A program made the translations under genes and the position numbers. From Verrucomicrobiota bacterium (GTDB lineage: Bacteria; Verrucomicrobiota; Verrucomicrobiia; Limisphaerales; UBA9464), in the NCBI GenBank assembly GCA_017309115.1, contig JAFLEF010000010.1:1-64000 (forward strand): a DNA stretch of 64,000 nt. Reading direction: 5' to 3'. This document shows, in pieces, positions 1-64,000 of the stretch. The notes below the pieces were generated by a model. It saw only the letters and a list, made by a program, of their open reading frames with translations, was not told the DNA's origin and did not search any database. Positions within the stretch are counted from its first letter, which is position 1, and each line of letters begins with the position of its first letter.

Positions 1-115
1 AGCGCTCCAGTCCCGCCACCTGCGGGTGACTCACCAACTGGAGAGCCGGATGCGGGAGATCCGCACGTCCGGTTCGGAGGGAGGGGTGGGGTCAATCCCC
101 CATCCCTACCTCTAT
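1..115 (+). ncRNA. 3' end of a group II intron (domains V and VI), truncated by the window edge
   Basis: Positions 43-75 match the group II intron domain V pattern: a GAGCCGGA arm, an inner TGCGG/CCGCA stem around a GAGA-type loop, the bulge, and a closing TCCGGTTC arm, with the catalytic AGC triad at the 5' side. It is followed at about 81-110 by a G-rich/C-rich hairpin (gggtgggg, loop tcaat, cccccatccc) with an unpaired A near 108, as expected for domain VI and its branch-point A. The intron should end about 7 nt later, near 115, at an AY dinucleotide. The intron-encoded reverse transcriptase/maturase, if any, lies outside the window. The downstream exon begins just before a CTCAGCT repeat tract. 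The plus-strand reading frame through this RNA is not a gene. Confidence 0.8.
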
Positions 116-133
116 AAACGCTTCGCGCCTTCC

Positions 134-197
134 GACCTCTCAGCTCTCAGCTCTCAGCTCTCAGCTCTCAGCTCTCAGCTCTCAGCTTTCCCCGCCC
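134..197 (+). repeat. CTCAGCT heptamer tract, 7 copies
   Basis: Seven head-to-tail copies of CTCAGCT run from 139. They are preceded by a conserved border (cttccgacct) and followed by tttccccgcccc. The same borders and heptamer recur with different copy numbers at about 2837, 12999, 17629, 20456, 57667 and 60283, so this is a dispersed, variable-number tandem repeat. It lies 3' of the cytochrome gene, between that gene and the intron end. Confidence 0.9.
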
Positions 198-199
198 CC

Positions 200-2071
200 T
201 CACTCCCGCAACCTGACCGGGCGGTTGTCGCGATTCCGCAGCAGGGCCTCCCATTTCGGACCTGGACCACCCGTGGCCCCGGATTCCAACGCCAGCGGAG
301 CCGGCCATTCTCCCGCCAGCGGGCCGGCGGCCTGCCACAGCTTCCAGACCGCGTCGACAGCCGAAGAACGCTCCCCCGGCGGCACCACAAAGTCATATCC
401 CGCCGGAAGCCATTGCGGTGTCAGCTTGAGCGACCGCTCTCCCACACACCGCACTGCCGCATATGGATCATCAAGCAACAGCCCCAGATACGGCGCCAAC
501 CAGTTCGTTCCCGAAACCGATCGTGCCGGTGCCCACCCCAGATGCCACGCCATCAAGGCGCGCTGACCCGCATCGCCGGTAAGAATCAGGCGGGCGGAGT
601 TCGCCACCGTCCGCGCGGTTTCGTCCAAGGCCGGAATCGGCTGCCCATACCATTGGTTCAAGTGTTCCGCCGTCCACGCCAGAGTCTGATCGAGATGACA
701 CAAGTTGCACGCATTGGGCCGGCCGGTGGTGAGTTCCACGGCGACGGACGGATTGCTGATCTGATGGCTGCGAATGGCCGACAACACACCGTACGTCGTA
801 TGCGGCATATGGCAGTTGTAGCACTCACTGCCGGAGGACGTCGGAAGATGATGCGTGTGTTTCTGCAGCACGACCGGATCCCGATAGGTCTCGTGGCACT
901 GGATACAGGCCCGATTGTCCTTTCTATTCTCGGCCAACAGATCCGCCGGCTCGCTTTCGTGCAGGGAATGACAGGACAGACAGGAAAACTTCCCACCGGC
1001 GAAACAGGGCGACTCCGCCAAGCTGTTGAATTCGCGACCACTCACCCGACCCATGCCGTCTTTCCAGAAGTAGTCCTCCAACAAGGTGGGGTTCCGCGCC
1101 AGATACTCCTTTAGACCGGGAATCGCGTCGGTCCGGCCCGGTTGGATCAAGGGCGTGGTCTCCGCCAGGACATCGCCGGGACGGAACCGAAACCCCTCCG
1201 TTCGCCAATTCTCCGTCCGATCGATCCACTTCATCGAGTGGCAAAAGCCGCAGGTCTCCGCCGATCGCACCGGATCGATCTTCTCCGGATGAACAATCTC
1301 CCGGGCCAGTACTTCCGCGGTCGGCTTTGGCCCCTGCGGTCCCGCCGCGGTGCGTAACTGCACATGCCGCTCGCCCGGCCCATGACACGCTTCACACGAG
1401 ATTCCCAACTCCGCCGCCCGCGAATCCATCCGGCGCGCCGCGGAATCTACGCGTGGCTCGATGGCCGTCGCATGACACCGACTACACATCACGTTCCACG
1501 CCTCGGCCTGATGATGGAATCCCGGCGGCCGAAGGAAGGTAGAGTTACGCGGCACCCAGCGCTGCTCCGGGATTAGCCAAGTGAAGGGAAAGCCCACTTG
1601 AACGTTGCCATCTCCTCCTGGCACCCAGAACACCTGCATGTGGTGCGAACCCGTCACCAAGCTGATCTGCGTGTCCAACGACGGCGCTGGCTCTGGGTTA
1701 CCGGTCTCCTGAATCCGTTCTAGGCGCACCCGAAACTCCTCGCCCTCCTGGGACAGTCGAAAGCGGGTCTGGTCGTTGGTGAGAACCACCCCGCGGAAGT
1801 TGGCCCGGATCGCCTGCGTGGAAGGAAACTGCGTCATCGTTCGATGATAGGTGCGGTGCCAGCTACTGAACTGGTCTTCGTGACAGGTCCGGCACGCCTC
1901 CGAACCCACATAGCCCTCGGGTCCCCCCTCCCGGATTCGATCCTCTGCCGCCGACGGAGGTTTCGCCGCGACGGCGTTGGTCGCCTCGGACAACGCCGAC
2001 CGAACGCTCTCCGACGGATCTTCCCGGGAGCAACCAGAGCCCAGACTCATCACGAGCCCGAGGAGGAGCAT
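200..2071 (-). CDS. octaheme c-type cytochrome lipoprotein
   Basis: 623 residues from the ATG at 2071; a GTG at 2116 in the same frame would add 15. The N-terminus is a short hydrophobic stretch ending in LGSGC, a lipobox, so the protein is probably an exported lipoprotein. Eight CxxCH heme c sites are present (CRTCH, CSRCH, CEACH, CGFCH, CLSCH, CIQCH, CYNCH, CNLCH), spread over about residues 60-460, with extra His residues for bis-His ligation. The arrangement resembles the cytochrome c554/doubled-CxxCH families of periplasmic electron carriers or multiheme oxidoreductases. The C-terminal 170 residues have no heme. It follows ribH on the same strand with a small gap. The redox partner and any enzymatic activity cannot be told from sequence. 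Confidence 0.85.
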   Translation of the reverse strand: MLLLGLVMSLGSGCSREDPSESVRSALSEATNAVAAKPPSAAEDRIREGGPEGYVGSEACRTCHEDQFSSWHRTYHRTMTQFPSTQAIRANFRGVVLTNDQTRFRLSQEGEEFRVRLERIQETGNPEPAPSLDTQISLVTGSHHMQVFWVPGGDGNVQVGFPFTWLIPEQRWVPRNSTFLRPPGFHHQAEAWNVMCSRCHATAIEPRVDSAARRMDSRAAELGISCEACHGPGERHVQLRTAAGPQGPKPTAEVLAREIVHPEKIDPVRSAETCGFCHSMKWIDRTENWRTEGFRFRPGDVLAETTPLIQPGRTDAIPGLKEYLARNPTLLEDYFWKDGMGRVSGREFNSLAESPCFAGGKFSCLSCHSLHESEPADLLAENRKDNRACIQCHETYRDPVVLQKHTHHLPTSSGSECYNCHMPHTTYGVLSAIRSHQISNPSVAVELTTGRPNACNLCHLDQTLAWTAEHLNQWYGQPIPALDETARTVANSARLILTGDAGQRALMAWHLGWAPARSVSGTNWLAPYLGLLLDDPYAAVRCVGERSLKLTPQWLPAGYDFVVPPGERSSAVDAVWKLWQAAGPLAGEWPAPLALESGATGGPGPKWEALLRNRDNRPVRLRE

Positions 2072-2141
2072 GAACTTACCGGGGAAGGACACGCCCGTTA
2101 CATGCCCGAAGTCCACGCCAAGTGCAATCGGCGGGGAAAGA

Positions 2142-2615
2142 TCAGCGCAGCTTGGCCAACAACTCCGCCATATGCAGCGCGGTCCGCGCCGCTTCGGTTC
2201 CTTTGTTCGTGCGCGGATGCAAACAACGTTCCTCGGCCTGCGCTTCGCTGGTGACCGTCAGGACCTCGTGAATCACCGGCACTCCGAATTTGACCGAGAT
2301 TCGCATCAAGCCATCACTCACACAGTCGCCGATATGTTGGGCATGGGATGTTTGCCCTTGGAGAATAACGCCCAGGCAAAGGATGGCGCTCGGTGTTCGG
2401 GCCGGACGGCGAGCCACGGTCACGGCCGCCACGGGAATCTCCCACGCCCCGGGCACGTAAACGACTTCCGGTTCTGAACTCCCGGCCAACCTCAGGGTGG
2501 CCAGGCAGGCCTCCAACATGCCGTCCACATAGCGGGCATTGTATCGCGACGCCACGATCACGAAGTGGTGTCCAGCGCCGGAAGTGAGAGGCAGGGAATC
2601 AGCCGCAGTCAGCAT
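2142..2615 (-). CDS. ribH: 6,7-dimethyl-8-ribityllumazine synthase
   Basis: 157 residues from the ATG at 2615, the usual length of the family; the longer open frame upstream runs into repeat DNA and is not coding. Lumazine synthase condenses 5-amino-6-ribitylamino-uracil with 3,4-dihydroxy-2-butanone 4-phosphate, the penultimate step of riboflavin synthesis, and normally forms icosahedral cytosolic shells. Visible motifs are the substrate-binding PGAWEIPVAA segment, the CLGVILQGQTSHA loop with a GQTSHAQHI region (the catalytic His is in this part), and a C-terminal RTNKGTEAARTAL helix. It lies 3' of ribBA on the same strand, but the two are separated by a 246-bp stretch filled with a repeat module. 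Confidence 0.93.
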   Translation of the reverse strand: MLTAADSLPLTSGAGHHFVIVASRYNARYVDGMLEACLATLRLAGSSEPEVVYVPGAWEIPVAAVTVARRPARTPSAILCLGVILQGQTSHAQHIGDCVSDGLMRISVKFGVPVIHEVLTVTSEAQAEERCLHPRTNKGTEAARTALHMAELLAKLR

Positions 2616-2689
2616 GCGCTGAGCATGACGAACCCGTCCCCTTCGACAATCGGGAATCCGAGATCCGCCAGGAAATACCATTAGGAAGC

Positions 2690-2865
2690 CGAGAGCTGAG
2701 AGGTCGGAGCGGCAAGCGGCAAGCGGCAGGGCGACGCTTTGGAGCGATCGCGTGTGGATTTCCCGACGCTTGATTCGGCGAGACGCGTACGGCTCGGCAG
2801 AGCCTCGCCCCACCAGGGGGGCTTACCGCTTACCTCTCAGCTCTCAGCTCTCAGCTTTTCCTCAC
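2690..2865. repeat. palindromic repeat module R1 flanked by inverted heptamer tracts
   Basis: Between ribBA and ribH. Left flank: gagagctgagaggtcgg (heptamer in minus orientation) followed by three ggcaagc-like heptamers. Centre, about 2726-2814: a palindromic element beginning gcagggcgacgct and ending agcctcgccccacc. Right flank, 2834-2860: three CTCAGCT copies in plus orientation. The last heptamer reaches the 3' end of ribBA. The whole module is therefore an inverted repeat placed inside what would otherwise be a ribBA-ribH operon. Related copies occur at about 13037, 34676, 34835, 39793 and 60159. Confidence 0.85.
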
Positions 2866-4064
2866 AGCGTGTGACCCATTCGCTCCTTCTTGGTTTTCAG
2901 ATACCGGGCGTTGTGCGGATTCGGGCGGATCTTCACCGGCAACTGCTCGACAATCTCCAGTCCGTAACCCTGCAGTCCCACCACTTTTTTGGGATTGTTG
3001 GTGAGCAAACGAATCGTCTTGAGTCCCAGATCGCAGAGCATCTGGGCGCCGACGCCGTAGTCCCGAAGGTCCATCGGAAACCCGAGCCTTAGATTGGCCT
3101 CCACCGTGTCGAGGCCTTGTTCCTGCAAGCGGTACGCATGCAACTTCGCGGGCAGACCGATGCCCCGACCTTCCTGTCGCATGTACAGAATAACGCCCCT
3201 TCCCTCTTTCTCGATGCGCTCCATCGCCGCATGCAACTGCGGGCCGCAGTCACAGCGGCGGGAACCAAAGACGTCGCCCGTCAGGCACTCACTGTGCACC
3301 CGAACCATCACGCCCGGTTTTTCGGAAACATCGCCCTTCACCAAGGCCAAATGGTTCTGACCATCGATGCGCGAACGATACAAATGCAGCGTGAACTCTC
3401 CGTAGTCGGTCGGCATCTTCACCGATTCCAGACGTTCCACCAGCTTCTCCGTCCGCCGACGGAAAGCGATCAACTCCTCGATGGAACACATCTTGAGCTG
3501 GTGACGAACCGCAAAGCGGCGCAGTTGAGGCAACCTCGCCATCGATCCGTCGTCGTTCATGATTTCGCAGATCACGCCGACCGGCCGGCATCCAGCCAAG
3601 GTCACCAAATCCACGGCCGCTTCGGTGTGACCACTGCGCTGGAGAACGCCACCAGGCTTGGCCCGCAGCGGGAAGATGTGTCCCGGCCGCACGAAATCGG
3701 CTTCGGTCGCGCGGGGATCGGCCAGCAACTGAACGGTCCGGGCGCGGTCGGCGGCGCTGATCCCCGTCGAAATCTCCGTGGCGGCATCGACACTCACTTG
3801 GAAGTCGGTCCGGAAGGACTCCCGGTTCCGGGCCACCATTTCCTCAATGCCCAATTGCTTCAGCCGATCGCCGGTCGTGGGCACACAGATCAAACCCCGG
3901 CCAAAGCGGGCCATAAAATTGATGTTCGCCGGCGTGGCTTTTTCGGCCGCCAATACCAGATCGCCTTCATTTTCGCGATCTTCGTCATCCACCACGATGA
4001 CCATTTTGCCCTTCTGGAGGTCTTTCAGAACGGAAGGGATGTCGTTGAAACTCGGCTTCTTCAC
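2862..4064 (-). CDS. ribBA: bifunctional 3,4-dihydroxy-2-butanone 4-phosphate synthase / GTP cyclohydrolase II
   Basis: 400 residues from a GTG at 4064 (reading VKKPSFNDIPS). A TTG at 4142 would extend it into the upstream gene and is less likely. The N-terminal RibB half (about 1-205) has the acidic loop VVDDEDRENEGDL and the RPGHIFPLRAKPGGVLQRSGHTEA segment. The C-terminal RibA half (about 210-395) has the zinc site in SECLTGDVFGSRRCDCGPQL and the GTP-handling QEGRGIGL motif. The two activities convert ribulose 5-phosphate and GTP into the two precursors of lumazine. No FMN riboswitch is visible upstream, because the gene nearly abuts the RluA/RlmI-like fusion gene and is probably co-transcribed with it. 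Confidence 0.95.
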   Translation of the reverse strand: MKKPSFNDIPSVLKDLQKGKMVIVVDDEDRENEGDLVLAAEKATPANINFMARFGRGLICVPTTGDRLKQLGIEEMVARNRESFRTDFQVSVDAATEISTGISAADRARTVQLLADPRATEADFVRPGHIFPLRAKPGGVLQRSGHTEAAVDLVTLAGCRPVGVICEIMNDDGSMARLPQLRRFAVRHQLKMCSIEELIAFRRRTEKLVERLESVKMPTDYGEFTLHLYRSRIDGQNHLALVKGDVSEKPGVMVRVHSECLTGDVFGSRRCDCGPQLHAAMERIEKEGRGVILYMRQEGRGIGLPAKLHAYRLQEQGLDTVEANLRLGFPMDLRDYGVGAQMLCDLGLKTIRLLTNNPKKVVGLQGYGLEIVEQLPVKIRPNPHNARYLKTKKERMGHTL

Positions 4065-4123
4065 TGCTTGGGAGAATCGAAGTAGTCGGCCAAAGCACAA
4101 AGCGGAAAGTTCAGCCGGACGAA

Positions 4124-5722
4124 TCAGCTGACCCGAACCCAATAGGTTTTGAGATAGGCAGGTTCCTCCCGAGAGATGGGGAAATCAGGCGGTTGAGGCA
4201 CGTAGTGATCCTGAACCACCCGGCGTCCCGCTCCCTCGACGGCCGCGCGTACCTCCGCGCAAAAGCGCTCCGGCAACAAACGCGCCGCATTGGACGAGGC
4301 CAAGAGCACACCCTGGGGGGCCAGCAACGGCAGCGTCAGGGACACCAGATGCCCGTAATCAGACTCCGCCCGAAAGTCCCCGTGTTCGCGGGAGCGGGAG
4401 AAGGTCGGCGGATCGAGGACAATTACCGCGAAGCGCCGGGGCTTCTTTGCCAATCGTTTCAACCAGTCGAAGACATCGCCGTAAATGAAATCATGCGCGT
4501 TGGGGTCGAGTCCATTGGCTTGAAAGTTCAGCCGTCCCCAATCGAGATACTTCCGGGACAGATCCAGGCTGGTGGCCCGAGCCCCACCCAAGGCGGCGCA
4601 CACACTGAACCCGCAAGTGTAGGCGAAACAGTTCAACACCTCCGGCTGAGTGTCTTCAGGTCGATACAACGAAAAGCCTGACGCCACGTGCCGGGTCAGA
4701 AACCGCCGCCGATTGTCTCGCTGATCCAAAAACAGACCGACGGAATAGCCTTCCTTCAGGCTCAATTCGTAGTTCACGCCATTTTCCCGGACGGTGAATC
4801 GGTCGGGAGCCGGTTCTCCGGCCACCGCCCGCGGACTGGCCTCCGCCGCCGGGGTGGAGCGAACCTGCCGCAACCACGGCTTGAAGTAGGTCCCGCGCGC
4901 GGCGGAATCGGACTCGAGATGTTCCGGCGACCATTCTTCTCCCCAGCACAGCCGCCACTCACCCAACTGATCCTCGTACCAGGCGGGAGTGCCGTCCGCC
5001 GCGCCCTGACGCCGACGGAACGCCGTCGTTGTTGCCGGAGACAGAAACGCCCGCCGCAACTGATCCGAAGCCGGGGTAGCGAAGTCGGGCTCCTGCTGAA
5101 ACTCCAGAAGCGCCTGGGTTCGGGGATGTCGAATGCTCAGGGCGGCGGCATGGAGATGCAACCGGCGGGACGGGGTTCCGTCGTAGAGCGGATCGCCGAG
5201 AATGGGAAAGCCTTCGGAGGAAGCGTGGACCCGAATCTGATGCGTCCGTCCGGTCACCGGTTCGACGTGCACCCATGTTAGCGCTCCTTCCCGGCGCAGC
5301 ACCTGGAAGTGAGTTTCCGCCCGATCCCCGCCCTGCCCGACGGGCCGGGCTAGATAGCGGTCACCCACCCGCACGATATCCGAGAGTATGGTGAAGGATT
5401 CTCGGCGAACGGGTCGGTCGGTCACCAACACGTAATGTTTGTTCACCTGTCGGCGGGCGAATTGGTCGGTGAGCGAGCGATTGGCCTCGGGCGTCTTCCC
5501 GAAGACCATCAGGCCGCTGGTGTCCTTATCCAAGCGATGAACGATGGCGAGGCGCGCCCAGCGCGGTTCCCGGTGCTTGAACCAGTCATGAATGCCTTCG
5601 CCGGCAAAGGGAGCGGGCGCGTGGGTGTTCCAGCCGGGCGGCTTATTCACCACCAGCAAATCTTCATCTTCCCAGACGACACACGGCGGCGAATCCGGAA
5701 CCTGCGCTTCGACCTCAGTCAC
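4124..5722 (-). CDS. RluA-family pseudouridine synthase fused to RlmI-like SAM methyltransferase
   Basis: 532 residues from a GTG at 5722, chosen because AAAGGA lies 8 nt upstream; the open frame continues further but has no good start. Residues about 10-235 are an RluA-type pseudouridine synthase: VVNKPPG, the catalytic-Asp motif HRLDKDTSGLM, and GRTHQIRVH..LGDPLYDG. Residues about 330-530 are a class I methyltransferase like RlmI (COG1092): LFLDQRDNR, the SAM-binding LNCFAYTCGFSVCAALGGA, and the catalytic VIVLDPPTF. The N-terminal PUA domain of free RlmI is missing; the RluA half takes its place. In other bacteria these are separate rRNA/tRNA modification enzymes, so this is a natural fusion likely to pseudouridylate and methylate RNA. 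The site of action is unknown. Confidence 0.88.
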   Translation of the reverse strand: MTEVEAQVPDSPPCVVWEDEDLLVVNKPPGWNTHAPAPFAGEGIHDWFKHREPRWARLAIVHRLDKDTSGLMVFGKTPEANRSLTDQFARRQVNKHYVLVTDRPVRRESFTILSDIVRVGDRYLARPVGQGGDRAETHFQVLRREGALTWVHVEPVTGRTHQIRVHASSEGFPILGDPLYDGTPSRRLHLHAAALSIRHPRTQALLEFQQEPDFATPASDQLRRAFLSPATTTAFRRRQGAADGTPAWYEDQLGEWRLCWGEEWSPEHLESDSAARGTYFKPWLRQVRSTPAAEASPRAVAGEPAPDRFTVRENGVNYELSLKEGYSVGLFLDQRDNRRRFLTRHVASGFSLYRPEDTQPEVLNCFAYTCGFSVCAALGGARATSLDLSRKYLDWGRLNFQANGLDPNAHDFIYGDVFDWLKRLAKKPRRFAVIVLDPPTFSRSREHGDFRAESDYGHLVSLTLPLLAPQGVLLASSNAARLLPERFCAEVRAAVEGAGRRVVQDHYVPQPPDFPISREEPAYLKTYWVRVS

Positions 5723-5956
5723 AAGACCGATCCTTTCGCCTGACGATGGTAAACTGCGCTCGCAGCTGAAAACCGACACATGAGGACGGCGAGTCTTGGC
5801 TTGGCGGGCACGGCAGCAAGCGGGAAGTGCGCGGGGTCTTGGCGGCGCGTTCGGTGTCGGCACCGTGTCTTCGGGGTGGCACTGCGGAAAATTCCAGTCT
5901 TGCGACGCTGGCAAACTTATTTAGTTTCGACTTGAGGAGCCCGAAGCCGGGTTCTG

Positions 5957-6730
5957 ATGCATTCCGCCTCGACTCGCTTCGATATTCGAATGAGCGCCCA
6001 AGCCGCCAGCACTGCCCTTCCTCAATACCGACTGAATTCGGAATTGAACCGTCAGTGCCTGCCGTCGGCCGAACGGGACCCGAACCGCAAGGTTGCCTGG
6101 ATGAACGCCATCTGTCTGGCAGTTCTGGGCGTAGGAGTGTTCATGACCAAGGAACCCGCCAAAATGGTGTTTGTTCCCGAGGTCTACGAAACGCCCCAGG
6201 AGATTGTTCTGCCGGCGGTAACCGAACCGGAGACTCCCGAGGAAACGGAAATCCTCCGACCTGAGGACATCCCCGACATGCAGGACACCGCCCCGCAACC
6301 TTCCGCGGTGGTCGTGGTGGCGGCGGATGCTTCCAAGGTTCCCTTCGCGGTGCCGGTGGTGGGTGCCACATTGGTCAGCTCCGACCTGAGACAAGTTTCT
6401 GCCCCGCCCAAACTGGCCGTGGTCCCCAAGCCGCCGCAGTTGAATATCCTCAGATACTCGGAACGAGGAAACTACGGCGACCTGCCCTGGCCCTCGGCGC
6501 GCGACTATCCGCAGGAAGCCCAAGCCCGGCGGGAGACGGGTGACGTCATCATGGTGATTGAGGTGGGCCGCGAAGGCGGTGCTCCCCGCGAAGTCATCGT
6601 GGAAAAGGGTTCGGGATCCGAATACCTCGACGCCCATGCCCGTGACTGGGTGCGAACCCGTTGGAAATTCAACCCCAGCGACGCCCCCAAACGGTTCAAG
6701 TTCATGTTTACCTACCAACTCGGCATCTAA
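5957..6730 (+). CDS. TonB-family energy transducer
   Basis: 257 residues. One membrane segment at about 46-64 is followed by a proline- and glutamate-rich periplasmic stretch (about 70-130) and a C-terminal TonB domain from about 170, including a GDVIMVIEVGREG strand and a WVRTRWKFNPS turn. TonB-type proteins span the periplasm and pass energy from the ExbB/ExbD proton channel to outer-membrane receptors. An in-frame ATG at 5990 is an alternative start; neither has a clear Shine-Dalgarno. It heads a plus-strand set with exbB, two exbD genes and a propeller gene. The 234 bp upstream, shared with the divergent RNA-modification fusion gene, should hold the promoters, but I see no convincing box. 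Confidence 0.88.
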   Translation: MHSASTRFDIRMSAQAASTALPQYRLNSELNRQCLPSAERDPNRKVAWMNAICLAVLGVGVFMTKEPAKMVFVPEVYETPQEIVLPAVTEPETPEETEILRPEDIPDMQDTAPQPSAVVVVAADASKVPFAVPVVGATLVSSDLRQVSAPPKLAVVPKPPQLNILRYSERGNYGDLPWPSARDYPQEAQARRETGDVIMVIEVGREGGAPREVIVEKGSGSEYLDAHARDWVRTRWKFNPSDAPKRFKFMFTYQLGI

Positions 6731-6773
6731 CTTCTTCCCACCCATTCTTCCCTGTCCCTGAGTCTTCTCTCTC

Positions 6774-7454
6774 ATGACCTCCATGCTATTCGCCAACGCT
6801 GCCGTAGATCTTTTCAAACACGGCGGACCCATCATGTGGCCCATCCTTGTGGTCACCCTCACCGCTCTGGCGGTCGTGGGTGAACGCACCTTCTGGTGGA
6901 TTCGCGAAGGGAGTCGACGCGATGTGGAAACTCTCGAGAAGGTCCTGGCGGCGATGGAGAACAGCGACTTCCGCTCGGCCATTCAGCTTTCCAAAGGATC
7001 GGAGGATCCCGTGGTACGCATGATCTATCGCGGCCTCAGCCATGTTCACGGATCCCTGACCGGCGCCCTGCAGGTGGCCGCCGGCGCCGAGATCAAGCGG
7101 GCCGGCCGCTTCCTGGTGCTCATCGACACGTGTATCACCGTGGCGCCGCTTCTGGGATTGCTCGGAACGGTCACCGGCATCATGGGCTCCTTCCGCGCCG
7201 TCGGCGGCAACGAACTCGCCGTCGATAGCGTCTCCGCAGGTATCGGCGAGGCCCTAATCGCCACCGCCGCCGGTCTCGGCATCGCCATCTTCTGTTTGCT
7301 GCCCTTCAACTACTTCAACGAACGATTGACCAAACTCCAATTCGAACTCGAGACCGCCGCTACCAACGTCGAAGTCATGGTCGCCAAGGCCAAGATGGAG
7401 GGTTTTGACACCATGGTCTTCCGCCGGGAGAACTCGGCTGTGCTCGAGGATTAA
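6774..7454 (+). CDS. exbB: MotA/TolQ/ExbB-family proton channel protein
   Basis: 226 residues with the three-helix layout of the family: helix 1 at about 19-37, a long cytoplasmic part carrying the VETLEKVLAAMENSDFRSAIQL region, and helices 2 and 3 at about 120-140 and 160-185, containing LLGLLGTVTGIMGSF and IGEALIATAAGLGIAIFCLLPFNYF. ExbB forms the inner-membrane pentamer that, with ExbD, uses the proton gradient to drive TonB. It lies 43 nt after the TonB gene and 2 nt before the first exbD, so the genes are likely co-transcribed. Confidence 0.92.
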   Translation: MTSMLFANAAVDLFKHGGPIMWPILVVTLTALAVVGERTFWWIREGSRRDVETLEKVLAAMENSDFRSAIQLSKGSEDPVVRMIYRGLSHVHGSLTGALQVAAGAEIKRAGRFLVLIDTCITVAPLLGLLGTVTGIMGSFRAVGGNELAVDSVSAGIGEALIATAAGLGIAIFCLLPFNYFNERLTKLQFELETAATNVEVMVAKAKMEGFDTMVFRRENSAVLED

Positions 7455-7456
7455 TC

Positions 7457-7927
7457 ATGGCTGGAGGAGGCGGAGGTGGGGCGGCCGTGGCGATGCCGCG
7501 CTCCAAGTTCAAATTGCCCACGGGTCGCAAACGCGCCCGAATCGAAATCATCCCGTTGATTGACGTGATGTTCTTCCTGCTGGCTGCATTCATGATGGTC
7601 AGCTTGTCCATGCAGAAAATGAAGACCCCCCGCATGGATTTGGCCGTGGCCAAAACGGCGTCCGATGATTTCAAGGCCGACCTGCTGAACATCGCTGTGG
7701 AACGGAACGGCCAAGTCAGTCTCGGCCGAACCAACATCACCCTGGCGACGCTGGATGAAGTCCTCGCGGTGGCCGCCAAGCGCAACACCAACACACCCAT
7801 TTTCATTTCCGGCGACCGCGAAACCACCCACGGGTCCATCAACTCCGTTCTCGACCGGGTCCGCCGGGCCGGATTCCTCCGAGTCTCCTTCACGGTCGAA
7901 TCCGCCGGCGCCCCCGCCCAACCCTAA
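7457..7927 (+). CDS. exbD: ExbD/TolR-family biopolymer transport protein (first copy)
   Basis: 156 residues. A glycine-rich N-terminus (MAGGGGGGAAVAM) and a basic linker precede the single membrane helix RIEIIPLIDVMFFLLAAFMM, whose Asp36 is the conserved proton-relay residue of ExbD/TolR. The periplasmic domain follows, with the usual SLGRTNITL..LDEVLAVAAKRN pattern. It starts 2 nt after exbB. The membrane segment and its flanks are almost identical in DNA and protein to those of the next gene, which points to a tandem duplication that diverged outside the membrane part. Confidence 0.92.
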   Translation: MAGGGGGGAAVAMPRSKFKLPTGRKRARIEIIPLIDVMFFLLAAFMMVSLSMQKMKTPRMDLAVAKTASDDFKADLLNIAVERNGQVSLGRTNITLATLDEVLAVAAKRNTNTPIFISGDRETTHGSINSVLDRVRRAGFLRVSFTVESAGAPAQP

Positions 7928-7934
7928 CCCAGCC

Positions 7935-8354
7935 ATGACTGTCGGTTCCCCCGTCGCCAAGAAAAAGGCCCGAATCGAGATCATCCCGCTGATTGACGTG
8001 ATGTTCTTCCTGCTGGCCGCGTTCATGATGGTCAGCCTGTCGATGCAGAAGATTCACACGGTGCGCATGGATCTGCCCAGCGCCGTGGCGGCTCAAAGCT
8101 CGAAGAAACCCGACATCGTGAACATCGACATCGACGCGGTAGGTGATCTCCGAGTCGATCGCAAGCAAGTGACCCTGCCGGCGCTTGAGGAACTGGTGAT
8201 CGAACGGATGCGGGCCAACACCAACCTCCCGGTGTACATCCGAGCGGATAACAAGGTGAAACACGGTCGGGTCCTGGAAATCCTCGATTCCATGAAAGCC
8301 ATCAAGGTTCCCAAGGTTTCCTGGGCCATCGAAGTTCCCCCCAGCGGCGCATGA
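7935..8354 (+). CDS. exbD: ExbD/TolR-family biopolymer transport protein (second copy)
   Basis: 139 residues from the ATG at 7935; open frame exists upstream only as overlap with the first copy. The helix ARIEIIPLIDVMFFLLAAFMM with Asp21 is essentially the same as in the preceding gene, while the periplasmic domain (KIHTVRMDLPSAVAAQSS onward) differs. ExbD works as a dimer inside the ExbB pentamer, so two ExbD paralogues could make a heterodimer; this is inference. It starts 7 nt after the first exbD and overlaps the next gene by 4 nt (ATGA), a sign of translational coupling. Confidence 0.92.
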   Translation: MTVGSPVAKKKARIEIIPLIDVMFFLLAAFMMVSLSMQKIHTVRMDLPSAVAAQSSKKPDIVNIDIDAVGDLRVDRKQVTLPALEELVIERMRANTNLPVYIRADNKVKHGRVLEILDSMKAIKVPKVSWAIEVPPSGA

Positions 8355-9619
8355 AGCCCTGCTCGCTCGGCTGGTTCGCGCGAATCACCCCGGTCTTGGC
8401 CGGGGTGTTTTTGTTTGCGCCCGCTTGGTTTCCCCTGGCGAGGGGCGCTGATTGGCCGCAGTTCCTCGGCCCCCACCGCGACGGTACCACCCCCGAAGCC
8501 GTGGCCGTTCCCTGGTCTTCCGATGGACCGAAACGCCGCTGGAAAGTGGACGCCGGCTCCGGCTTCAGTGGCCCGATCGTACGCGCCGGTCGGGCCTATC
8601 TGTTCGACCGACTCGCCGATGAAGAACGTGTCCGGTGTCTCAACCTCACCACCGGAACGGTCCTCTGGGAACACCGAGCGCCGACCGCTTACGTCGACAA
8701 CTTCGGCTTCGACAACGGCCCCCGCGGAACTCCCGCCACCACAACCAACCGGCTGGTGGTCTTTGGCGCCGAAGCCCGGCTGACCTGCCTTGACCTCGCG
8801 GACGGCAAGCCGGTCTGGACCGTGGAAGCCGGTCGAACTCTCGGGGCTGACCGCGGTTTCTTCGGGCCAGCGTGTTCACCGCTAATCCTGAGCAACCGCG
8901 TGTTCCTCAATTTGGGAAACCAAGAAGGCGGAGGAGTAGCGGCCTTCGATCTGGCGACCGGCCAGCTGCTGTGGAAAGCCACGGACCACGAAGCCGGTTA
9001 TGCTGCACCGGTCCCTGGTCCGGCTCTGACGGCGGAAGGACCTCCCACCGCGCTTTTCTTCACCCGCGAGGGATTGGTTCAAACCTCACTCGCCGGAGAC
9101 GTCCTGGTGACCCAGCGATGGCGGTCACGTCAGAACGCCTCCGTCAACGCCGCCAGTCCGTTGGTGCGCTCCAACGAAGTCTTTCTCACCACCAGCTATG
9201 ATACCGGCGGCCTGTTGTTGCGCCTGAACGGCCGCACTGTCACCGAGATTTGGTCCAACGACGAAGCCCTGTCGGCCCACTACGCCACCCCTGTTCAGCG
9301 CGACGGATTCCTCTACGGATTTCACGGCCGACAGGAACGCGGGCCCGAGTTTCGCTGTGTGGAATGGAGCACCGGGAAGGTGCGCTGGAGCGCCGAGAAC
9401 CTGGGTGCGGGAACCGTGGCGCTCGCCGGCGACCGACTGGTGCTGTTGCTCGAATCTGGCGAACTCCTGGTGGCCGCCGCCGATCCGCGGTCCTTCCGTC
9501 AGCTCGCCCGATCCCAAGTGCTCGGCAAAGGCACGCGAGCTCCGTTCGCTGTGGCCGAAGGTACAGTGGTGGCCCGCGACACTCGGAACCTCTACTGTTT
9601 CGAAGTCAGCCCGAAGTAG
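8351..9619 (+). CDS. secreted PQQ-like beta-propeller protein
   Basis: 422 residues with a signal peptide (hydrophobic core at about 12-32, cleavage near ARGA-DW). The mature part opens with DWPQFLGPHRDGT, typical of the PQQ-binding-like propeller proteins common in Verrucomicrobia and Planctomycetes. Blade signatures recur as CLNLTTGTVLWEHRA, CLDLADGKPVWTVEAG, AFDLATGQLLWKA and CVEWSTGKVRWSAE. The fold is that of BamB and quinoprotein dehydrogenases; I see no evidence that it binds PQQ or has an enzyme activity. It overlaps the second exbD by 4 nt, so it is tied to the TonB system and may act in outer-membrane substrate capture or assembly (inference). Confidence 0.85.
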   Translation: MKPCSLGWFARITPVLAGVFLFAPAWFPLARGADWPQFLGPHRDGTTPEAVAVPWSSDGPKRRWKVDAGSGFSGPIVRAGRAYLFDRLADEERVRCLNLTTGTVLWEHRAPTAYVDNFGFDNGPRGTPATTTNRLVVFGAEARLTCLDLADGKPVWTVEAGRTLGADRGFFGPACSPLILSNRVFLNLGNQEGGGVAAFDLATGQLLWKATDHEAGYAAPVPGPALTAEGPPTALFFTREGLVQTSLAGDVLVTQRWRSRQNASVNAASPLVRSNEVFLTTSYDTGGLLLRLNGRTVTEIWSNDEALSAHYATPVQRDGFLYGFHGRQERGPEFRCVEWSTGKVRWSAENLGAGTVALAGDRLVLLLESGELLVAAADPRSFRQLARSQVLGKGTRAPFAVAEGTVVARDTRNLYCFEVSPK

Positions 9620-9667
9620 GCCGATTTGAGCCGATCTGGTTCAACGGCCTTGAAGGGTTCGCCGGCC

Positions 9668-10273
9668 GTGTCTGATTTGCGCGTTAATTCCTCACTCCAG
9701 TCGCTCCTGGATCGCGTCCGAGCGTGTACCGTCTGCGCGGCGCACCTGCCCCTTGGTCCTCGACCCATCCTTCGCGTTTCTGAAACGGCCACGCTTCTGA
9801 TTGTTGGCCAAGCTCCCGGTCGCCGGGTCCACGAAACCGGAATCCCTTGGAACGATCCAAGCGGCGATCGACTGCGGAGTTGGCTGAACCTGACCCGCGA
9901 CGAGTTCTACGACGAGCGGCGGATCGCCATTATCCCGACTGGTCTCTGTTATCCCGGCAAACTCCCCGGTCGCGGCGGGGATTGTCCGCCCCGGCCCGAA
10001 TGTGCGCCGCTGTGGCATCCGCAGTTGCGCGCCGCCCTACCGCGCATTCAACTCACCCTTCTCATCGGAGCCTACGCTCAAGGCTATTACCTGGGCCGTC
10101 GGGCGGGGACTTCGTTGGCCGACACCGTGGGTCGGTGGTCGGAGTATGGCCCGGAATTCTTCCCCCTGCCCCATCCCAGTCCGCGCAATCTGAATTGGCT
10201 ACGGCGACACCCTTGGTTCGAAACCACGGTGCTCCCGGCACTGCGGGCACGAATTCTGACCCTACCAACCTGA
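9668..10273 (+). CDS. uracil-DNA glycosylase family protein
   Basis: 201 residues from a GTG at 9668, with GAAGGG 10 nt upstream; a TTG at 9626 is an alternative. Motif 1 of the uracil-DNA glycosylase fold is seen as LLIVGQAPGRRVHETGIPW, followed by DPSGDRLRSWL, a central LLIGAYAQGYYL strand and the C-terminal LPHPSPRN loop that carries the DNA-intercalation/His motif. These are features of the small COG1573-like UDG families, which excise uracil from DNA. Cysteines CTVC near the N-terminus and DCPPRPEC in the middle might hold an iron-sulfur cluster, but the spacing is not the classic family 4 pattern. It stands apart from its neighbours functionally. Confidence 0.82.
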   Translation: MSDLRVNSSLQSLLDRVRACTVCAAHLPLGPRPILRVSETATLLIVGQAPGRRVHETGIPWNDPSGDRLRSWLNLTRDEFYDERRIAIIPTGLCYPGKLPGRGGDCPPRPECAPLWHPQLRAALPRIQLTLLIGAYAQGYYLGRRAGTSLADTVGRWSEYGPEFFPLPHPSPRNLNWLRRHPWFETTVLPALRARILTLPT

Positions 10274-10420
10274 ACTTGGCCTTTCCGTTCCGCCGACCGC
10301 CGATCCGCCCGCCACTTCATGATCGGTGAATGCACCGGTCGTTTTCGGTTCGAATCTCCCCGCCGCCAAGGCAGTCTCCTCGCCGCGGATCACACCTCCA
10401 ACGCCGTCGCCCTTCGTTTC

Positions 10421-11311
10421 ATGTACCGCTTCCCCCTTGGCCCGCTCATCGGTTGGCTCACTCTCCTCGTTGTCACCCTGGGGCGTCTTCAAGCCGACAC
10501 TGCCACATTCGAGTTCCGGGTGATGACCTGGAACATCTGGCACGGAGGACGGGAGGACGGAAAGGACGTGGGCCCTCGGCGCGTGATCGAAGTGATTCGA
10601 GATTCGAAAGCCGACCTCGTCGCCCTGCAGGAGACCTATGGCTCAGGCGAACTCATCGCGAAGGAACTCGGGTTTCATCTCCTATCCCGGGGAACCAATC
10701 TTTCCATCCACTCCCGATATCCCATCCTCGAGGACGTCTCCGTGTTCGAAGCGTTCAAATGTGTCGGCGCACTGGTTGAACTTCCCGGAGGCCGCCGACT
10801 GATCCTCTACTCGATCTGGTTGCCCTACGGAAAGGACATCTGGGTGAAAGAAACGCGAGCCCAGGAATCCGTCGCCGGCTGGCTGCAAGCTTGCCAACCT
10901 TCCGCCGCCGACCTGCTCAAGATCCAGCAGGAGATCAATGCCCGCTTAGCGGCGCCCAAATACCAGGGGATCCCGGTCCTCATCGCCGGCGACTTCAACT
11001 CCATGTCGCATCTGGACTACACCGCCGCCGCGAAAGCCGAGTACCGGGAAATTGTAGATTGGCCGACCAGCCGAGTCCTGCCCCCGCACGGCTACCGCGA
11101 CGCCTATCGCACGGTGAATCCCACGGTGAACCGACTCAAAGACCGAACGTGGTCACCCCGCTTTCCGGACCAGGAACAAGACCGCATCGATTTCATTTAT
11201 TTCCGAGGTCCGGGACTGGAACCGACTGCGGCAACCGTCCTCGAAACCCACGCCGAACGATTCCCCTCCGACCACGCGGCCGTCCTCGCCACCTTTCGTT
11301 GGCGCCCTTAG
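10421..11311 (+). CDS. exported endonuclease/exonuclease/phosphatase-family protein
   Basis: 296 residues from the ATG at 10421, just before a signal peptide (FPLGPLIGWLTLLVVTLGRLQADT). The family motifs are all present: MTWNIWHGG (metal-site Asn), LVALQETYG (metal-ligand Glu), IAGDFNS (Asp/Asn pair) and the C-terminal PSDHAAVLA (catalytic Asp-His). The fold hydrolyses phosphodiester or phosphomonoester bonds in nucleic acids, lipids or inositol phosphates; the substrate here is not evident. Export suggests a role in phosphate or nucleic acid scavenging. Its TAG stop codon is the first part of a repeat (tagcccggat) that also begins the 184-bp element at 17357. Confidence 0.86.
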   Translation: MYRFPLGPLIGWLTLLVVTLGRLQADTATFEFRVMTWNIWHGGREDGKDVGPRRVIEVIRDSKADLVALQETYGSGELIAKELGFHLLSRGTNLSIHSRYPILEDVSVFEAFKCVGALVELPGGRRLILYSIWLPYGKDIWVKETRAQESVAGWLQACQPSAADLLKIQQEINARLAAPKYQGIPVLIAGDFNSMSHLDYTAAAKAEYREIVDWPTSRVLPPHGYRDAYRTVNPTVNRLKDRTWSPRFPDQEQDRIDFIYFRGPGLEPTAATVLETHAERFPSDHAAVLATFRWRP

Positions 11312-11497
11312 CCCGGATTTCTCACCGGGGTTCGACGCGAAGATCCGCGAAACCCCGTCGGGCAAGGCAGCCGAAGCGAGTCCGAGCCGGGCTGTCTGGG
11401 AGCCCGTCGTCGGTTCGTCCGAGCTCCTCGCGATTTCACATCTGCCTGTTAGCGTCCAAGACCGGCGAAACCAAAACCGGCGTCCCGGGTCATTCCG
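11308..11497. repeat. REP-like palindromic sequence after a stop codon
   Basis: The stop codon of the preceding gene reads into ttagcccggatttctca, matching the terminal repeat of the element at 17357. A stem follows (ccggggttcg ... cgcgaaaccccg at about 11327-11356), then degenerate inverted segments. No coding sequence is visible. It may act as a transcription terminator or mRNA-stabilising hairpin, but that is inference. Confidence 0.6.
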
Positions 11498-12787
11498 ATG
11501 GCCTCCATGAACACAACCTTCCTCTCCCTGGGTCCAGTTCGGCTCGCCCTCACGGCGGGACTGGGACTGACCGTTTCCTCCCTCCTTCCCGCCCTCGCCA
11601 TCGATTCTCCCCAATGGCGGGGCCCAGATCGCAGCGGCAGTTCCTCCGAAACGGGGTTGCTGACGCAATGGCCACAGGAAGGTCCTAAAATGTCGTGGAA
11701 GGTGGCCCATTGCGGTTCCGGCTACGCCACTCCGTCGGTGGTTGGCGACCGAATCTATTTGTTGGGCAACGACGGCCTGGAGAATGAATCGGTTCACGCC
11801 TTGTCGGCGGTGGATGGCGCCAAGCTTTGGTCCACCCGGCTCGGAAAGGTCGGCAACCCCCAACAACGCCCCAATTTTCCCGGGGCGCGTTCCACTCCGA
11901 CAATCGTCGGCTCGAATCTGTACGCCATGGGATCCGACGGTGATCTCGCCCGCTTGGACACGGCCAAGGGCGAGGTGACGTGGACGAAGAACCTGCGCAC
12001 GGACTTTGGAGGCAAGCCGGGCCAATGGGCCTACTCGGAATCACCGCTGGTGTTCGACAACACGGTGATCGTCACTCCGGGCGGAGCCGATTCCACGGTA
12101 GTCGCTTTGGATGCCACCACCGGCCAAGTGCGATGGAAGTACGCGTCCCCTGATGCCGATGAAGCCGGCTACGCGTCAGCCGTCCTGGTGAACTCGGGCG
12201 GAACCCAGCAAGTCGTTCAATTGCTTTCGAAGGGACTTGTGGGCCTGGAGGCGACGACTGGAAAGCTGCTCTGGCGCTGGAGCAAGCCGATCAGCAAATA
12301 CGGCGCAAACATTCCATCCCCTTTGGCGGCGGGAAACTGGATCTACACGGCGGCGGCGGGAACGGGCGGCGGCGCCATCCAACTGCAACCCGGTGAAGGG
12401 CCAGGCTTCGCCGAGCTCTATTTCGAGTCCAAGCTCCCCACGGCCATTGGGGGGACGGTGAAGGTGGGGGATCTCCTGTTTGGCACGACTCAACAGTCGT
12501 TGCTCTGTTTTGAAGCGGCCTCGGGCAAGTTGAAGTGGGAGGATCGAGCCATCGGTGCGGCGTCGTTGTATCACGCCGGAGGATTGCTGTTCCTCCACGG
12601 CGAGAACGGCACCGTCGCCCTGGTCGAACCGTCGGCCGAAGGCTATCGCGAGAAGGGCCGCTTCACCCCCACCGAGGCTCCCACCAAGAGCAATCCCATG
12701 GAGAAATCCTGGGCCTATCCGGTCGTGGCCAACGGCCGCTTGTACATCCGCGATCACGGCACCTTGTGGTGCTATGCCGTGAAGTGA
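11498..12787 (+). CDS. secreted PQQ-like beta-propeller protein
   Basis: 429 residues with a signal peptide (core ALTAGLGLTVSSLLPALA, cleavage before IDSPQW); ATG 11507 is an alternative start. Mature PQWRGPDRSGSSSETGLL and later blade signatures (ALSAVDGAKLWSTRL, RLDTAKGEVTWTKNL, ALDATTGQVRWKYAS, GLEATTGKLLWRWS, CFEAASGKLKWEDRA) define an eight-blade PQQ-like propeller, a paralogue of the one at 8351. Such proteins are exported in large numbers in this group. No heme or enzyme motif is present, so the role (binding or scaffold) is unknown. It is not in an obvious operon; repeat DNA lies on both sides. Confidence 0.85.
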   Translation: MASMNTTFLSLGPVRLALTAGLGLTVSSLLPALAIDSPQWRGPDRSGSSSETGLLTQWPQEGPKMSWKVAHCGSGYATPSVVGDRIYLLGNDGLENESVHALSAVDGAKLWSTRLGKVGNPQQRPNFPGARSTPTIVGSNLYAMGSDGDLARLDTAKGEVTWTKNLRTDFGGKPGQWAYSESPLVFDNTVIVTPGGADSTVVALDATTGQVRWKYASPDADEAGYASAVLVNSGGTQQVVQLLSKGLVGLEATTGKLLWRWSKPISKYGANIPSPLAAGNWIYTAAAGTGGGAIQLQPGEGPGFAELYFESKLPTAIGGTVKVGDLLFGTTQQSLLCFEAASGKLKWEDRAIGAASLYHAGGLLFLHGENGTVALVEPSAEGYREKGRFTPTEAPTKSNPMEKSWAYPVVANGRLYIRDHGTLWCYAVK

Positions 12788-13200
12788 GGGGCAGCGGGCA
12801 GCGAAGCTACCGCTTTTCCTCATGGCTACTGACGCGTCAGTGCCTCCACATCACCCACCCGCAATCAACCCGCCCCAAAGCGCCAGAGGGCTGGCGCAGT
12901 CCAAGACGCTTCGCGTTTTCCTCCGCCCTTACCGCTTACCGCTTACCGCTTACCGCTTACCGCTTACCCCTTACCCCTTACCCGCGCCAAGCGCTTCCCT
13001 CTCAGCTCTCAGCTCTCAGCTTTTCCCCGCCCCCCCGGTGGGGCAAGGTTCCACCGAGCCGTTCGCATCCCGGCGAATCACGCGTCAGGAGTCCACCCAC
13101 TCACGGCTCCGCAGAGCGTCGCCCTACCGCTTACCTCTCAGCGTTTCCACCCGACAATCCGATTGCCGTCCCGGCGCTCCACCGTAAACTCCGCACACGT
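12788..13200. repeat. repeat-filled intergenic region with palindromic module R2
   Basis: 413 bp with no gene. It holds, in order, a 14-bp perfect palindrome (actgacgcgtcagt at 12828), a heptamer array of cgcttac (about 12927-12983, six copies followed by cccttac variants), three CTCAGCT copies (about 12999-13019), palindromic element R2 at 13037-13128 (ggtggggcaaggttccacc to cagagcgtcgccctacc), and a final partial heptamer at 13134. The in-frame open reading from 12535 that crosses it is not a gene. Confidence 0.85.
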
Positions 13201-13764
13201 ATGAATTCGACGCCGGCTGCGGCCGCTCCTGGGAATACTTGGTTCTACTTTACCCTGATTACGGTCTTTTCCTGGGGCGTGTACGGCATCCTGCTGCACA
13301 AAGGTCAGGTCCTCATGGGCGATCCAATCAACGGCCGCTACAAGGCGTTTCTGTTCGTTGGGATCGCGTACTTCCTCACGGCTGTGCTGGCCCCGCTGTT
13401 CCTGCTCATGAGCAAGGGCGCCGCCTTCTCCGGATACACCACCGCGGGATGGAGTTGGTCGCTCATCGCCGGGATTATGGGGGCAATCGGCGCGTTCGGA
13501 ACGCTCCTCGCCTTCGGCGCCAAAGGCACCCCCGCCGCAGTCATGTCGATCGTGTTCGCCGGTGCGCCGGTGGTGAATGCACTCGTGTCCCTCTGGCTGT
13601 ATCGCCACGAAATCGATTTCGGCAAGGTGAGCCCAGCCTTCTACCTGGGGATCGTGTTGGCTCTCGCCGGGGGTGGCTTGGTGATGAAGTTCAAACCCAA
13701 CCCCGCGCCCAAAAAGCCCGGAACGGCTCAGACTGCTCCGGTTGGCGCTCCGGCCAAAGCTTAG
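13201..13764 (+). CDS. small membrane protein related to DMT/EamA transporters
   Basis: 187 residues from the ATG at 13201; upstream in-frame sequence is repeat DNA. Five membrane helices can be picked out: about 14-33 (WFYFTLITVFSWGVYGILLH), 50-70, 85-108, 115-137 and 145-162, ending in a basic, proline-rich tail. This is about half of a ten-helix EamA/DMT transporter and fits single-domain DMT-like proteins that dimerise. The substrate is unknown. The next gene follows after 22 nt, so the two may be co-transcribed. Confidence 0.7.
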   Translation: MNSTPAAAAPGNTWFYFTLITVFSWGVYGILLHKGQVLMGDPINGRYKAFLFVGIAYFLTAVLAPLFLLMSKGAAFSGYTTAGWSWSLIAGIMGAIGAFGTLLAFGAKGTPAAVMSIVFAGAPVVNALVSLWLYRHEIDFGKVSPAFYLGIVLALAGGGLVMKFKPNPAPKKPGTAQTAPVGAPAKA

Positions 13765-13786
13765 GCATCGCCAGCGCTTCTCCCTC

Positions 13787-15010
13787 ATGCCGTCCGCTTC
13801 CGAAGCCGCCTGGGAGCGCTTCCAAACGCTGTGGGTCGCCGTGACCCACGCCAATCCCTTCTATCAAGCCAAGCTGGCGGGAATCTCCCCGCCGAAATCC
13901 TGGGCCGAATTCACCGAACGGGTCCCCTTCACCACCAAAGCCGAATTGGTTGCGGATCAACGGCAGCACCCGCCCTACGGCACCAATCTCACGTTCCCGC
14001 TGGACCGCTACACGCGCTGCCATCAGACCAGCGGAACTCAGGGCGCGCCACTGCGCTGGTTGGACACGCCGGAATCCTGGTCCGAGATGACCGACGATTG
14101 GGTCGCGGTCTTTCGCGCCGCGGGCATTGATCCGAGGGATCGAATTTTATTCGCCTTCAGTTTCGGACCCTTCCTGGGCTTCTGGCTCGCCTTCGAGGCC
14201 GGTCAACGGATCGGGGCCTTGTGTCTCGCCGGTGGCGGCATGAGCACCGCCGTCCGCCTTCGCGTCCTCCGCGAGAACGCCTGCACCGTGGTTTGTTGCA
14301 CCCCGACTTACGCCCTGCATCTGGCGGAAGTCGCCGCCGCCGAAGGAATGGATCTCACGACCTGCGCGGTTCGGACGCTTATCGTGGCCGGCGAACCTGG
14401 CGGCAGCCAACCCGCCACCCGGGCCCGACTCAGTGCCGCCTGGAATGGCGCCCGCATCTTCGATCATCACGGCATGACCGAAACCGGCCCGGTCACGTAC
14501 GAACATCCGAGGGAACCCACCCAACTGATTATTCTCGAAGACAGCTTCTTCGCTGAAGTCATTGATCCCGCCACCGGATTACCCCTTCCCGACGGAACCA
14601 ACGGAGAACTCGTCCTGACCACGCTGAAGCGCACCGGTTCGCCGCTCATTCGTTATCGCACCGGCGATCTCGTTCGCCGCGAACGCCGGCACGGCCACGC
14701 CATTTTGGTCGGTGGCATTTTGGGTCGGGTGGACGACATGGTGATCATTCGCGGAGTGAACGTGTATCCGACCGCGGTCGAGGAACTCATTCGTTCGCTG
14801 CCGGACGCGGGGGAGTTTCGAGTCACGCACGATCGGCGTGGAACCCTCGCCGAACTCCACCTGGAAGTGGAGGCATCCGCAGCATCAGCCCAGGTGCTGG
14901 CGGAACGACTCCACGAGGCTCTGGCCCTTCGGATTCCCGTAACTCCCGTACCCCCGGGATCCCTGCCCCGCTTCGAGCACAAAGCCCGACGCTGGCGGCA
15001 ACTCCCCTGA
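13787..15010 (+). CDS. phenylacetate-CoA ligase (PaaK)-like AMP-dependent ligase
   Basis: 407 residues from the ATG at 13787. The ANL-superfamily motifs are visible: the P-loop-like TSGTQGAPLRW near residue 85, the ATP-binding DHHGMTETGP, the YRTGDLVRRE motif, and a GRVDDMVIIRGVNVYPTAVEELI hinge into the C-terminal domain. These mark the PaaK branch, which adenylates an aryl acid and transfers it to CoA. The C-terminal PGSLPRFEHKARRW is typical of the family end. No other phenylacetate gene is nearby, so the substrate could be another carboxylic acid. Confidence 0.83.
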   Translation: MPSASEAAWERFQTLWVAVTHANPFYQAKLAGISPPKSWAEFTERVPFTTKAELVADQRQHPPYGTNLTFPLDRYTRCHQTSGTQGAPLRWLDTPESWSEMTDDWVAVFRAAGIDPRDRILFAFSFGPFLGFWLAFEAGQRIGALCLAGGGMSTAVRLRVLRENACTVVCCTPTYALHLAEVAAAEGMDLTTCAVRTLIVAGEPGGSQPATRARLSAAWNGARIFDHHGMTETGPVTYEHPREPTQLIILEDSFFAEVIDPATGLPLPDGTNGELVLTTLKRTGSPLIRYRTGDLVRRERRHGHAILVGGILGRVDDMVIIRGVNVYPTAVEELIRSLPDAGEFRVTHDRRGTLAELHLEVEASAASAQVLAERLHEALALRIPVTPVPPGSLPRFEHKARRWRQLP

Positions 15011-15036
15011 CACCAGGGCCGCCGAGCTTCCGTAGT

Positions 15037-15345
15037 TCAGAGCGCCAATTCCACGAGCACCCGGCCATTCTCCACCGTAACCGGATGCCGGGCGACCGGC
15101 AGTTCCGGCCGTGTGGTGCAGGCACCAGTGCGCGCGTCGAATTCCCAGCCGTGCAGCGGACAAAACAACCGGGTGCCATCAAGGTATCCCGCCCCCAAGG
15201 GTGCCCCGCGGTGAGGACAACGGTCATCAAGCGCGTGAAATTGCCCGTCAATATTGATCAACGCCAATCGGTGTCCCCGGACTTCCACGGTCCGGCACTG
15301 GCCCGGAGCCAGCGAATCGGCGGCAGCCACGTCGAACCAATTCAT
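15037..15345 (-). CDS. Rieske [2Fe-2S] ferredoxin-like protein
   Basis: 102 residues. The two cluster-binding motifs are CPHRGAPL (Cys43, His45) and CPLHGWEFD (Cys62, His65), with 16 residues between the two motifs, the layout of small soluble Rieske ferredoxins such as the NirD-like or dioxygenase ferredoxins. It has no signal peptide or membrane helix. It is the last gene of a tight minus-strand set (AlgH, nucleoside phosphorylase, TPR, Rieske), 6 nt after the TPR gene. Its partner oxygenase or reductase is not here. Confidence 0.9.
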   Translation of the reverse strand: MNWFDVAAADSLAPGQCRTVEVRGHRLALINIDGQFHALDDRCPHRGAPLGAGYLDGTRLFCPLHGWEFDARTGACTTRPELPVARHPVTVENGRVLVELAL

Positions 15346-15351
15346 GTCAGG

Positions 15352-15840
15352 TCAGGCTTTGGTTTCGCCCGGAGTCGGGGCGGCGGGCTTGTTCTTTTTC
15401 CACGGCATGTCGGGAAACTTCTCCGGGAGCTTGAACGCCTGCGGTTTGGGTCCGGCCATCTTGAGCTCGTCGGCGGCGGCGTCCGGCGCGGGCGAGGACG
15501 GGGCAGCTCCTGGTTTGCTCAGATCCTGCTTCCACGACGCAATGCGGGCCTGAAGTCCATGATGTTCGGCGGTCTTCTTGTCGCCCGATTTCATGTAGAA
15601 CAGCGACAGATTGGTGTGCACCAACTGCTCGTTGGGCTTGAGCTTCTCGGCCCGGTGCCCTTCTTGAATGGCTCGGGCGTAATCGCCTTTGCGGTAATGA
15701 CACATGGCGATGCTCAACTGGGCGTCGAAGTGGTCGGGATCCTGCGCCAGGATACCGTTCAGCTTTTCGATCGCGCCGTCGAAGTTCCCGGTCGAGAACT
15801 CGAACATCGCCTCGTCGTACTCCGCTTGGTGTTCGTCCAC
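15352..15840 (-). CDS. tetratricopeptide-repeat protein
   Basis: 162 residues from the GTG at 15840 (reading VDEHQAEYDEA); a longer start at 15903 is possible but would add a low-complexity leader. Two to three TPR units are seen at about residues 5-105 (AMFEFSTGNFDGAIEKLNGILAQ, AMCHYRKGDYARAIQEGHRAEKL, NLSLFYMKSGDKKTAEHHGLQA). The C-terminal third is Pro/Ala/Lys-rich and ends PWKKNKPAAPTPGETKA, probably disordered. It likely serves as a protein-binding scaffold. It lies 67 nt after the nucleoside phosphorylase gene and 6 nt before the Rieske gene. Confidence 0.8.
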   Translation of the reverse strand: MDEHQAEYDEAMFEFSTGNFDGAIEKLNGILAQDPDHFDAQLSIAMCHYRKGDYARAIQEGHRAEKLKPNEQLVHTNLSLFYMKSGDKKTAEHHGLQARIASWKQDLSKPGAAPSSPAPDAAADELKMAGPKPQAFKLPEKFPDMPWKKNKPAAPTPGETKA

Positions 15841-15907
15841 CCGGTCAGCCTGCCGCCGAAGGTCCCTGGCGGCAAGTCCGCTCCCGGTCACCCACCCTCT
15901 CACTTCC

Positions 15908-16624
15908 TCACTTACCCTTTCCGTGAGCAGCCTGCTGCAACACCGCCACCAACACCGACGCCAGCCGATCGGCCGCCGCGCTCACTCGGCGCTGGAACTT
16001 CATGAGCTCGGGAACCTTTCCCGGCGATTTCGCCAGCGTCAGCGCCAGTCGAAAGAAGTCGAGGGAATCATCAGGCTTCATCAACGCCCCGAAATCCAAC
16101 GGCAACGCCTCGTCAGCGGCATCGGAAATAACCCGCACCGTGGCCGACGAAACGCCCCGTTCCCGGCAAATCCGCCGAATCGTAGTCGACTCCATCTCCA
16201 CCGCCTGACAGCCGGTTTGCCGATAGACCTGTGCCTTGGCATCCGGCGTCACCAAGACCCGACGTGATTCATGAAACGCCAGAGCCCGGGCGCCCACCGA
16301 AGTCAGCCCCACCAGCGCGGGGAAGCCGGGATCAGCGTCATAGCCCACCGTGCCCCGGGACAGCGTCGGATCCAAGCCACCGGCAAATCCCGCCGTGATC
16401 ACCCAGCGCACCGACCGGCCGTCCAAGGCTTCGGTGGCGTCCGCGGAAGCCCGGCGGGTTCCCATTCCGGTGACCCGGACTTCCCAGGTTCCGTGCCGCC
16501 AAATCTGGCCCGACTGCCGAACAAACGCGCGCCCGGTCGTGCGGTTCCACGCGTTCCGAAACGGACCCGCCTCCTCAGGAACCGCAAAAAAGATCACTCC
16601 GTCCACCGCCGACTTCAATTCCAC
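15908..16624 (-). CDS. nucleoside phosphorylase / MTA-SAH nucleosidase family protein
   Basis: 238 residues from a GTG at 16624, chosen because GGAGGA lies 6 nt upstream inside the end of the AlgH gene. The phosphorylase fold is shown by ITAGFAGGLDPTLSRGTV, by VEMESTTIRRICRERGV (the conserved ME that contacts the ribose) and by VISDAADEALPLDF. The motifs fit Pfs-type 5'-methylthioadenosine/S-adenosylhomocysteine nucleosidases and the hopanoid-associated phosphorylases; the substrate cannot be fixed. The start codon overlaps the AlgH stop region by about 10 nt, so the two are translationally coupled. Confidence 0.82.
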   Translation of the reverse strand: MELKSAVDGVIFFAVPEEAGPFRNAWNRTTGRAFVRQSGQIWRHGTWEVRVTGMGTRRASADATEALDGRSVRWVITAGFAGGLDPTLSRGTVGYDADPGFPALVGLTSVGARALAFHESRRVLVTPDAKAQVYRQTGCQAVEMESTTIRRICRERGVSSATVRVISDAADEALPLDFGALMKPDDSLDFFRLALTLAKSPGKVPELMKFQRRVSAAADRLASVLVAVLQQAAHGKGK

Positions 16625-17178
16625 GACAGGTCCTCCGGCGATTCTGCGAGCAGCCTGCTTTGCCAATCGCCGCGGCAGCGCAGCAGGTGACGCCAGAGGT
16701 CCTCAGGCGGCAAACGAAACACCAAGTCCACAGTCGCCGGATGCAGCAGCCAGGAATCGCGCCGAATCTCGTCGTCCAATTGTCCCGGCGCCCAGCCGGC
16801 ATAGCCGGCGAAGACCCGCATTTGATGCTGAGGCGACCACTCTTTACCCACCGCCACCAATTCTTCGAGGTCGTGTCCAAGGGACAGCGACTTCAGGACA
16901 TTCCCCGTTACCAACTCAGGATTCGCGTGCAGGAAGCTCATGGCCGAAGGTTGGACCGGGCCTCCGGAATAGAGCAGCGATTCCTGCAGCACCTCGGGCA
17001 ACTCAGCATCCAAGGCGTCACTCAGCCGTTTGTCGGTCGGCTGATTCAACACCAGACCAAACGCCCCACGGGGATCATGCTGGCACACCAACACCACCGA
17101 CCGGTGGAAGGCGCTACCGTGGAGCTTACCCCCATCCAACAGTAATTGTCCCTGCAGCGACTTGTGCGACTTGGCCAT
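16615..17178 (-). CDS. algH: YqgE/AlgH family protein (UPF0301)
   Basis: 187 residues from the ATG at 17178, the usual length. The family markers are the N-terminal SLQGQLLLDGGKLHGSAFHRSVVLVCQHDPRGAFGLVLNQPT stretch (quoted in part: SVVLVCQHDPRGAFGLVLNQ), the LLYSGGPVQPSAMSFLHA loop and the FAGYAGWAPGQLDDEI loop. AlgH was named for alginate regulation in Pseudomonas, but its biochemical role is still unclear. It heads the AlgH-nucleosidase-TPR-Rieske set. A 62-bp gap separates it from the divergent small lipoprotein gene. Confidence 0.9.
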   Translation of the reverse strand: MAKSHKSLQGQLLLDGGKLHGSAFHRSVVLVCQHDPRGAFGLVLNQPTDKRLSDALDAELPEVLQESLLYSGGPVQPSAMSFLHANPELVTGNVLKSLSLGHDLEELVAVGKEWSPQHQMRVFAGYAGWAPGQLDDEIRRDSWLLHPATVDLVFRLPPEDLWRHLLRCRGDWQSRLLAESPEDLSWN

Positions 17179-17240
17179 CGAACCAGGCCGGACAGTGGTC
17201 GAAGCTTGAGCGGGCGGCAAACCCGATTAGCCTCCGGCCC

Positions 17241-17360
17241 ATGAAGAAGATCCTCGTACTGGTGGCCCTGGCGTTGCTCCTCGGCAGCGCCGCCACGGGC
17301 TGCAAGTCGTCGGGTAGCCGCGAATTCACCCCGGGCCGCGGCTGGACGCCCACGGACTAG
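17241..17360 (+). CDS. 39-residue lipoprotein
   Basis: A short gene, MKKILVLVALALLLGSAATGC followed by KSSGSREFTPGRGWTPTD. The first 20 residues are a clear lipoprotein signal with the cysteine at position 21 and Ala at -3. The mature part is only 19 residues and ends GWTPTD. Its start is well defined: a basic pair, then a hydrophobic run, directly after ATG. It is divergent from algH. Its TAG stop is shared with the left end of the 184-bp inverted-repeat element. The function is unknown; small lipoproteins of this kind often act in envelope stress or lock to partner proteins. Confidence 0.75.
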   Translation: MKKILVLVALALLLGSAATGCKSSGSREFTPGRGWTPTD

Positions 17361-17540
17361 CCCGGATATTTCACACTCTTTCTGCTGTGGCTGGCTGCAA
17401 GCCCGTCTGGCGGCGTTGGCCTCGGGTTCCTCGCCGGACAGTATGTCCTCATACAGCCCGATTCGGAACCGCTTCGGCCGCCTTGCCAGACGGGCTTTCG
17501 CTGCGCCTCGCGACGAAAGCCTGTGAAATATCCGGGCTAG
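17357..17540. repeat. 184-bp element with 19-bp perfect terminal inverted repeats
   Basis: The left end (17357-17375) reads ctagcccggatatttcaca and the right end (17522-17540) is its exact reverse complement. Inside are a second pair of arms (aagcccgtctggcggc near 17399; gccgccttgccagacggg near 17478) and a small 5-bp stem ggaca/tgtcc around gta at 17436-17448. There is no ORF, so it is MITE-like or a BIME-type hairpin. The left arm supplies the stop codon of the lipoprotein gene. Partial copies of the tip (ttagcccggat) are at 11308 and 21360. Confidence 0.88.
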
Positions 17541-17619
17541 CCCCCCGCCGAGCCACTTTGGATTAGTTGAGGTCTGTGGTGAGTTGAGATCGGAACGAGT
17601 CGCCAGCGGCTCCCGCCTC

Positions 17620-17665
17620 CCTTCCGACCTCTCAGCTCTCAGCTCTCAGCTCTCAGCTCGCCCCG
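17620..17665 (+). repeat. CTCAGCT heptamer tract, 4 copies
   Basis: Border cttccgacct, then four copies of CTCAGCT, then cgccccgcttccccc. It has the same borders as the 139-187 tract. It lies 92 bp upstream of the 827-residue repeat-protein gene and could affect its leader. Confidence 0.85.
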
Positions 17666-17756
17666 CTTCCCCCCGCCCCCCAGTCGGCAACGTTGACTCA
17701 GGACAAGAATCTGAAAGAACTTGGAACGAATCCTCTCTCTCAGAATCCAATCCGCC

Positions 17757-20240
17757 ATGAACCCTCGTCCAATTCTCCTCTCCACGGTTTGTCTGGCCAC
17801 CGGACTCGGCGTCGGCTGGTGGGCCGGCCGACCTAGTCCGACCGTCGCCACACCCACGGTGGCCAACTCCACTTCAAACCTCCCAACCTCCTCAACCACC
17901 AACGTCCCCACCGTCACCAAACGCCCAGCAGAAACTTCGCTGGCCGACCTCGAAGCGAAGCTCCGTGGAATCTCCGCCATGGCCCCCTCCCGCCGCTGGC
18001 GGGCCTTGTCGGAACTCGTCCAAACGCTGGATGTGCGCCAAACACCCGCCGCTCTCGACGTTGCCCGACGCGTTCTCAACCGAGATCAGTACTTCAATTT
18101 CCGTTACCAACTGGTGTACCGCTGGGCCGAGTCCGAGCCCATGACGGTGCTCGCCTGGAGCGAAAAACTAACGAATCGAGAGGAACGCCAGAGCGCCCAG
18201 GCCGCCGCCATTGCCGAATGGTCCCGCCGGGATCCCAACGCCGCCATGGCGTGGGTGGACAAGTTGCCTTCCGGTTCCCAACGCCGGGAACTGCGGCGCG
18301 CCGCCGTTTCCGGTCTCGCGGAAAATGATCCCGACCGCGCCTTGGCCCTCGTGGAGAGTCTTCCCGTTGGCGAACGCCGCTGGATGCGCCGCGAGGTCAT
18401 CAGCGCCATGGCCCAAAAGAATCCACAGGCCGCCGCCGAACTGTCCCTCAAACACGACCGCTCCAACCGCTGGGGCGGCTGGGATAATCAGCTCGGCGAG
18501 GTCATGAGCACCTGGATGCAGGAAGACTCCGCCGCCGCCCTGGCCTGGCTCAGCGCCCAACCGGAATCGGTGCGCAAACAAAAATCAGTCACGGACGCCA
18601 TGCAAAACATGGCCTGGAATCATCCGGAAGCCGCCGTGCAACTCATCGGCACCCTGCCCCCCGGCCGACGACGCGATGACGCGCTCGCCCAATCCCTGGA
18701 TTCCCTCGGCCGACGCGATCCCGAAGCGCTCAAATCCTGGATCGCCACCCAGTCTTCCGAAAGTGACAAACTCCTGGGCCAGGTGTCGCTGGCCCAAAGT
18801 CTCGCGGAGTCAGATCCCCACGCCGCCGCCGCCATGCTCCAAAATCTAAAGGTGGATCCGACACGCGCCGGCGCCTTCCGTCAGGTCGCCGGAGAACTGG
18901 CAGATCGGGATCCGAACGCCGCCGCCACCTGGGCTCAAGGGCTCGCCGCCGGACCCGCCCGCGATCAAGCACTCGCTGGCGTACTTTCCACCTGGGCGCA
19001 GTCCGATCCCCAGGCGGCTGGTCAATTCGCCCTCGCCTTGCCCAACGGACAGGGCAAAAACCAGGCAATTTCCGAACTGGCCCGAGAATGGGCCTCCAAG
19101 GATCCCCAGGCCGCCATCGACTGGCTCAAACAAGTTCCAAATCCCGCCACCCGACGGGATTCCATCCAAGGTCTGGTGTGGAGTCTGGGCGAGGAGAACC
19201 CGAAAGCGGCCGCCGGCTTCCTGGATCTGCTTCCTCCCGGACAAGGACGTTCCCAGCTTTTGGATCAATTGGCCAACCGCTGGGGGGATTCCGACATCGA
19301 CGGCGCTCTGGAGTGGGCCAAGACCCTACCCGAAGGTTCGGCGCGCAATTCCGTGTATCAACAGCTCAGTGATGCCTGGGTCGACAGCGACACCAAGGGC
19401 GCAGCCGAATTCGCCAAGGATCTTCCGCCCGGCGAACTGCGTTCCCGAATGCTCTCGCAGGTCGCCAACAGCTGGACCTGGCGGGATCCCCAAGCCGCCG
19501 CGGCCTTTGCCTTGGAACTGCCGGCCGACGCCAATCGGCAGAGCATGCTGCAACAGATTGCCGGATCCTGGGCCACCCGGAATCCACAGGAAGCCGCCAG
19601 CTTCGCGGCCGGACTTCCCGAAGGCGCCGGTCGGGATGCCGTGATGAAGGACATCGCCAGCAATTGGGCGCGAGCCGATGCCGAGGGGGCACTGGCCTGG
19701 GTGCAGCAGATGCCCACCGGATCCGGACGGACGGCGGCCACGGCCAGTGTCCTTGGATCCTGGGCCTCGGTGGCCCCACAGGAGGCGGCCGCCTATATCG
19801 CCAATCTGCCTGCCGGCCTGGATCAGGAGCGCGGAACCAAGGCGGTACTCCCGTCCATGGTGGCGGCCAATCCCGCGTATGCGGCGAATTGGATCGGGCA
19901 GTTTCCGGAGGGAACGCTTCGCGACGAAGCCACCCAAACTCTGGTCGCCCGGTGGAGCCGGGATGATCCGTCGTCGGCCGCCGAATGGCTCAATTCCGTT
20001 CCCTCCGGCAAAGGTCGGGAGGATGCTGTCGCCTCCTTCGTCAACAACGTGGCTCCACACGAACCCGCCACCGCCTGGAGTTGGGCAGCGACTCTGACGG
20101 ATCCCGAGAAACAGAAGACTGCCCTAAAGAATGCGGGTCAGAACTGGCTCAAGGTCGATGAAGCCGCAGCCCGTGCGGCCATTCAATCCAGCGACCTCGC
20201 CCCAGACGTGAAGGAGAAGCTGCTGCACGGAGGGGACTGA
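17757..20240 (+). CDS. exported protein made of about 22 tandem 32-residue helical repeats
   Basis: 827 residues from the ATG at 17757; an in-frame ATG at 17721 is less likely. A signal/anchor (about 4-25) and a Thr/Ser/Pro-rich linker (to about 60) precede a solenoid from about residue 115 to the end. The repeat consensus is W-A-x-x-D-P-x-A-A-A-x-W-A-x-x-L-P-x-G-x-x-R-x-x-A-L-x-x-V-A-x-x. I count about 22 units, nearly all exactly 32 residues with no linkers, so the helix pairs stack as one rod. The Trp at unit position 1 and the DP at 5-6 are the most conserved. This is not TPR (34), HEAT or Sel1 (36) in length or pattern. I cannot assign a function; a periplasmic binding or scaffold role fits. 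The DNA units (96 bp) are diverged, so the array is old. Confidence 0.85.
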   Translation: MNPRPILLSTVCLATGLGVGWWAGRPSPTVATPTVANSTSNLPTSSTTNVPTVTKRPAETSLADLEAKLRGISAMAPSRRWRALSELVQTLDVRQTPAALDVARRVLNRDQYFNFRYQLVYRWAESEPMTVLAWSEKLTNREERQSAQAAAIAEWSRRDPNAAMAWVDKLPSGSQRRELRRAAVSGLAENDPDRALALVESLPVGERRWMRREVISAMAQKNPQAAAELSLKHDRSNRWGGWDNQLGEVMSTWMQEDSAAALAWLSAQPESVRKQKSVTDAMQNMAWNHPEAAVQLIGTLPPGRRRDDALAQSLDSLGRRDPEALKSWIATQSSESDKLLGQVSLAQSLAESDPHAAAAMLQNLKVDPTRAGAFRQVAGELADRDPNAAATWAQGLAAGPARDQALAGVLSTWAQSDPQAAGQFALALPNGQGKNQAISELAREWASKDPQAAIDWLKQVPNPATRRDSIQGLVWSLGEENPKAAAGFLDLLPPGQGRSQLLDQLANRWGDSDIDGALEWAKTLPEGSARNSVYQQLSDAWVDSDTKGAAEFAKDLPPGELRSRMLSQVANSWTWRDPQAAAAFALELPADANRQSMLQQIAGSWATRNPQEAASFAAGLPEGAGRDAVMKDIASNWARADAEGALAWVQQMPTGSGRTAATASVLGSWASVAPQEAAAYIANLPAGLDQERGTKAVLPSMVAANPAYAANWIGQFPEGTLRDEATQTLVARWSRDDPSSAAEWLNSVPSGKGREDAVASFVNNVAPHEPATAWSWAATLTDPEKQKTALKNAGQNWLKVDEAAARAAIQSSDLAPDVKEKLLHGGD

Positions 20241-20515
20241 AGGTGGAGCAGCTGAGAGCTGAGAGCTGAGAGCTGAGAGCTGAGAGCTGAGAGAGAATTC
20301 CCAACCGCCGGTGTTTCCCGCGGAGGGTGCGGAGGCCGCGGAGGGGGAAGTTTGTATCTGGAACGCCAAAAACCGGAAGAAGTCCCCACGCGCACGATTC
20401 CGTAGAGCGTCACCGCTTTCCGCCTTCCGCTTACCGCCCCCGCTCCCCATTCCGACCTCTCAGCTCTCAGCTCTCAGCTCTCAGCTCCCAGCTCTCAGCT
20501 CTCAGCTTCTATATG
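20241..20515. repeat. inverted heptamer tracts between convergent genes
   Basis: 275 bp between the convergent repeat-protein and pseudopilin genes. Five copies of the heptamer in minus orientation (agctgagagctgag at 20249-20294) face seven copies in plus orientation (20456-20506, one with ccc for tct). Together they could fold into one large hairpin, with about 160 bp in the loop. The loop has a partial match to the palindrome family (tccgtagagcgtcaccgctt at about 20399). It is well placed to be a bidirectional terminator (inference). Confidence 0.8.
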
Positions 20516-21331
20516 TCACTTGGGACGCGTCGTGCGCTCCATCATCCAAAACACGTCCACGTTGTTCGGCGAATTCACGTTTAGGGGAATCTCCGTCCCC
20601 CGTTTCAGCACCGGCATGGTCCGCTTGTCCAACCAGCGCTTGATCTCCGAATGGCCGTCGGCAAACGCCAAGCCGGCCGCCCGGTGATGGTAACTCGCCG
20701 GATAGTCTACGATCTTCCACTGGGTCGGCTTATCCGGGTAGCCCGACATGCCAACGATCATTTCGCCGTCGTTGATGCTGTCCTCCCGCTCGTCCATGAA
20801 AACCCAGGTCATGCTCGGACCAGGTTCCAGAAAGTCGGAGAACTTTTTATAGATCCGAAACCCCGTCCCAAAGCCCTGCACGTCCGTGGAATCAATCCAC
20901 CCATTCATCGCCATACTGCGCACCCGGGAAAGCTTGGCACCCTTGACCGTCACCGTGCTGAAATCCGCCGGGCATTTGAACACTGCGGCATTTTTTCCGC
21001 AGTAAGGCCAAAGCAGCCCCTTCTTGATGTCCTGTTCTACATCCCAGTTACTCCGGTTGCTGGGATCAAAGTTGAGCGAGCCATGCACCCACTCGTTGGG
21101 CCCGTAAGACTGGGGCAACCGATCCTGAGAATCATCCACGTATAAACGCCAGGCAATCATCAGCTGATGGCCGTTGTTCATGCATTGGATTCCGGTGGCC
21201 TTGGCCTTGGCTTTGGCCAGTCCCGGCAAAAGCATGCCGGCCAAAATCGCGATGATGGCGATCACCACGAGCAGTTCGATCAGAGTAAATCCCCTTCGGC
21301 GTTGACCGGCACGGAGGCGAGACGTGTTCAT
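20516..21331 (-). CDS. type II/IV pseudopilin-like protein with prepilin N-terminal methylation site
   Basis: 271 residues from the ATG at 21331. After a basic leader (MNTSRLRAGQRRRG) comes the prepilin-peptidase site G-FTLIELLVVIAIIAILAGMLLPGL, so the protein is cleaved after Gly and N-methylated. The C-terminal globular part has SYGPNEWVHGSLNFDPSNRSNW, CPADFSTV, and a PASYHHRAAGLAFADGHSEIKRW segment that marks the large H-x-G-domain (DUF1559-like) pseudopilin family of Verrucomicrobia and Planctomycetes. These exist in many copies per genome and build secretion or surface structures. It follows a SUMF1-fold gene with a 170-bp gap. Confidence 0.88.
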   Translation of the reverse strand: MNTSRLRAGQRRRGFTLIELLVVIAIIAILAGMLLPGLAKAKAKATGIQCMNNGHQLMIAWRLYVDDSQDRLPQSYGPNEWVHGSLNFDPSNRSNWDVEQDIKKGLLWPYCGKNAAVFKCPADFSTVTVKGAKLSRVRSMAMNGWIDSTDVQGFGTGFRIYKKFSDFLEPGPSMTWVFMDEREDSINDGEMIVGMSGYPDKPTQWKIVDYPASYHHRAAGLAFADGHSEIKRWLDKRTMPVLKRGTEIPLNVNSPNNVDVFWMMERTTRPK

Positions 21332-21501
21332 AGCTTTGGACAAACCAGTTGCCGACCCGTTAGCCCGGATCCGATACGACCAAGATCCGGTTTCCTGAGC
21401 CGGGGAAATCATCCTCGGTTGACCACCAATGTCGATGACTGTCCGGTGACAAAGCCACGTCAATTCGCCGAACGAATTGACCGTCCCGTCGGTGGTCCGC
21501 C

Positions 21502-22995
21502 CTAGGGCGCCTGAGCGAGAACGAGCCGGAAACCGATGAAACTACTTCGATAATCGGCCTCATCCTGTGATCGCGCGGCCGATAGCAAACTGTTGCGGTC
21601 GCTGTGATACCAAGATCCTCCCCGAATAACCCGGTAGCGTTGCTGATTGTCGTACCAGTCCTCACACCACTCCGAAACATTGCCGGCCAGATCAAACAGA
21701 CCATCCGGCGACGGGGCGAAGGATCCCACTGGCGCCGTGGTGACAAATCCATCGCGATAGCCAGGAATGGTGTGCCAGTCGGAGAATTGGTTGCGGGCGG
21801 AAATGTCTCCGAAGTTGCCCGCGCCGATTACCGGTGGCCATTGGGTTCCCCACGGATGGAGCCGAGGGGTTCGACCCGTTCGGTCTGCCGGAAGAGCCCC
21901 CGTCTCCCCGGTCAGCCCGACCGCCACGCTCCACTCCAGATCGGTCGGCAGTCGATAAATCTGTTGCAGGGTCAGCTTTCCATCGGCCCGCTCTTTGCGG
22001 GTCAGCCATTCACAGAACTGTTTGGCGTTGTCCCAGCTGACATTCACCACGGGATGCTGATCCGATGGGCACACGGCAATCTTGCGGAACGTGGGATTGC
22101 GCCAGGAGGAGTCCAGATTGGCGCGCTCAGCCGCGAATACGGCGTAATCCTTCATTCGCGTTTCCCAGACACTGAAGAGCACCTCCACTCCGCCGACACG
22201 TACGAAGCGCATTCCCAAAGTGTTCTCAAAGGCCGTGGGAAGCGCCCGCACCCACTCACGACGTACCGCCAATTGATACACTTCCCGGGTGCGCTGTTCG
22301 GTCGAGGCAGATGCCCCCAGTCGCTCCATTTGTTGCGCTGCCTCCTGACCCAGGGAGTAGTCATTGAGATCCATGGCTGCAATCGCCCGCAGTGTCCAAA
22401 CGGCCAACTCATCGGGAGACGACTGGGCCAGGGCGGAACTGCGTTGCAGGAACTCGCGAAACAATTGGGCGCGACGCTCCGGATCCGCCTCGGCCTCCGC
22501 TTGCTTGACCTGAAGAATCAATCGGTCCAGCTCCGTCGGCAATCGGTCCCCACTTTCGGAGGCCAACGCGCGGCTCGGAGCCGGCTTCATTGGCCCCAAA
22601 TCCTTGGCGAACTTCTCCAAGCGCTCCGCCTGGTCGGAAGGCACCAGTCGGCGGGCTTCCCGCAAAGCCGCCTGTGCTTCGTCCGGCCGTTGCAGATGAT
22701 GCAGGATCTGCGCCGCCAACGCCGGACCTTCCCAACGTTCAGGCGCCAGCATGCGGGCGGTTTCCAACGCTGCTGCCGCATCCCAATACTGTTCGTGAAC
22801 GAAATGATTTCGGGCGGCCTGAAAGGCGGCATCAAAACCCCGCTCTGAAGGAGCCGAAGGCGTCTGCCCCCAAGTCCGCCCACCTCCCAGCAGGGCCAGG
22901 CCAAAAAAACCGATCCAAAACAAACCAGCCCGCCGAGTGGGTCGGGGACAGATCCCGGGTGGGACCGCGGGAGCGGGAAGGCAGGGCCGGTTCAT
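21502..22995 (-). CDS. SUMF1/FGE-fold protein with N-terminal TPR-like region, lacking the catalytic cysteines
   Basis: 497 residues. A signal peptide at about 20-42 is followed by TPR-like helices (AARNHFVHEQYWDAAAALETARMLAP) to about 240, and a SUMF1 (formylglycine-generating-enzyme-like) domain from about 265 to the end: NVSWDNAKQFCEWL, RLPTDLEWSVAVG, PDGLFDLAGNVSEWCEDWY, RVIRGGSWYHSD..SAARS. At the position of the FGE active-site Cys pair this protein has RGGSWYHSDRNSLL, with no cysteine. It is therefore not a sulfatase maturase but one of the many SUMF1-fold proteins used for binding. It sits just 3' of the receiver-kinase gene. Confidence 0.85.
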   Translation of the reverse strand: MNRPCLPAPAVPPGICPRPTRRAGLFWIGFFGLALLGGGRTWGQTPSAPSERGFDAAFQAARNHFVHEQYWDAAAALETARMLAPERWEGPALAAQILHHLQRPDEAQAALREARRLVPSDQAERLEKFAKDLGPMKPAPSRALASESGDRLPTELDRLILQVKQAEAEADPERRAQLFREFLQRSSALAQSSPDELAVWTLRAIAAMDLNDYSLGQEAAQQMERLGASASTEQRTREVYQLAVRREWVRALPTAFENTLGMRFVRVGGVEVLFSVWETRMKDYAVFAAERANLDSSWRNPTFRKIAVCPSDQHPVVNVSWDNAKQFCEWLTRKERADGKLTLQQIYRLPTDLEWSVAVGLTGETGALPADRTGRTPRLHPWGTQWPPVIGAGNFGDISARNQFSDWHTIPGYRDGFVTTAPVGSFAPSPDGLFDLAGNVSEWCEDWYDNQQRYRVIRGGSWYHSDRNSLLSAARSQDEADYRSSFIGFRLVLAQAP

Positions 22996-23068
22996 TTAGG
23001 TTGCGAGTTGTCTAAGGGGCACCCGCCCCGGACGTCCAGCACGACCTACCGAAAACTCCCACCCACCA

Positions 23069-24199
23069 TCAGTGAATCTTGGCAACCGCCTTGGACGTGG
23101 CCGGAGAGGTGGCACCCGGATCCGGTTCCGAGGGAACCGTGAAAATGGCCCGGAGCCCCATGCCCGCGAGACCCGGTACAATGACCAGGGTGCCGCCATG
23201 CAGCTCGGCAATCCGACGGGCGTTGTCGAGGCCGAGTCCCAGTCCTTGTTGCTCGCGCTTCTCCCGCTCGAACTGCCGGAAGGGACCAATCGCCTGCATT
23301 TGTTCGCGGGTCATGCCCCGACCCTGATCCGACACTTCGAGACAATAGCCGGACGGAACCCGCGAACCGTTCAACAACACGACCGAACCCGGCGGCGAGA
23401 ACTTGAACGCATTCTCCACCAATTCCTCCACCGCTTGCGCAAACCAACTCGAACTGAGCGCCACGGAACCCGGCTGCACCGCAATCCCTAAGTCGCTGCT
23501 CCGGCCCACCAGCTCCGCTTGATCCCGCGCCACCTGGTGAATCACCGCCGACGCATCACACTCACCGTGCGCCATCTCCACCTTGCCCAACGCAATCCCT
23601 TCCAGGGAAAAATGACAAAGGAGCTTTTTCGCCATGGACTCGGCCCGCCGCGCACACGTCCGAATGAGTTCGCCCAATTCCTGAAGTTCCTTCGAACGGA
23701 GGGTGCCCGCCTCCTCCAAAAGCAACTCGGCCCCACCCAGAATGCCGGTCAACGGCGTGAGCATCTCGTGCGCCCACGGCGCCGTGGACTCGTTCTGGTG
23801 CAACACCTGGAACTTCTCCAGACGTTCAATAAGCGGACGAGTTCGCTGAACCCGGGCATCGATCGCCGCCAGGACTTCGCCCATCGTGAACGGCTTGGTG
23901 ACAAAGTCGTCAGCCCCACACTCCATGGCTTGGCGCTGATCAGACCGGTCCGTGCGAGCCGTCAGGACCACAAACGGCAAATGCTGGGTCTCCGGACGAC
24001 GGCGCACCTCGGCCAGGACGCCAAACCCATCCAGACGGGGCATGTTCAAATCGCACAGAATCAGCTCGGGACTCTCCGCCAGCCGTTCCAATCCCTGCTG
24101 GCCGTCGGCTGCCGTTATCACTTCGTGGCCGCCAATCTCTAGCATGTCCTTAAGGGTATCGCGAATGGACGCTTCATCTTCAATGACGAGAATTTTCAT
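23069..24199 (-). CDS. response regulator receiver fused to a C-terminal histidine kinase module
   Basis: 376 residues. The receiver is at 1-120 (acidic residues near 7-9, Asp50 in LILCDLNMP, Thr80, Lys102). A histidine-kinase module follows with H-box PWAHEMLTPLTGILGG (His144), an N-box EELVENAFKFSPPGSV and G-boxes DQGRGM..GLGLGLDNARRI. There is no DNA-binding domain. The receiver probably takes phosphate from the giant kinase encoded just upstream, and the attached kinase module could then act on another receiver. It starts 33 nt after the 2180-residue kinase gene, so the two belong to one transcript. In the dimerization helix the spacing to the ATPase is normal. Confidence 0.9.
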   Translation of the reverse strand: MKILVIEDEASIRDTLKDMLEIGGHEVITAADGQQGLERLAESPELILCDLNMPRLDGFGVLAEVRRRPETQHLPFVVLTARTDRSDQRQAMECGADDFVTKPFTMGEVLAAIDARVQRTRPLIERLEKFQVLHQNESTAPWAHEMLTPLTGILGGAELLLEEAGTLRSKELQELGELIRTCARRAESMAKKLLCHFSLEGIALGKVEMAHGECDASAVIHQVARDQAELVGRSSDLGIAVQPGSVALSSSWFAQAVEELVENAFKFSPPGSVVLLNGSRVPSGYCLEVSDQGRGMTREQMQAIGPFRQFEREKREQQGLGLGLDNARRIAELHGGTLVIVPGLAGMGLRAIFTVPSEPDPGATSPATSKAVAKIH

Positions 24200-24231
24200 A
24201 AAACAAAGTGTTGGGGCGGCGAATCGGGCCT

Positions 24232-27200
24232 TCAGGAGCGGGCGGGAAACCAGCAGTGAAAGCAGGTCCCCTTCTCCCGCGGCATGAGCTCGATGATGCC
24301 GCCATGCAACTCGGTGAATCGTTTAACAATGTTCAGTCCCAGACCGGTGCCGCTGACAGAGCCCACGTTGCTGCCCCGGTAAAATGGCTCGAACAAATGG
24401 GGGCGATCCTCCTCGGGAACGCCAATGCCCTCATCCTCCACCGTGAACCCAAAACCGGTCCGGTCACCGGTCAACGTCAGAACAATCGAGGTTCCCGGTG
24501 GAGAATACCGCGCTGCGTTGCTCAACAAGTTCGACACGATGTGGTGCAAAATCTTCGGATCGGCCGCCATGCCACCGAGTTCGCCGCGGGACTGGAACTG
24601 GAAGGTATGGCCACCTCGGTCCGCCACTTCCGCCTCCGCCAAGATCTCCCGGAACGTGCGGTCCAGATCCAGAGGCATTGGCCGGACTTCCACCCGACCG
24701 GCATCCACCCGACTCAAAGTCAGAACATCATCGACAATAGAATTGAGTCGGGAGACTCCCGCGCGGATTCGCTCCAGCAATTCACCCCGTTTGGCCGGGG
24801 TCAGGCGGTCCTGATGATGCTGCAGAAGTTCCGCCGATCCAGCGACTGCGGCCATGGGTGTGCGAAACTCGTGGGACGCCACCGAAATGAACCGGGACTT
24901 CATTTCCGACAACTGCCGCTCATGCTTGAGGGCCTGACGAATCTCCTCGTCCAATCGGCGGCGGGCGGAGATATCACGAACCAGAACCAGGAAGTCCCCT
25001 TCGGCCAGTGGTGACACCCGTAGTTCCACCACGCCCCCGGCCAGTTCCTTTTCGGCGATGGACACTCGGCGTTCCGGTCCCACGCCCTGACCTACTTTAA
25101 GAGCCTCCTCCACCAATTCAGACAGGTGCCCCTGCAATCCAGCTGCCATGTGCAGATGTTCCGGATTCGTCCCGGCAGCATCCGGAGAGAACTGGGAAAA
25201 AACCACCGCTCCATTGGGTCGGATTCGCAGCACGGAATCCGGGATGGACAGTACCACCGTTTCAAACTCCCGGGTACGCGCCGCCAATTGCATGGTCCGG
25301 ATTTTCACCCGTTCCTCGAGGTCGGCGTTGTACTTTCTCAATGTTTCCTGGGCCTTGCGCTGGGAGGTGATGTCGCGGGCAATGCCCAGGACTCCCAGCA
25401 ATTTCCCGGACCGGTCTTGGGCCGGAACCCGGATGATCTCGGCCAGTTCCTCGTGTCCGTCGAAAACAAATCGGACCCGATCCTCGCGAACCGTGGGCAC
25501 TCGGCTCTGAACGACTCGGACATCGTCCACCCGATAGGATTCGGCCAACCGGGCGTCGAAAAACGCTTCGTCGGTTTTACCGACGATTTCCGCCTCCTTT
25601 TTTCCGACCAACTGCTCGTACCGGGAATTGCACAACAGGTACGCACCGTCGCCGTTCTTGAGCCAGATGGGATCGGGAATTGTCCGGAGCACGGTTCGGA
25701 GCAGAACCCGTTCCCGCTCCAAGGCCATCTCGCTTAGTTTGGCTTCCGTGATGTCCTGAACCACACCCGCCAGGGCCACCACGGCTCCGCCTTCATTGCG
25801 AACGGGCTCGGCCCGGACCGAGACCCATTTGGTGCGCCCAGCGAACACGAGTCGATATTCCAACTCATAGGGCGCGCCCTGAAGACTGCGTTCAAAGTCC
25901 TGCATCACCCGGGGAAGATCCTCGGGATGCACGAGCGGTCGAACGTCCGCCAGGGTGGGTGTCCCAGGAGGAAACTCGTAAATGCGCAAGGTCTCCTTCG
26001 AGGCCGACATGGCCCCGCTCGCCACGTCGTAACTGAAGCTTCCGAGATGAGCGATGGACTGCGCCTTGATGAGCTCATTCTCACTCTTCTCCAACTCCAG
26101 ACGGATCTGGTATTGCTCCGTGACGTCGTTGAAAAAGCCGAGAATCAAACTTCGCCCATCCACCTCCACCAGGGCAGGATTCACATTGCAATAAAAGCGG
26201 GACCCGTCTCGGCGCACGCACGGGAATGCGCCGGAGGGACGCCGGTCTCCCGCCAACATCCTCTGGAACTTCTCTCGCATTTCCGGGATGGACTCCGGTG
26301 GATGGAGGGATTCAACGTTCAACTGTGCAAACTCGACGTCGGTATAGCCGAACATCCGGATTACTGATTGGTTGAAGAGAACCACTTTGCCATGGGGATC
26401 CGCCGCCACGATGCCCTCCGGGGAGCCTTCAAAAATTACCCGGAACCGGGTCTCGCTCTGAATCATTGCCTGCCGTGATTCGCGGGCGTCCAGTTTGTCG
26501 CCAATGAGCCGAACGAGGGTTCGCACCCACTCCACTTCCTGCGGGAGAATCGACTGATCCTGATCCTCGTAGCCAACCCGCAACTCGCCCTCGACGCGCC
26601 CCGCCAAAATGATGGGTACGCTGATTCCAGCTTCCGTCGGCAAGTTTGCTCGCGAATCGAAACGATCGCCCCGGAGTTTGAGGGTGCTGTAGGCCTTCTC
26701 CGGATTCTGCATTCCGGCGGGCACGATCTCCACCGCCTCCTGAAGCAGTTGAGGCAACAAGCGATCAGACGTCTCCAGGAGCGCACCCAACCGGGAGATC
26801 ACTTGAAGCTCCTGCACCCGCTTGGCGAGTTCCAAGCGATGCCGTTCCAGTTCGCCAGCGGCGCGCTTCTGTTCCGTCCGATCCAAAACAAAGCAGATCA
26901 TCACTCCCGGTTGCGCCCGTAACTGGGTAGCTCCGATCAGAATAGGAATTCTTCGGCCATCCCGGTGGAAGTACTCCTTCTCGTAGGGTTCCAGTTCCTC
27001 GCCGCGAAGAACTTTTTCCAACGCGCCTACATCGCCCGCCCGCCACTCAGGCGGCGTCAACGTGTCCCAGCGAAGAGGCAGGTCTGCCGCCGTGTATCCG
27101 AACATCCGAAGGAAGGAATCATTGGCCCGGGTGATCGTACCCTCCACGTTCGCCAGCATGACTCCCAGTACCCCGGACTGAAACAGACTCTGGAAAAGTT

Positions 27201-30200
27201 CATCATTCTGTCGCAGCGCCACTTCCGCTTGACGTCTCAAGGTGCAGTCCCGGACGAACACCAAAGCCCCTACCTTGCCCTCAAACTCAAAGGGCACGCC
27301 CACAGTTTCTACGTCCACCACGGTTCCATCCAATCGGATCATCTGCAGTTCCTGCGAACCAGCAGGCCGAGACTCGTCGTAGACCTGAGCCATCCGTCGG
27401 GCGACTAGATCGCGCGACTGAGGATGCACCCGTTCCATGATGGGCGTCCGTAACAACTGCTCGGCCGAATCCGCTCCAAACATCTTTACCGCCGCTGGGT
27501 TGGCGTAGGCAAAACAATGATCAGTCGATATCAAAATCGGTTCAGGGGCCCTTTCCACTACCGTCCGAAAACGATTCTCGCTTTGCCGGAGGGCGTCCTC
27601 GCGAATTACCCGCTGACTGATGTCGCGAATGCTGACTGAGATCTGCCTGGCACCTTCGGAATCGATCCGACTAATGCTAACCTCACAGGGGAATCGGGCT
27701 CCGCCGCTTCGGATACCTTCGGTCGTCCACGGTTCTCCCAGACTTGGCTCGATGTTCTCTCCCTCCAACCGGGGGAAGTCGCAGAATCCTGGAATGACGG
27801 ATTCCAACGGACGACCGACAATTTCTTCGGAATCCCATTCGAAAAGCACCTTGGCACTATGGTTGACCAATTCGATACCGCGCTCATTGGAGGCCAGAAT
27901 CTTGGCATCGGGCGAAAACTCAAAAAGGTCATGAAACTTCTGGTTGAGCCGGATTGACTCCAACTGGGCCAACTTCGTTTCCGTGATGTTCTCATGAGCG
28001 ACCGCCACCCGAACCGGATGTTCGCCCTCGAACCGGGTAACCCGGCAGACGAACCAACGTCGCTCGTGAGTGGAGTGACAGGGGTATTCGAAAGAGAAGG
28101 TGTTTCGCTCGCGCTTGATGACACTGAGGATTCCGGCGGCGGCGGTGTGGGCCATGGAGGCCCCGGCATCCACGGTATGTTCGCAGACCTCGAGGTAGTT
28201 GACGCCCGGCCCCAGACGTTCCAGTTCGCCCTCGTTTGCCACCCCGAACTCCTGCCAGGCCCGATTGGTCGCGAGAATTTTCCCCGTTTCATCCAAAACG
28301 GCGATGTGGGCGGACAGCGCATTAAGCGTTCCCCGGGCAAACGCCTCGCTTGCGCGCAACTTCTCGGCGTTCTCCCGCTGTTCGGTGACGTCGGTAATGG
28401 CTCCGACCATGCGCACCGCCTGACCGTTCAGCCGGACCGCCTCGCCGCGCGATAGAATCCATCGGTAGTAACCATCCTTGTGGCGCAACCGAAACTCCTG
28501 ACGGAAGGGTTCGCCCTGTTTCAAATGTCGCTCGATTGCGGCCTCCACCTCGGATCGGTCGTCCGGATGGGTCAATCCAAAAAAGCTGGCGACGACATTG
28601 GCCAACTCATGATCTGAATAGCCGACCAAGGCCTTCCACTGGGGCGACAAATAGGCTTCGTTCGTCGTTAGGTTCCAATCCCAGATCCCATCCTGCACCG
28701 CTCGCTCGGCCAGAACGTAACGTTCCTCGCTTTCGCGCAACTGACGGCTGATCGAATGGTGCTCAATGATGATCCGGGCAATCTGGGCCGCGAACTCCAT
28801 CTCGAGGAGGTCTTCCGGAGTCGGCGACGCCACCGTCGCATGGTAGAAGGCGAAGGTTCCCAGCACCGAGTCGCCCGGTCCACGAATAGGCTCCGACCAG
28901 CAGGAACGAACCTTGGCCTGCCGCGCCAGATCACGAAATTCCTTCCACGCAGGATGTCCTTCGATGTCCTCCACGATGACCCGCTGTTTGAGGAAAGCCG
29001 CGGTTCCACACGATCCCACCGCCGGCCCGGGTGCCAGACCGTCAATGGCTCGGCAGTAAAACTCGGGTAGTCCGAGAGCTGCCCCGTGGCGCAAACACTG
29101 GGTCCGCGGATCCACCAACAGAATGGATCCGATCGAGTCAGGACACACCGTCTCAAAGTGGCGAATGATCGACTCGAGCAAGTTTGCCAACGATTCCCCA
29201 GCCAGCAGTCGTTCCAGCAAGGTAACCCGGACCCGCTCGCGCAGTTCGAGTTGCTTGCGTCGGCTGATGTCGGTGTGAGTACCCAGAAAACGGAGCGGAC
29301 GGCCCTGCCGATCCCGTTCCACGATGGCCCCCAGGGAGAGAATCCACTTCCAGCCCGCGCCTTGAACCCGCGACCGGAACTCCACGCGGTACTCCGGCGA
29401 CTTGCCACTGAAGTAGTCGTCAAACTGTTGGAGAACCTGCGGAGCGTCCTCGGGGTGCAGACGTTTTCGCCACGCGGCATGCGTTTCCTGGAACGTCTCC
29501 GGATCGAAGCCCAGCATTTCGGCGTACTGTCGATTCACCACCACGCCGCCCGTTCTCAGGTCAATGTCATAAAGACCCTGGTTAGCCGCACGGAGGGCCA
29601 ACTCCAATCGCTTGGAGTTCTCCTGCAAAGCGATTTGGGCGTTCTTCAGCTCGGTGATCTCGGTGATCAGTCCCAAACGGCGTTGCGCCGTACCGTTCGG
29701 TTGGCGCACCACCCCCTGCCCGCGAAACTGCCACCACCCCTTCTGCCCATCCTGCCGCCGGATGGCGAGGTCAAGTTCCGCGAGGTTGGCCTCGGGAATC
29801 GCCACCCTTCGGAGAAACTCTTCCTTCACCTCCAGATGATCCGGATGGCAGAACCGATCCAACAGGTCGTTCAGCGACAAGGGCAGCATTTCCGGAGGAC
29901 ACTTGAGCAGCGTTGCGACCCGGGGACTGAAGTACGTCTGGCCACTTTGAAGATCGATGTCGAAGAGCCCGTCGTGCGTCGCCTCCAGCGCTAAATCCAG
30001 CCGATTCTTGGCCTTCTGAAGAGCGTCCATCGTATTGTTGAGGGTCCGGCCGATATCGCCCAATTCGTCCAGGGACTGGGCGGCAATTCGCGGTTCGGTA
30101 TCCCCGACCGACCAACGAAGCAGGACCGACCGCATCTCATCCAACCGCCGAAACAGGACCACCTGAAGCACCCAGATGCCGCCGCCAATCAGAATCAGCA

Positions 30201-30774
30201 TGGAGATCGCAGCTCCCACCCCCAAGACCACTCCCGACGTGGGCAGTCCGAGTTGGACCTCTCGCGCATCAACCACCACATAAACCACCCCTTGAAGCGG
30301 CCGGGCATCCAATCCCTGCTGGGAGATGACCCGAATCGGCACCATGAAGTGCCGGGTATCCCCTTCCACCCAGTCCAATCCCGCCAGGTCTCCCTGACTG
30401 AGTTCCGTCAGCTTCGCCACCAATTCAGGTTTGAAGACTCGTTCGAGAGTCTGCGTGGACTGGTGAAGGTCGGAACTGATCTGCAATTGCGGTGGAGAAC
30501 CGAGGGTGACCCACACATAGCGGATGGTCCGCCGAGCTCCGAGGGCGCTCACAAACCGTTGCCAATCCTTTTCTGGCAGGGTCTCCAAAGCTACCCGGAC
30601 TGTGCTGGCCAGATCGACTGCATTGGCCTTGTACTGCTCATTTACATGGCTGGTGGAGTGCTGCCGCCACAACATGGCTTGGATCAGCAGGATCAACAAC
30701 AGCAGGGACGCCAGCGGCAACAGCAGAGACACCCGCAGGCTGGCAAACTTGATCAGACGGCGACCCAGATTCAT
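24232..30774 (-). CDS. giant multi-PAS/GAF membrane sensor histidine kinase
   Basis: 2180 residues from the ATG at 30774, which overlaps the upstream gene by 4 nt (ATGA). Membrane helices at about 12-34 and 181-208 enclose an extracytoplasmic domain (about 35-180), followed by a HAMP-like linker (205-258). Then come about eleven PAS domains (about 257, 388, 683, 810, 945, 1068, 1190, 1443, 1575, 1692 and 1835 as starts) with two GAF domains (about 518-675 and 1320-1440), and finally HisKA (His1968 in SHEFRTPM) and the ATPase domain (GGIGVP-type box, SGTGLGLNIV). It probably senses several signals, including the partner binding protein. At about 240 kDa it is far larger than usual kinases. There is no receiver. 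Confidence 0.92.
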   Translation of the reverse strand: MNLGRRLIKFASLRVSLLLPLASLLLLILLIQAMLWRQHSTSHVNEQYKANAVDLASTVRVALETLPEKDWQRFVSALGARRTIRYVWVTLGSPPQLQISSDLHQSTQTLERVFKPELVAKLTELSQGDLAGLDWVEGDTRHFMVPIRVISQQGLDARPLQGVVYVVVDAREVQLGLPTSGVVLGVGAAISMLILIGGGIWVLQVVLFRRLDEMRSVLLRWSVGDTEPRIAAQSLDELGDIGRTLNNTMDALQKAKNRLDLALEATHDGLFDIDLQSGQTYFSPRVATLLKCPPEMLPLSLNDLLDRFCHPDHLEVKEEFLRRVAIPEANLAELDLAIRRQDGQKGWWQFRGQGVVRQPNGTAQRRLGLITEITELKNAQIALQENSKRLELALRAANQGLYDIDLRTGGVVVNRQYAEMLGFDPETFQETHAAWRKRLHPEDAPQVLQQFDDYFSGKSPEYRVEFRSRVQGAGWKWILSLGAIVERDRQGRPLRFLGTHTDISRRKQLELRERVRVTLLERLLAGESLANLLESIIRHFETVCPDSIGSILLVDPRTQCLRHGAALGLPEFYCRAIDGLAPGPAVGSCGTAAFLKQRVIVEDIEGHPAWKEFRDLARQAKVRSCWSEPIRGPGDSVLGTFAFYHATVASPTPEDLLEMEFAAQIARIIIEHHSISRQLRESEERYVLAERAVQDGIWDWNLTTNEAYLSPQWKALVGYSDHELANVVASFFGLTHPDDRSEVEAAIERHLKQGEPFRQEFRLRHKDGYYRWILSRGEAVRLNGQAVRMVGAITDVTEQRENAEKLRASEAFARGTLNALSAHIAVLDETGKILATNRAWQEFGVANEGELERLGPGVNYLEVCEHTVDAGASMAHTAAAGILSVIKRERNTFSFEYPCHSTHERRWFVCRVTRFEGEHPVRVAVAHENITETKLAQLESIRLNQKFHDLFEFSPDAKILASNERGIELVNHSAKVLFEWDSEEIVGRPLESVIPGFCDFPRLEGENIEPSLGEPWTTEGIRSGGARFPCEVSISRIDSEGARQISVSIRDISQRVIREDALRQSENRFRTVVERAPEPILISTDHCFAYANPAAVKMFGADSAEQLLRTPIMERVHPQSRDLVARRMAQVYDESRPAGSQELQMIRLDGTVVDVETVGVPFEFEGKVGALVFVRDCTLRRQAEVALRQNDELFQSLFQSGVLGVMLANVEGTITRANDSFLRMFGYTAADLPLRWDTLTPPEWRAGDVGALEKVLRGEELEPYEKEYFHRDGRRIPILIGATQLRAQPGVMICFVLDRTEQKRAAGELERHRLELAKRVQELQVISRLGALLETSDRLLPQLLQEAVEIVPAGMQNPEKAYSTLKLRGDRFDSRANLPTEAGISVPIILAGRVEGELRVGYEDQDQSILPQEVEWVRTLVRLIGDKLDARESRQAMIQSETRFRVIFEGSPEGIVAADPHGKVVLFNQSVIRMFGYTDVEFAQLNVESLHPPESIPEMREKFQRMLAGDRRPSGAFPCVRRDGSRFYCNVNPALVEVDGRSLILGFFNDVTEQYQIRLELEKSENELIKAQSIAHLGSFSYDVASGAMSASKETLRIYEFPPGTPTLADVRPLVHPEDLPRVMQDFERSLQGAPYELEYRLVFAGRTKWVSVRAEPVRNEGGAVVALAGVVQDITEAKLSEMALERERVLLRTVLRTIPDPIWLKNGDGAYLLCNSRYEQLVGKKEAEIVGKTDEAFFDARLAESYRVDDVRVVQSRVPTVREDRVRFVFDGHEELAEIIRVPAQDRSGKLLGVLGIARDITSQRKAQETLRKYNADLEERVKIRTMQLAARTREFETVVLSIPDSVLRIRPNGAVVFSQFSPDAAGTNPEHLHMAAGLQGHLSELVEEALKVGQGVGPERRVSIAEKELAGGVVELRVSPLAEGDFLVLVRDISARRRLDEEIRQALKHERQLSEMKSRFISVASHEFRTPMAAVAGSAELLQHHQDRLTPAKRGELLERIRAGVSRLNSIVDDVLTLSRVDAGRVEVRPMPLDLDRTFREILAEAEVADRGGHTFQFQSRGELGGMAADPKILHHIVSNLLSNAARYSPPGTSIVLTLTGDRTGFGFTVEDEGIGVPEEDRPHLFEPFYRGSNVGSVSGTGLGLNIVKRFTELHGGIIELMPREKGTCFHCWFPARS

Positions 30775-31862
30775 GGGACTGATCCTTCCTGGAGCAAGGT
30801 AGCCCCCAACAAATTGACTCGCGGCAGCTGCGGCGGCTTGTTGGTCAAGACACCGGACTCCATCAGTGCGCTTAGATTTCGGTCCAGCGCTTGGGCCAGG
30901 AGCGAATTGGTGGATGCCAATCGTCGCTGGTCCGCCAGCCCGTAACGAAGGATTCCCGCCTCCGATTCCGCCACCTCTTTTCCCGTCAACTGCAAGGTCT
31001 GGGCAATCAACGCCTGGGCCGCGACCGGTCGCTGACGATGATAATCTAGGGCGCGATCCAAGGCGTGAATCACCTTGATCCAATCGTCCCGACGTTGCTC
31101 CAGCGACGTTGCCCCCACGGCCAACACGTCCAGAATCATTCCCGGAGATTGGGAGCTATCGAAGATCACCTTCCATCCCAACTCCGAAATCGCGTGGCAA
31201 GCCGGCGGAAAACTGGGCACGGCATCAATCATCCGACTCGCAGCCGCCTCCCGCATGCTCATCTGGTTCATTGGAACTAGGGTGACATCCTTCAGGCTCA
31301 ATCCCTGGCGCCGCAACGCGAGGCAAATCACCAGAATGTCGCTGGAACCCGGCTCATAGCCCACGCGACGGCCTTTCAAATCAGCCACACTGGGAATGTC
31401 GGCCGCCGCCAGAAGCACGTCGGCGCCGTGGGAGGTATCAATGGCATAAATCAGATTCAGCTCCTTTCGCCCGGGGCGCTGGGTCAGTAAGGCCTCGACC
31501 AGTGTGCAGCCGAAGGCATCGACCTGATCCTGCTCAAAGGCCCGTCGGGAATCCGACATGGACAATTGATCCACCAAGTGAACCTCAACCCCCTCGGCCG
31601 CGAAGAAGCCCTGGGTCTCCGCCACTTCGAATACGGAATATCCGATCCAAGGATTGGTCGCGATGCGCAGGGGCGGCAGTTTGCTAGGACGACAACCGAG
31701 AGCGAATCCGGTGGTAGCCAGCACCAAAACCCCCAGCCAGATCAGGCAACTCCAGCCCTGACTACAACAGAAGGCCCGCCACCACGATCGGGTCTCAGCC
31801 GTCCCCGCCGACCCAGCAAGCAGGCTCTCATGAGGCGGAATCGGCGGAATTGCGGGGGTCAT
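30771..31862 (-). CDS. NitT/TauT-type (SsuA-like) substrate-binding lipoprotein
   Basis: 363 residues from the ATG at 31862. After a long charged leader, a hydrophobic stretch ends at FALGC, a lipobox, so the mature protein is lipid-anchored. The mature part starts LRIATNPWIGYSVFEVAETQGFF, which is typical of the THI5/SsuA/TauA type substrate-binding fold (KLPPLRIATNPW, DAFGCTLVEALL, GRRVGYEPGSSD). No ABC permease or ATPase gene is next to it; instead its stop overlaps the start of the giant kinase gene. It is therefore more likely a sensor subunit than part of a transporter. Confidence 0.85.
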   Translation of the reverse strand: MTPAIPPIPPHESLLAGSAGTAETRSWWRAFCCSQGWSCLIWLGVLVLATTGFALGCRPSKLPPLRIATNPWIGYSVFEVAETQGFFAAEGVEVHLVDQLSMSDSRRAFEQDQVDAFGCTLVEALLTQRPGRKELNLIYAIDTSHGADVLLAAADIPSVADLKGRRVGYEPGSSDILVICLALRRQGLSLKDVTLVPMNQMSMREAAASRMIDAVPSFPPACHAISELGWKVIFDSSQSPGMILDVLAVGATSLEQRRDDWIKVIHALDRALDYHRQRPVAAQALIAQTLQLTGKEVAESEAGILRYGLADQRRLASTNSLLAQALDRNLSALMESGVLTNKPPQLPRVNLLGATLLQEGSVP

Positions 31863-31944
31863 GAGCAACCCTGTTCATACCCCGTTCCCTGAACAACGCC
31901 GAAATTGCCAAAGGGGCGGACAAAGTTGCTCTGGCACCGTCGGC

Positions 31945-34581
31945 CTATTCCAAGGCCAAACGGACCGCGGCAATCCAGCCGAGCTCCCGGCCCTGACTCC
32001 ACTCCGCTTCGAAACGAGCCGGCGAAACGGCGCTCTTCATGGCCTGCAGGGACTCATCGAAGGCGATTCGTTCAACCTTCGAAAAGGAAAGAACCAGGGC
32101 CTCCCGTTGAACCGACGCCGCGCCATAGAGCCGAATCGCCTTATCCGGGCGCCCTTCGAGAAAACAGACCTCGCCAATCACCTCCAACACGTACGGAATC
32201 GCCCATTTATTGCCGAGATCGCGGGCAATCGTCAGGGCTTCCCGCAGATGCGTTCGGGCCGCCGTCAGATCGCGCAAATGCACACACGCCTTACCCAGAC
32301 TTCCGCGAACCAATCCCACAATCCAAGGATCCCCTACCTCTTGAAGCTCCGCAAGCGCCTGTTCCTTCCACGCTCGCGCCTGCACGAAATTCCCGGCATC
32401 CACCTCCAGACTTCCCCGACCGTTCGCGACCATTGCCGAAACGCGCCGATATCCGCGCACGCCGGCAATTTCATCCGCCTGATCAAAATGAGCCCGGGCT
32501 TCGAAGGGGTGTCCTTCGTTGCGCTCGATGAATCCCAAATACGCCTCTGTGAGGGCCACATACTCTTCCTGGTCCAACTTCACGAAGTGGGCATGAGCCT
32601 CCAAGTAGAACCGATGGGCCTCCTGATCCCGATCCTGACACCAAGCCAATCTCCCTGCGCCCAGCAACGCCTTGGCCCGGACGGAGGGATCCACCGAATC
32701 CGGGGCCTTGGCCAGGAGTTGGCGGCACAGATCGTAGCCTTCCACGAAGTAATTGCGGACCTCCCAGTACCGGATTAGGGAACCCGCTAGGCGGAGCCCC
32801 AATTCCACCGTTTCCGGACTCTCCAGACTCGTCCGCAGTGCCTGGAGCAGATTGGGATGCTCGATACTCAACCGGTCCAACCAGATCTTTTGTTCCTTCT
32901 GGAACAACTCCGGTTCCGCCGTTCGGGCGAACCGAACAAAATACTCCAAGTGCCGCCGCTGAAAGCGGGCCGTTTCCTGATGCTGCTCCAACTTCTCCTC
33001 GCCAAAAATCCAGATCGATTCGAGCAGCGTGTAGCGCGTGGTGTCCTCGGGCCCCCGCTCCACCATGATCAACGACTTGTCCGCGAGGGAGGACAGCAAG
33101 TCGAAGATTTCAGAACGTTCGAGTCCCTCGCCGGAACAAACCTCCTCGGCCATTTCCAGAGTTCGGCCCGCCACAAACACACACAATCGCCGCAGCAGAC
33201 GGCGCTCCGGTTCGGAGAGGAGATCGTGACTCCACTCAATAAGAGCCCCCAAGGTCTGCTGTCGTGGCAGGGCAGTCCGACTTCCTCCCGTCAGCAACTT
33301 GAACCGATCGTCCAATCGCTCACGAATCTGCGGCAGGGTCAGCACCTTGATTCGCGCCGCCGCCAATTCCAGGGCCAGGGGAATGCCGTCGAGACGCCAG
33401 ACAATTTCGGCCACCAGCGGCGCGTTTTGGGGCGTCAGTTCAAAACCTGGACGGACCGCCGCCGCCCGATCCACAAAGAGCTGCACCGACTCCAGCGCGG
33501 CCAGTTGTTCGAAGTCCGGAGTCGTTCCGCTCCACGGCGCATCTGGCAACGCCAACGCCGGCACGAGCCACTGAATCTCCCCGGGGATGTTCAACGCTTC
33601 CCGACTGCTTGCCAGAATCCGCACTTCGCGACACCGCTGCAAGAGCGTCGTGGCCAGTTGAGCGCACGCGGCAATCACGTGCTCACAATTGTCCAAAACG
33701 AGCAGCAGATGCCGGGTTTTCAGCGCGTCCAACAAGGTCTCCAGCGCGGTCCGACCGGCTTCGGTGCGGATTTCCATGGCTTCGGTCAACCGTTCCGGCA
33801 CCAGTTCCGGATCTGTCACTGTGGCCAGTTCGATCAGCCACACGCCGTGCGGAAACGTTTCCAACACTTCTGCCGCCACCTGCATCGAGAGCCGCGTCTT
33901 GCCGGTGCCACCTGGCCCGGTAAGGGTCAGCATCCGGGTGGTCCCCAACAACCGCTTCACCTCCGCCATTTCCCGGGAACGGCCCACAAAGCTGGTCACC
34001 TGCGCGGGCAGGTTGTTGGGCATGACTTCCAAGGAACGCAGCGGCGGGAAATCCGCCGGGAGATCCGTGACCACGCATTGGAAGATCCGTTCGGGTCGGC
34101 TCAAATCCTTCAACCGACGTTCCCCGAGATCCCGCAGCGAAATGTCCACGGGCAACACCGGCTTCACCAAGGCCGCCGTTGTCCCCGACAGCAGCGTCTG
34201 ACCGCCATGTCCCGTGGAAAGCACCCGGGCAACCCGGTTCAGGGTGGGGCCAAAGTAATCGCCATCCCGCCGCTCGACCTCACCAGTATGCAACGCCATG
34301 CGCACGCGCAAGGGTCCGGTCTCCTCCCACACCGCCACGGCCAACTGTCGCTGCGCCGTTACGGCCGCCTGGACGGCATCCAGGGGATTTCCAAACGCCA
34401 CACAGAAGGCATCGCCCATTGTCTTGAAGACATGGCCCCGATGTTCGGTGAGCACCGCTCGCATCAGGGCGTCATGCTGAGCCAGGGATCGGCCCATGGC
34501 CTGAGGATGCATCTCCCAGAGCGCCGAGCTCCGCTCGATATCGGTGAACAGAAACGTGAAAGTGTCGCCGGTGGGTTGCAT
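31945..34581 (-). CDS. class III nucleotidyl cyclase fused to a STAND-type ATPase and TPR domain
   Basis: 878 residues from the ATG at 34581. Residues 1-170 are a class III cyclase catalytic domain with both metal Asp residues (FTDIERSSALW and GDAFCVAF), plus LNRVARVLS carrying the transition-state Asn115 and Arg119, so it is predicted to make a cyclic nucleotide. Residues about 190-480 hold a P-loop ATPase with Walker A GPGGTGKT (222-229) and LLLVLDNCEHV, the family found in signal-transduction ATPases. From about 560 the rest is helical repeats of TPR type (YFVEGYDLCRQLL onward). It has no membrane helix or DNA-binding domain. The ATPase/TPR part probably gates the cyclase. It lies 82 bp upstream of the binding-protein gene on the same strand. 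Confidence 0.9.
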   Translation of the reverse strand: MQPTGDTFTFLFTDIERSSALWEMHPQAMGRSLAQHDALMRAVLTEHRGHVFKTMGDAFCVAFGNPLDAVQAAVTAQRQLAVAVWEETGPLRVRMALHTGEVERRDGDYFGPTLNRVARVLSTGHGGQTLLSGTTAALVKPVLPVDISLRDLGERRLKDLSRPERIFQCVVTDLPADFPPLRSLEVMPNNLPAQVTSFVGRSREMAEVKRLLGTTRMLTLTGPGGTGKTRLSMQVAAEVLETFPHGVWLIELATVTDPELVPERLTEAMEIRTEAGRTALETLLDALKTRHLLLVLDNCEHVIAACAQLATTLLQRCREVRILASSREALNIPGEIQWLVPALALPDAPWSGTTPDFEQLAALESVQLFVDRAAAVRPGFELTPQNAPLVAEIVWRLDGIPLALELAAARIKVLTLPQIRERLDDRFKLLTGGSRTALPRQQTLGALIEWSHDLLSEPERRLLRRLCVFVAGRTLEMAEEVCSGEGLERSEIFDLLSSLADKSLIMVERGPEDTTRYTLLESIWIFGEEKLEQHQETARFQRRHLEYFVRFARTAEPELFQKEQKIWLDRLSIEHPNLLQALRTSLESPETVELGLRLAGSLIRYWEVRNYFVEGYDLCRQLLAKAPDSVDPSVRAKALLGAGRLAWCQDRDQEAHRFYLEAHAHFVKLDQEEYVALTEAYLGFIERNEGHPFEARAHFDQADEIAGVRGYRRVSAMVANGRGSLEVDAGNFVQARAWKEQALAELQEVGDPWIVGLVRGSLGKACVHLRDLTAARTHLREALTIARDLGNKWAIPYVLEVIGEVCFLEGRPDKAIRLYGAASVQREALVLSFSKVERIAFDESLQAMKSAVSPARFEAEWSQGRELGWIAAVRLALE

Positions 34582-34989
34582 GCGCGGACTCTGAGCCCCG
34601 GAGCGAATATCGATTCGGCCGGCTGCCGACGATCCCAAAATTCCGACTCACCGTCATTTGTTACCATTCTTCGTCGGTGGGCAGGCTCCCGGCGAGCCGT
34701 TCGCGTCTCGGCAATTCACACGTCAGCCGTCCACAAACACACGGCTCCGCAGAGCGTCGCCCTACCGGCGGAAGTTGAGAGTTGAAGGTTGAGAGTTGAG
34801 AGAGAAATCCTGGATTCCCACGCGTTTGCGGTCCACGTCCCGGCGAATCACACGTCAGCAGTCGACACGCGCACGGCTCCGCGGAGCGTCGCCCTACCGC
34901 TTCCCGCCTTCGTCTCTCAACTCTCAACTTTCAACCAACCCCCTGACAAAACCGCCCCGTCTCGATAACCTGCTCGGGCCTCGGCAGGA
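34582..34989. repeat. repeat-filled intergenic region with two palindromic elements (R3, R4)
   Basis: 408 bp between divergent genes. R3 (about 34676-34766) is a full palindromic element of the family seen at 13037. R4 (about 34835-34898) carries only the right half, ending cggagcgtcgccctacc. Between them, gttgaga-type heptamers (34784-34803) face ctctcaactctcaac after R4 (34912-34932), again inverted. Both promoters should lie in this region; none stands out. Confidence 0.8.
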
Positions 34990-37029
34990 ATGCACAATGT
35001 CGCCTTCTTACAGGACCTAGCGGTGGTCATGCTCGTCGCCGGTGTGGTGACGGTGGTCTTCCGCTGGCTCCAGCAACCGGTCGTGCTGGGATACATCCTC
35101 GCGGGACTGGTCATCGGCCCACACGTCTTGAGCAAACCTCTGGTGTCGTCCCAGAACAGCATCCAGACCCTGGCCGATCTCGGCGTGGTCTTCCTGCTCT
35201 TCGCCCTCGGCCTGGAGTTCAACTTCCGCAAGCTGCGCCTCATCGGTCCCACCGCCTTCATCGTCGCCCCGCTGGAAACCGGCCTGATGTTCTTCGCCGG
35301 GTTCATGATTGGACGAGCGTTCGGCTGGAGTTCGATGGATTGCGTCTATCTGGGCGGCATCCTGATGATTTCCTCGACCACGATCATCGCCAAGACCCTG
35401 GCCGATCTAGGTCGAACCCGGGAACCGTTTGCGCAGGCAATCTTCGGTATCCTCATCGTTGAGGACATCATTGCCATTCTTCTCGTGGCTTCCCTGTCAG
35501 CGGTCTCGACGTCCGGAAGTCTGGACTGGGCGGCGCTGGTTGGCCTCCTGCTCCGGCTTTCCGAGTTCATCGTAGTGGCCGTGGTTCTGGGATTGCTCGT
35601 GGTGCCGCGCTTACTTCGCTTCGTGGGCCGATTCCGCGGCGATGAAACGCTGCTGGTCGCGGTTTTGGGATTGAGCTTCGGGCTAGCCTTGCTGGCCTCC
35701 AAGTTGGGATTCAGCGTCGCCCTGGGTTCTTTCATCATGGGTGCCCTGATGGCCGAGTCGGACGAAATCCGCCGCATCGAACGGCTCATCGCACCTTTGC
35801 GCGATATGTTCAGCGCGGTGTTTTTCGTGGCCATCGGCATGCTGATTGATCCGTCCGTGTTGCGCGAACACGCCTCGGCCGTGGCGGTCATCACGGCGGC
35901 ACTCGTTGGAGGAAAAGTCTTGGCCTGCTCGTTTGGTTCCTTCCTCGCCGGCTATGATCGCGGGACCGCCATGCGAATTGGTCTAGGGTTGGGGCAGATC
36001 GGTGAATTCTCGTTCGTGATCGCCGCCCTCGGCAGCTCCCTGAGTGTCACGAGCTCGTTCCTCTATCCCATTGCCGTGGGAGTTTCGGCGATCACCACCC
36101 TGCTGACGCCCTATCTGATCCGAAATGCCGATCTCCTGGTGCGCTGGCACGACCGCTGGGCGCCCCAGTCGTTGCTCAACTATCAGCAGGACTATTTGGC
36201 TTGGGTGCGTCGCGTGCGGGAGCGCCGCACTCCGGATCCGATTCGTCGGATGCTCCGGCGCATCATCCTTCACTTGGCGATCAATATTGCCCTCGTGGCG
36301 GCTTTTTTTCTCGGAGCATTGTTTGTGCAGCGGCTCAATCTGCCCTGGTTCAAAGAGTTACCGAACTGGACCGGCGGACCGAAAACGGTTCTCTACTTTA
36401 CCGCCCTGATTCTCAGTCTGCCGGTGATCATCGCCTTCCTTCGGAAACTTCAGGCGCTGAGCCTGCTTCTGGCCGAACTGGCCGTCCGAGAGGGATCCAG
36501 TCCGCAACAGCAAGCCGCCCTGCGAACGCTGCTGTCCAACACCATTCTGTTTGCCGGTTCCGTCCTGGTAAGTGTGCTTCTGCTGGCGCTCAGCGCCCCC
36601 TTATTGCCGACGTGGGAAACCCTGCTCCTGCTCTGCCTGCTGGCCGGGGCGGTCGCGTTTGTGCTGCGGGCTCGCTTCATTCGGATCTATGCTCGGGCGC
36701 AATCCGTCATTCACGACACCCTGGCGCGACCACACGATCCGGTCGAACCCGAACCAAAATCGCTGCCACCCCTGCCCCCACTGCTGGAACACGCCGATCT
36801 CCGAACCATCGTGCTCCCGGAAGGCACCCACGCCAGCCATCGCACCATCCGCTCGTTGCAATTGCGCACGCGGACTGGCGCCAGCGTCATTGCCATCCGA
36901 CGCGGTCGGGACACCATCCACAATCCTGGGGCGGATGTCTCACTGGAGGCTCGCGACGAATTGCTACTGCTGGGAGATGCGGTGCAACTTCAGGCCGCCG
37001 AACGGCTTCTCACCCGAATCGCGGATTGA
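34990..37029 (+). CDS. monovalent cation:proton antiporter (CPA2/Kef-type)
   Basis: 679 residues. About twelve membrane helices at 5-380 form the Na+/H+ exchanger core: GYILAGLVIGPHVL, GVVFLLFALGLEFN, the unwound-helix STTIIAKTLAD, ILIVEDIIAILLVAS (Asp-rich motif) and GLGLGQIGEFSFVIA. Residues about 440-560 add a membrane region, and the C-terminal part (about 595-679) ends in ARDELLLLGDAVQLQAAERLL, a TrkA-C-type domain that usually binds a small ligand. The protein exports K+ or Na+ in exchange for protons. The ATG lies only a base or two after an AGGA, too close for normal use, so the true start may be slightly different. Confidence 0.9.
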   Translation: MHNVAFLQDLAVVMLVAGVVTVVFRWLQQPVVLGYILAGLVIGPHVLSKPLVSSQNSIQTLADLGVVFLLFALGLEFNFRKLRLIGPTAFIVAPLETGLMFFAGFMIGRAFGWSSMDCVYLGGILMISSTTIIAKTLADLGRTREPFAQAIFGILIVEDIIAILLVASLSAVSTSGSLDWAALVGLLLRLSEFIVVAVVLGLLVVPRLLRFVGRFRGDETLLVAVLGLSFGLALLASKLGFSVALGSFIMGALMAESDEIRRIERLIAPLRDMFSAVFFVAIGMLIDPSVLREHASAVAVITAALVGGKVLACSFGSFLAGYDRGTAMRIGLGLGQIGEFSFVIAALGSSLSVTSSFLYPIAVGVSAITTLLTPYLIRNADLLVRWHDRWAPQSLLNYQQDYLAWVRRVRERRTPDPIRRMLRRIILHLAINIALVAAFFLGALFVQRLNLPWFKELPNWTGGPKTVLYFTALILSLPVIIAFLRKLQALSLLLAELAVREGSSPQQQAALRTLLSNTILFAGSVLVSVLLLALSAPLLPTWETLLLLCLLAGAVAFVLRARFIRIYARAQSVIHDTLARPHDPVEPEPKSLPPLPPLLEHADLRTIVLPEGTHASHRTIRSLQLRTRTGASVIAIRRGRDTIHNPGADVSLEARDELLLLGDAVQLQAAERLLTRIAD

Positions 37030-38133
37030 TCAGTCCACTTCGAGTGGCAGTCCCAAAGCGGCCGATTCGAGACATAGGTCGAGCAACTTCTGGGTCTGGA
37101 GCGACCGCTCGGGCCAATGCGCGTTGAGTTTTCCGGAGATGACCCCTTCGGAAAAATGGCGAAACAGGCGCGTCTCTTGAGAGGTTGCGTGATTATTACT
37201 GTGTTCCGACGTCACTATCCGACGTCGGTGCGACTCCATGTTGAAGCGACAGCCCAGAATGTGGAACTCCGGTTGATCCACCTCGAATCCCGACTCCGAA
37301 CCAAAAAACGGGAGTACGAAATCGGAAACATGCAGATGTCCCCGGGTGCCACTGACACTGGCCCACTGCTGATTCTCGGTGAGGAACGAACAGTAAAACG
37401 AGGCCGAGACGCCGTCTTCGTACAGCAGTTCTGCGGAGAATTCCGACGGGATGGGCTGTGGACTTTCGGGATGGCCAAACTTCGACAACCGTCGGCCGAT
37501 GACCGTGTGCGGCATTCGCCCCTGCATGACCTCGAGCGTAAAGACCAGCGAGTACCAGCCCAAGTCACCAAGGCATCCCTGCGGTTCCAGCGAGCTGCGA
37601 GACCGAATGTTGTCACTGAAAAAGCCGTCGTCGCCGCGGAAACTGAACTGCGACGTCACCCGCCGGATATCCCCGACCACGCTTCCTTCAGCGAGCAGTT
37701 CCCGCAGTCGTTGCATGCGGCCGCTGTGAACGAACATGACCCCGTCCATGAACTGCACTCCCGCCTGTTCGCAGGCGGAGGTCATTTCCTCGAGATCTTC
37801 GCTGTTGATCGCACAAGGCTTTTCGCAAACCACATGTTTGCCAGCTTCCGCCGCGCGGATGACCCATTCCTTGCGCAGTCCGGTCGGCAACGGGATGTAC
37901 ACGGCATCGACGTCCGACGACGCCAGCAGGGCTTCGTAGCTACCCAAGGCCTGCGGCGCATGCGGCAGCGGGACGCTCGCTTGGCACTCGGCGATGAACC
38001 GTTCGGCACGCGTGACGTCCCGGCTGGCCACCGCAGTCAGCACGGAGTTGCCGGACAGATGAATCGCGTGCCAGTTCTTGCGGGCGATGTTGGCGGTGCC
38101 GAGGAATCCCCAGCGGACAGGTTGCGACGACAT
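37030..38133 (-). CDS. Gfo/Idh/MocA family oxidoreductase
   Basis: 367 residues from the ATG at 38133. The N-terminal Rossmann domain shows GFLGTANIARKNW (dinucleotide-binding loop), SRDVTRAERFI and VDAVYIPLPTGLRKEWVIRAAEAGKHVVCEKPCA with the conserved EKP. The C-terminal substrate domain follows. These NAD(P)-dependent enzymes oxidise sugars, inositols or aminated sugars. It lies 20 nt after a small ORF and behind the cupin isomerase-like gene on the same strand, which fits carbohydrate metabolism. The exact substrate is unknown. Confidence 0.88.
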   Translation of the reverse strand: MSSQPVRWGFLGTANIARKNWHAIHLSGNSVLTAVASRDVTRAERFIAECQASVPLPHAPQALGSYEALLASSDVDAVYIPLPTGLRKEWVIRAAEAGKHVVCEKPCAINSEDLEEMTSACEQAGVQFMDGVMFVHSGRMQRLRELLAEGSVVGDIRRVTSQFSFRGDDGFFSDNIRSRSSLEPQGCLGDLGWYSLVFTLEVMQGRMPHTVIGRRLSKFGHPESPQPIPSEFSAELLYEDGVSASFYCSFLTENQQWASVSGTRGHLHVSDFVLPFFGSESGFEVDQPEFHILGCRFNMESHRRRIVTSEHSNNHATSQETRLFRHFSEGVISGKLNAHWPERSLQTQKLLDLCLESAALGLPLEVD

Positions 38134-38153
38134 AAAATCGGAGTGCGCGTGCA

Positions 38154-38312
38154 CTATTCCAGCCGGAACCACATCCGTTCCAGCACTTCCTCGAGCTGCG
38201 GGTCGAACTGGGGCAATTCCGACCGCCAGAAGGAAAAGTAATCGTTCCGCCCAAAAAAGAACCCGCCCCCTTCCGCGGAAATCCGGTGGGAAGAGAGCGG
38301 GTTGACGTTCAT
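38154..38312 (-). CDS. small protein of unknown function (52 residues)
   Basis: A 52-residue frame from the ATG at 38312: MNVNPLSSHRISAEGG, then GFFFGRNDYFSFWRSEL and a C-terminal LEEVLERMWFRLE helix. It has an unusual run of aromatic residues, and it fits neatly between the cupin gene (13-bp gap) and the oxidoreductase gene (20-bp gap) on the same strand. No family is recognised. It has no signal peptide or membrane helix. The case for it being real is its position and its composition, which differs from random frames of this DNA; it could also be the leader of the oxidoreductase transcript. Confidence 0.45.
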   Translation of the reverse strand: MNVNPLSSHRISAEGGGFFFGRNDYFSFWRSELPQFDPQLEEVLERMWFRLE

Positions 38313-38325
38313 GGGCCAGGGGCCG

Positions 38326-39591
38326 TCAGAACTTGTTCTTCCGATAGGCTCCCATTTCCGGGGCATCCGGATTCACTTCGGGTCCGAAGTACCGGAGGGT
38401 CACCAGCGGCTCGGTTTCGCTGGTGTTTTCGAAGGTCACCCCCGCCTTCGCTCCATCTTCGGTGCAGAAGTATTCGTCCTCGGTGAGCTCGGTGAAGCGA
38501 ATCAGCTTCGGGCTGTTGAGGGCGAGGCCGTTGATCGTGCCCTTGCCCTGAACGCAGATCAGTCCGTACGCGCCGGTGTCCTTGATGGTAACCTTCGTTC
38601 CGGGATCCACCGTGAGCTCCTTGGCCGTGAAGAGCTGTTCGCCGTCGACCTTGCCGTACACGATCCAGCGATCGACGAAGCCTTCCTTGCGGGTGTCGGC
38701 CACCGGCACGGGCTCGAGGTAATGGTTGTCCTTGAAGTTCGGATCGACGTTCTTGTCCCAGTCCAGCTGGTCCACGATGAAGTCGAGGTCCTGATGGTAC
38801 TTCTTGGGCATATCCTTCACGAGCAGGCTCCAGGGAACATAGCGTCCCTCGACCATGCTCTGGTACATGCCGAACACGTCGCTGCCCCATTGCGGCTCGT
38901 AGGTGCACAGGCTGCCGGGAGCGTGGAGAATGCAAGGATCGATCAGCCAACCCGTGCCGGGCTTGAGCCGATAGGCCTTGGACAGGTCTAGAATCCCGTT
39001 GTCGCCCTTGTTCCAATCCTCGAGACACTTCCGGACCTGAGCCTTGGTGGTGCCGGGTTCGAAGCCCATGAAGGTATACGGAAAATTATTGCCCACATTG
39101 TTGTGCTGAGGCGGGAAGTAGTAGCTCTCCGGCTTGCCTTCCTGACCGACCAATTTGGCCTGCTTGGCCGACTGATGCATGTGATGCGGGATCGGCCCCA
39201 TGTTGTCGAAGAACTTGGAGTACACCGGCCAGCGCCCGTATTTCTTCCAGATCGCCTTGCCGACCAGCGTCGCGCCGGAATCTTCAACGGCTTTGCGCAG
39301 GGTGAACCGTTCGCCGCCGATGACGACGTAGCTCAAGCCTTCATCCGGAACCCGGCCTTCGTTGGCAGCTTCGGTGGTGGAGGCGAACCAACGTTCATCG
39401 ATGCCCCCGCGATTTGCACCATACGCGTAGGTGTCGTCGGGATGCAGTTTCAGGCGCAGGCCCGGTTGGAGGAACGAGCGCGGCACCCAGGCGGGCGCGA
39501 GGCGCAGCAATCCGCCGGTGCGGGAAAGTTCGGCGGCGACTTTGTTGGCAGTGTTGCCCTTGATGGTTTTGAGCTGTGTGACAGTGGTCAT
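38326..39591 (-). CDS. cupin-type sugar isomerase-like protein (mannose-6-phosphate isomerase related)
   Basis: 421 residues from the ATG at 39591; the in-frame extension upstream is repeat DNA. Cupin metal motifs are visible: HHMHQSAKQA near residue 140 (His-rich, Zn- or Fe-binding) and two jelly-roll halves, the C-terminal one around GTKVTIKDTGAYGLICVQGKG. The pattern recalls class I mannose-6-phosphate isomerases, but the typical PMI signature is incomplete, so sugar-phosphate isomerase is a likely but not certain call. It precedes the small ORF and the oxidoreductase on the minus strand, suggesting a carbohydrate operon. Confidence 0.62.
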   Translation of the reverse strand: MTTVTQLKTIKGNTANKVAAELSRTGGLLRLAPAWVPRSFLQPGLRLKLHPDDTYAYGANRGGIDERWFASTTEAANEGRVPDEGLSYVVIGGERFTLRKAVEDSGATLVGKAIWKKYGRWPVYSKFFDNMGPIPHHMHQSAKQAKLVGQEGKPESYYFPPQHNNVGNNFPYTFMGFEPGTTKAQVRKCLEDWNKGDNGILDLSKAYRLKPGTGWLIDPCILHAPGSLCTYEPQWGSDVFGMYQSMVEGRYVPWSLLVKDMPKKYHQDLDFIVDQLDWDKNVDPNFKDNHYLEPVPVADTRKEGFVDRWIVYGKVDGEQLFTAKELTVDPGTKVTIKDTGAYGLICVQGKGTINGLALNSPKLIRFTELTEDEYFCTEDGAKAGVTFENTSETEPLVTLRYFGPEVNPDAPEMGAYRKNKF

Positions 39592-39980
39592 GGAAACGGT
39601 CCGTAATCGGCAAACCCCACGACCCCTCCCGCCGCCGGTGTCACCGGCGACCCGTGGAGTGGTCCTGAATGTTTGTGCCGGGCAGCCTAAAGCGACCCGC
39701 GGGCCCAGTGCCACGGGAAAACGGCGCATCCGGGCGGGGAATCCTTCGGATGAGCTGAGAGCTGAGAGCTGAGAGGTCGGAAGGGAAAGACCGGTGGGGC
39801 GACGCTCCGCGGAGCCGTGACCGTGTGGCCCCCCTACGCGCCACTTCGTCGGGACGCGCACGGCTCCGCAGAGCGTCGCTCTACCGCTTCTCCGCTCACC
39901 GCTCTCAGCTCTCAGCTTTCCCCGGGTGTATCCGGCGCGTGAAGCCCTCTGGTTGAGTCAGCGCCTCGTCCTCTCGACGG
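39592..39980. repeat. intergenic region with palindromic module R5 between inverted heptamer tracts
   Basis: 389 bp with no gene. A tract of three minus-oriented heptamers (39755-39778, gagctgagagctgagaggtcgg) is followed by element R5 (39793-39885: ggtggggcgacgctccgcgg to cagagcgtcgctctacc) and by two plus-oriented CTCAGCT copies (about 39903-39920). The left and right flanks are inverted with respect to each other. The module separates the sulfatase/efflux cluster from the cupin gene set. Confidence 0.85.
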
Positions 39981-41450
39981 CTACTTTGGGGTGAACGACC
40001 CCGTGGAGCTGGATTCCACCCCTGCTACCGCCGGGGCGCTTTCAAAACTGCCGCCCAAGGCGAGATGGAGGTTGATGTGGTTTGCCAATTGCGCGTTCCG
40101 CAGTTGGATGACGTTTTGTTGAGTACGGATCTGCGTTTCCTGGAGCTGGAGCACTGACAGAAGGTCCATGGAACCGGCTTCGTATTGAATCCGCGCAATA
40201 CGCACAGCCTCGGTGTTGCTGTTCAGGACCTTCTGCTCAAAGGCGAGGCGTTCGGCCAAGAGATTCTCATTCATCAATCCATTCTCGACTTCCCGAAAGG
40301 CCCGCAGTACCGCACTCCCATAAACTGACACGGCCTGTAACTGGGTCGCGGTTGCGATTTTAACCTCAGCCCGGAGGGCACCGCCCGTATAGATCGGCAC
40401 GTACATCCCGAGCGCCGCGCTGAACATCCAGGGATTAACCTGCAAAACGGACAACAAGTTGTCACTCAACTTGCCTCCGTCCAAGTTGAGGGAGAACGAG
40501 GGAAGCAGGGCCAATCGAGCCGCCTCTTGAAGGCGGAAGGCCGCCAGGACCTGACTTTCGGCGGCGACGAGGTCAGGACGCCGTTCGAGCAACGAGGACG
40601 GGAGACCCGGCTGGATGGGCGGCGGGACCGGAGTGTAGTGTTCGGCCACTTGAAGCTCAGCGCTGGGGTAGCGGCCCAAGAGCACCTCCAGGTTTCGTTT
40701 CGCATCACTGGCTGCTCCTTGAGCGGCGCGGAGCTGGCTCTGGGCGGCGTCCAAGTTTCCCTTCGCCTCAGCCACCTCCAAGTCGGCAATCTTCCCGGCG
40801 ACCCGACGAATTTTCACCAGGTCAAGGAGGCGCGAATAGATAGCGACGCTCTCTCTGGCTACGGCGAGAAGCTGGCTCGATTCCGTGGCGAGGTACCAAC
40901 TTTTGGCCGTGGTAGCGGCCAGGGATTGTCGCGCAAAATTGTACTCCAGGGCGGTGGCCTCGAATCCGGCTTGGGCACCCGCCTTCTGGGCGCGCAGCTT
41001 CCCCCAGACATCCGGCTCCCACGCGACTCCTGCCAAGCCCTGCCGCCCCTGGTACCAGTCGTCATGTCCGTCGTCCCGGGTGGACCGATGACCAAGATTC
41101 ATGCCGATCTGCGGCTTAAGGGATGCTCCCACCACCACGACATTTTGACGCGCGATCTCCACTCGTTCCGCTGCCGCTCGCAAGTCCAGGTTGTTGGTCA
41201 GAGCCTCGGCTACAATCACGTCGAGGACGGGATCGTGAAAGGTCGCCAGCCAATTGTTCGCGACCTCGTTCGTCGTTCGATCCGTTACCCAAGCGGGCGG
41301 AACGGTTGTCCCAGCGGGTAAGGCGTTGATGACGAGTTGGGAGTGGGACGGAGGCTTCGAAAGCCGACAGCCCGTCAACAACACCATCAGCAGAGCCATG
41401 GCAAAGACCCCGCACCAGAGTACTGCGAGCCGCGAACGATTGGACTTCAT
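39981..41450 (-). CDS. TolC/NodT-type outer membrane efflux lipoprotein
   Basis: 489 residues with a lipoprotein signal (MKSNRSRLAVLWCGVFAMALLMVLLTGC). Two repeated outer-membrane-factor domains are present, with the helical-barrel patterns QSLAATTAKSWYLATESS, IRRVAGKIADLEVAEAKGNLDAAQSQLRAAQ and RPDLVAAESQVLAAFRLQEAARLALLPSFSL. Trimers of this family form the tunnel through the outer membrane of tripartite pumps. It is the last gene of a minus-strand unit after an HlyD-type adaptor and a DUF3302 protein, with a 34-nt gap. Confidence 0.9.
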   Translation of the reverse strand: MKSNRSRLAVLWCGVFAMALLMVLLTGCRLSKPPSHSQLVINALPAGTTVPPAWVTDRTTNEVANNWLATFHDPVLDVIVAEALTNNLDLRAAAERVEIARQNVVVVGASLKPQIGMNLGHRSTRDDGHDDWYQGRQGLAGVAWEPDVWGKLRAQKAGAQAGFEATALEYNFARQSLAATTAKSWYLATESSQLLAVARESVAIYSRLLDLVKIRRVAGKIADLEVAEAKGNLDAAQSQLRAAQGAASDAKRNLEVLLGRYPSAELQVAEHYTPVPPPIQPGLPSSLLERRPDLVAAESQVLAAFRLQEAARLALLPSFSLNLDGGKLSDNLLSVLQVNPWMFSAALGMYVPIYTGGALRAEVKIATATQLQAVSVYGSAVLRAFREVENGLMNENLLAERLAFEQKVLNSNTEAVRIARIQYEAGSMDLLSVLQLQETQIRTQQNVIQLRNAQLANHINLHLALGGSFESAPAVAGVESSSTGSFTPK

Positions 41451-41484
41451 CGGATCTCACGCCCTGAGGCCGGTTTGAAGTTCA

Positions 41485-42642
41485 TTAAAATGGCATCGGG
41501 TAAAGCCAATTGGCCCAAGACGTGATTCGGAGGGAAATCCGTCGCAACGCGGCCCACGGCCCGCGCATTCCCTGAGTGTAAACGGCAGCCACGCCCTGCG
41601 CTCCAATCGGGAACTTCTCCTGATCGGGATCATCCAGCACGATGGCCACGGCGAAGCAGCCCTGAGGCAGTTTTGGGGGCTCCGGATTAAACACCGGAAG
41701 CGTGCCACTCGGCAGATACTGACCTTCGCCGCTGGCCCTCCAAATGCTTTGAACTTTGCCAGGAAATATCTGGCCCGGATACAAATCGAGCGCCACCTCC
41801 ACGGACTGGCCGTTGCTCATGTATTTGAGGATCTCCTGGGTATACGCCGCCAGCAGATAACGTCCGTCGTCACAGATGAAAGACGCAATAGCGCCGACGC
41901 GGAAGTCGCCCGCCACCATGCCGGGTCTGACTTGGAGGTTGATGATAAAGCCATCCTCGGGTGCAACCAGCGTGGTGTTGTTGAGATAGAACTTGGCGAG
42001 CGCCAACTCGGCATCCACCACCGCCACGCTGGTGTTCACGCCGTTGATCTCCGATCGGTACCGCAGCCGCGCCCGCTCCAATTCGGCCGCTGCCTCCTTC
42101 ACTGCTGCCTCGTTGACCTTGTACTGGGCGTCCCAACGTTGCGCGTCTTCCTCAGGACCGGCCCCCTGCTCTGCTAGGCTCACCGCAAGGTGCTTCTGGT
42201 ACTTCGCATAAACTGTCTCACTCTGACTCTTGGCCAGCTTTTGGGTGGCAACGTCGATATCCGATTTGAGAATCTGCACGCTCTGCTTCGCCTGAGCCAG
42301 CTTTGCCTCCAGACCGTCGACCTGAAACTGGTAAGGACGCCGGTCGAACTGAAACAGCGGCTGCCCCTTTCTGACCGGCTGATTCTGCTCAACCAACACG
42401 GCCGTCACCAGCGTCGGCTCAGGCAGGCGCGGCACCAACTGGATTGTGTGCTGGACCATTTTGGCATTGTTTGAGGCTGGCGTCATGAAGCGCAGCCCGA
42501 TGATAAAAATCAGGAGTACATGAAGCACGAAGAACGCACTGACCAGCGCCCAGCCGATGCTAAACTTCAGCCACTTGAATCTGAAAAAGACCAGCCAGAT
42601 GAACGCCGCAAAGACGAACAAGAGACCAAGGGCGAGTACCAT
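41485..42642 (-). CDS. HlyD/EmrA-family membrane fusion protein (YiaV/YibH-like)
   Basis: 385 residues. Two N-terminal membrane helices (about 2-20 and 29-50) are followed by the barrel-sandwich hybrid (PTLVTAVLVEQNQPVRKGQPLFQFDRRPYQ), a long coiled-coil region (about 115-210, QVDGLEAKLAQAKQSVQILKSDI onward) and the second half LVAPEDGFIINLQVRPGMVAGD. Family members join an inner-membrane pump to an outer-membrane channel. Its partners here are the DUF3302 protein upstream by 8 nt and the TolC-like lipoprotein downstream; the E. coli pair YiaV-YiaW has the same adaptor plus DUF3302 order. Confidence 0.9.
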   Translation of the reverse strand: MVLALGLLFVFAAFIWLVFFRFKWLKFSIGWALVSAFFVLHVLLIFIIGLRFMTPASNNAKMVQHTIQLVPRLPEPTLVTAVLVEQNQPVRKGQPLFQFDRRPYQFQVDGLEAKLAQAKQSVQILKSDIDVATQKLAKSQSETVYAKYQKHLAVSLAEQGAGPEEDAQRWDAQYKVNEAAVKEAAAELERARLRYRSEINGVNTSVAVVDAELALAKFYLNNTTLVAPEDGFIINLQVRPGMVAGDFRVGAIASFICDDGRYLLAAYTQEILKYMSNGQSVEVALDLYPGQIFPGKVQSIWRASGEGQYLPSGTLPVFNPEPPKLPQGCFAVAIVLDDPDQEKFPIGAQGVAAVYTQGMRGPWAALRRISLRITSWANWLYPMPF

Positions 42643-42650
42643 GGGGCGAA

Positions 42651-43055
42651 CTAGCTTTCTGGTGCCTGAGTTCTCCCGGGCGATTCATCCGCCGGAATTG
42701 GAGTGGTCGCCGAAGCAGAGGAGGTGGCTTGAAGGCGTGTCCGCTTCCCGCTCAGCCGTGCGATCTCCTCGTCGATCCCTTTCACTTCCTCCCGGGGAAG
42801 TCGTCGAATGTCCACGATATCGGTCGGCTTAAAGGCCCAGATGAAGGCCTGAATCCAAGGAATCGCGGCGAGAAAGCCGGCGTATCCCATCATTTGGACG
42901 GCCTCCGCGTCCGGGTGTTTGCGGGCAATGGCGATGCGCCCGGGCAAGCCCGCCAACCAAACCAATGAAATCAAGCCCGCCAGCACCAACAACGCCAGTA
43001 CCGCGAAGGTTGCGTAGTCCCAGAAATCGATCTTGAACCCCAGAAGAGTCTGCAT
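42651..43055 (-). CDS. DUF3302 (YiaW-like) inner-membrane protein
   Basis: 134 residues. Two membrane helices at about 12-35 (DYATFAVLALLVLAGLISLVWLAG) and 57-75 are preceded by MQTLLGFKIDFW and followed by a charged linker with PREEVKGIDEEIARLSGKRTRLQ. It ends in a Ser/Thr/Pro-rich tail. The pattern fits the DUF3302 family, found next to an HlyD-type protein in enterobacteria (YiaW with YiaV). The function is not known. It is 8 nt before the adaptor gene and 18 nt after the CMD-family gene. No classical RND, MFS or ABC pump is encoded in the unit, so this protein may be the inner-membrane partner. Confidence 0.8.
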   Translation of the reverse strand: MQTLLGFKIDFWDYATFAVLALLVLAGLISLVWLAGLPGRIAIARKHPDAEAVQMMGYAGFLAAIPWIQAFIWAFKPTDIVDIRRLPREEVKGIDEEIARLSGKRTRLQATSSASATTPIPADESPGRTQAPES

Positions 43056-43073
43056 GGCGGGAGACGTTCGGTT

Positions 43074-43844
43074 TTACGCAGAAGCGAGCCGCTCACCAGA
43101 CACTCCAGCGAGCTCCTCTGCGAGGACCGGCACGTTGAGGAGGGAGGCTCGTGCCTCGTGGATGACACACAGCTTCAGAACTTCGACAATCTCGGTGACC
43201 GTGGCCTGCTGGCGCAGGGCCGCTTTGAGGTGACGACGGATGCCGGGCTCGTACTGGCGCCTACCCGCGGCATTGAGAGCGATCAGTAAGAGTTCGACCT
43301 CCTTCGCCGACAGGACGGTGGAATTGTAGAGGTCTCGACCGCGCGCCATGAACTCGTCGAACCAATTAGGCGCAAGCTCCAGGACAGGGCTCCAGGCGTC
43401 GTCCCATTGGCCTCCGGCCCGCAGTTGGTCGCAGGCGGGAGTGGACCCGGGATTCTTGAGGCGTCTCTCGCGTTCTTCGGCCGCCTTATCCAAATCACCC
43501 ACGAACGCCTCTTGATTGAGAAGAGTGGCTCCCACAACAGCGGAGTGGATGGACATCACCGAGACGCATTTGAACACCAGAAGGATCTCGTCGCGCGTAG
43601 CACCAGCCGCGAGCGCGGAACGAAGATGATGTCGGGTGGCCGCCGAATTCTGGTTGGCGCCATTGAGGCCAATGGAAATCAGTTCGACGAGCTTTAGCGG
43701 TAGCACGCCGGAAACCCATGGGTTGGCGGACACCTTCGAGGACGTTTCGGCCCATTGGGGATCCCACTGATGTAATTGGTCTAGGGCAGCCTTCCACGGA
43801 TCGGTCAAAGGCGATGTGCCCGTTCGCTGGCATTCGTCAGTCAT
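43074..43844 (-). CDS. carboxymuconolactone decarboxylase (CMD/AhpD-like) family protein
   Basis: 256 residues with two CMD-type helical repeats: LPLKLVELISIGLNGANQNSAATRHHLRSALAAGATRDEILLV at about 48-92 (quoted in part: LKLVELISIGLNGA) and VELLLIALNAAGRRQYEPGI..ALRQQATVTEIVEVLKLCV at about 182-230. The AhpD-type CxxC disulfide centre is not present; the Cys residues (KCVSV, KLCVIHE) are single. It is therefore a structural relative rather than a peroxidase. It lies 97 bp after the HAD gene and 18 nt before DUF3302, at the join of the sulfatase and efflux parts. Confidence 0.85.
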   Translation of the reverse strand: MTDECQRTGTSPLTDPWKAALDQLHQWDPQWAETSSKVSANPWVSGVLPLKLVELISIGLNGANQNSAATRHHLRSALAAGATRDEILLVFKCVSVMSIHSAVVGATLLNQEAFVGDLDKAAEERERRLKNPGSTPACDQLRAGGQWDDAWSPVLELAPNWFDEFMARGRDLYNSTVLSAKEVELLLIALNAAGRRQYEPGIRRHLKAALRQQATVTEIVEVLKLCVIHEARASLLNVPVLAEELAGVSGERLASA

Positions 43845-43941
43845 AGATACTTTGATTGAGGAGGCACAATTCGCCGCTGGTGGGCGTCAGAAGCGTTCAG
43901 AAACTTCCTTCGAGTGCAGTCAATGAAGACGCGAGGTTCGA

Positions 43942-44961
43942 CTATTCTTCGAAGGCGAAGATCTTGTTCCAGTCGTTCTTCATGCTGATGACGATCCAGC
44001 CATCCTTCTTCGCCTTGTCGTAGAGCTTCTGGGTGAACGTACCGACTTTCGTGTCGGGCAGGCCGGTCGCCGGGCCGTAAGCGTATTCGCGTTTGGCGTC
44101 GTCGTGCAGGACGAGCATCGCGAGCCGGGCACCACTGCCCGCCCTGGTGTATTCGAGCATTTGCTGGTCGCCGGTGGAGTTGCCGAACGCCGCAACGGGC
44201 CGCCGGCCGATCATCAGATGGATGCCTTCGGGCTTGCCCGCATCGTTGTCGTTAAGCAGAAGCTTGGGTTCCTTGGTCAGAAAGGGTTGGCCGTCCTTGG
44301 CATAGCCATATTTCGTGCCGGCGGCCGTGCCAACGACCTGCTCCGGTGGGATACCGTAGGTCTTCTCGGAGTACTGGCGCACGAAATCCTGCCCGCCGCC
44401 GGTGACGATGAAGGTCTTGAATCCGTTCGCGCGAAGAAACTTCAGCACTTCCTGCATGGGCTGGTAAGTCAGCTCCGTGTAAGGCTTCTTCCAGCGCGGG
44501 TTTTTGGCTTCTGCGAGCCACTGCTTCGCCTCGGCCTCGAACGTCTCCACCGATATGCCGGTGAGTGTGGCAGCGGCGATCTTCAACAGGTCGTCCATGT
44601 TGAGTTTATCCATCGCGGCGCGGTCGCCGTGGAGCAACTCCAGCACGGTGCTGAAGGGTGCGACCTTCGCCAGTTCCGGCTTCTCCTTCACGAGCGCCGG
44701 GACGCGTTCAAGGCAATACATCACCTGCGAATACATCGGGTGCTCGACCCAGAGCGTTCCGTCCTGATCGAAGGTCGCGATGCGTTCCTCGGGCGGGACA
44801 AAGTTCGCGCCTCCAGTGGTCGTAGTCGTCCTGACGAAGTCCACGATGGCTTGCTTCGCCGGGCCGTCGTTCCACGACGGGAGCGGGTCCTGAGCGGATG
44901 TAGTGGTGAAACTGGTGAGGACAATCCCCAGCAGGGCAATGATATTGCGGACGGGTTTCAT
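43942..44961 (-). CDS. exported HAD-family hydrolase
   Basis: 339 residues from the ATG at 44961. The signal peptide is MKPVRNIIALLGIVLTSFTTTSA. HAD motif I appears as IATFDQDGTLWVEHPMYS (catalytic DxDGT), motif II as FIVTGGGQDFVRQ and motif IV as GNSTGDQQML. A helical cap follows motif I (YCLERVPALVKEKPELAKVAPF onward), as in phosphoserine phosphatase-like C-type members. A periplasmic phosphomonoesterase is the best guess. It lies 85 nt after the propeller gene. A hairpin (44990-45034) sits 28 nt before its start, like the one before the first sulfatase. Confidence 0.85.
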   Translation of the reverse strand: MKPVRNIIALLGIVLTSFTTTSAQDPLPSWNDGPAKQAIVDFVRTTTTTGGANFVPPEERIATFDQDGTLWVEHPMYSQVMYCLERVPALVKEKPELAKVAPFSTVLELLHGDRAAMDKLNMDDLLKIAAATLTGISVETFEAEAKQWLAEAKNPRWKKPYTELTYQPMQEVLKFLRANGFKTFIVTGGGQDFVRQYSEKTYGIPPEQVVGTAAGTKYGYAKDGQPFLTKEPKLLLNDNDAGKPEGIHLMIGRRPVAAFGNSTGDQQMLEYTRAGSGARLAMLVLHDDAKREYAYGPATGLPDTKVGTFTQKLYDKAKKDGWIVISMKNDWNKIFAFEE

Positions 44962-44989
44962 CGGTTTAGCTTCGTTAGTCCAATTCGTT

Positions 44990-45034
44990 GGTGAAGTCGC
45001 GGGCCGACCACTCGGACCGCCCGCGCGCTTAACG
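44990..45034 (-). promoter_or_regulatory. leader hairpin before the HAD gene, shared with the first sulfatase gene
   Basis: On the plus strand it reads ggtgaagtcgcgggcc, then a short variable loop, then ccgcccgcgcg; the inner gcgggc/gcccgc arms pair. The same outer sequences occur at 48637-48681 in front of the sulfatase 1 gene. Both are about 28-31 nt upstream of the start codon, so they sit in the 5' leader of the downstream gene. Function is unknown: terminator, attenuator or protein site. Confidence 0.6.
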
Positions 45035-45046
45035 ACCAGAGGCTTC

Positions 45047-47044
45047 TTAGAACGGGCGAACTTTGCCCATGCGCGGTGGCTGCACGGGAGCCGCGGCGCC
45101 GTAGATGACGGTGAAGCCCGAGCCCCCGCCCCAGGTTGAGATGGCGGTCGGCGGATTCGGGAGGGCGGCAGCCTCGGGGTTGTTCCAGTTGTTCGCCGCC
45201 CAGACGTTGCCCGCAGGGTCAATGGACACATCGGTCAGCATCTGGATGCTGCCGCTCTTAAACTCATGAATGACGTCGCCCGGCCTGGTGCCTGCGGGAA
45301 GCCCCTTCAAATCGGCCCCTGCCATCAGCAGCACGGCGCGATTTCGCGGCGAGAGGTTGCCGATCCAGACGTTGTTGTCGCCATCGATGTTCAAGCCCCA
45401 GGGAACCCCCACCGCGCCGCCGCCTGTGAAACCTTTGGCATCGAGCTGGGTGCCATCCGGGCGGATCATGTGAATGACGCCAGTGGGTTTCGGATAGGCG
45501 AGCATGGCTTGGCCCATGATCCTGAACTGCTCCATGATGGAAGCGCCGTCCGGCACCTTTGGCACCGGGAAGTCCAGCGACATGTTACTCGCTACCCAAA
45601 CGTTCTCGTGGGTGTCGAGCGCGAGGGCGCGCACGCCGATGCCAACGCGAAAGGTTTCCAATTTCGTGGGATCAGTGGCAGGAAACCGCACGAGCGTGTC
45701 GGACTGCGAATTGCTGACCCAGACGCGATTCTGCGAGTCAACCACGATGTCAAAGGGTGACCTCAGCCCCGCGACCTTGACGATGCGTCCGTCCTTGGGG
45801 CGCCCGCCGGGGAAATGCAGCAGCTGGTTATTCGAGCCATCGGCAATCCACACGTCGCCGTTGGCCGCGACACCGACGCCCATCAGGCCGAGGAATTTTT
45901 CTTTGAAGGGGAAGATGCTTTCATCGCCGATTGGTTTGCCGTCGAAATCCATCACCAGGATTTTTCCGTTGAAACTGGTGGCCCAGACATGATCGCGCGT
46001 CACGGCCGTGCCCCAGCCGACCCCGTCCAAGCCCATGCCGGTGAAGCCGGTGATCGCCGGTGAGAGCGCCGTTCCATTGGGGCTGAACTTGGTGACGCCG
46101 CCGCCGATGCTGCGTTCGACGCCCGACTGCGAACCGGGCATCCAGTTCTGACCGCTCCAGAGGTTTCCCTGGGCGTCGAACATGAACCGGCCATTCGCAT
46201 AGGTGCCGCCGCCCGCGAAACACAGGCTGAGCATGAAGTCAGGCGGCGGCCATGCAAGATAAGGCAGGAATGGCGCCGCGCGGCGCGAGCCATCCTTCGG
46301 CTGCGGGTAGGCCTCTTCAAACAAGGCGAAGAGTTCCTTGGGGTGAGCATACGAGGCACGGGCGATGCCCGCCATCGCTTCGAGCGTGTTCTTTGGCGTG
46401 GCTCCACCGGGCGACGTAGCAGCTGCGAAGAAACGCGCGCGCCAATCGTCGTTCACCACGGTGAAGCTGGCGGCGATGAGCGAGCTGAGCGTGTTCAAGT
46501 TTGCCAGCGCCGTGGTCTGGGTGCTGTTGAGCGGATCGAGTAGCACCTTCCCCCAGCCGCCGGTCACCGGATCGACGAGATTCGGCGTGTTCCCGGCGGC
46601 GATCTTCAGCCCGAGCGGCTGGCCGGAGATGACGTCGCCATTGATGAAGCGCGCGCAGGTGTAGGCTGACGCCACGGTGGTGAGTTCATTGACGGTCACC
46701 ATTTTGGTCGGCTGGCCGCCGAGCACAGAAAGCAGTGTGAGACCTTCGCTCCTGTCGTTCCCCGCCCTGGGCGTGCCGCCCCGCGCGACGATATAGAGCA
46801 CGCTGTCGGTGGGCGCATTTCCGTAGGTCAGGGCAAAAGAGCCATCCACGCCCGTCTTGCCTTGCGCTAGTTGGGTCGGCGCACCGGTGCCTGCGGCCCA
46901 GAGCGTCACGATCGATCCAGCGAGAGGCGTTTTCGCACCTATTACGATGCCCGTTAGCTCCGCGGCCTGCGCAAAGATGTTCGCTGATAAAGCACCCACA
47001 GCGACGAGCGCGATGAGGTACTGCTTCGTGTGTTGGTGTTTCAT
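45047..47044 (-). CDS. secreted NHL/streptogramin-lyase-type beta-propeller protein
   Basis: 665 residues from the ATG at 47044 with a signal peptide (LIALVAVGALSANIFAQA). The first part (about 25-95) is a carboxypeptidase-regulatory-like beta sandwich (ELTGIVIGAKTPLAGSIVTLW..GKTGVDGSFALTYG). From about 260 it is a six-bladed propeller with NHL-type blade endings (GNLWSGQNW, DHVWATSF, GDVWIADGSNNQLLHFPGG, NRVWVSNSQSDTLVRFP, ENVWVASNM, NNVWIGNL, GNVWAANNW). These proteins bind or sense ligands or partners; no active site is recognised. Sited 16 nt after sulfatase 1. Confidence 0.82.
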   Translation of the reverse strand: MKHQHTKQYLIALVAVGALSANIFAQAAELTGIVIGAKTPLAGSIVTLWAAGTGAPTQLAQGKTGVDGSFALTYGNAPTDSVLYIVARGGTPRAGNDRSEGLTLLSVLGGQPTKMVTVNELTTVASAYTCARFINGDVISGQPLGLKIAAGNTPNLVDPVTGGWGKVLLDPLNSTQTTALANLNTLSSLIAASFTVVNDDWRARFFAAATSPGGATPKNTLEAMAGIARASYAHPKELFALFEEAYPQPKDGSRRAAPFLPYLAWPPPDFMLSLCFAGGGTYANGRFMFDAQGNLWSGQNWMPGSQSGVERSIGGGVTKFSPNGTALSPAITGFTGMGLDGVGWGTAVTRDHVWATSFNGKILVMDFDGKPIGDESIFPFKEKFLGLMGVGVAANGDVWIADGSNNQLLHFPGGRPKDGRIVKVAGLRSPFDIVVDSQNRVWVSNSQSDTLVRFPATDPTKLETFRVGIGVRALALDTHENVWVASNMSLDFPVPKVPDGASIMEQFRIMGQAMLAYPKPTGVIHMIRPDGTQLDAKGFTGGGAVGVPWGLNIDGDNNVWIGNLSPRNRAVLLMAGADLKGLPAGTRPGDVIHEFKSGSIQMLTDVSIDPAGNVWAANNWNNPEAAALPNPPTAISTWGGGSGFTVIYGAAAPVQPPRMGKVRPF

Positions 47045-47060
47045 GATTTGGTTGGTCGTG

Positions 47061-48605
47061 CTACTTGGCATTCTTCGTTAGTGTCTCCAGCACGCTATCG
47101 AGCGAAAAACTGCCGACTTTCTGGCTCGGCGGAAATTCTTTGAAGGTGGCGAGGAATTGCCCGACGTATTGTTGCGCTGGCACGAGCAGGAAGGCGTGAT
47201 CTATCCGCCATTTGCCGTAGTTGATGCTCTCATGGTCGGCGATTTCGAAGGGATCAGAGCGTAAGTTGAAGAGCTTGGGGAAACGGAGCGGCACAAAGGG
47301 ATCCTGCCAGACGTCGAGTCCAATCGCGCGTTGTTCGGAGAAAACCAGCTTCCATTGATCGAAGCGCAACGCCACGAGTGTTCCGTCGTCGTTGAAGTAG
47401 AAAAACTCCTTGCGCGGGCTGGGGGACTTGCCCGTGAACAGGTCGGTAAGGTTGTAGCCGTCAAGATGTACCTTGAAGGTCTTGTCGCCCACCTTCAGGC
47501 CTTTGAGGAGCTTCTCCTTCACATCTGGCACGCCGGCGGCGGCGAGGAGTGTGGGCAGCATATCTTCGTGCGAGCAAATGTCGTTGACGACGGTTCCAGG
47601 TGGGATCACGCCGGGCCAGCGGATGGCACAGGGCACCCGGTAGGCACCTTCCCAATTACTGGCCTTTTCATTGCGAAAGGGCGATGAACCGCCATCCGGC
47701 CAGGAAAACTTCTCCGCCCCATTGTCAGTGGAGTACATGACGATGGTGTTTTCATCGAGTCCGAGTTCCTTGAGTTTGGCCAGAATCTCGCCGACATGAC
47801 CATCGTGCTCGACCATACCGTCGGGATAGATTCCAAGGCCGGTCTTTCCCTCGCTCGCGGGCTTGAGGTGCGTCCAAATATGCATGCGCGTCGCGTTCCA
47901 CCAGATGAAGAACGGCTTGTCCGCCTTCTTGGCATCGATCATGAAACGTAGAGTCTCCTTGGTGAATTCCTCGTCACACGTTTCCATGCGCTTCTTCGTC
48001 AGAGGACCGGTGCTCTCGATCCTTTGAGTTCCATCCTGGTTCGCCCAACTGTGGATAATGCCGCGCGTGCCGTATTTCTTAACCAGCGCCGGGTCCTTAA
48101 AATAGTCGGCATTCTCCGGCTCTTCCTCGGCGTTCAGATGGTAGAGGGAGCCAAAAAACTCGCCGAAACCGTGCGCGGTGGGCAAGTGTTCATCGAGGTC
48201 GCCGAGATGGTTCTTACCGAACTGGGCGGTCAGATAGCCTTGGGCTTTAAGCAACTCGGCGATGGTCACGTCTCGCGCTTGCAATCCTTCCCTCGCACCC
48301 GGCAGTCCGACCTTAAGCATCCCAGTGCGGAAGCCAGTCTGACCGGTGATAAAGCATGAACGTCCGGCCGTGCAGCTTTGCTGGCCATACCAGTCGGTAA
48401 ACAACGCGCCACCCTTGATGATGCTGTCGATGTTGGGCGTCCGGTAGCCCATTTGGCCGTGGTTGTAGGCGGAGATATTCCACCAGCCGATGTCGTCACC
48501 CCAGAGGATGAGGATATTTGGCTTCTTGTCCGCCGCCTGCGTGGAGGCCGCGCCGAGGAGCGCCAACCCGAGTGCGAGTGCGAGCGCATGCCTGATGAGT
48601 TTCAT
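47061..48605 (-). CDS. secreted sulfatase, first of two (formylglycine type)
   Basis: 514 residues from the ATG at 48605 with a signal peptide (ALALALGLALLGAASTQA). The sulfatase signature QQSCTAGRSCF has Cys78 in CTAGR, matching the C-x-A-x-R formylglycine motif. Metal-ligand residues are at LILWGDDIGW (Asp37/38) and MYSTDNGAEKFS; the active-site His/Lys set is in GKNHLGDLDEHLPTAHGF and MHIWTHLK. It hydrolyses sulfate esters in the periplasm or outside the cell. The leader carries the hairpin at 48637-48681. The maturase is encoded three genes upstream at 50485. It is close to the second sulfatase in sequence. Confidence 0.93.
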   Translation of the reverse strand: MKLIRHALALALGLALLGAASTQAADKKPNILILWGDDIGWWNISAYNHGQMGYRTPNIDSIIKGGALFTDWYGQQSCTAGRSCFITGQTGFRTGMLKVGLPGAREGLQARDVTIAELLKAQGYLTAQFGKNHLGDLDEHLPTAHGFGEFFGSLYHLNAEEEPENADYFKDPALVKKYGTRGIIHSWANQDGTQRIESTGPLTKKRMETCDEEFTKETLRFMIDAKKADKPFFIWWNATRMHIWTHLKPASEGKTGLGIYPDGMVEHDGHVGEILAKLKELGLDENTIVMYSTDNGAEKFSWPDGGSSPFRNEKASNWEGAYRVPCAIRWPGVIPPGTVVNDICSHEDMLPTLLAAAGVPDVKEKLLKGLKVGDKTFKVHLDGYNLTDLFTGKSPSPRKEFFYFNDDGTLVALRFDQWKLVFSEQRAIGLDVWQDPFVPLRFPKLFNLRSDPFEIADHESINYGKWRIDHAFLLVPAQQYVGQFLATFKEFPPSQKVGSFSLDSVLETLTKNAK

Positions 48606-48636
48606 GGTTCGATTTTGGATTTCGCCCGGTTTCGAA

Positions 48637-48681
48637 GGTGAAGTCGGGGGCCACCTCGTGGGAGATCGCCCGCGCGTTTCA
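48637..48681 (-). promoter_or_regulatory. leader hairpin before the sulfatase 1 gene
   Basis: Reads ggtgaagtcgggggcc, loop, cgcccgcgcg on the plus strand, with the outer parts matching the element at 44990-45034. It lies 31 nt before the start codon of the sulfatase gene. The rest of the 162-bp gap shows no further structure. Confidence 0.6.
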
Positions 48682-48767
48682 CAATCGAAATGGTCGAGTG
48701 GTTCGGGAGAGAAAGCGGGCGACCCTTGCGAGCGGCCCACCCATGACTTCATGTCCGGCTCACCCGG

Positions 48768-50480
48768 CTATTCGCTCGGGTGCCTCGACTGCTGAACTTC
48801 CTTCAGAATGCCGGAAAGATTGTAAGTCTCGGGCGCTTGCAGTGGCGGAAACTCCGCGTACGACATCAGCTCTTTCGTCCACAACAACTGGCCAATGGGC
48901 AGAATGTTCCAGTCATACAAATAGGCGGTACTGGGTGAGGCCAGCGCACCACCCAAGCCCATCGCCGTCTTTTGATCCTCCAACCCGACGGCCTGCTCGA
49001 AGGGATCGCGCTTGATGTTCTGGATCATCGTCCAGTGATAGGTCGTGAGGGGCGAGAACCAGCCCGTAGCCCCGGCTGGTGCCATGGAATAATAGAACTT
49101 CCAATTCTTGTACCGGACGGCCGACGGCGTGGCACCTGCATAGTAGAAGAAGTAGTCCCGGGCCGATTTGTCCGACTTACCGGTGAGGTAGTCGAGTTGG
49201 TTCACGCCGTCGAGTGTGGTCTTGACGATGCCCGGATACTCGCCTTTCTGAATCTTCGCCTTCAACTCGTTGCCCTTGGCGCCACCGGCGATTTCCACAA
49301 ACGTCGGGACCCAGTCGAGGGAGGCAAATATCTGGTTTAGCACCGTACCCGGCTTGATGACGCCCGGCCAGCGGATGACGCACGGAGCGCGATAGCCGCC
49401 TTCCCAGGTCTGACCCTTCTGGCCCCGGAACGGGGTGATGCCGCCATCAGGGAAGGACACCGTCTCGGCGCCGTTGTCCGTGGTGAAGACGATGATGGTA
49501 TTGTCCATTTCGCCCATCTCCTCCAGCTTCTTGAAGACGTAGCCGATGTTGTCGTCCATCTGCTTCATGCCGGCTTCATTGGCGCCCCAGTCTTTGCCAC
49601 CCTTCGTGCCGATCATGTCTTCATACTTCGGCGAAAGTACGGTCGTGACGTGCATGCGGGCCGGGTTGTACCAAACGAAGAAGGGCTTGCCGGTTTTCTT
49701 CGGGTTGTTGCGGTCAAGGAAGTCGATGACGTGAGAGGAGATTTCCTCGTCCACAGTCTTCGAACGTTCCAGCGTCAGCGGGCCTTCGTCCTTGCCCATC
49801 TGGTTCTTGGCCGTGCCATCCGGAGACTTCATCCAGATCACGGGGCGCGGAGGCGTCAGGCACACGCCGGTTCTGGGGTCAATCGCGCCGGGGACTTGAG
49901 GGATGCCAGGGATCGGTTCCTGCATACACGGCGGCGCGATGGCCTGCACGGTCGGGCTACTGTTAATGTCCGGGAAGCTCACCTGCTGCATGGCATCGAG
50001 ATGATACAGGTAACCCCAGAATTCCTGAAATCCGTGCGCCGTGGGCAGGGAATCGGGATGGTCGCCCAGGTGGTTCTTTCCGAACTCGCCGGTGGAGTAA
50101 CCGAGATCCAGCAGGAACTTTGCGAGCACCGGCGTGCCCGGTCGCAGATACGATGGGCTGCCGGGCAGCTGCGGCGGGATCATGCCTGTGCGTAGCGGAT
50201 ACATTCCGGTGATGAAGGCGTTGCGCCCGGAGGTGCAGCTCTGCATGGCAAGGTAGTCCATCATGATCGCGCCTTCCTTGGCGATTCGGTCAATGTTCGG
50301 TGTTTCCCCGACCATCAGGCCCCGGTGATAACAACTCGGCTGCATCCAGCCGATGTCATCGCCCATAATGAACAGGATGTTGGGTTTCTTGTCGGCCGCC
50401 TCGACTGGTAAGAGAGCGCTGGTTAAAGCCGCCGCCGCACAGAGCAGCGACAGGCCGTGATAGCTGGCTTTTGATTTCAT
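48768..50480 (-). CDS. secreted sulfatase, second of two
   Basis: 570 residues from the ATG at 50480 with a signal peptide (LSLLCAAAALTSALLPVEA). The active-site segment is MQSCTSGRNAF, with Cys82 in a C-T-S-G-R motif, so the third position is Ser rather than the classic Pro or Ala. Metal sites are IMGDDIGWM (Asp41/42) and VFTTDNGAETVS; GKNHLGDHPDSLPTAHGF and PARMHVTTVLSP contain the other catalytic residues. The C-terminus is longer than in sulfatase 1. It lies 4 nt after the maturase gene, so coupling with its activator is likely. The substrate (aryl sulfate or carbohydrate sulfate) is unknown. Confidence 0.93.
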   Translation of the reverse strand: MKSKASYHGLSLLCAAAALTSALLPVEAADKKPNILFIMGDDIGWMQPSCYHRGLMVGETPNIDRIAKEGAIMMDYLAMQSCTSGRNAFITGMYPLRTGMIPPQLPGSPSYLRPGTPVLAKFLLDLGYSTGEFGKNHLGDHPDSLPTAHGFQEFWGYLYHLDAMQQVSFPDINSSPTVQAIAPPCMQEPIPGIPQVPGAIDPRTGVCLTPPRPVIWMKSPDGTAKNQMGKDEGPLTLERSKTVDEEISSHVIDFLDRNNPKKTGKPFFVWYNPARMHVTTVLSPKYEDMIGTKGGKDWGANEAGMKQMDDNIGYVFKKLEEMGEMDNTIIVFTTDNGAETVSFPDGGITPFRGQKGQTWEGGYRAPCVIRWPGVIKPGTVLNQIFASLDWVPTFVEIAGGAKGNELKAKIQKGEYPGIVKTTLDGVNQLDYLTGKSDKSARDYFFYYAGATPSAVRYKNWKFYYSMAPAGATGWFSPLTTYHWTMIQNIKRDPFEQAVGLEDQKTAMGLGGALASPSTAYLYDWNILPIGQLLWTKELMSYAEFPPLQAPETYNLSGILKEVQQSRHPSE

Positions 50481-50484
50481 GATT

Positions 50485-51642
50485 CTATTTTGAATTTTCC
50501 GAGCTGACAGGGTTGTGCTGGTCGGCAGACAAGACGCAGCGAAAGCCGATGTGCGACATGCCGGTGTCGTAATCCGTCCCGCGCCGGGCACTCGGGCGGT
50601 AGTTCACGCAATAGTTTTCCGCGCAAAGGAAGGAGCCACCTTTGGTCACCCGTTGCAGAGCATACGGTTCCCGGGGATTGAAGCTGCGGCGGGGTCCGGC
50701 GGGATTCTGGCAGACCGGGTCGGCCGCCAGCGTTCGGTGCTGATTCACGTCGTACCAATCCGCACACCACTCCCAGACGTTGCCAATCATGTCGTAAAGT
50801 CCATAGCCGTTCGGCGGAAAGCTCTTCACGGGCGACGATCCGACGTATCCATCCTCACGGGTGTTCTGGTTGGGAAACTGCCCCTGCCAGACATTCGCCA
50901 GAATCTTGCCTCCCGGGCGAAACTCCCCACCCCAGGCATAACGTTGCCCATTCTTGCCCCCGCGGGCAGCGAACTCCCACTCCGCCTCGGTCGGCAGTCG
51001 CTTGCCCGCCCATGTTGCATATGCCACGGCATCTTCGTAGGCGATCTGAACCACCGGATGATTTGCCCGCCCATCGAGGTTGCTATTGGGGCCTTCGGGG
51101 TGGAGCCAGTTTGCGCCCGATGTCCAAGTCCACCAAAGGGTGAAGTCATCGCGGGCCGGCGCCTCTTTCGGGGGAGTAAAAACGAGCGAGCCCGCTACAA
51201 AGCGCTCGGCGGACGGTTTTGGCGTGCCCGGTGGAAGCCCCCTTTTAAGTTCCTCCCAGTCCGGTACGCGCTCAGCGACTGTGAGGTATTTCGTGGCGGC
51301 AACGAACTTGGCGAACTGCTCATTGGTGACCTCAGTTTCATCCATCCAGAACCCATCCACTTTCACGCGGTGCGCTGGCCGCTCGGTCGCGTAGGCCTCG
51401 GACTCGTCCGTCCCCATCGCAAACTCCCCGCCCGGAACCCAAACCATCCCCGGTGGCGTAGGCGGCACGGTCGGGGCCGTTTCCGCAGCCGACATTCTAA
51501 CCGTCAGTGAGAGCGCTAGCAGCGCAACCGAAGCGCGGACTTGGAGAATTGGACACGAATGGAGACTCCCGATTGGCCGTTGGACCCAGTGAATGACGAA
51601 GTCCAAGAGCAACGACCATCTGCCGAGGAATGATTTTTTCAT
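50485..51642 (-). CDS. formylglycine-generating enzyme (sulfatase maturase)
   Basis: 385 residues from the ATG at 51642; an exported protein with a hydrophobic segment at about 35-52. The SUMF1 domain from about residue 65 shows MVWVPGGEFAMGTDE, DETEVTNEQF, RLPTEAEWEFAARGG, YGLYDMIGNVWEWCADWY and VTKGGSFLCAENYCVNYRPSARRG. Cys340 and Cys345 match the human FGE pair Cys336/Cys341, and GFRCVLSA ends the domain, so it should be catalytically active: it oxidises the Cys of the neighbouring sulfatases to formylglycine using O2 and copper. It overlaps almost directly with the second sulfatase (4-nt gap) and follows the barrel gene after 19 nt. Confidence 0.92.
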   Translation of the reverse strand: MKKSFLGRWSLLLDFVIHWVQRPIGSLHSCPILQVRASVALLALSLTVRMSAAETAPTVPPTPPGMVWVPGGEFAMGTDESEAYATERPAHRVKVDGFWMDETEVTNEQFAKFVAATKYLTVAERVPDWEELKRGLPPGTPKPSAERFVAGSLVFTPPKEAPARDDFTLWWTWTSGANWLHPEGPNSNLDGRANHPVVQIAYEDAVAYATWAGKRLPTEAEWEFAARGGKNGQRYAWGGEFRPGGKILANVWQGQFPNQNTREDGYVGSSPVKSFPPNGYGLYDMIGNVWEWCADWYDVNQHRTLAADPVCQNPAGPRRSFNPREPYALQRVTKGGSFLCAENYCVNYRPSARRGTDYDTGMSHIGFRCVLSADQHNPVSSENSK

Positions 51643-51661
51643 GGCCACATCCGGACTTCCT

Positions 51662-52546
51662 TTACTTCGGGAATAAGACCTGAATCTGCGCCCGAAGTTG
51701 CCATTCCGGTCCGTCGGTCGGAGTGCGCACATTGACATAGGCGCTGAGCTGACAGTTTAACGGGAGCCTCCCGAGGTGAACGATTTTCCCCACACCTCCG
51801 CCCACCGGAATGACCCAGGCCTCCCGGGCCGATTCCCGCCAATTCGCCGTCAGGATCGGGGCACTCGTCAAATACCACCCCTGAGGCAGGTTGTAGTTGA
51901 TGAACGGTTGAACGAGCAGTGCGCTGACGCTCTCGTCGCCCCAACCGGCGTAGGACCATTGCTGATTGGCCAAAACACCCACGACCCAGTGGCCCTGCAT
52001 CGTCAAAGCCACCGCTGCCGGCCCCGCAGTCCACATGCCGTGGCCAAGGATCGAGTCGGTCGCGGTGGGCAGGGTCAGGGTCGGACCAACACCCCAGATC
52101 AGTTTACCGGAGTGAGCCGGTGACAGAAAGAACGTGGGATTGATGTCCCCGAGCCCAAAGGCACTGGAGACTCCCGGCGCCGGTGAGGGCTGGTTAATGA
52201 TCGGCATGATCGTCCGGGTGATCAGATTCCAATCCGAACTGAGCGAGATGGGGATCACGGGTTGGACGTTGAGGATCCACTGCGTGACTTCGTTGGGACC
52301 GAGCCCGAAGTTGAAATTGTTCTGAAACGGAACACTGATCAGATTTGCCACCGGGTTCTGGGCCGCTTTAGCGAGTGCTTCCGTCTGGGCTTCCCGGTCG
52401 CCACCGCCGCCGGAGTCGGCGCTCACGGCCGGCGCCAAGGTCAAGGCCTTGGGGTAGTTGGTCGTTACGGGAAAGGCTGGCTCACCCTGGCCTGTAACTG
52501 CGACGAGCACGAGTCCCGTGGCTGCTGGAAGAAGGGCGTTATTCAT
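51662..52546 (-). CDS. outer-membrane beta-barrel protein (family often labelled neuromedin U)
   Basis: 294 residues with a signal peptide (MNNALLPAATGLVLVAVTGQG). Diagnostic stretches are NPVANLISVPFQNNFNFGLG, VTQWILNVQPVIPISLSSDW and NLITRTIMPIINQP, then a run of alternating strands. The C-terminal residue is Lys, preceded by QLRAQIQVLFPK, in place of the usual terminal Phe. The family name from animal homology is misleading; bacterial members look like outer-membrane porins related to phenol meta-pathway transporters. Here it probably brings the sulfated compound to the sulfatases. It follows the orphan receiver by 45 nt. Confidence 0.75.
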   Translation of the reverse strand: MNNALLPAATGLVLVAVTGQGEPAFPVTTNYPKALTLAPAVSADSGGGGDREAQTEALAKAAQNPVANLISVPFQNNFNFGLGPNEVTQWILNVQPVIPISLSSDWNLITRTIMPIINQPSPAPGVSSAFGLGDINPTFFLSPAHSGKLIWGVGPTLTLPTATDSILGHGMWTAGPAAVALTMQGHWVVGVLANQQWSYAGWGDESVSALLVQPFINYNLPQGWYLTSAPILTANWRESAREAWVIPVGGGVGKIVHLGRLPLNCQLSAYVNVRTPTDGPEWQLRAQIQVLFPK

Positions 52547-52591
52547 CGTTCATTGACTGATTCGAACCTACGGAAGTGAGGGTGGGTCGGA

Positions 52592-52990
52592 CTATGGCAC
52601 CTTAGGGCCGACCGGCTCTTGGGGTTCGAGGGCTTGGTGAATGAGGTCCAGAAACGCGGTGTCATCAAAGGGCTTTAGGAGAAAAGCCAAAGCCCCTGCC
52701 GCCAATGCGGCGGCTCTGACCCCCGGTTGTTCACGGCCCGACATGACAATCACCCGAGTTTGCGGGGAGACCTCCTGCAAGCGCAGCTGTACTTCCAATC
52801 CCGTCGTGCCCGTGAGCCAGAGGTCCAGGACCGCGAGTGATACCGACTGGCGGGCGGCATGTTCCAGGAGTTCCTCCGCTTTCTCGAACAAATGGGAGGA
52901 GTACCCATCGGAATCGAGGAGGCGCCGAATCGAACTCAGCACGAAGGCGTCGTCGTCCAGGATGCAGATGATGTCGGAGGCCTCGGGCAT
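52592..52990 (-). CDS. single-domain response regulator receiver
   Basis: 132 residues. A CheY-like receiver: acidic pocket LDDD at 11-14, phospho-acceptor Asp56 in LAVLDLWLTG, Ser/Thr switch in IVMSGREQ and Lys in FLLKPFDD. No output domain follows; the C-terminus ends EPVGPKVP. A relic of the same C-terminal coding end is found between this gene and the FixJ-type gene (53045-53066), so receivers in this region appear to have been duplicated and partly lost. It may be a phosphate sink or an adaptor for the neighbouring kinase. Confidence 0.87.
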   Translation of the reverse strand: MPEASDIICILDDDAFVLSSIRRLLDSDGYSSHLFEKAEELLEHAARQSVSLAVLDLWLTGTTGLEVQLRLQEVSPQTRVIVMSGREQPGVRAAALAAGALAFLLKPFDDTAFLDLIHQALEPQEPVGPKVP

Positions 52991-53044
52991 AGTGCCCCCG
53001 GTTGGAGGAACGATCGGAAGTTTGGGTCAGGAGCCAAGAGTCGG

Positions 53045-53066
53045 CTATGGCACCTTGGGGCCGACC
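53045..53066 (-). repeat. direct repeat of the 3' end of the orphan receiver gene
   Basis: 22 bp here match positions 52592-52613 with one mismatch. The two copies encode the same GPKVP-stop end in the minus strand, but at this site the rest of the receiver gene is missing. It lies in the 102-bp gap upstream of the orphan receiver. The simplest reading is a receiver gene duplicated and mostly deleted. Confidence 0.7.
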
Positions 53067-53092
53067 CTTGCGGCTATCCCCGCATTCCAAGA

Positions 53093-53773
53093 TCAATGTC
53101 CCGGAGCTGCGGGATCGATTCCGGCTTTTTGGGCGAGCCGGGTCAGCTCCGCGACCGAGACCACTCCCATCTTCTGAAATACCCGGCTGCGATGGGTCTT
53201 GGTGGTGCGGAGTGCCGCCCCTAGCTCTGCTCCGATCTGTTTGTTTAGCAGTCCGGCAATCATCAGCCGGAACACCTCGAATTCCCGAGGCGTCAGGCTG
53301 GCCAGGCGCGCGCGGATCTCCGCCAACTCCCGACCCGCTCGCCTCATCGCTGACGACCGCTCCAGTGCGCGCCCGACCGCTTCGACGAGTTGTTCGTCGT
53401 GAAACGGCTTGGGTAGGAAATCCACCGCTCCCCGCTTCATGGCCTGAACTCCCATCGGAATGTCGCCATGACCGGTGATGAAGACGATTTGTTCTTCGCG
53501 CCCATTTCTGGTGAGCCATTGCTGGAGCTCCAGCCCGTCCAGGCCCGGCAGACGAACGTCCAACACGAGACAGGACGGACCCGGGTGAGCAGGACGTTGG
53601 AGAAACTCATTCGCTGTGGCGAACGTCTCCGCCTCGTAGTCTCCGGACTCGAGCAGATTGACTAAACTTCGGCGCACCGAGGGATCGTCATCGACCACAA
53701 ACACCCGCGGCGGGAGATCCACGGATTCGTCCCGCCCACTAGTAGTTCCGGTCGGTAGGTTCGATTGATTCAT
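53093..53773 (-). CDS. FixJ/NarL-type response regulator with LuxR-type HTH
   Basis: 226 residues. Receiver 25-140 (VVDDD, Asp72 in LVLDVRLPG, Lys in PKPFHDEQ) and LuxR-type HTH from about 155: LTPREFEVFRLMIAGLLNKQIGAELGAALRTTKTHRSRV. It is the FixJ pattern of phosphorylation-driven transcription activation. Its ATG overlaps the kinase stop by 4 nt (ATGA), and GGAGGA 8 nt upstream lies in the end of the kinase gene. Its likely targets are the barrel/FGE/sulfatase genes downstream. Confidence 0.92.
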   Translation of the reverse strand: MNQSNLPTGTTSGRDESVDLPPRVFVVDDDPSVRRSLVNLLESGDYEAETFATANEFLQRPAHPGPSCLVLDVRLPGLDGLELQQWLTRNGREEQIVFITGHGDIPMGVQAMKRGAVDFLPKPFHDEQLVEAVGRALERSSAMRRAGRELAEIRARLASLTPREFEVFRLMIAGLLNKQIGAELGAALRTTKTHRSRVFQKMGVVSVAELTRLAQKAGIDPAAPGH

Positions 53774-56700
53774 GGGATAAGTCCTCCGTTCGCGGCCAAT
53801 GGCCGGGGATTCTCTGTTCCGGGCGATGCTTCATCCGGAAGCCAGAAGGCAAAGCAGGCCCCTCCGCCCTCGGCGTTGCTCGCGGTGATGCGACCGCCAT
53901 GTCCCTCGACAATGGAACGAGCAATGGCCAATCCCAGCCCCATCCCGTTTCGCTTGTTGGTAAAGAAGGGCTTGAAAACCCGATTGGGATCCTCCTTCGG
54001 GAGGCCACCCCCGAAATCCCGCACGCTCACCTCCACCCGACTGTCGGACCCCCGTTGGGTCCGCACAATGATCCGCCGAAACTCGGGCGGCCCTTGGTCG
54101 ACGGCATCCAGAGCATTCAGGATCAGATTCAGGAAGACCTGCTGAATCTGCACGCGATTGCCGTTCACCGGAGTAAGGGAGGAGTCGAATTCGGCAATGA
54201 GGGAACACTGTCGGCCAAGGGCATCAGGCCCGGCCAATTTCAGGATCTCCGCCGCCGCCGCATTCAGATCAAAAGGTCGCCGCTCGTCATCACCCCGACG
54301 GATCATCGCCCGAATTCCCTGAAGAATCTCGCCCGCCCGCCGGCCGTCGGCGGAAACCTCCTCCAGCAATCCATCGAGCTTTTGGAGATCGCCCCGTCCC
54401 TTGGCGATGAACCGTCGGCCCGCCGCCGCGTTGTTGACCATGGCGGTCAGCGGCTGATTCAACTCGTGGGCCAGTGCTCCTCCGAGTTCGCCCAGGAGAG
54501 TGGCCCGCGACAGATGAGCCAGTTCACTTTGTTGTTCCCGTAGCGCCTGCTCCGTTCGCTTGCGATCCGTAATGTCGAGCGAGACTCCACGCATCAGTAC
54601 GGGCCGGTCAGCCTCGTCCACCTCGACCAGCCCGCGGGACGCGATCCAACGAGTTTCGCCCCCGGGGAACACAATGCGAAACTCGGTATCGTTGGCGGTG
54701 GGATCCTGAACTACCCGGCCCAAGACTTGCCGAGCGGACTCACGATCTTCCGGATGGATCCGCTCGAGCACCTTCTCCAAATCCAGACGAACCTGCGAAT
54801 CCAAGCCGAAGAGGTGTCGCCACGCGTCGCTCGCCCACACTTCCTGGGTGACGAGGTTTCTCTCCCAGATCCCGAGATTGGCGGCGCGGGCCGCGAGATT
54901 GACCCGCTGTTCCAATCCGGACAACGCCCGCTGATGGGCCAGTTCCTCCTGTTGGAGGTGCAGCTTGCGGCGGGCGAACATCCACACCAGCGCAGCACCA
55001 CTGCCGGCAAAGCCGAGAGCCGTCAAAAGCCGAAACCAAGCCGTCTGCCAGTAATACGGCAAGATGGTCAGCGCCACGACCGTTCCTGATTCATTCCACA
55101 CACCGTCCGGATTGGCGGCGCGCACGTGAAAGGCATAGGTGTTGGGTGGGAGATCGTGGTAATAGGCCACCCGCCGATTCCCCACGTCGATCCAATCGCC
55201 GTCGTGACCATCGAGCCGGATTTGGTAAGCGACTTTCTCGGGAGCACCCAGACTGAGTCCGACGTAGTGGACTTCGATCCTCTGACTTCCCGGAGGCAAC
55301 GTCACCGGAGCGGAGAACGGGGCGCGAACACGAATCGGAGGTCCCTCCGGCTGAGTCCGCGGGCTACCTGTCTCCCTACGCGGTGGAGTCGGCTCAAAAT
55401 ACGAAATTTCCTCCACGTGCACCGGAGGGGGTGTGGGATTGAGGTTCCAGGTGGACGGCTGCGTCATTCCGACACCCTTGCTCAGGGCAAACCACAGGCA
55501 GCCCTGGCCATCCAAGGCACAGTTGGGCTGCCGGTTTTGGGAAAACTCGCCGCCCGGCAAACCATCTCCGGCATCAAACATTTGGAATGGAGGCCTGCTA
55601 ATTCGGCCATCGGCCAAAGCCTCCAGATCCCGCCGACTGACGCGGAACAGATGGCTGCTGGAGGTGATCCAGAAGTTGCCCTCCCAATCCTCAATCAGTC
55701 CGTGGATGGCCGGAGCCGGAAAACCACTCTCCAACCCCAGCACCTTCAGTGTCCCTTGATGCCAACGCAGCAACCCCCGGTCCGCAGATCCCATCCAAAC
55801 TGCGCCCGCAGCATCCGAATACAGGCAGCGAATGTTCGGAATGGCGTGGTGGGCCGCATCTTTGACCTCGACCACCGCGGCGGGGCCCTCTGTGCGAAAG
55901 ACCCCTTCGGCATTCGCCATCCAGATCAATCCAGCCGGATCCTCGGCAAAGCAGGTCACCGTGCCTCGAGGAAGCCCATTTTCCCGACCGAATCGAGTGG
56001 ACGTTTCTCCGTCGGAGACGGCGACTCCGCTACCTCCGCTGATCCAGATCCTCCCGCGGGAATCCTCAAACAAGGCGTGGATGTTGTGTCCTCCCGTGTC
56101 CTGGGCCGGCAGGTGCCGGGGGCCGTCGGGATCCATCCGCCAAACCGCGGAATCGGTGGTTCCAACCCAAAGGCGACCTGAGCGATCCGCGAGAACACTT
56201 TTGAGATAACGCTGATCGCGGATGACCTGCGGGAGATTCACGGGCTTCGGCCCTGCCTCGTTCAAACGAAACAATCCATCACCAAACGTCCCGGCCCACA
56301 GGTCCCCTTGGGAATCGAGTGAGATCGACTGCACGGAACGGGGACGGGACTCGCTGTCGAGAGGAAGAGACTGAAAGCGCCGAGGAACGAGTCGGACCAA
56401 GCCACTTCCGCTGGTTCCCAACCATAGATTTCGCTCCCGATCTTCGAAGATGCACCGGGTCTGGTTGACCCCGCCGTTGGAGGAATTCCATCGGATCAGC
56501 GTTCCATCCGGCAACACTTGGCAAACCCCCTGATCGAAGGTGGAGATCCAGATGTGGTGAGCAGAATCTTCGAACATGCTCCAGACGCCACCGGGAGGTT
56601 CCGATAGTTCGATCCGGGAGACCTCCCGACCTTTTTGAATTTTGCGCAGTTCCTTTCCCAGAATCAGCCACAAGCCACCTCCCCGGGCCGGGGCGATACC

Positions 56701-57435
56701 CACGGATTCGCGCGACAGATTCGGCAGGTTCAACATCCGGATCCACTGGTCCTTCTCCCATCGTCCGACGAACTGATTCTGCACCACCCACCAATGGCCG
56801 TCTTCGTCCACCCCACCCTGATAGCCCTGGCCCGGTTCACCCGGCGGCGGCGGCAACTCCGAAAACTTGCCGTTGTTAAACTCAAAGAGCTTTCCGTTGA
56901 AGCCGGTGATGAGAATGTCGCCATTGCTCCGCTCCGCAAAGGAGCGGGCGTAGTCACCCCTCCAACCCTGATCCGAATGCAAATGCTGCCATTGGTCTCC
57001 ATCGCGCAGGACCAATCCCTGATACGTGCTGATCCAGAGTCGCGCCCGTTGGTCGAGGTGCAGATTGACGATCCCAGCGCTGGGGAGCATCGGCGTGTTT
57101 GCCGGATTTAGCGTGGCGAACTCGGTTCCATTAAAGCGAACGAGACCATTGAAGGTGCCAAACCAGAGGTAGCCATCCGGACCTTGGACAACGGCCGTCA
57201 CGGAGTTGTCCGGCAGACCGTCCTCAATTTCCCACGATTTGGTGAGGAACTTCGACGGGGATTTCGTAGGAAACTGGAGCCCTTGGGCTCGCCCGGGAAC
57301 GATCTCAACGAAGACTGTCAGAACCGCGAGGATCAAGCCCGCGATGGTTTTTCGGCAACCAGGGGACTTCGTTTGGCCGACAGGCGCGACCAAACCCGCG
57401 CTGCAATGTCCCAGGATCTTCAATCGGTGAGACAA
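53770..57435 (-). CDS. two-component propeller sensor histidine kinase with Y_Y_Y and PAS domains
   Basis: 1221 residues from a TTG at 57435 (no ATG fits; the start is uncertain). After an N-terminal signal segment, a double propeller (about 60-650) is made of the two-component regulator blades (LPDNSVTAVVQGPDGYLWFGTFNGLVRF, and similar GxxWxGT turns). A Y_Y_Y beta-sandwich (about 700-790: LPPGSQRIEVHYVGLSLGAP, LPPNTYAFHVRAANPDGVW) precedes a membrane helix near 815 and a PAS domain (about 860-960). HisKA has the FixL-like HELNQPLTAMVNNA and the ATPase domain ends GMGLGLAIARSIVEGHGG. Such sensors in Bacteroidetes control polysaccharide loci. The cognate regulator follows at once. Confidence 0.92.
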   Translation of the reverse strand: MSHRLKILGHCSAGLVAPVGQTKSPGCRKTIAGLILAVLTVFVEIVPGRAQGLQFPTKSPSKFLTKSWEIEDGLPDNSVTAVVQGPDGYLWFGTFNGLVRFNGTEFATLNPANTPMLPSAGIVNLHLDQRARLWISTYQGLVLRDGDQWQHLHSDQGWRGDYARSFAERSNGDILITGFNGKLFEFNNGKFSELPPPPGEPGQGYQGGVDEDGHWWVVQNQFVGRWEKDQWIRMLNLPNLSRESVGIAPARGGGLWLILGKELRKIQKGREVSRIELSEPPGGVWSMFEDSAHHIWISTFDQGVCQVLPDGTLIRWNSSNGGVNQTRCIFEDRERNLWLGTSGSGLVRLVPRRFQSLPLDSESRPRSVQSISLDSQGDLWAGTFGDGLFRLNEAGPKPVNLPQVIRDQRYLKSVLADRSGRLWVGTTDSAVWRMDPDGPRHLPAQDTGGHNIHALFEDSRGRIWISGGSGVAVSDGETSTRFGRENGLPRGTVTCFAEDPAGLIWMANAEGVFRTEGPAAVVEVKDAAHHAIPNIRCLYSDAAGAVWMGSADRGLLRWHQGTLKVLGLESGFPAPAIHGLIEDWEGNFWITSSSHLFRVSRRDLEALADGRISRPPFQMFDAGDGLPGGEFSQNRQPNCALDGQGCLWFALSKGVGMTQPSTWNLNPTPPPVHVEEISYFEPTPPRRETGSPRTQPEGPPIRVRAPFSAPVTLPPGSQRIEVHYVGLSLGAPEKVAYQIRLDGHDGDWIDVGNRRVAYYHDLPPNTYAFHVRAANPDGVWNESGTVVALTILPYYWQTAWFRLLTALGFAGSGAALVWMFARRKLHLQQEELAHQRALSGLEQRVNLAARAANLGIWERNLVTQEVWASDAWRHLFGLDSQVRLDLEKVLERIHPEDRESARQVLGRVVQDPTANDTEFRIVFPGGETRWIASRGLVEVDEADRPVLMRGVSLDITDRKRTEQALREQQSELAHLSRATLLGELGGALAHELNQPLTAMVNNAAAGRRFIAKGRGDLQKLDGLLEEVSADGRRAGEILQGIRAMIRRGDDERRPFDLNAAAAEILKLAGPDALGRQCSLIAEFDSSLTPVNGNRVQIQQVFLNLILNALDAVDQGPPEFRRIIVRTQRGSDSRVEVSVRDFGGGLPKEDPNRVFKPFFTNKRNGMGLGLAIARSIVEGHGGRITASNAEGGGACFAFWLPDEASPGTENPRPLAANGGLIP

Positions 57436-57539
57436 TAGTTTAAACCACCGCGATTTGCTACCTTCGCCCCCGCGTTTCAGTGGGTACTCCCCGTCGGACC
57501 GCGAAGGCGATCACTACAGCGACCGCCCACGGTCCGGGT

Positions 57540-57651
57540 CTGATTCCGGAGAAGCAACACAGTGGAGGCGGATTCCGCCCACGCCACCGTCAGGGCCTTC
57601 GGAGCCCAGAACGGCACCCCGTTGGCCGCTTCCAGCACGAGATCCACGTTC
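57540..57651 (-). pseudogene. decayed copy of the 3' end of the FG-GAP cytochrome gene
   Basis: About 112 bp match the last part of the coding sequence at 60359-60470 with about ten mismatches. The frame still reads pieces such as NGVPFWAPKALTVAWAES on the minus strand. There is no start or other domain. It lies in the 268-bp gap between the propeller kinase and the LRR gene; the rest of the gap is non-coding apart from one CTCAGCT copy near 57668. It is a remnant of a duplication or a copied fragment. Confidence 0.82.
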
Positions 57652-57703
57652 CACCTTTCCCTTGCTACCTCTCAGCTTTCCCCGCCCGCCTACCGGAGAT
57701 CCG

Positions 57704-60046
57704 TCATTCAGCAGGAACGACGCGATAGAAGCGCGCCGCTACCGCCGGGGTCGAATCGGTGAAGGACGCCGTTCGCTTGACCGTTCGATTGGTCAGGACG
57801 GATTCCCACTGAGGTGGCGTCAATTGCGACAACGTTTGCCAGACCACGGACCGGTTCTCAGCCCACTGGGCTTGGAGCCTTGGACCGCCACCACCTGGCA
57901 CCGCATCGACTTCGACCGACGGCCACCACTCGGACACCGGGTTGCTATGCGTGAACTCCGACCATTCAGAGACGTCCTTCAGATGAAACAACACGGCCGC
58001 CGGCGGAACCATCAGGACCGTTGAGCCGATGGGCGGCTTCCCTTCGAAGTACACGGCTTGGAGAGCGGCACATCCTTGAAAAGCGTCCTGGTTGAGTACT
58101 TCCAAACCAACCGGCAGATGGACCCGAACCAGGGAACGGCAATCCCGGAACGCGTTCCCGTAAATCTGGAACAAGCCCGGTGGGAGCCAGACGTCCCTCA
58201 AGTTCACGCACCCAGCGAACGCGGAGTTGCCTATGAACATCACCGAAGCCGGCAATTCCAATTCCCTCAAACCGGTGCACCCGGCGAGCAATCCGGAAAC
58301 CAATTCTGTCAGCGAACTAGGCAACACGAGGGAGGTCAGGTTGGAGCAGCCATCAAAAAGATATCCGCCCATCAGCCGGGCACCCGAGGGAAACGCGATT
58401 TGGCTGAGGGATCGGCATCCGGAGAAGGCGCGGCTTCCGACCGTCTCCAAGTTCTCCGGGAAACGAATGTCCGTCAGACTCACACATCCGCTGAAGGCCA
58501 GGGAGGCGATTTGTTTCGTCCCTCCCAACTCTACCTTTCGCAGGGAAGTACAGCCGGAGAACGCACCCTGCCCGATTCGCGTCAGCGACGGCGGAGTTCT
58601 GACTTCCGTGATCTCGACACAGTCGGCAAACGCCGTGGGCGCCAGAGATTGAACTCCCTCCTCCAACTCAATCGTGCGCAGTGGAAGGCCGCGGAAGGCC
58701 GACAGTCCCACCGACGCCACCGAGCCAGGAATGCGAACGGATGTCAGTGGGCAGTTCACGAACGCCTCCGCCGCAATGTTGGTGACGCTCTGGGGAATGG
58801 TGAGTCCGGTCAGTCCTCGGGCCTCGGAAAAGGAATCGGTGTCGATTCGCCGCACTCCGCTCGGGATGCCGTAGGATCCGGTCCGCCCAGCAGGAAACTG
58901 AACGATTCTCTCCCCATTGCGCGCCAACAGAACTCCATCAATGGACTGGAAAAGCGGGTTTTCCGGATCGACCTGGAGTTCCCGCAACGCGCGGCAACCC
59001 GCAAATACGCCCTTCCCCAGTTGAGTCAGCGTCGCAGGAAGTTTAACCACCGAAACACCCACACCCGCCAGCGCCCGATCGCCCAGTCTGAGGAGGTTTG
59101 TCGGAAACTGAAGGCTCAGCAGATTCGTGCAACCCTCAAACGCCCCTTCTTCGATCTCGGTGATTCCGTTCGGCAGGACCACCTCCGTCAGGCCAGTACA
59201 ATGACGGAACAAATTACTCCGGACTACGGTCAAGCCGGGCGGCAGGACGATTTGTTTCAGAGCGGTACAGTTCTGGAACGCGCCCGGCCCCAGGTTGGTG
59301 AGTCCCTCGGGAAGCACCAATTCAGTGAGATCACGACAGGCGGCGAACACTTCCGGCCCAATCTGACGCACACTTCCCGGAATGAAGATGGCCCGAATAT
59401 CGGTCACGCCGGAAAACACTCCGGAATCGATTCCCACCAACGGAAAACCCACAAAAGAGTCCGGGACAAAAATTCTCCCGAGCTCGTCGGAAATCCCGTT
59501 GAGACTGTTGCCAGACCTTACCAAATACGCCTGCCCGCCCTCCAGCCGATAGGTGAAAAGCGGTCGGGGAGGCGGCCAAACAAGAGCCACCATCATCCCC
59601 GAGAAGTCAGAATTGTTTTGGAAGGTCGCGGCGGGAGTCCGGTTGCCCCCCAAGTTGGTGATCCGAACCACTGTTGAGGCTCGAGAGAGTGCGTCCTCAA
59701 ACGTCCCACCGGTGGACCGATCCCAGAACAGGACTTTTACCTGCGTCGATCCACCTACCGGCACTCCCGGCACCACCAACCCATTGATAAAGAACAAACC
59801 ATCCAACGTAAGGGCCACTCCCCCTGCCCCATTCGGGCTGAGGTACTGGGTTCCGGACTCATCGAGTATGGCCACCCTGCCATTGGCTTTGGGATACGGT
59901 CTGCCCTCTGCGTCAAAGATGAACGCTTTAGTGGATCCACCGGCAGGGACGTAGTTGTTGCTCGCATTGAATGTTCCCTGGCCCCACAGCGACTTCACGA
60001 GGAGAAAGCTCAAGAGCAATCCGAGAAGCCGCGGGTATGCATTCAT
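57704..60046 (-). CDS. secreted leucine-rich repeat (BspA-like, LRR_5) protein
   Basis: 780 residues with a signal peptide (LLGLLLSFLLVKSLWG). A first beta-rich part (about 22-170) is followed from about 200 to 690 by some 20 LRR_5-type repeats of about 23 residues, of the I-x-x-I-x-I-P-x-S-V-x-x-I-G-x-x-A-F-x-x-C-x-x-L type (for example LTELVLPEGLTNLGPGAF and SLTDIRFPENLETVGSRAF). The C-terminal part has a PEFARFYRVVPAE-like end. BspA-like proteins are surface proteins that bind proteins or other cells. It lies between the HK gene cluster and FG-GAP genes. Confidence 0.88.
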   Translation of the reverse strand: MNAYPRLLGLLLSFLLVKSLWGQGTFNASNNYVPAGGSTKAFIFDAEGRPYPKANGRVAILDESGTQYLSPNGAGGVALTLDGLFFINGLVVPGVPVGGSTQVKVLFWDRSTGGTFEDALSRASTVVRITNLGGNRTPAATFQNNSDFSGMMVALVWPPPRPLFTYRLEGGQAYLVRSGNSLNGISDELGRIFVPDSFVGFPLVGIDSGVFSGVTDIRAIFIPGSVRQIGPEVFAACRDLTELVLPEGLTNLGPGAFQNCTALKQIVLPPGLTVVRSNLFRHCTGLTEVVLPNGITEIEEGAFEGCTNLLSLQFPTNLLRLGDRALAGVGVSVVKLPATLTQLGKGVFAGCRALRELQVDPENPLFQSIDGVLLARNGERIVQFPAGRTGSYGIPSGVRRIDTDSFSEARGLTGLTIPQSVTNIAAEAFVNCPLTSVRIPGSVASVGLSAFRGLPLRTIELEEGVQSLAPTAFADCVEITEVRTPPSLTRIGQGAFSGCTSLRKVELGGTKQIASLAFSGCVSLTDIRFPENLETVGSRAFSGCRSLSQIAFPSGARLMGGYLFDGCSNLTSLVLPSSLTELVSGLLAGCTGLRELELPASVMFIGNSAFAGCVNLRDVWLPPGLFQIYGNAFRDCRSLVRVHLPVGLEVLNQDAFQGCAALQAVYFEGKPPIGSTVLMVPPAAVLFHLKDVSEWSEFTHSNPVSEWWPSVEVDAVPGGGGPRLQAQWAENRSVVWQTLSQLTPPQWESVLTNRTVKRTASFTDSTPAVAARFYRVVPAE

Positions 60047-60334
60047 GAATAAGACAAATTCGACTGACTAAGCCGACAGCTACAGAGGCCGCGCTGTTGA
60101 TGCACGAACAAACTCTGGACGTCTCAGCTCTCAGCTCACCGCTCTCAGCTTCCTCCCCGGTAGGGCGAGGTTCCACCGAGCCGTTCGCATCCCAGCGAAT
60201 GACGCGCCACCAGTCCACCCACGCAAGGCTCCGCAGAGCGTCACCCTACTGCCTTCCGCTTACCAGCCCCTTCCTCTTCCGACCTCTCAGCTCTCAGCTC
60301 TCAGCTTTCCCGGGGCACCCAGCCGCTCGGAGGT
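60047..60334. repeat. intergenic region with palindromic element R6 and heptamer tracts
   Basis: 288 bp. Two to three CTCAGCT units (60119-60150), element R6 (about 60159-60249: ggtagggcgaggttccacc to cagagcgtcaccctac), then a bordered tract (cttccgacct plus three heptamers, about 60276-60310). Here both flanks have the same orientation. The final heptamers almost touch the stop of the FG-GAP cytochrome gene. Confidence 0.85.
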
Positions 60335-61906
60335 TCAGCGGCCATTCCCGGTTGAAGTCTGATTCCGGAGGAGCAACACGGTGGAGCCGGATTCCGCCCA
60401 CGCCGCAGTCAGGGCCTTCGGAGCCCAGAACGGCACCCGGTTGGCGGCGCCCAGCACGAGATCCACGTCGCCATCGCCGTCCACGTCTCCCGCATCCATC
60501 ACGATCCACCGGCCGGAGGCACCCGCGTCCAGAGTCTCCGGACGGAACCGCCCGGCCCCGTCATTCCACAAGAGCACGAAGCTTTCCGCATTCTTCCTCC
60601 CGTAATCGGCAAAGAAGGAAATCACGGCCAAATCCAGATCCCCATCCCCATCGTAGTCCGCCGCCCGGACGCCGTAGGCCCCGTTGATGGGATAAAAATA
60701 CGCCTCACTGAACTGACTCTTCCCGTCGTTCCGATACCAGCGCACCCCGTGGTACGCCTTGAGACCCGACGGATACTCACCGCTGTCTCCATTCGTGGCC
60801 AAGACATCCAAATCGCCGTCCTGATCGAAGTCCACCAACTGAAAACTGCTGCTACCCCAAGCCGGATGGAACTCAGCGATGACCCGCGCTTCGAAAACGC
60901 CGGAACCCTGATTCTCGAACCAGTATAAGCCCTCCCGCGCCTGCGCCATTTGCACCACGATGTCGGGACGTCCATCGCGGTTGAGGTCGGCTATTTCCGC
61001 CTTTACTCCACCAGGCCGATCCAGCAGCCGATGTTCCGCCCATTTCCCAGTCGGGGTTTGCTCCCACCAGGAAACCGCTCCCTCCACGTTGCCATAACCG
61101 CACACCACGAGGTCTTCGCGTCCGTCACCATTGAGATCACCGGCGGCGAGGCTGGTCGGTCGGGGCAGCTCGTTCAGAACGTTCGTTCCAAGTACGAAGC
61201 GATCTCCGTCCCGACGCAGTTGGACCACCTGGCCTTGTCGGGTGTCATGCGGCGAAAGATCCCAGATCAACGGCGCATACCAACCCTCAGGACGCTCCAC
61301 CAACCCAACCGGCGGGCTGGCCAGAGTCAGCGACGAAAGGGCGTTTCCTTGGGCATCCAAAACATCAAGGGTTCGGGACACTTGGTTGCCCACGTACACC
61401 TGGCGACGGGCCGGATCGATCTTCACCAGCGTCGCCATCTGCTGATCCCGGCGATGAGCCCACCATTCGGGAGCAAACCGATTGAGCGAAACGGCAATGG
61501 GCGGATGAGCCGGCGGCGGAATCGGCTGGGCTGGCGCACTCGCGAAGTACCAGTCCCAGATTCGCCGCCATTCCTTGGCCACTGCGACGTCCTCCGGCCG
61601 CTCCGAATCCAGAGCGTCGAACTTCACCAACCGTCGCATCATGGGCTCGGTTCCGGTCCGCCACGTCGCCCGATCCAAGACTTGCGGATCCACCGCGAGA
61701 TGGCAGGCGGTGCAGTACTTCTGAGCCAGCGCGCGACCCTCTTCCAATTCACTTACCGACGGTGGCGTGGTGGGCGGTGGGAGGGGTCCTGGCGGGAGGA
61801 GTGGAGCCGCCTCGACGGCACCGGTCAGGAAAACTCCGGCCATTCCCGTCCAGCCTTGAAGCATCCAGGGAGCCACTCGACGACGGAGGATTGCGGAACT
61901 GTTCAT
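60335..61906 (-). CDS. exported monoheme c-type cytochrome with FG-GAP/VCBS repeats
   Basis: 523 residues from the ATG at 61906, overlapping the upstream gene by 4 nt (ATGA). A signal segment is followed by one heme c site, KYCTACHLAVD (Cys65, Cys68, His69), in a small cytochrome-like domain (about 50-110). The rest (about 150-510) is an FG-GAP/VCBS propeller with calcium-binding-type loops: DLNGDGREDLVV, DLNRDGRPDIVV, DFDQDGDLDVLA, DYDGDGDLDLAV and DVDGDGDVDLVL. The heme may be the electron acceptor for a secreted oxidoreductase or a sensor. The neighbour is an ASPIC/FG-GAP protein, so both are likely to work outside the cell. A decayed copy of its end lies at 57540. Confidence 0.9.
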   Translation of the reverse strand: MNSSAILRRRVAPWMLQGWTGMAGVFLTGAVEAAPLLPPGPLPPPTTPPSVSELEEGRALAQKYCTACHLAVDPQVLDRATWRTGTEPMMRRLVKFDALDSERPEDVAVAKEWRRIWDWYFASAPAQPIPPPAHPPIAVSLNRFAPEWWAHRRDQQMATLVKIDPARRQVYVGNQVSRTLDVLDAQGNALSSLTLASPPVGLVERPEGWYAPLIWDLSPHDTRQGQVVQLRRDGDRFVLGTNVLNELPRPTSLAAGDLNGDGREDLVVCGYGNVEGAVSWWEQTPTGKWAEHRLLDRPGGVKAEIADLNRDGRPDIVVQMAQAREGLYWFENQGSGVFEARVIAEFHPAWGSSSFQLVDFDQDGDLDVLATNGDSGEYPSGLKAYHGVRWYRNDGKSQFSEAYFYPINGAYGVRAADYDGDGDLDLAVISFFADYGRKNAESFVLLWNDGAGRFRPETLDAGASGRWIVMDAGDVDGDGDVDLVLGAANRVPFWAPKALTAAWAESGSTVLLLRNQTSTGNGR

Positions 61907-64000
61907 GGCAGTAGGGAAAGCTTTCCCTCGGTACTGATACTCACGGCACGTGCTCCAGGAGGAACGGGCGAAGTCGTCAGCGCGCCGCCGGGCCAACGGA
62001 CCTCCACGGATTGCGGTGGTTCCGGTTGACCCAGAATGACCGTGGAACTGTCGACACTCCAATATCCGGCGCCGAGATGCAGTTCGCGAACCGGGCCCTT
62101 TCGGGCGCCAAACACCAGGCGCACTGAAGCTCCGATGGCGTGGGAATTTTCACCTGCGCCCCGCAGACTTACGGCCAGCCCAGGGCGCCCCGTCTCGTTG
62201 CGATACAAGTGCGTGGTGCCGGCGTTCTGGGTCAGAACCAGATCCGGCCGGCCGTCCCGGTCGAAGTCCGCGATCGCCGCCGCCCGCTGTTCCCCGTAGG
62301 CTGCCACCCCACTCAAGGATTCGGCGCGAAAATCCCCTTTGCCGGTGCCGCGCAGCCAGAGTCCCCGACCGGAATCCTGACGCGGTGTCAGCGGATCCGT
62401 GGCAAACCAATTTTGAGCAAGAAAGACATCGTCCGTTCCGTCTCCGTCCGCATCCGTCACCGCCACCCCTAGCGCGGGTGCCAATTGCGCGAAGTCCGGG
62501 AGAGCGTGCACTTCCCAATAGTCCCCACGGTTGAGGAACACCGACGAGGCCAGCCACGTCACTTCCAACCGACCCGCCCGGGCCAGACGTTCGCCAAAGA
62601 TTTTAGCCACCGTGGAATGACCGAAAGCGGCGTAGGTGGGAACCTCCGAGCGCAGCCAAGGAAACGCCCGGGACCACATGGGCAACTCCCGACCCGGCCA
62701 ATCCCCGTCCGGTCCCGGTAACGCCTCGACCACATCCACGCCCGCCACCCCGCCGAGTTCCCCGAAGTAAAGTCGGCGCAGCACCGTCGGCTCCGTGTTG
62801 AGTGCGCGCAGCGAGGGACGGTCGGAAGGCGGCAGGGCGCTGATAAGGGATTGGTTTAGCCCCCAGTTCCCTGCGACCCAATCCAGTCGGCCATCGCCAT
62901 CAAAGTCACCCGCCGTCACGCTGTTCCACAACCCGGAGAGCGCACTGAGCGGCATCCGTTTTCCCGCCACTTCCACCGTTACTTCCGCCGGGGCGAGGAC
63001 GCCGTGGTCGTTCTTCCACAGTTGCAGCGGACCCCAGTCGCCAGCGACGAGCAGATCGGGATCGCCGTCGCCATCGGCATCCGTGAAACAGGCGCCGCTG
63101 ACCCGGTTCATCGTCTCAAACTTCTGAACCACGGTCAGCCGACCACCCTCGTTTCGCAGCAACAGAGACGGCACTGGTTCCGGCCACCGTCCAGCGCGCG
63201 AGCGACCTCCCACAAAGATTTCCAGCGGACCATCCCCATTCACATCCGCTGCGGCCAACGGCCCCACGCCGAACGGAACTCCCAATACCGCCTCGCCGCT
63301 CCGACGCGATGCCAAATCATAAAGCCGCACCGCACCACCGTTGGTCTGGCCATCTTCCCAGTTGCTGGAACCCGCCACCAGCACACCACTCAACGGCAGT
63401 ATCGTCGTCAGGTCCCGACCCAAGGGACGTTGAAACATCGGATCGTCGAGCCGTTTGAACTGCCCCTTTCCGTCGTTCTCCCACACCGCCAAAGTCCCCG
63501 AACGGCCGGAGCCCACGATCAAGTCGGGCGCGCCATCGTCGTTCAGATCCGCCCACGAAGCGCCGGGTCCGAGTTGACTCAGCTTGTTCGGCAACAGCGG
63601 CTGACGTCCAAAATCATCAAAGTCTTGCTCCGCGGCCCGGTGCGCCAACCGATCGGATACGTCCTGAAACCACGGCGCGGATGACGCGACCGGAGCCGGC
63701 TCCGCCGGTCGTTGGAGAGGTTCCTCCACGTCGATCGAGGAATTTGCCGGAATTCCCTCCAGCCGGGTCAAACCACCTTGGGGCCAGCGTACCTCCACGG
63801 TGACTTGCGAAGCCGACCCAGTGGCGAAGGCGCGCACGGGTTCGTCGCCACTCAGATATCGGCTGCCGGCCAGCATGGTCTGCCTCTGTTCGACCGGAAA
63901 GGCAGCCGGCTGCCCGGCGACTCGCACACCCACACTAGCCCCAATTCCCCGGGAATTGGCGCCCCGGCCCCGCAACCGGATGGCCACCCGCGGCGCACTG
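61903..64000 (-). CDS. ASPIC/UnbV and FG-GAP repeat protein, 5' end beyond the window
   Basis: Partial gene: the frame continues to the right edge of the window and the first in-frame ATG seen (63987) is probably not the start. Two ASPIC/UnbV domains are visible, one at the start of the fragment (RGRGANSRGIGASVGVRVAG, VEVRWPQGGLTRLEGIP) and one at the end (SLRGAGENSHAIGASVRLVFG, VEVRWPGGALTT). Between them are FG-GAP/VCBS repeats with DLNDDGAPDLIVG, DVNGDGPLEIFVG, DADGDGDPDLLVAG, DFDGDGRLDWVAG, DADGDGTDDVFLA and DFDRDGRPDLVLT. It is a CRTAC1-like secreted protein. It is translationally coupled (ATGA) to the cytochrome gene downstream. Confidence 0.9.
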   Translation of the reverse strand, partial: SAPRVAIRLRGRGANSRGIGASVGVRVAGQPAAFPVEQRQTMLAGSRYLSGDEPVRAFATGSASQVTVEVRWPQGGLTRLEGIPANSSIDVEEPLQRPAEPAPVASSAPWFQDVSDRLAHRAAEQDFDDFGRQPLLPNKLSQLGPGASWADLNDDGAPDLIVGSGRSGTLAVWENDGKGQFKRLDDPMFQRPLGRDLTTILPLSGVLVAGSSNWEDGQTNGGAVRLYDLASRRSGEAVLGVPFGVGPLAAADVNGDGPLEIFVGGRSRAGRWPEPVPSLLLRNEGGRLTVVQKFETMNRVSGACFTDADGDGDPDLLVAGDWGPLQLWKNDHGVLAPAEVTVEVAGKRMPLSALSGLWNSVTAGDFDGDGRLDWVAGNWGLNQSLISALPPSDRPSLRALNTEPTVLRRLYFGELGGVAGVDVVEALPGPDGDWPGRELPMWSRAFPWLRSEVPTYAAFGHSTVAKIFGERLARAGRLEVTWLASSVFLNRGDYWEVHALPDFAQLAPALGVAVTDADGDGTDDVFLAQNWFATDPLTPRQDSGRGLWLRGTGKGDFRAESLSGVAAYGEQRAAAIADFDRDGRPDLVLTQNAGTTHLYRNETGRPGLAVSLRGAGENSHAIGASVRLVFGARKGPVRELHLGAGYWSVDSSTVILGQPEPPQSVEVRWPGGALTTSPVPPGARAVSISTEGKLSLLP

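Follow-up and report, generated by a model that had tools for sequence, protein, structure and literature searches.

A thirteen-gene row in a Verrucomicrobiota bacterium that may join periplasmic desulfation to export by a DUF3302-HlyD-channel set

The YiaV/YiaW and YibH/YibI proteins of E. coli are, as we take it, pairs of an HlyD adaptor with a DUF3302 protein, and to our knowledge no function is known for DUF3302-HlyD pairs, those of E. coli included. Outer-membrane channels of the COG4313 type have been proposed to take up hydrophobic molecules, per the accessible part of their description (PMC4493636). The locus described here resembles the operon-like sulfatase clusters of Planctomycetes in its co-directed sulfatase genes of mixed origin, whereas those clusters, in the accessible part of the source (PMC4807772), are tied to polysaccharide enzymes and not to an adaptor-channel set.

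In the window, i.e., the whole stretch of 64,000 nucleotides that was analyzed, an ORF check and Pfam searches found thirteen genes running from 57435 to 39981 in the order kinase, RR1, RR2, barrel, FGE, S1, S2, NHL propeller, HAD, CMD, DUF3302, HlyD-type adaptor, and channel (Table 1). An earlier note on this DNA had described thirteen co-directed and closely spaced genes, and that description was borne out: all of them lie on the minus strand, and when starts are placed at likely signal peptides the intergenic gaps are -4 to 162 nt (in order, -4 (ATGA), 102, 45, 19, 4, 162, 16, 85, 97, 18, 8, and 34 nt). Judging from this layout, the thirteen genes would be co-transcribed. For twelve of the thirteen, one or more Pfam matches exceed the curated cut-off, in two cases barely (DUF3302, 32.6 bits versus 32; adaptor, by HlyD_D23, 30.1 versus 30), and the GC content is even along the window (0.574-0.65 in 2-kb steps). 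Between 39000 and 58500, neither promoter-like matches (2, versus 4.1 in shuffles) nor terminator-like matches (17, versus 18.6) were in excess, so internal promoters are neither supported nor excluded by sequence scans. A sigma-54-like promoter pattern gave no signal (23 matches versus 20.55 expected). Reading the locus as a mobile element, from a 14-mer at both of its edges, was rejected because this 14-mer has 71 copies in the genome.

Table 1. The thirteen genes in row order, with window coordinates and the basis of each assignment.
Gene	Position	Strand	Basis and remarks
Sensor histidine kinase, TTG start	53770..57435	-	Pfam: Reg_prop propeller, Y_Y_Y, PAS, weak HisKA, HATPase
FixJ-type response regulator RR1	53093..53773	-	Pfam: receiver and LuxR-type HTH; ATGA overlap with kinase, gap -4
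Receiver-only regulator RR2	52592..52990	-	Pfam
Outer-membrane beta-barrel, COG4313/FapF-like fold	51662..52546	-	AlphaFold2 model and PDB fold match; no Pfam
Formylglycine-generating enzyme (FGE)	50485..51642	-	Pfam FGE-sulfatase 288 bits; hydrophobic N-terminus; start chosen in analysis, longest ORF runs to 51738
Sulfatase S1, CTSGR	48768..50480	-	Pfam; signal-peptide-like N-terminus; start chosen in analysis
Sulfatase S2, CTAGR	47061..48605	-	Pfam; start chosen in analysis
Exported NHL/Reg_prop propeller protein	45047..47044	-	Pfam; start chosen in analysis
HAD hydrolase, DQDGT motif	43942..44961	-	Pfam; signal-peptide-like N-terminus; start chosen in analysis
Tandem CMD protein	43074..43844	-	Pfam
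Small membrane protein DUF3302	42651..43055	-	Pfam
HlyD/YiaV-like adaptor	41485..42642	-	Pfam; hydropathy: two N-terminal hydrophobic segments
Outer-membrane channel, NodT-type OEP	39981..41450	-	Pfam; lipoprotein-like N-terminus

Both S1 and S2 combine a Sulfatase domain (Pfam scores of 145 and 154 bits, respectively) with C-x-[P/A/S]-x-R at the modified cysteine, which places them among the FGE-activated (S1-type) sulfatases. The FGE has its domain and both C-terminal cysteines (stretch GGSFLCAENYC), a two-cysteine motif that we take to mark an aerobic FGE, and the stretch is matched in 15 of the 17 FGE neighbors of S1. By its PF12710 score (40.2 bits versus 27) and its DxDGT motif, the HAD protein belongs with the HAD hydrolases, and it has a relative with a solved structure (4ovy, E 1.2e-83); on the HAD motif only, it may be a dephosphorylating enzyme. 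At the other end of the row, the channel scores 256.8 bits against TIGR01845 (cut-off 210.05), and DUF3302 adjoins the HlyD-type adaptor to form a YiaVW/YibHI-like pair, its DUF3302 member being barely over the cut-off. No RND, MFS, or ABC domain was found by Pfam in 39981-57435, i.e., no tripartite efflux pump is recognized within the unit, so the term efflux, which the earlier note had used, is unsupported in its strict sense. Going by hydropathy only, signal-peptide-like starts are seen on S1, S2, the propeller, HAD, and the barrel, membrane segments in the adaptor and DUF3302, a hydrophobic N-terminus on the FGE, and a lipoprotein-like one on the channel; the envelope should be the place of action for most of the set. 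The propeller was tried as a marker and set aside, with 0 matches in 72,556 plasmid records and matches in two of 386 other phylum-sample genomes, at 41%.

Neither the barrel nor ten of its homologues retrieved any Pfam match, the Phenol_MetA_deg model included. The AlphaFold2 model of the barrel is a beta-barrel (mean pLDDT 82, confident beyond residue 46), and its best solved fold match lies with the COG4313 channels (4rl8, Pput2725), a type characterized by a 12-stranded barrel, with E 1.2e-7 for 4rl8, but at 17% identity and without the Phenol_MetA_deg match; FapF is next. The modeled fold supports a channel role, which backs the channel identity implied when the gene was previously read as a porin for import, and the likeness to COG4313 hints at an amphipathic substrate.

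Of 362 relatives of S1 from a scan of species genomes, the best 80 were kept (66-78% over their best segment), and these 80 come from alpha-, beta-, and gammaproteobacteria, planctomycetes, Verrucomicrobia, Gemmatimonadetes, myxobacteria, and others, including a Synechococcus and a Bacteroidetes MAG. Neighbors were labeled by tblastn (E <= 1e-5, best label per place), and because the flanks were at most 10 kb and contig ends interrupt many loci, the neighbor counts are lower bounds. At these best 80 of 362 loci, HAD was found near S1 at 43/80, an S2-like sulfatase at 30/80, FGE at 19/80, RR1 at 17/80, the kinase at 16/80, the barrel at 9/80, HlyD at 6/80, DUF3302 at 5/80, the channel at 4/80, the propeller at 2/80, and RR2 at 1/80. 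CMD was matched by tblastn at none of the same 80 loci within flanks of up to 10 kb, so a role for it in the pathway is not supported, and CMD is probably incidental to the module. Over 85 S1 ORFs, the ORF directly after S1 was HAD in 18 cases and S2 in 14 (39 unlabeled), the ORF directly before it was FGE in 13 (49 unlabeled), and the modified-cysteine motif read QSCTSGR in 39, QSCTAGR in 38, and neither in 8. Plasmid relatives of S1 have 70-72% identity in rhizobia; the plasmid loci of Rhizobium sp. T136 and R. leguminosarum ATCC 14479 carry HAD, a second sulfatase, a kinase, and two regulators, and that of Ensifer canadensis has S1 followed by HAD (77%), plus an alkylsulfatase. Two more distant plasmid relatives (L015, L016) had the sulfatase only, with no other module genes, and five near-relative sulfatase loci (L119, L122, L124, L125, L126) had no other module genes except one FGE. 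S1 travels with HAD, S2, FGE, and a kinase-FixJ pair.

Until now, the exporter half had been tied to the sulfatase half by position alone, and the earlier note had named comparison of the joint gene order elsewhere as a test of that tie. The order recurs in other genomes and, together with the co-occurrence described below, now supports the tie. S1-HAD-DUF3302-HlyD-channel is found in a Limisphaerales genome, spread over two overlapping contig ends (L056/L127) that share 143 nt at 99.3% by BLAST, with no exact overlap found between the two. The first contig end holds the barrel, a kinase, two regulators (28-31% identical and thus not clear orthologues), S1 (75%), and HAD (86%), and the second contig holds HAD (91%), DUF3302 (86%), HlyD (81%), and the channel (64%). 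A Rhodocyclaceae genome (L057/L131) has S1-HAD-PpiC-S2-DUF3302-HlyD-channel, two small opposite-strand ORFs being called before S2. Seven of the thirteen families, namely S1, HAD, S2, DUF3302, HlyD, propeller (66%), and barrel (48%), share a 27-kb contig of Rhodopila, on which a Na/H exchanger follows HlyD and the channel has no match. Another locus from Rhodopila combines S1 and HAD with remnants of an adaptor, the barrel, and the propeller. Three Bradyrhizobium loci carry a DUF3302-HlyD-channel set close to S1, with an adaptor of only 27-33% identity that falls in a clade of its own; in L053 and L054 this set is directed away from S1, and in L095 it follows FGE-S1-HAD on the same strand. At locus L150, from a distant genome of the window's phylum, a stretch of 6.3 kb holds DUF3302 (35%), HlyD (31%), barrel (32%), sulfatase (32%), and HAD (52%), all on the same strand; an ORF that is LysR-like by eye lies between HlyD and the barrel on the opposite strand. 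Sulfatase-HAD genes combined with DUF3302-HlyD(-channel) are found repeatedly, across several phyla and with HlyD of more than one lineage. No other locus examined had the full set of thirteen genes, and the idea of a single conserved unit is not sustained.

The window-type HlyD was found (E <= 1e-60) in 8 of the 77 genomes that hold the best 80 S1 loci (6/29 and 2/48), and a ninth S1-bearing genome (G449) has fragments of it; among the first 29, the next full-length HlyD match was at 34%. In contrast, it was in none of the 245 S1-less genomes in the family sample of G461 (249 less 4 with S1) and none of the 386 other phylum-sample genomes, where the best match was at 33%. S1 itself, at E <= 1e-130, is in one of 387 phylum-sample genomes, the window's own. 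Fisher p is 1.4e-8 for 8/77 versus 0/631 S1-less genomes, with taxa mixed and kinship ignored, and 8e-6 for 8/77 versus 0/245, kinship again ignored. In a tree of 18 chosen adaptors, that of the window falls in a clade of eight (support 100/99) with Limisphaerales, Rhodopila, Rhizobacter, Burkholderiales, Rhodocyclaceae, and two Accumulibacter rows, a clade in which, as the program warns, some long branches meet.

The recurrence of large parts in unrelated bacteria suggests one working pathway. We propose an envelope pathway, modular and shared horizontally, in which a sulfate ester is taken in and desulfated in the periplasm and a product is expelled, a reading whose chances we put at about even. 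In this scheme, the kinase, RR1, and RR2 would form the sensing head of the row; the barrel, FGE, S1, S2, the propeller, and HAD its desulfating middle; and DUF3302, HlyD, and the channel its exporting tail. The two-component system would turn the set on, and the barrel would admit the sulfate ester, probably an amphipathic one. FGE would convert the active-site cysteines of S1 and S2 to formylglycine, and S1/S2 and HAD, as a phosphatase or related hydrolase, would process the ester in the periplasm. The DUF3302-HlyD-channel conduit would then expel the product, e.g., a more hydrophobic and possibly toxic desulfated compound. We infer here the substrate, the order of steps, the energy source, and the transport direction, the last two for a unit that has no pump gene. 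That this is an undescribed, horizontally spread pathway in which desulfation by formylglycine sulfatases and a periplasmic HAD is coupled to pump-less DUF3302-HlyD-channel export is a tentative claim, with the balance somewhat against it.

Alternatively, a sulfated polysaccharide could be the substrate, with S1 and S2 taking sulfate off its sugars and the exporter serving detoxification or envelope stress during feeding. The best solved relative of S1 by both sequence and fold is PsFucS1 (7aj0), the genome has 23 sulfatase-family matches, and sulfatase genes of freshwater Verrucomicrobia lie near glycoside hydrolases in the accessible part of one report (PMC5615132), all of which would suit such a role. 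However, the fold search places human arylsulfatase A and steroid sulfatase next, the barrel is similar to channels for which hydrophobic molecules are the proposed cargo, and Pfam found no glycoside hydrolase, lyase, or SusC/SusD gene among the thirteen genes (39981-57435), i.e., nothing that would make the row a polysaccharide utilization locus; we consider the glycan account rather unlikely. Reading a substrate from the S1 model was given up because of its mediocre quality (pLDDT 72) and because the folds that it matches range over fucan, arylsulfatase A, and steroid sulfatases. Sulfate-ester chemistry is favored because a metallo-beta-lactamase alkylsulfatase family, of unrelated fold, is represented at 7 of 83 loci, at a distance of 0.6-2.4 kb from S1 (one member identified by Pfam, the others by clustering).

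The row could also be two neighboring operons with separate jobs, sulfatase scavenging and a two-component-regulated DUF3302-HlyD-channel set, whose shared direction is incidental. The gaps of 97-162 nt could hold promoters, and L152 has head and tail in one run without a sulfatase (HK-RR1-RR2-DUF2092-ORF-DUF3302-HlyD-channel; kinase 45%, RR1 58%, RR2 47%). In G467 and G470 the window-type trio shows no linkage to S1, the two being on different contigs. Among the ten adaptor loci fetched from the phylum sample (L149-L158), sulfatase-side genes accompany L149 and L150, two-component genes L152 and L153, weak sulfatase matches only L151 and L157, and neither side the remaining four (L154, L155, L156, L158). 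The exporter is absent from the fetched flanks at most S1 loci, HlyD being in at least 6/80 with flanks of up to 10 kb that are often cut. In two Accumulibacter genomes the trio and S1 are about 15-17 kb apart, on contigs identified by their length; Bradyrhizobium G725 has a broken window-type adaptor together with DUF3302, S2, and a partial FGE, with S1 on another contig; and in L137, on a contig that also has the S1 of L045, DUF3302-HlyD-channel is divergent from kinase-RR1-RR2. The parts thus combine freely: some loci join the head to the tail and others the middle to the tail, and the window has all three. Set against two separate operons, the sulfatase-exporter linkage is repeated with different adaptor lineages and is joined by co-occurrence, which makes that account unlikely in our view. 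Still less probable, to the point of being quite improbable, is a role in remodeling the cell's own envelope, e.g., a surface compound that is sulfated or phosphorylated, rather than in feeding on an external substrate. It would fit enzymes that look exported by hydropathy, the lack, CMD aside, of cytoplasmic catabolic genes in the unit, and the related adaptor yiaV in E. coli, but S1 is patchy and mobile, occurring on plasmids and in many phyla yet in only 1/387 phylum-sample genomes at E <= 1e-130.

Returning to the proposed desulfation-export pathway, every part belongs to a known family, and their recurrent union is apparently undescribed. No description of the joint module was found among the literature matches listed, most subscription journals being outside their scope, so this is weak evidence of novelty. 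No substrate was found in the literature for S1 and its HAD partner, both of which occur across many phyla. The FGE-dependent acesulfame sulfatase locus of Shinella (PMC11500405) is similar in that an exporter gene (TauE/SafE) lies near a mobile sulfatase that depends on formylglycine; it differs in its amidase and LysR regulator, and the accessible part of its description mentions no HAD, adaptor, or outer-membrane channel. S1-HAD and DUF3302-HlyD are both orphan families, and their repeated union gives them one testable context, that of sulfate-ester processing with product export; if true, the coupling would place the DUF3302/YiaV pair in a pathway for the first time. Like YiaV/YiaW and YibH/YibI of E. 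coli, the window has DUF3302 beside an HlyD-type adaptor, the latter 28.6% identical to a yiaV product, and it differs from them in adding a channel gene after the pair and sulfatase, HAD, and FGE genes before it.

The thirteen-gene run is closely flanked by copies of a 14-mer, GGGAAAGCTGAGAG, which lie outside either end, and the interior of the run contains none. A genome-wide pattern count returned 71 copies of the 14-mer and 0 of the control pattern. The kinase has a co-directional gene upstream that encodes a BspA-type leucine-rich-repeat protein of 780 residues. A direct repeat of 133 nt with 86% identity reflects a second, partial copy of the 3' end of an FG-GAP gene; this remnant sits immediately upstream of the kinase and was seen in translation.

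Among the 83 loci with relatives of the sulfatase S1, 15 carry near S1 a gene whose product, about 790 residues long, matches multihaem cytochrome and TPR models (L012, L014, L025, L027, L032, L033, L038, L039, L042, L043, L046, L050, L068, L086, and L096), and in 7 of these 15 the gene lies within 100 nt of S1.

In the Limisphaerales locus L056, pieces of 7 and 19 residues located between the barrel and the kinase match the C-terminal end of the exported propeller. These pieces are possibly a gene remnant.

The Accumulibacter locus L129 has a DUF3302-HlyD-channel trio of the window's type, followed by a protein of 919 residues that matches an MGH1-like glycoside hydrolase model. In two Rhodopila loci, L024 and L026, the adaptor is followed by a Na/H-exchanger-like gene, and the window holds a Na_H_Exchanger gene of its own.

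Coordinates of features in the window and in related loci
Feature	Location	Position	Strand or basis
14-mer	Window	39909-39921, 57669-57681, 60298-60310, 179-191 (minus strand)	Pattern match
Direct repeat	Window	57517-57649 and 60336-60468	
BspA-type protein gene	Window	57704-60046	Kinase's strand
FG-GAP gene	Window	60335-62062	
Na_H_Exchanger gene	Window	34990-37029	Plus strand
Na/H-exchanger-like gene	L024	19988-21244	Pfam
Na/H-exchanger-like gene	L026	5111-6367	Near-identical sequence to L024 copy
Propeller-matching pieces	L056	6379-6458	
MGH1-like protein gene	L129	12516-15275
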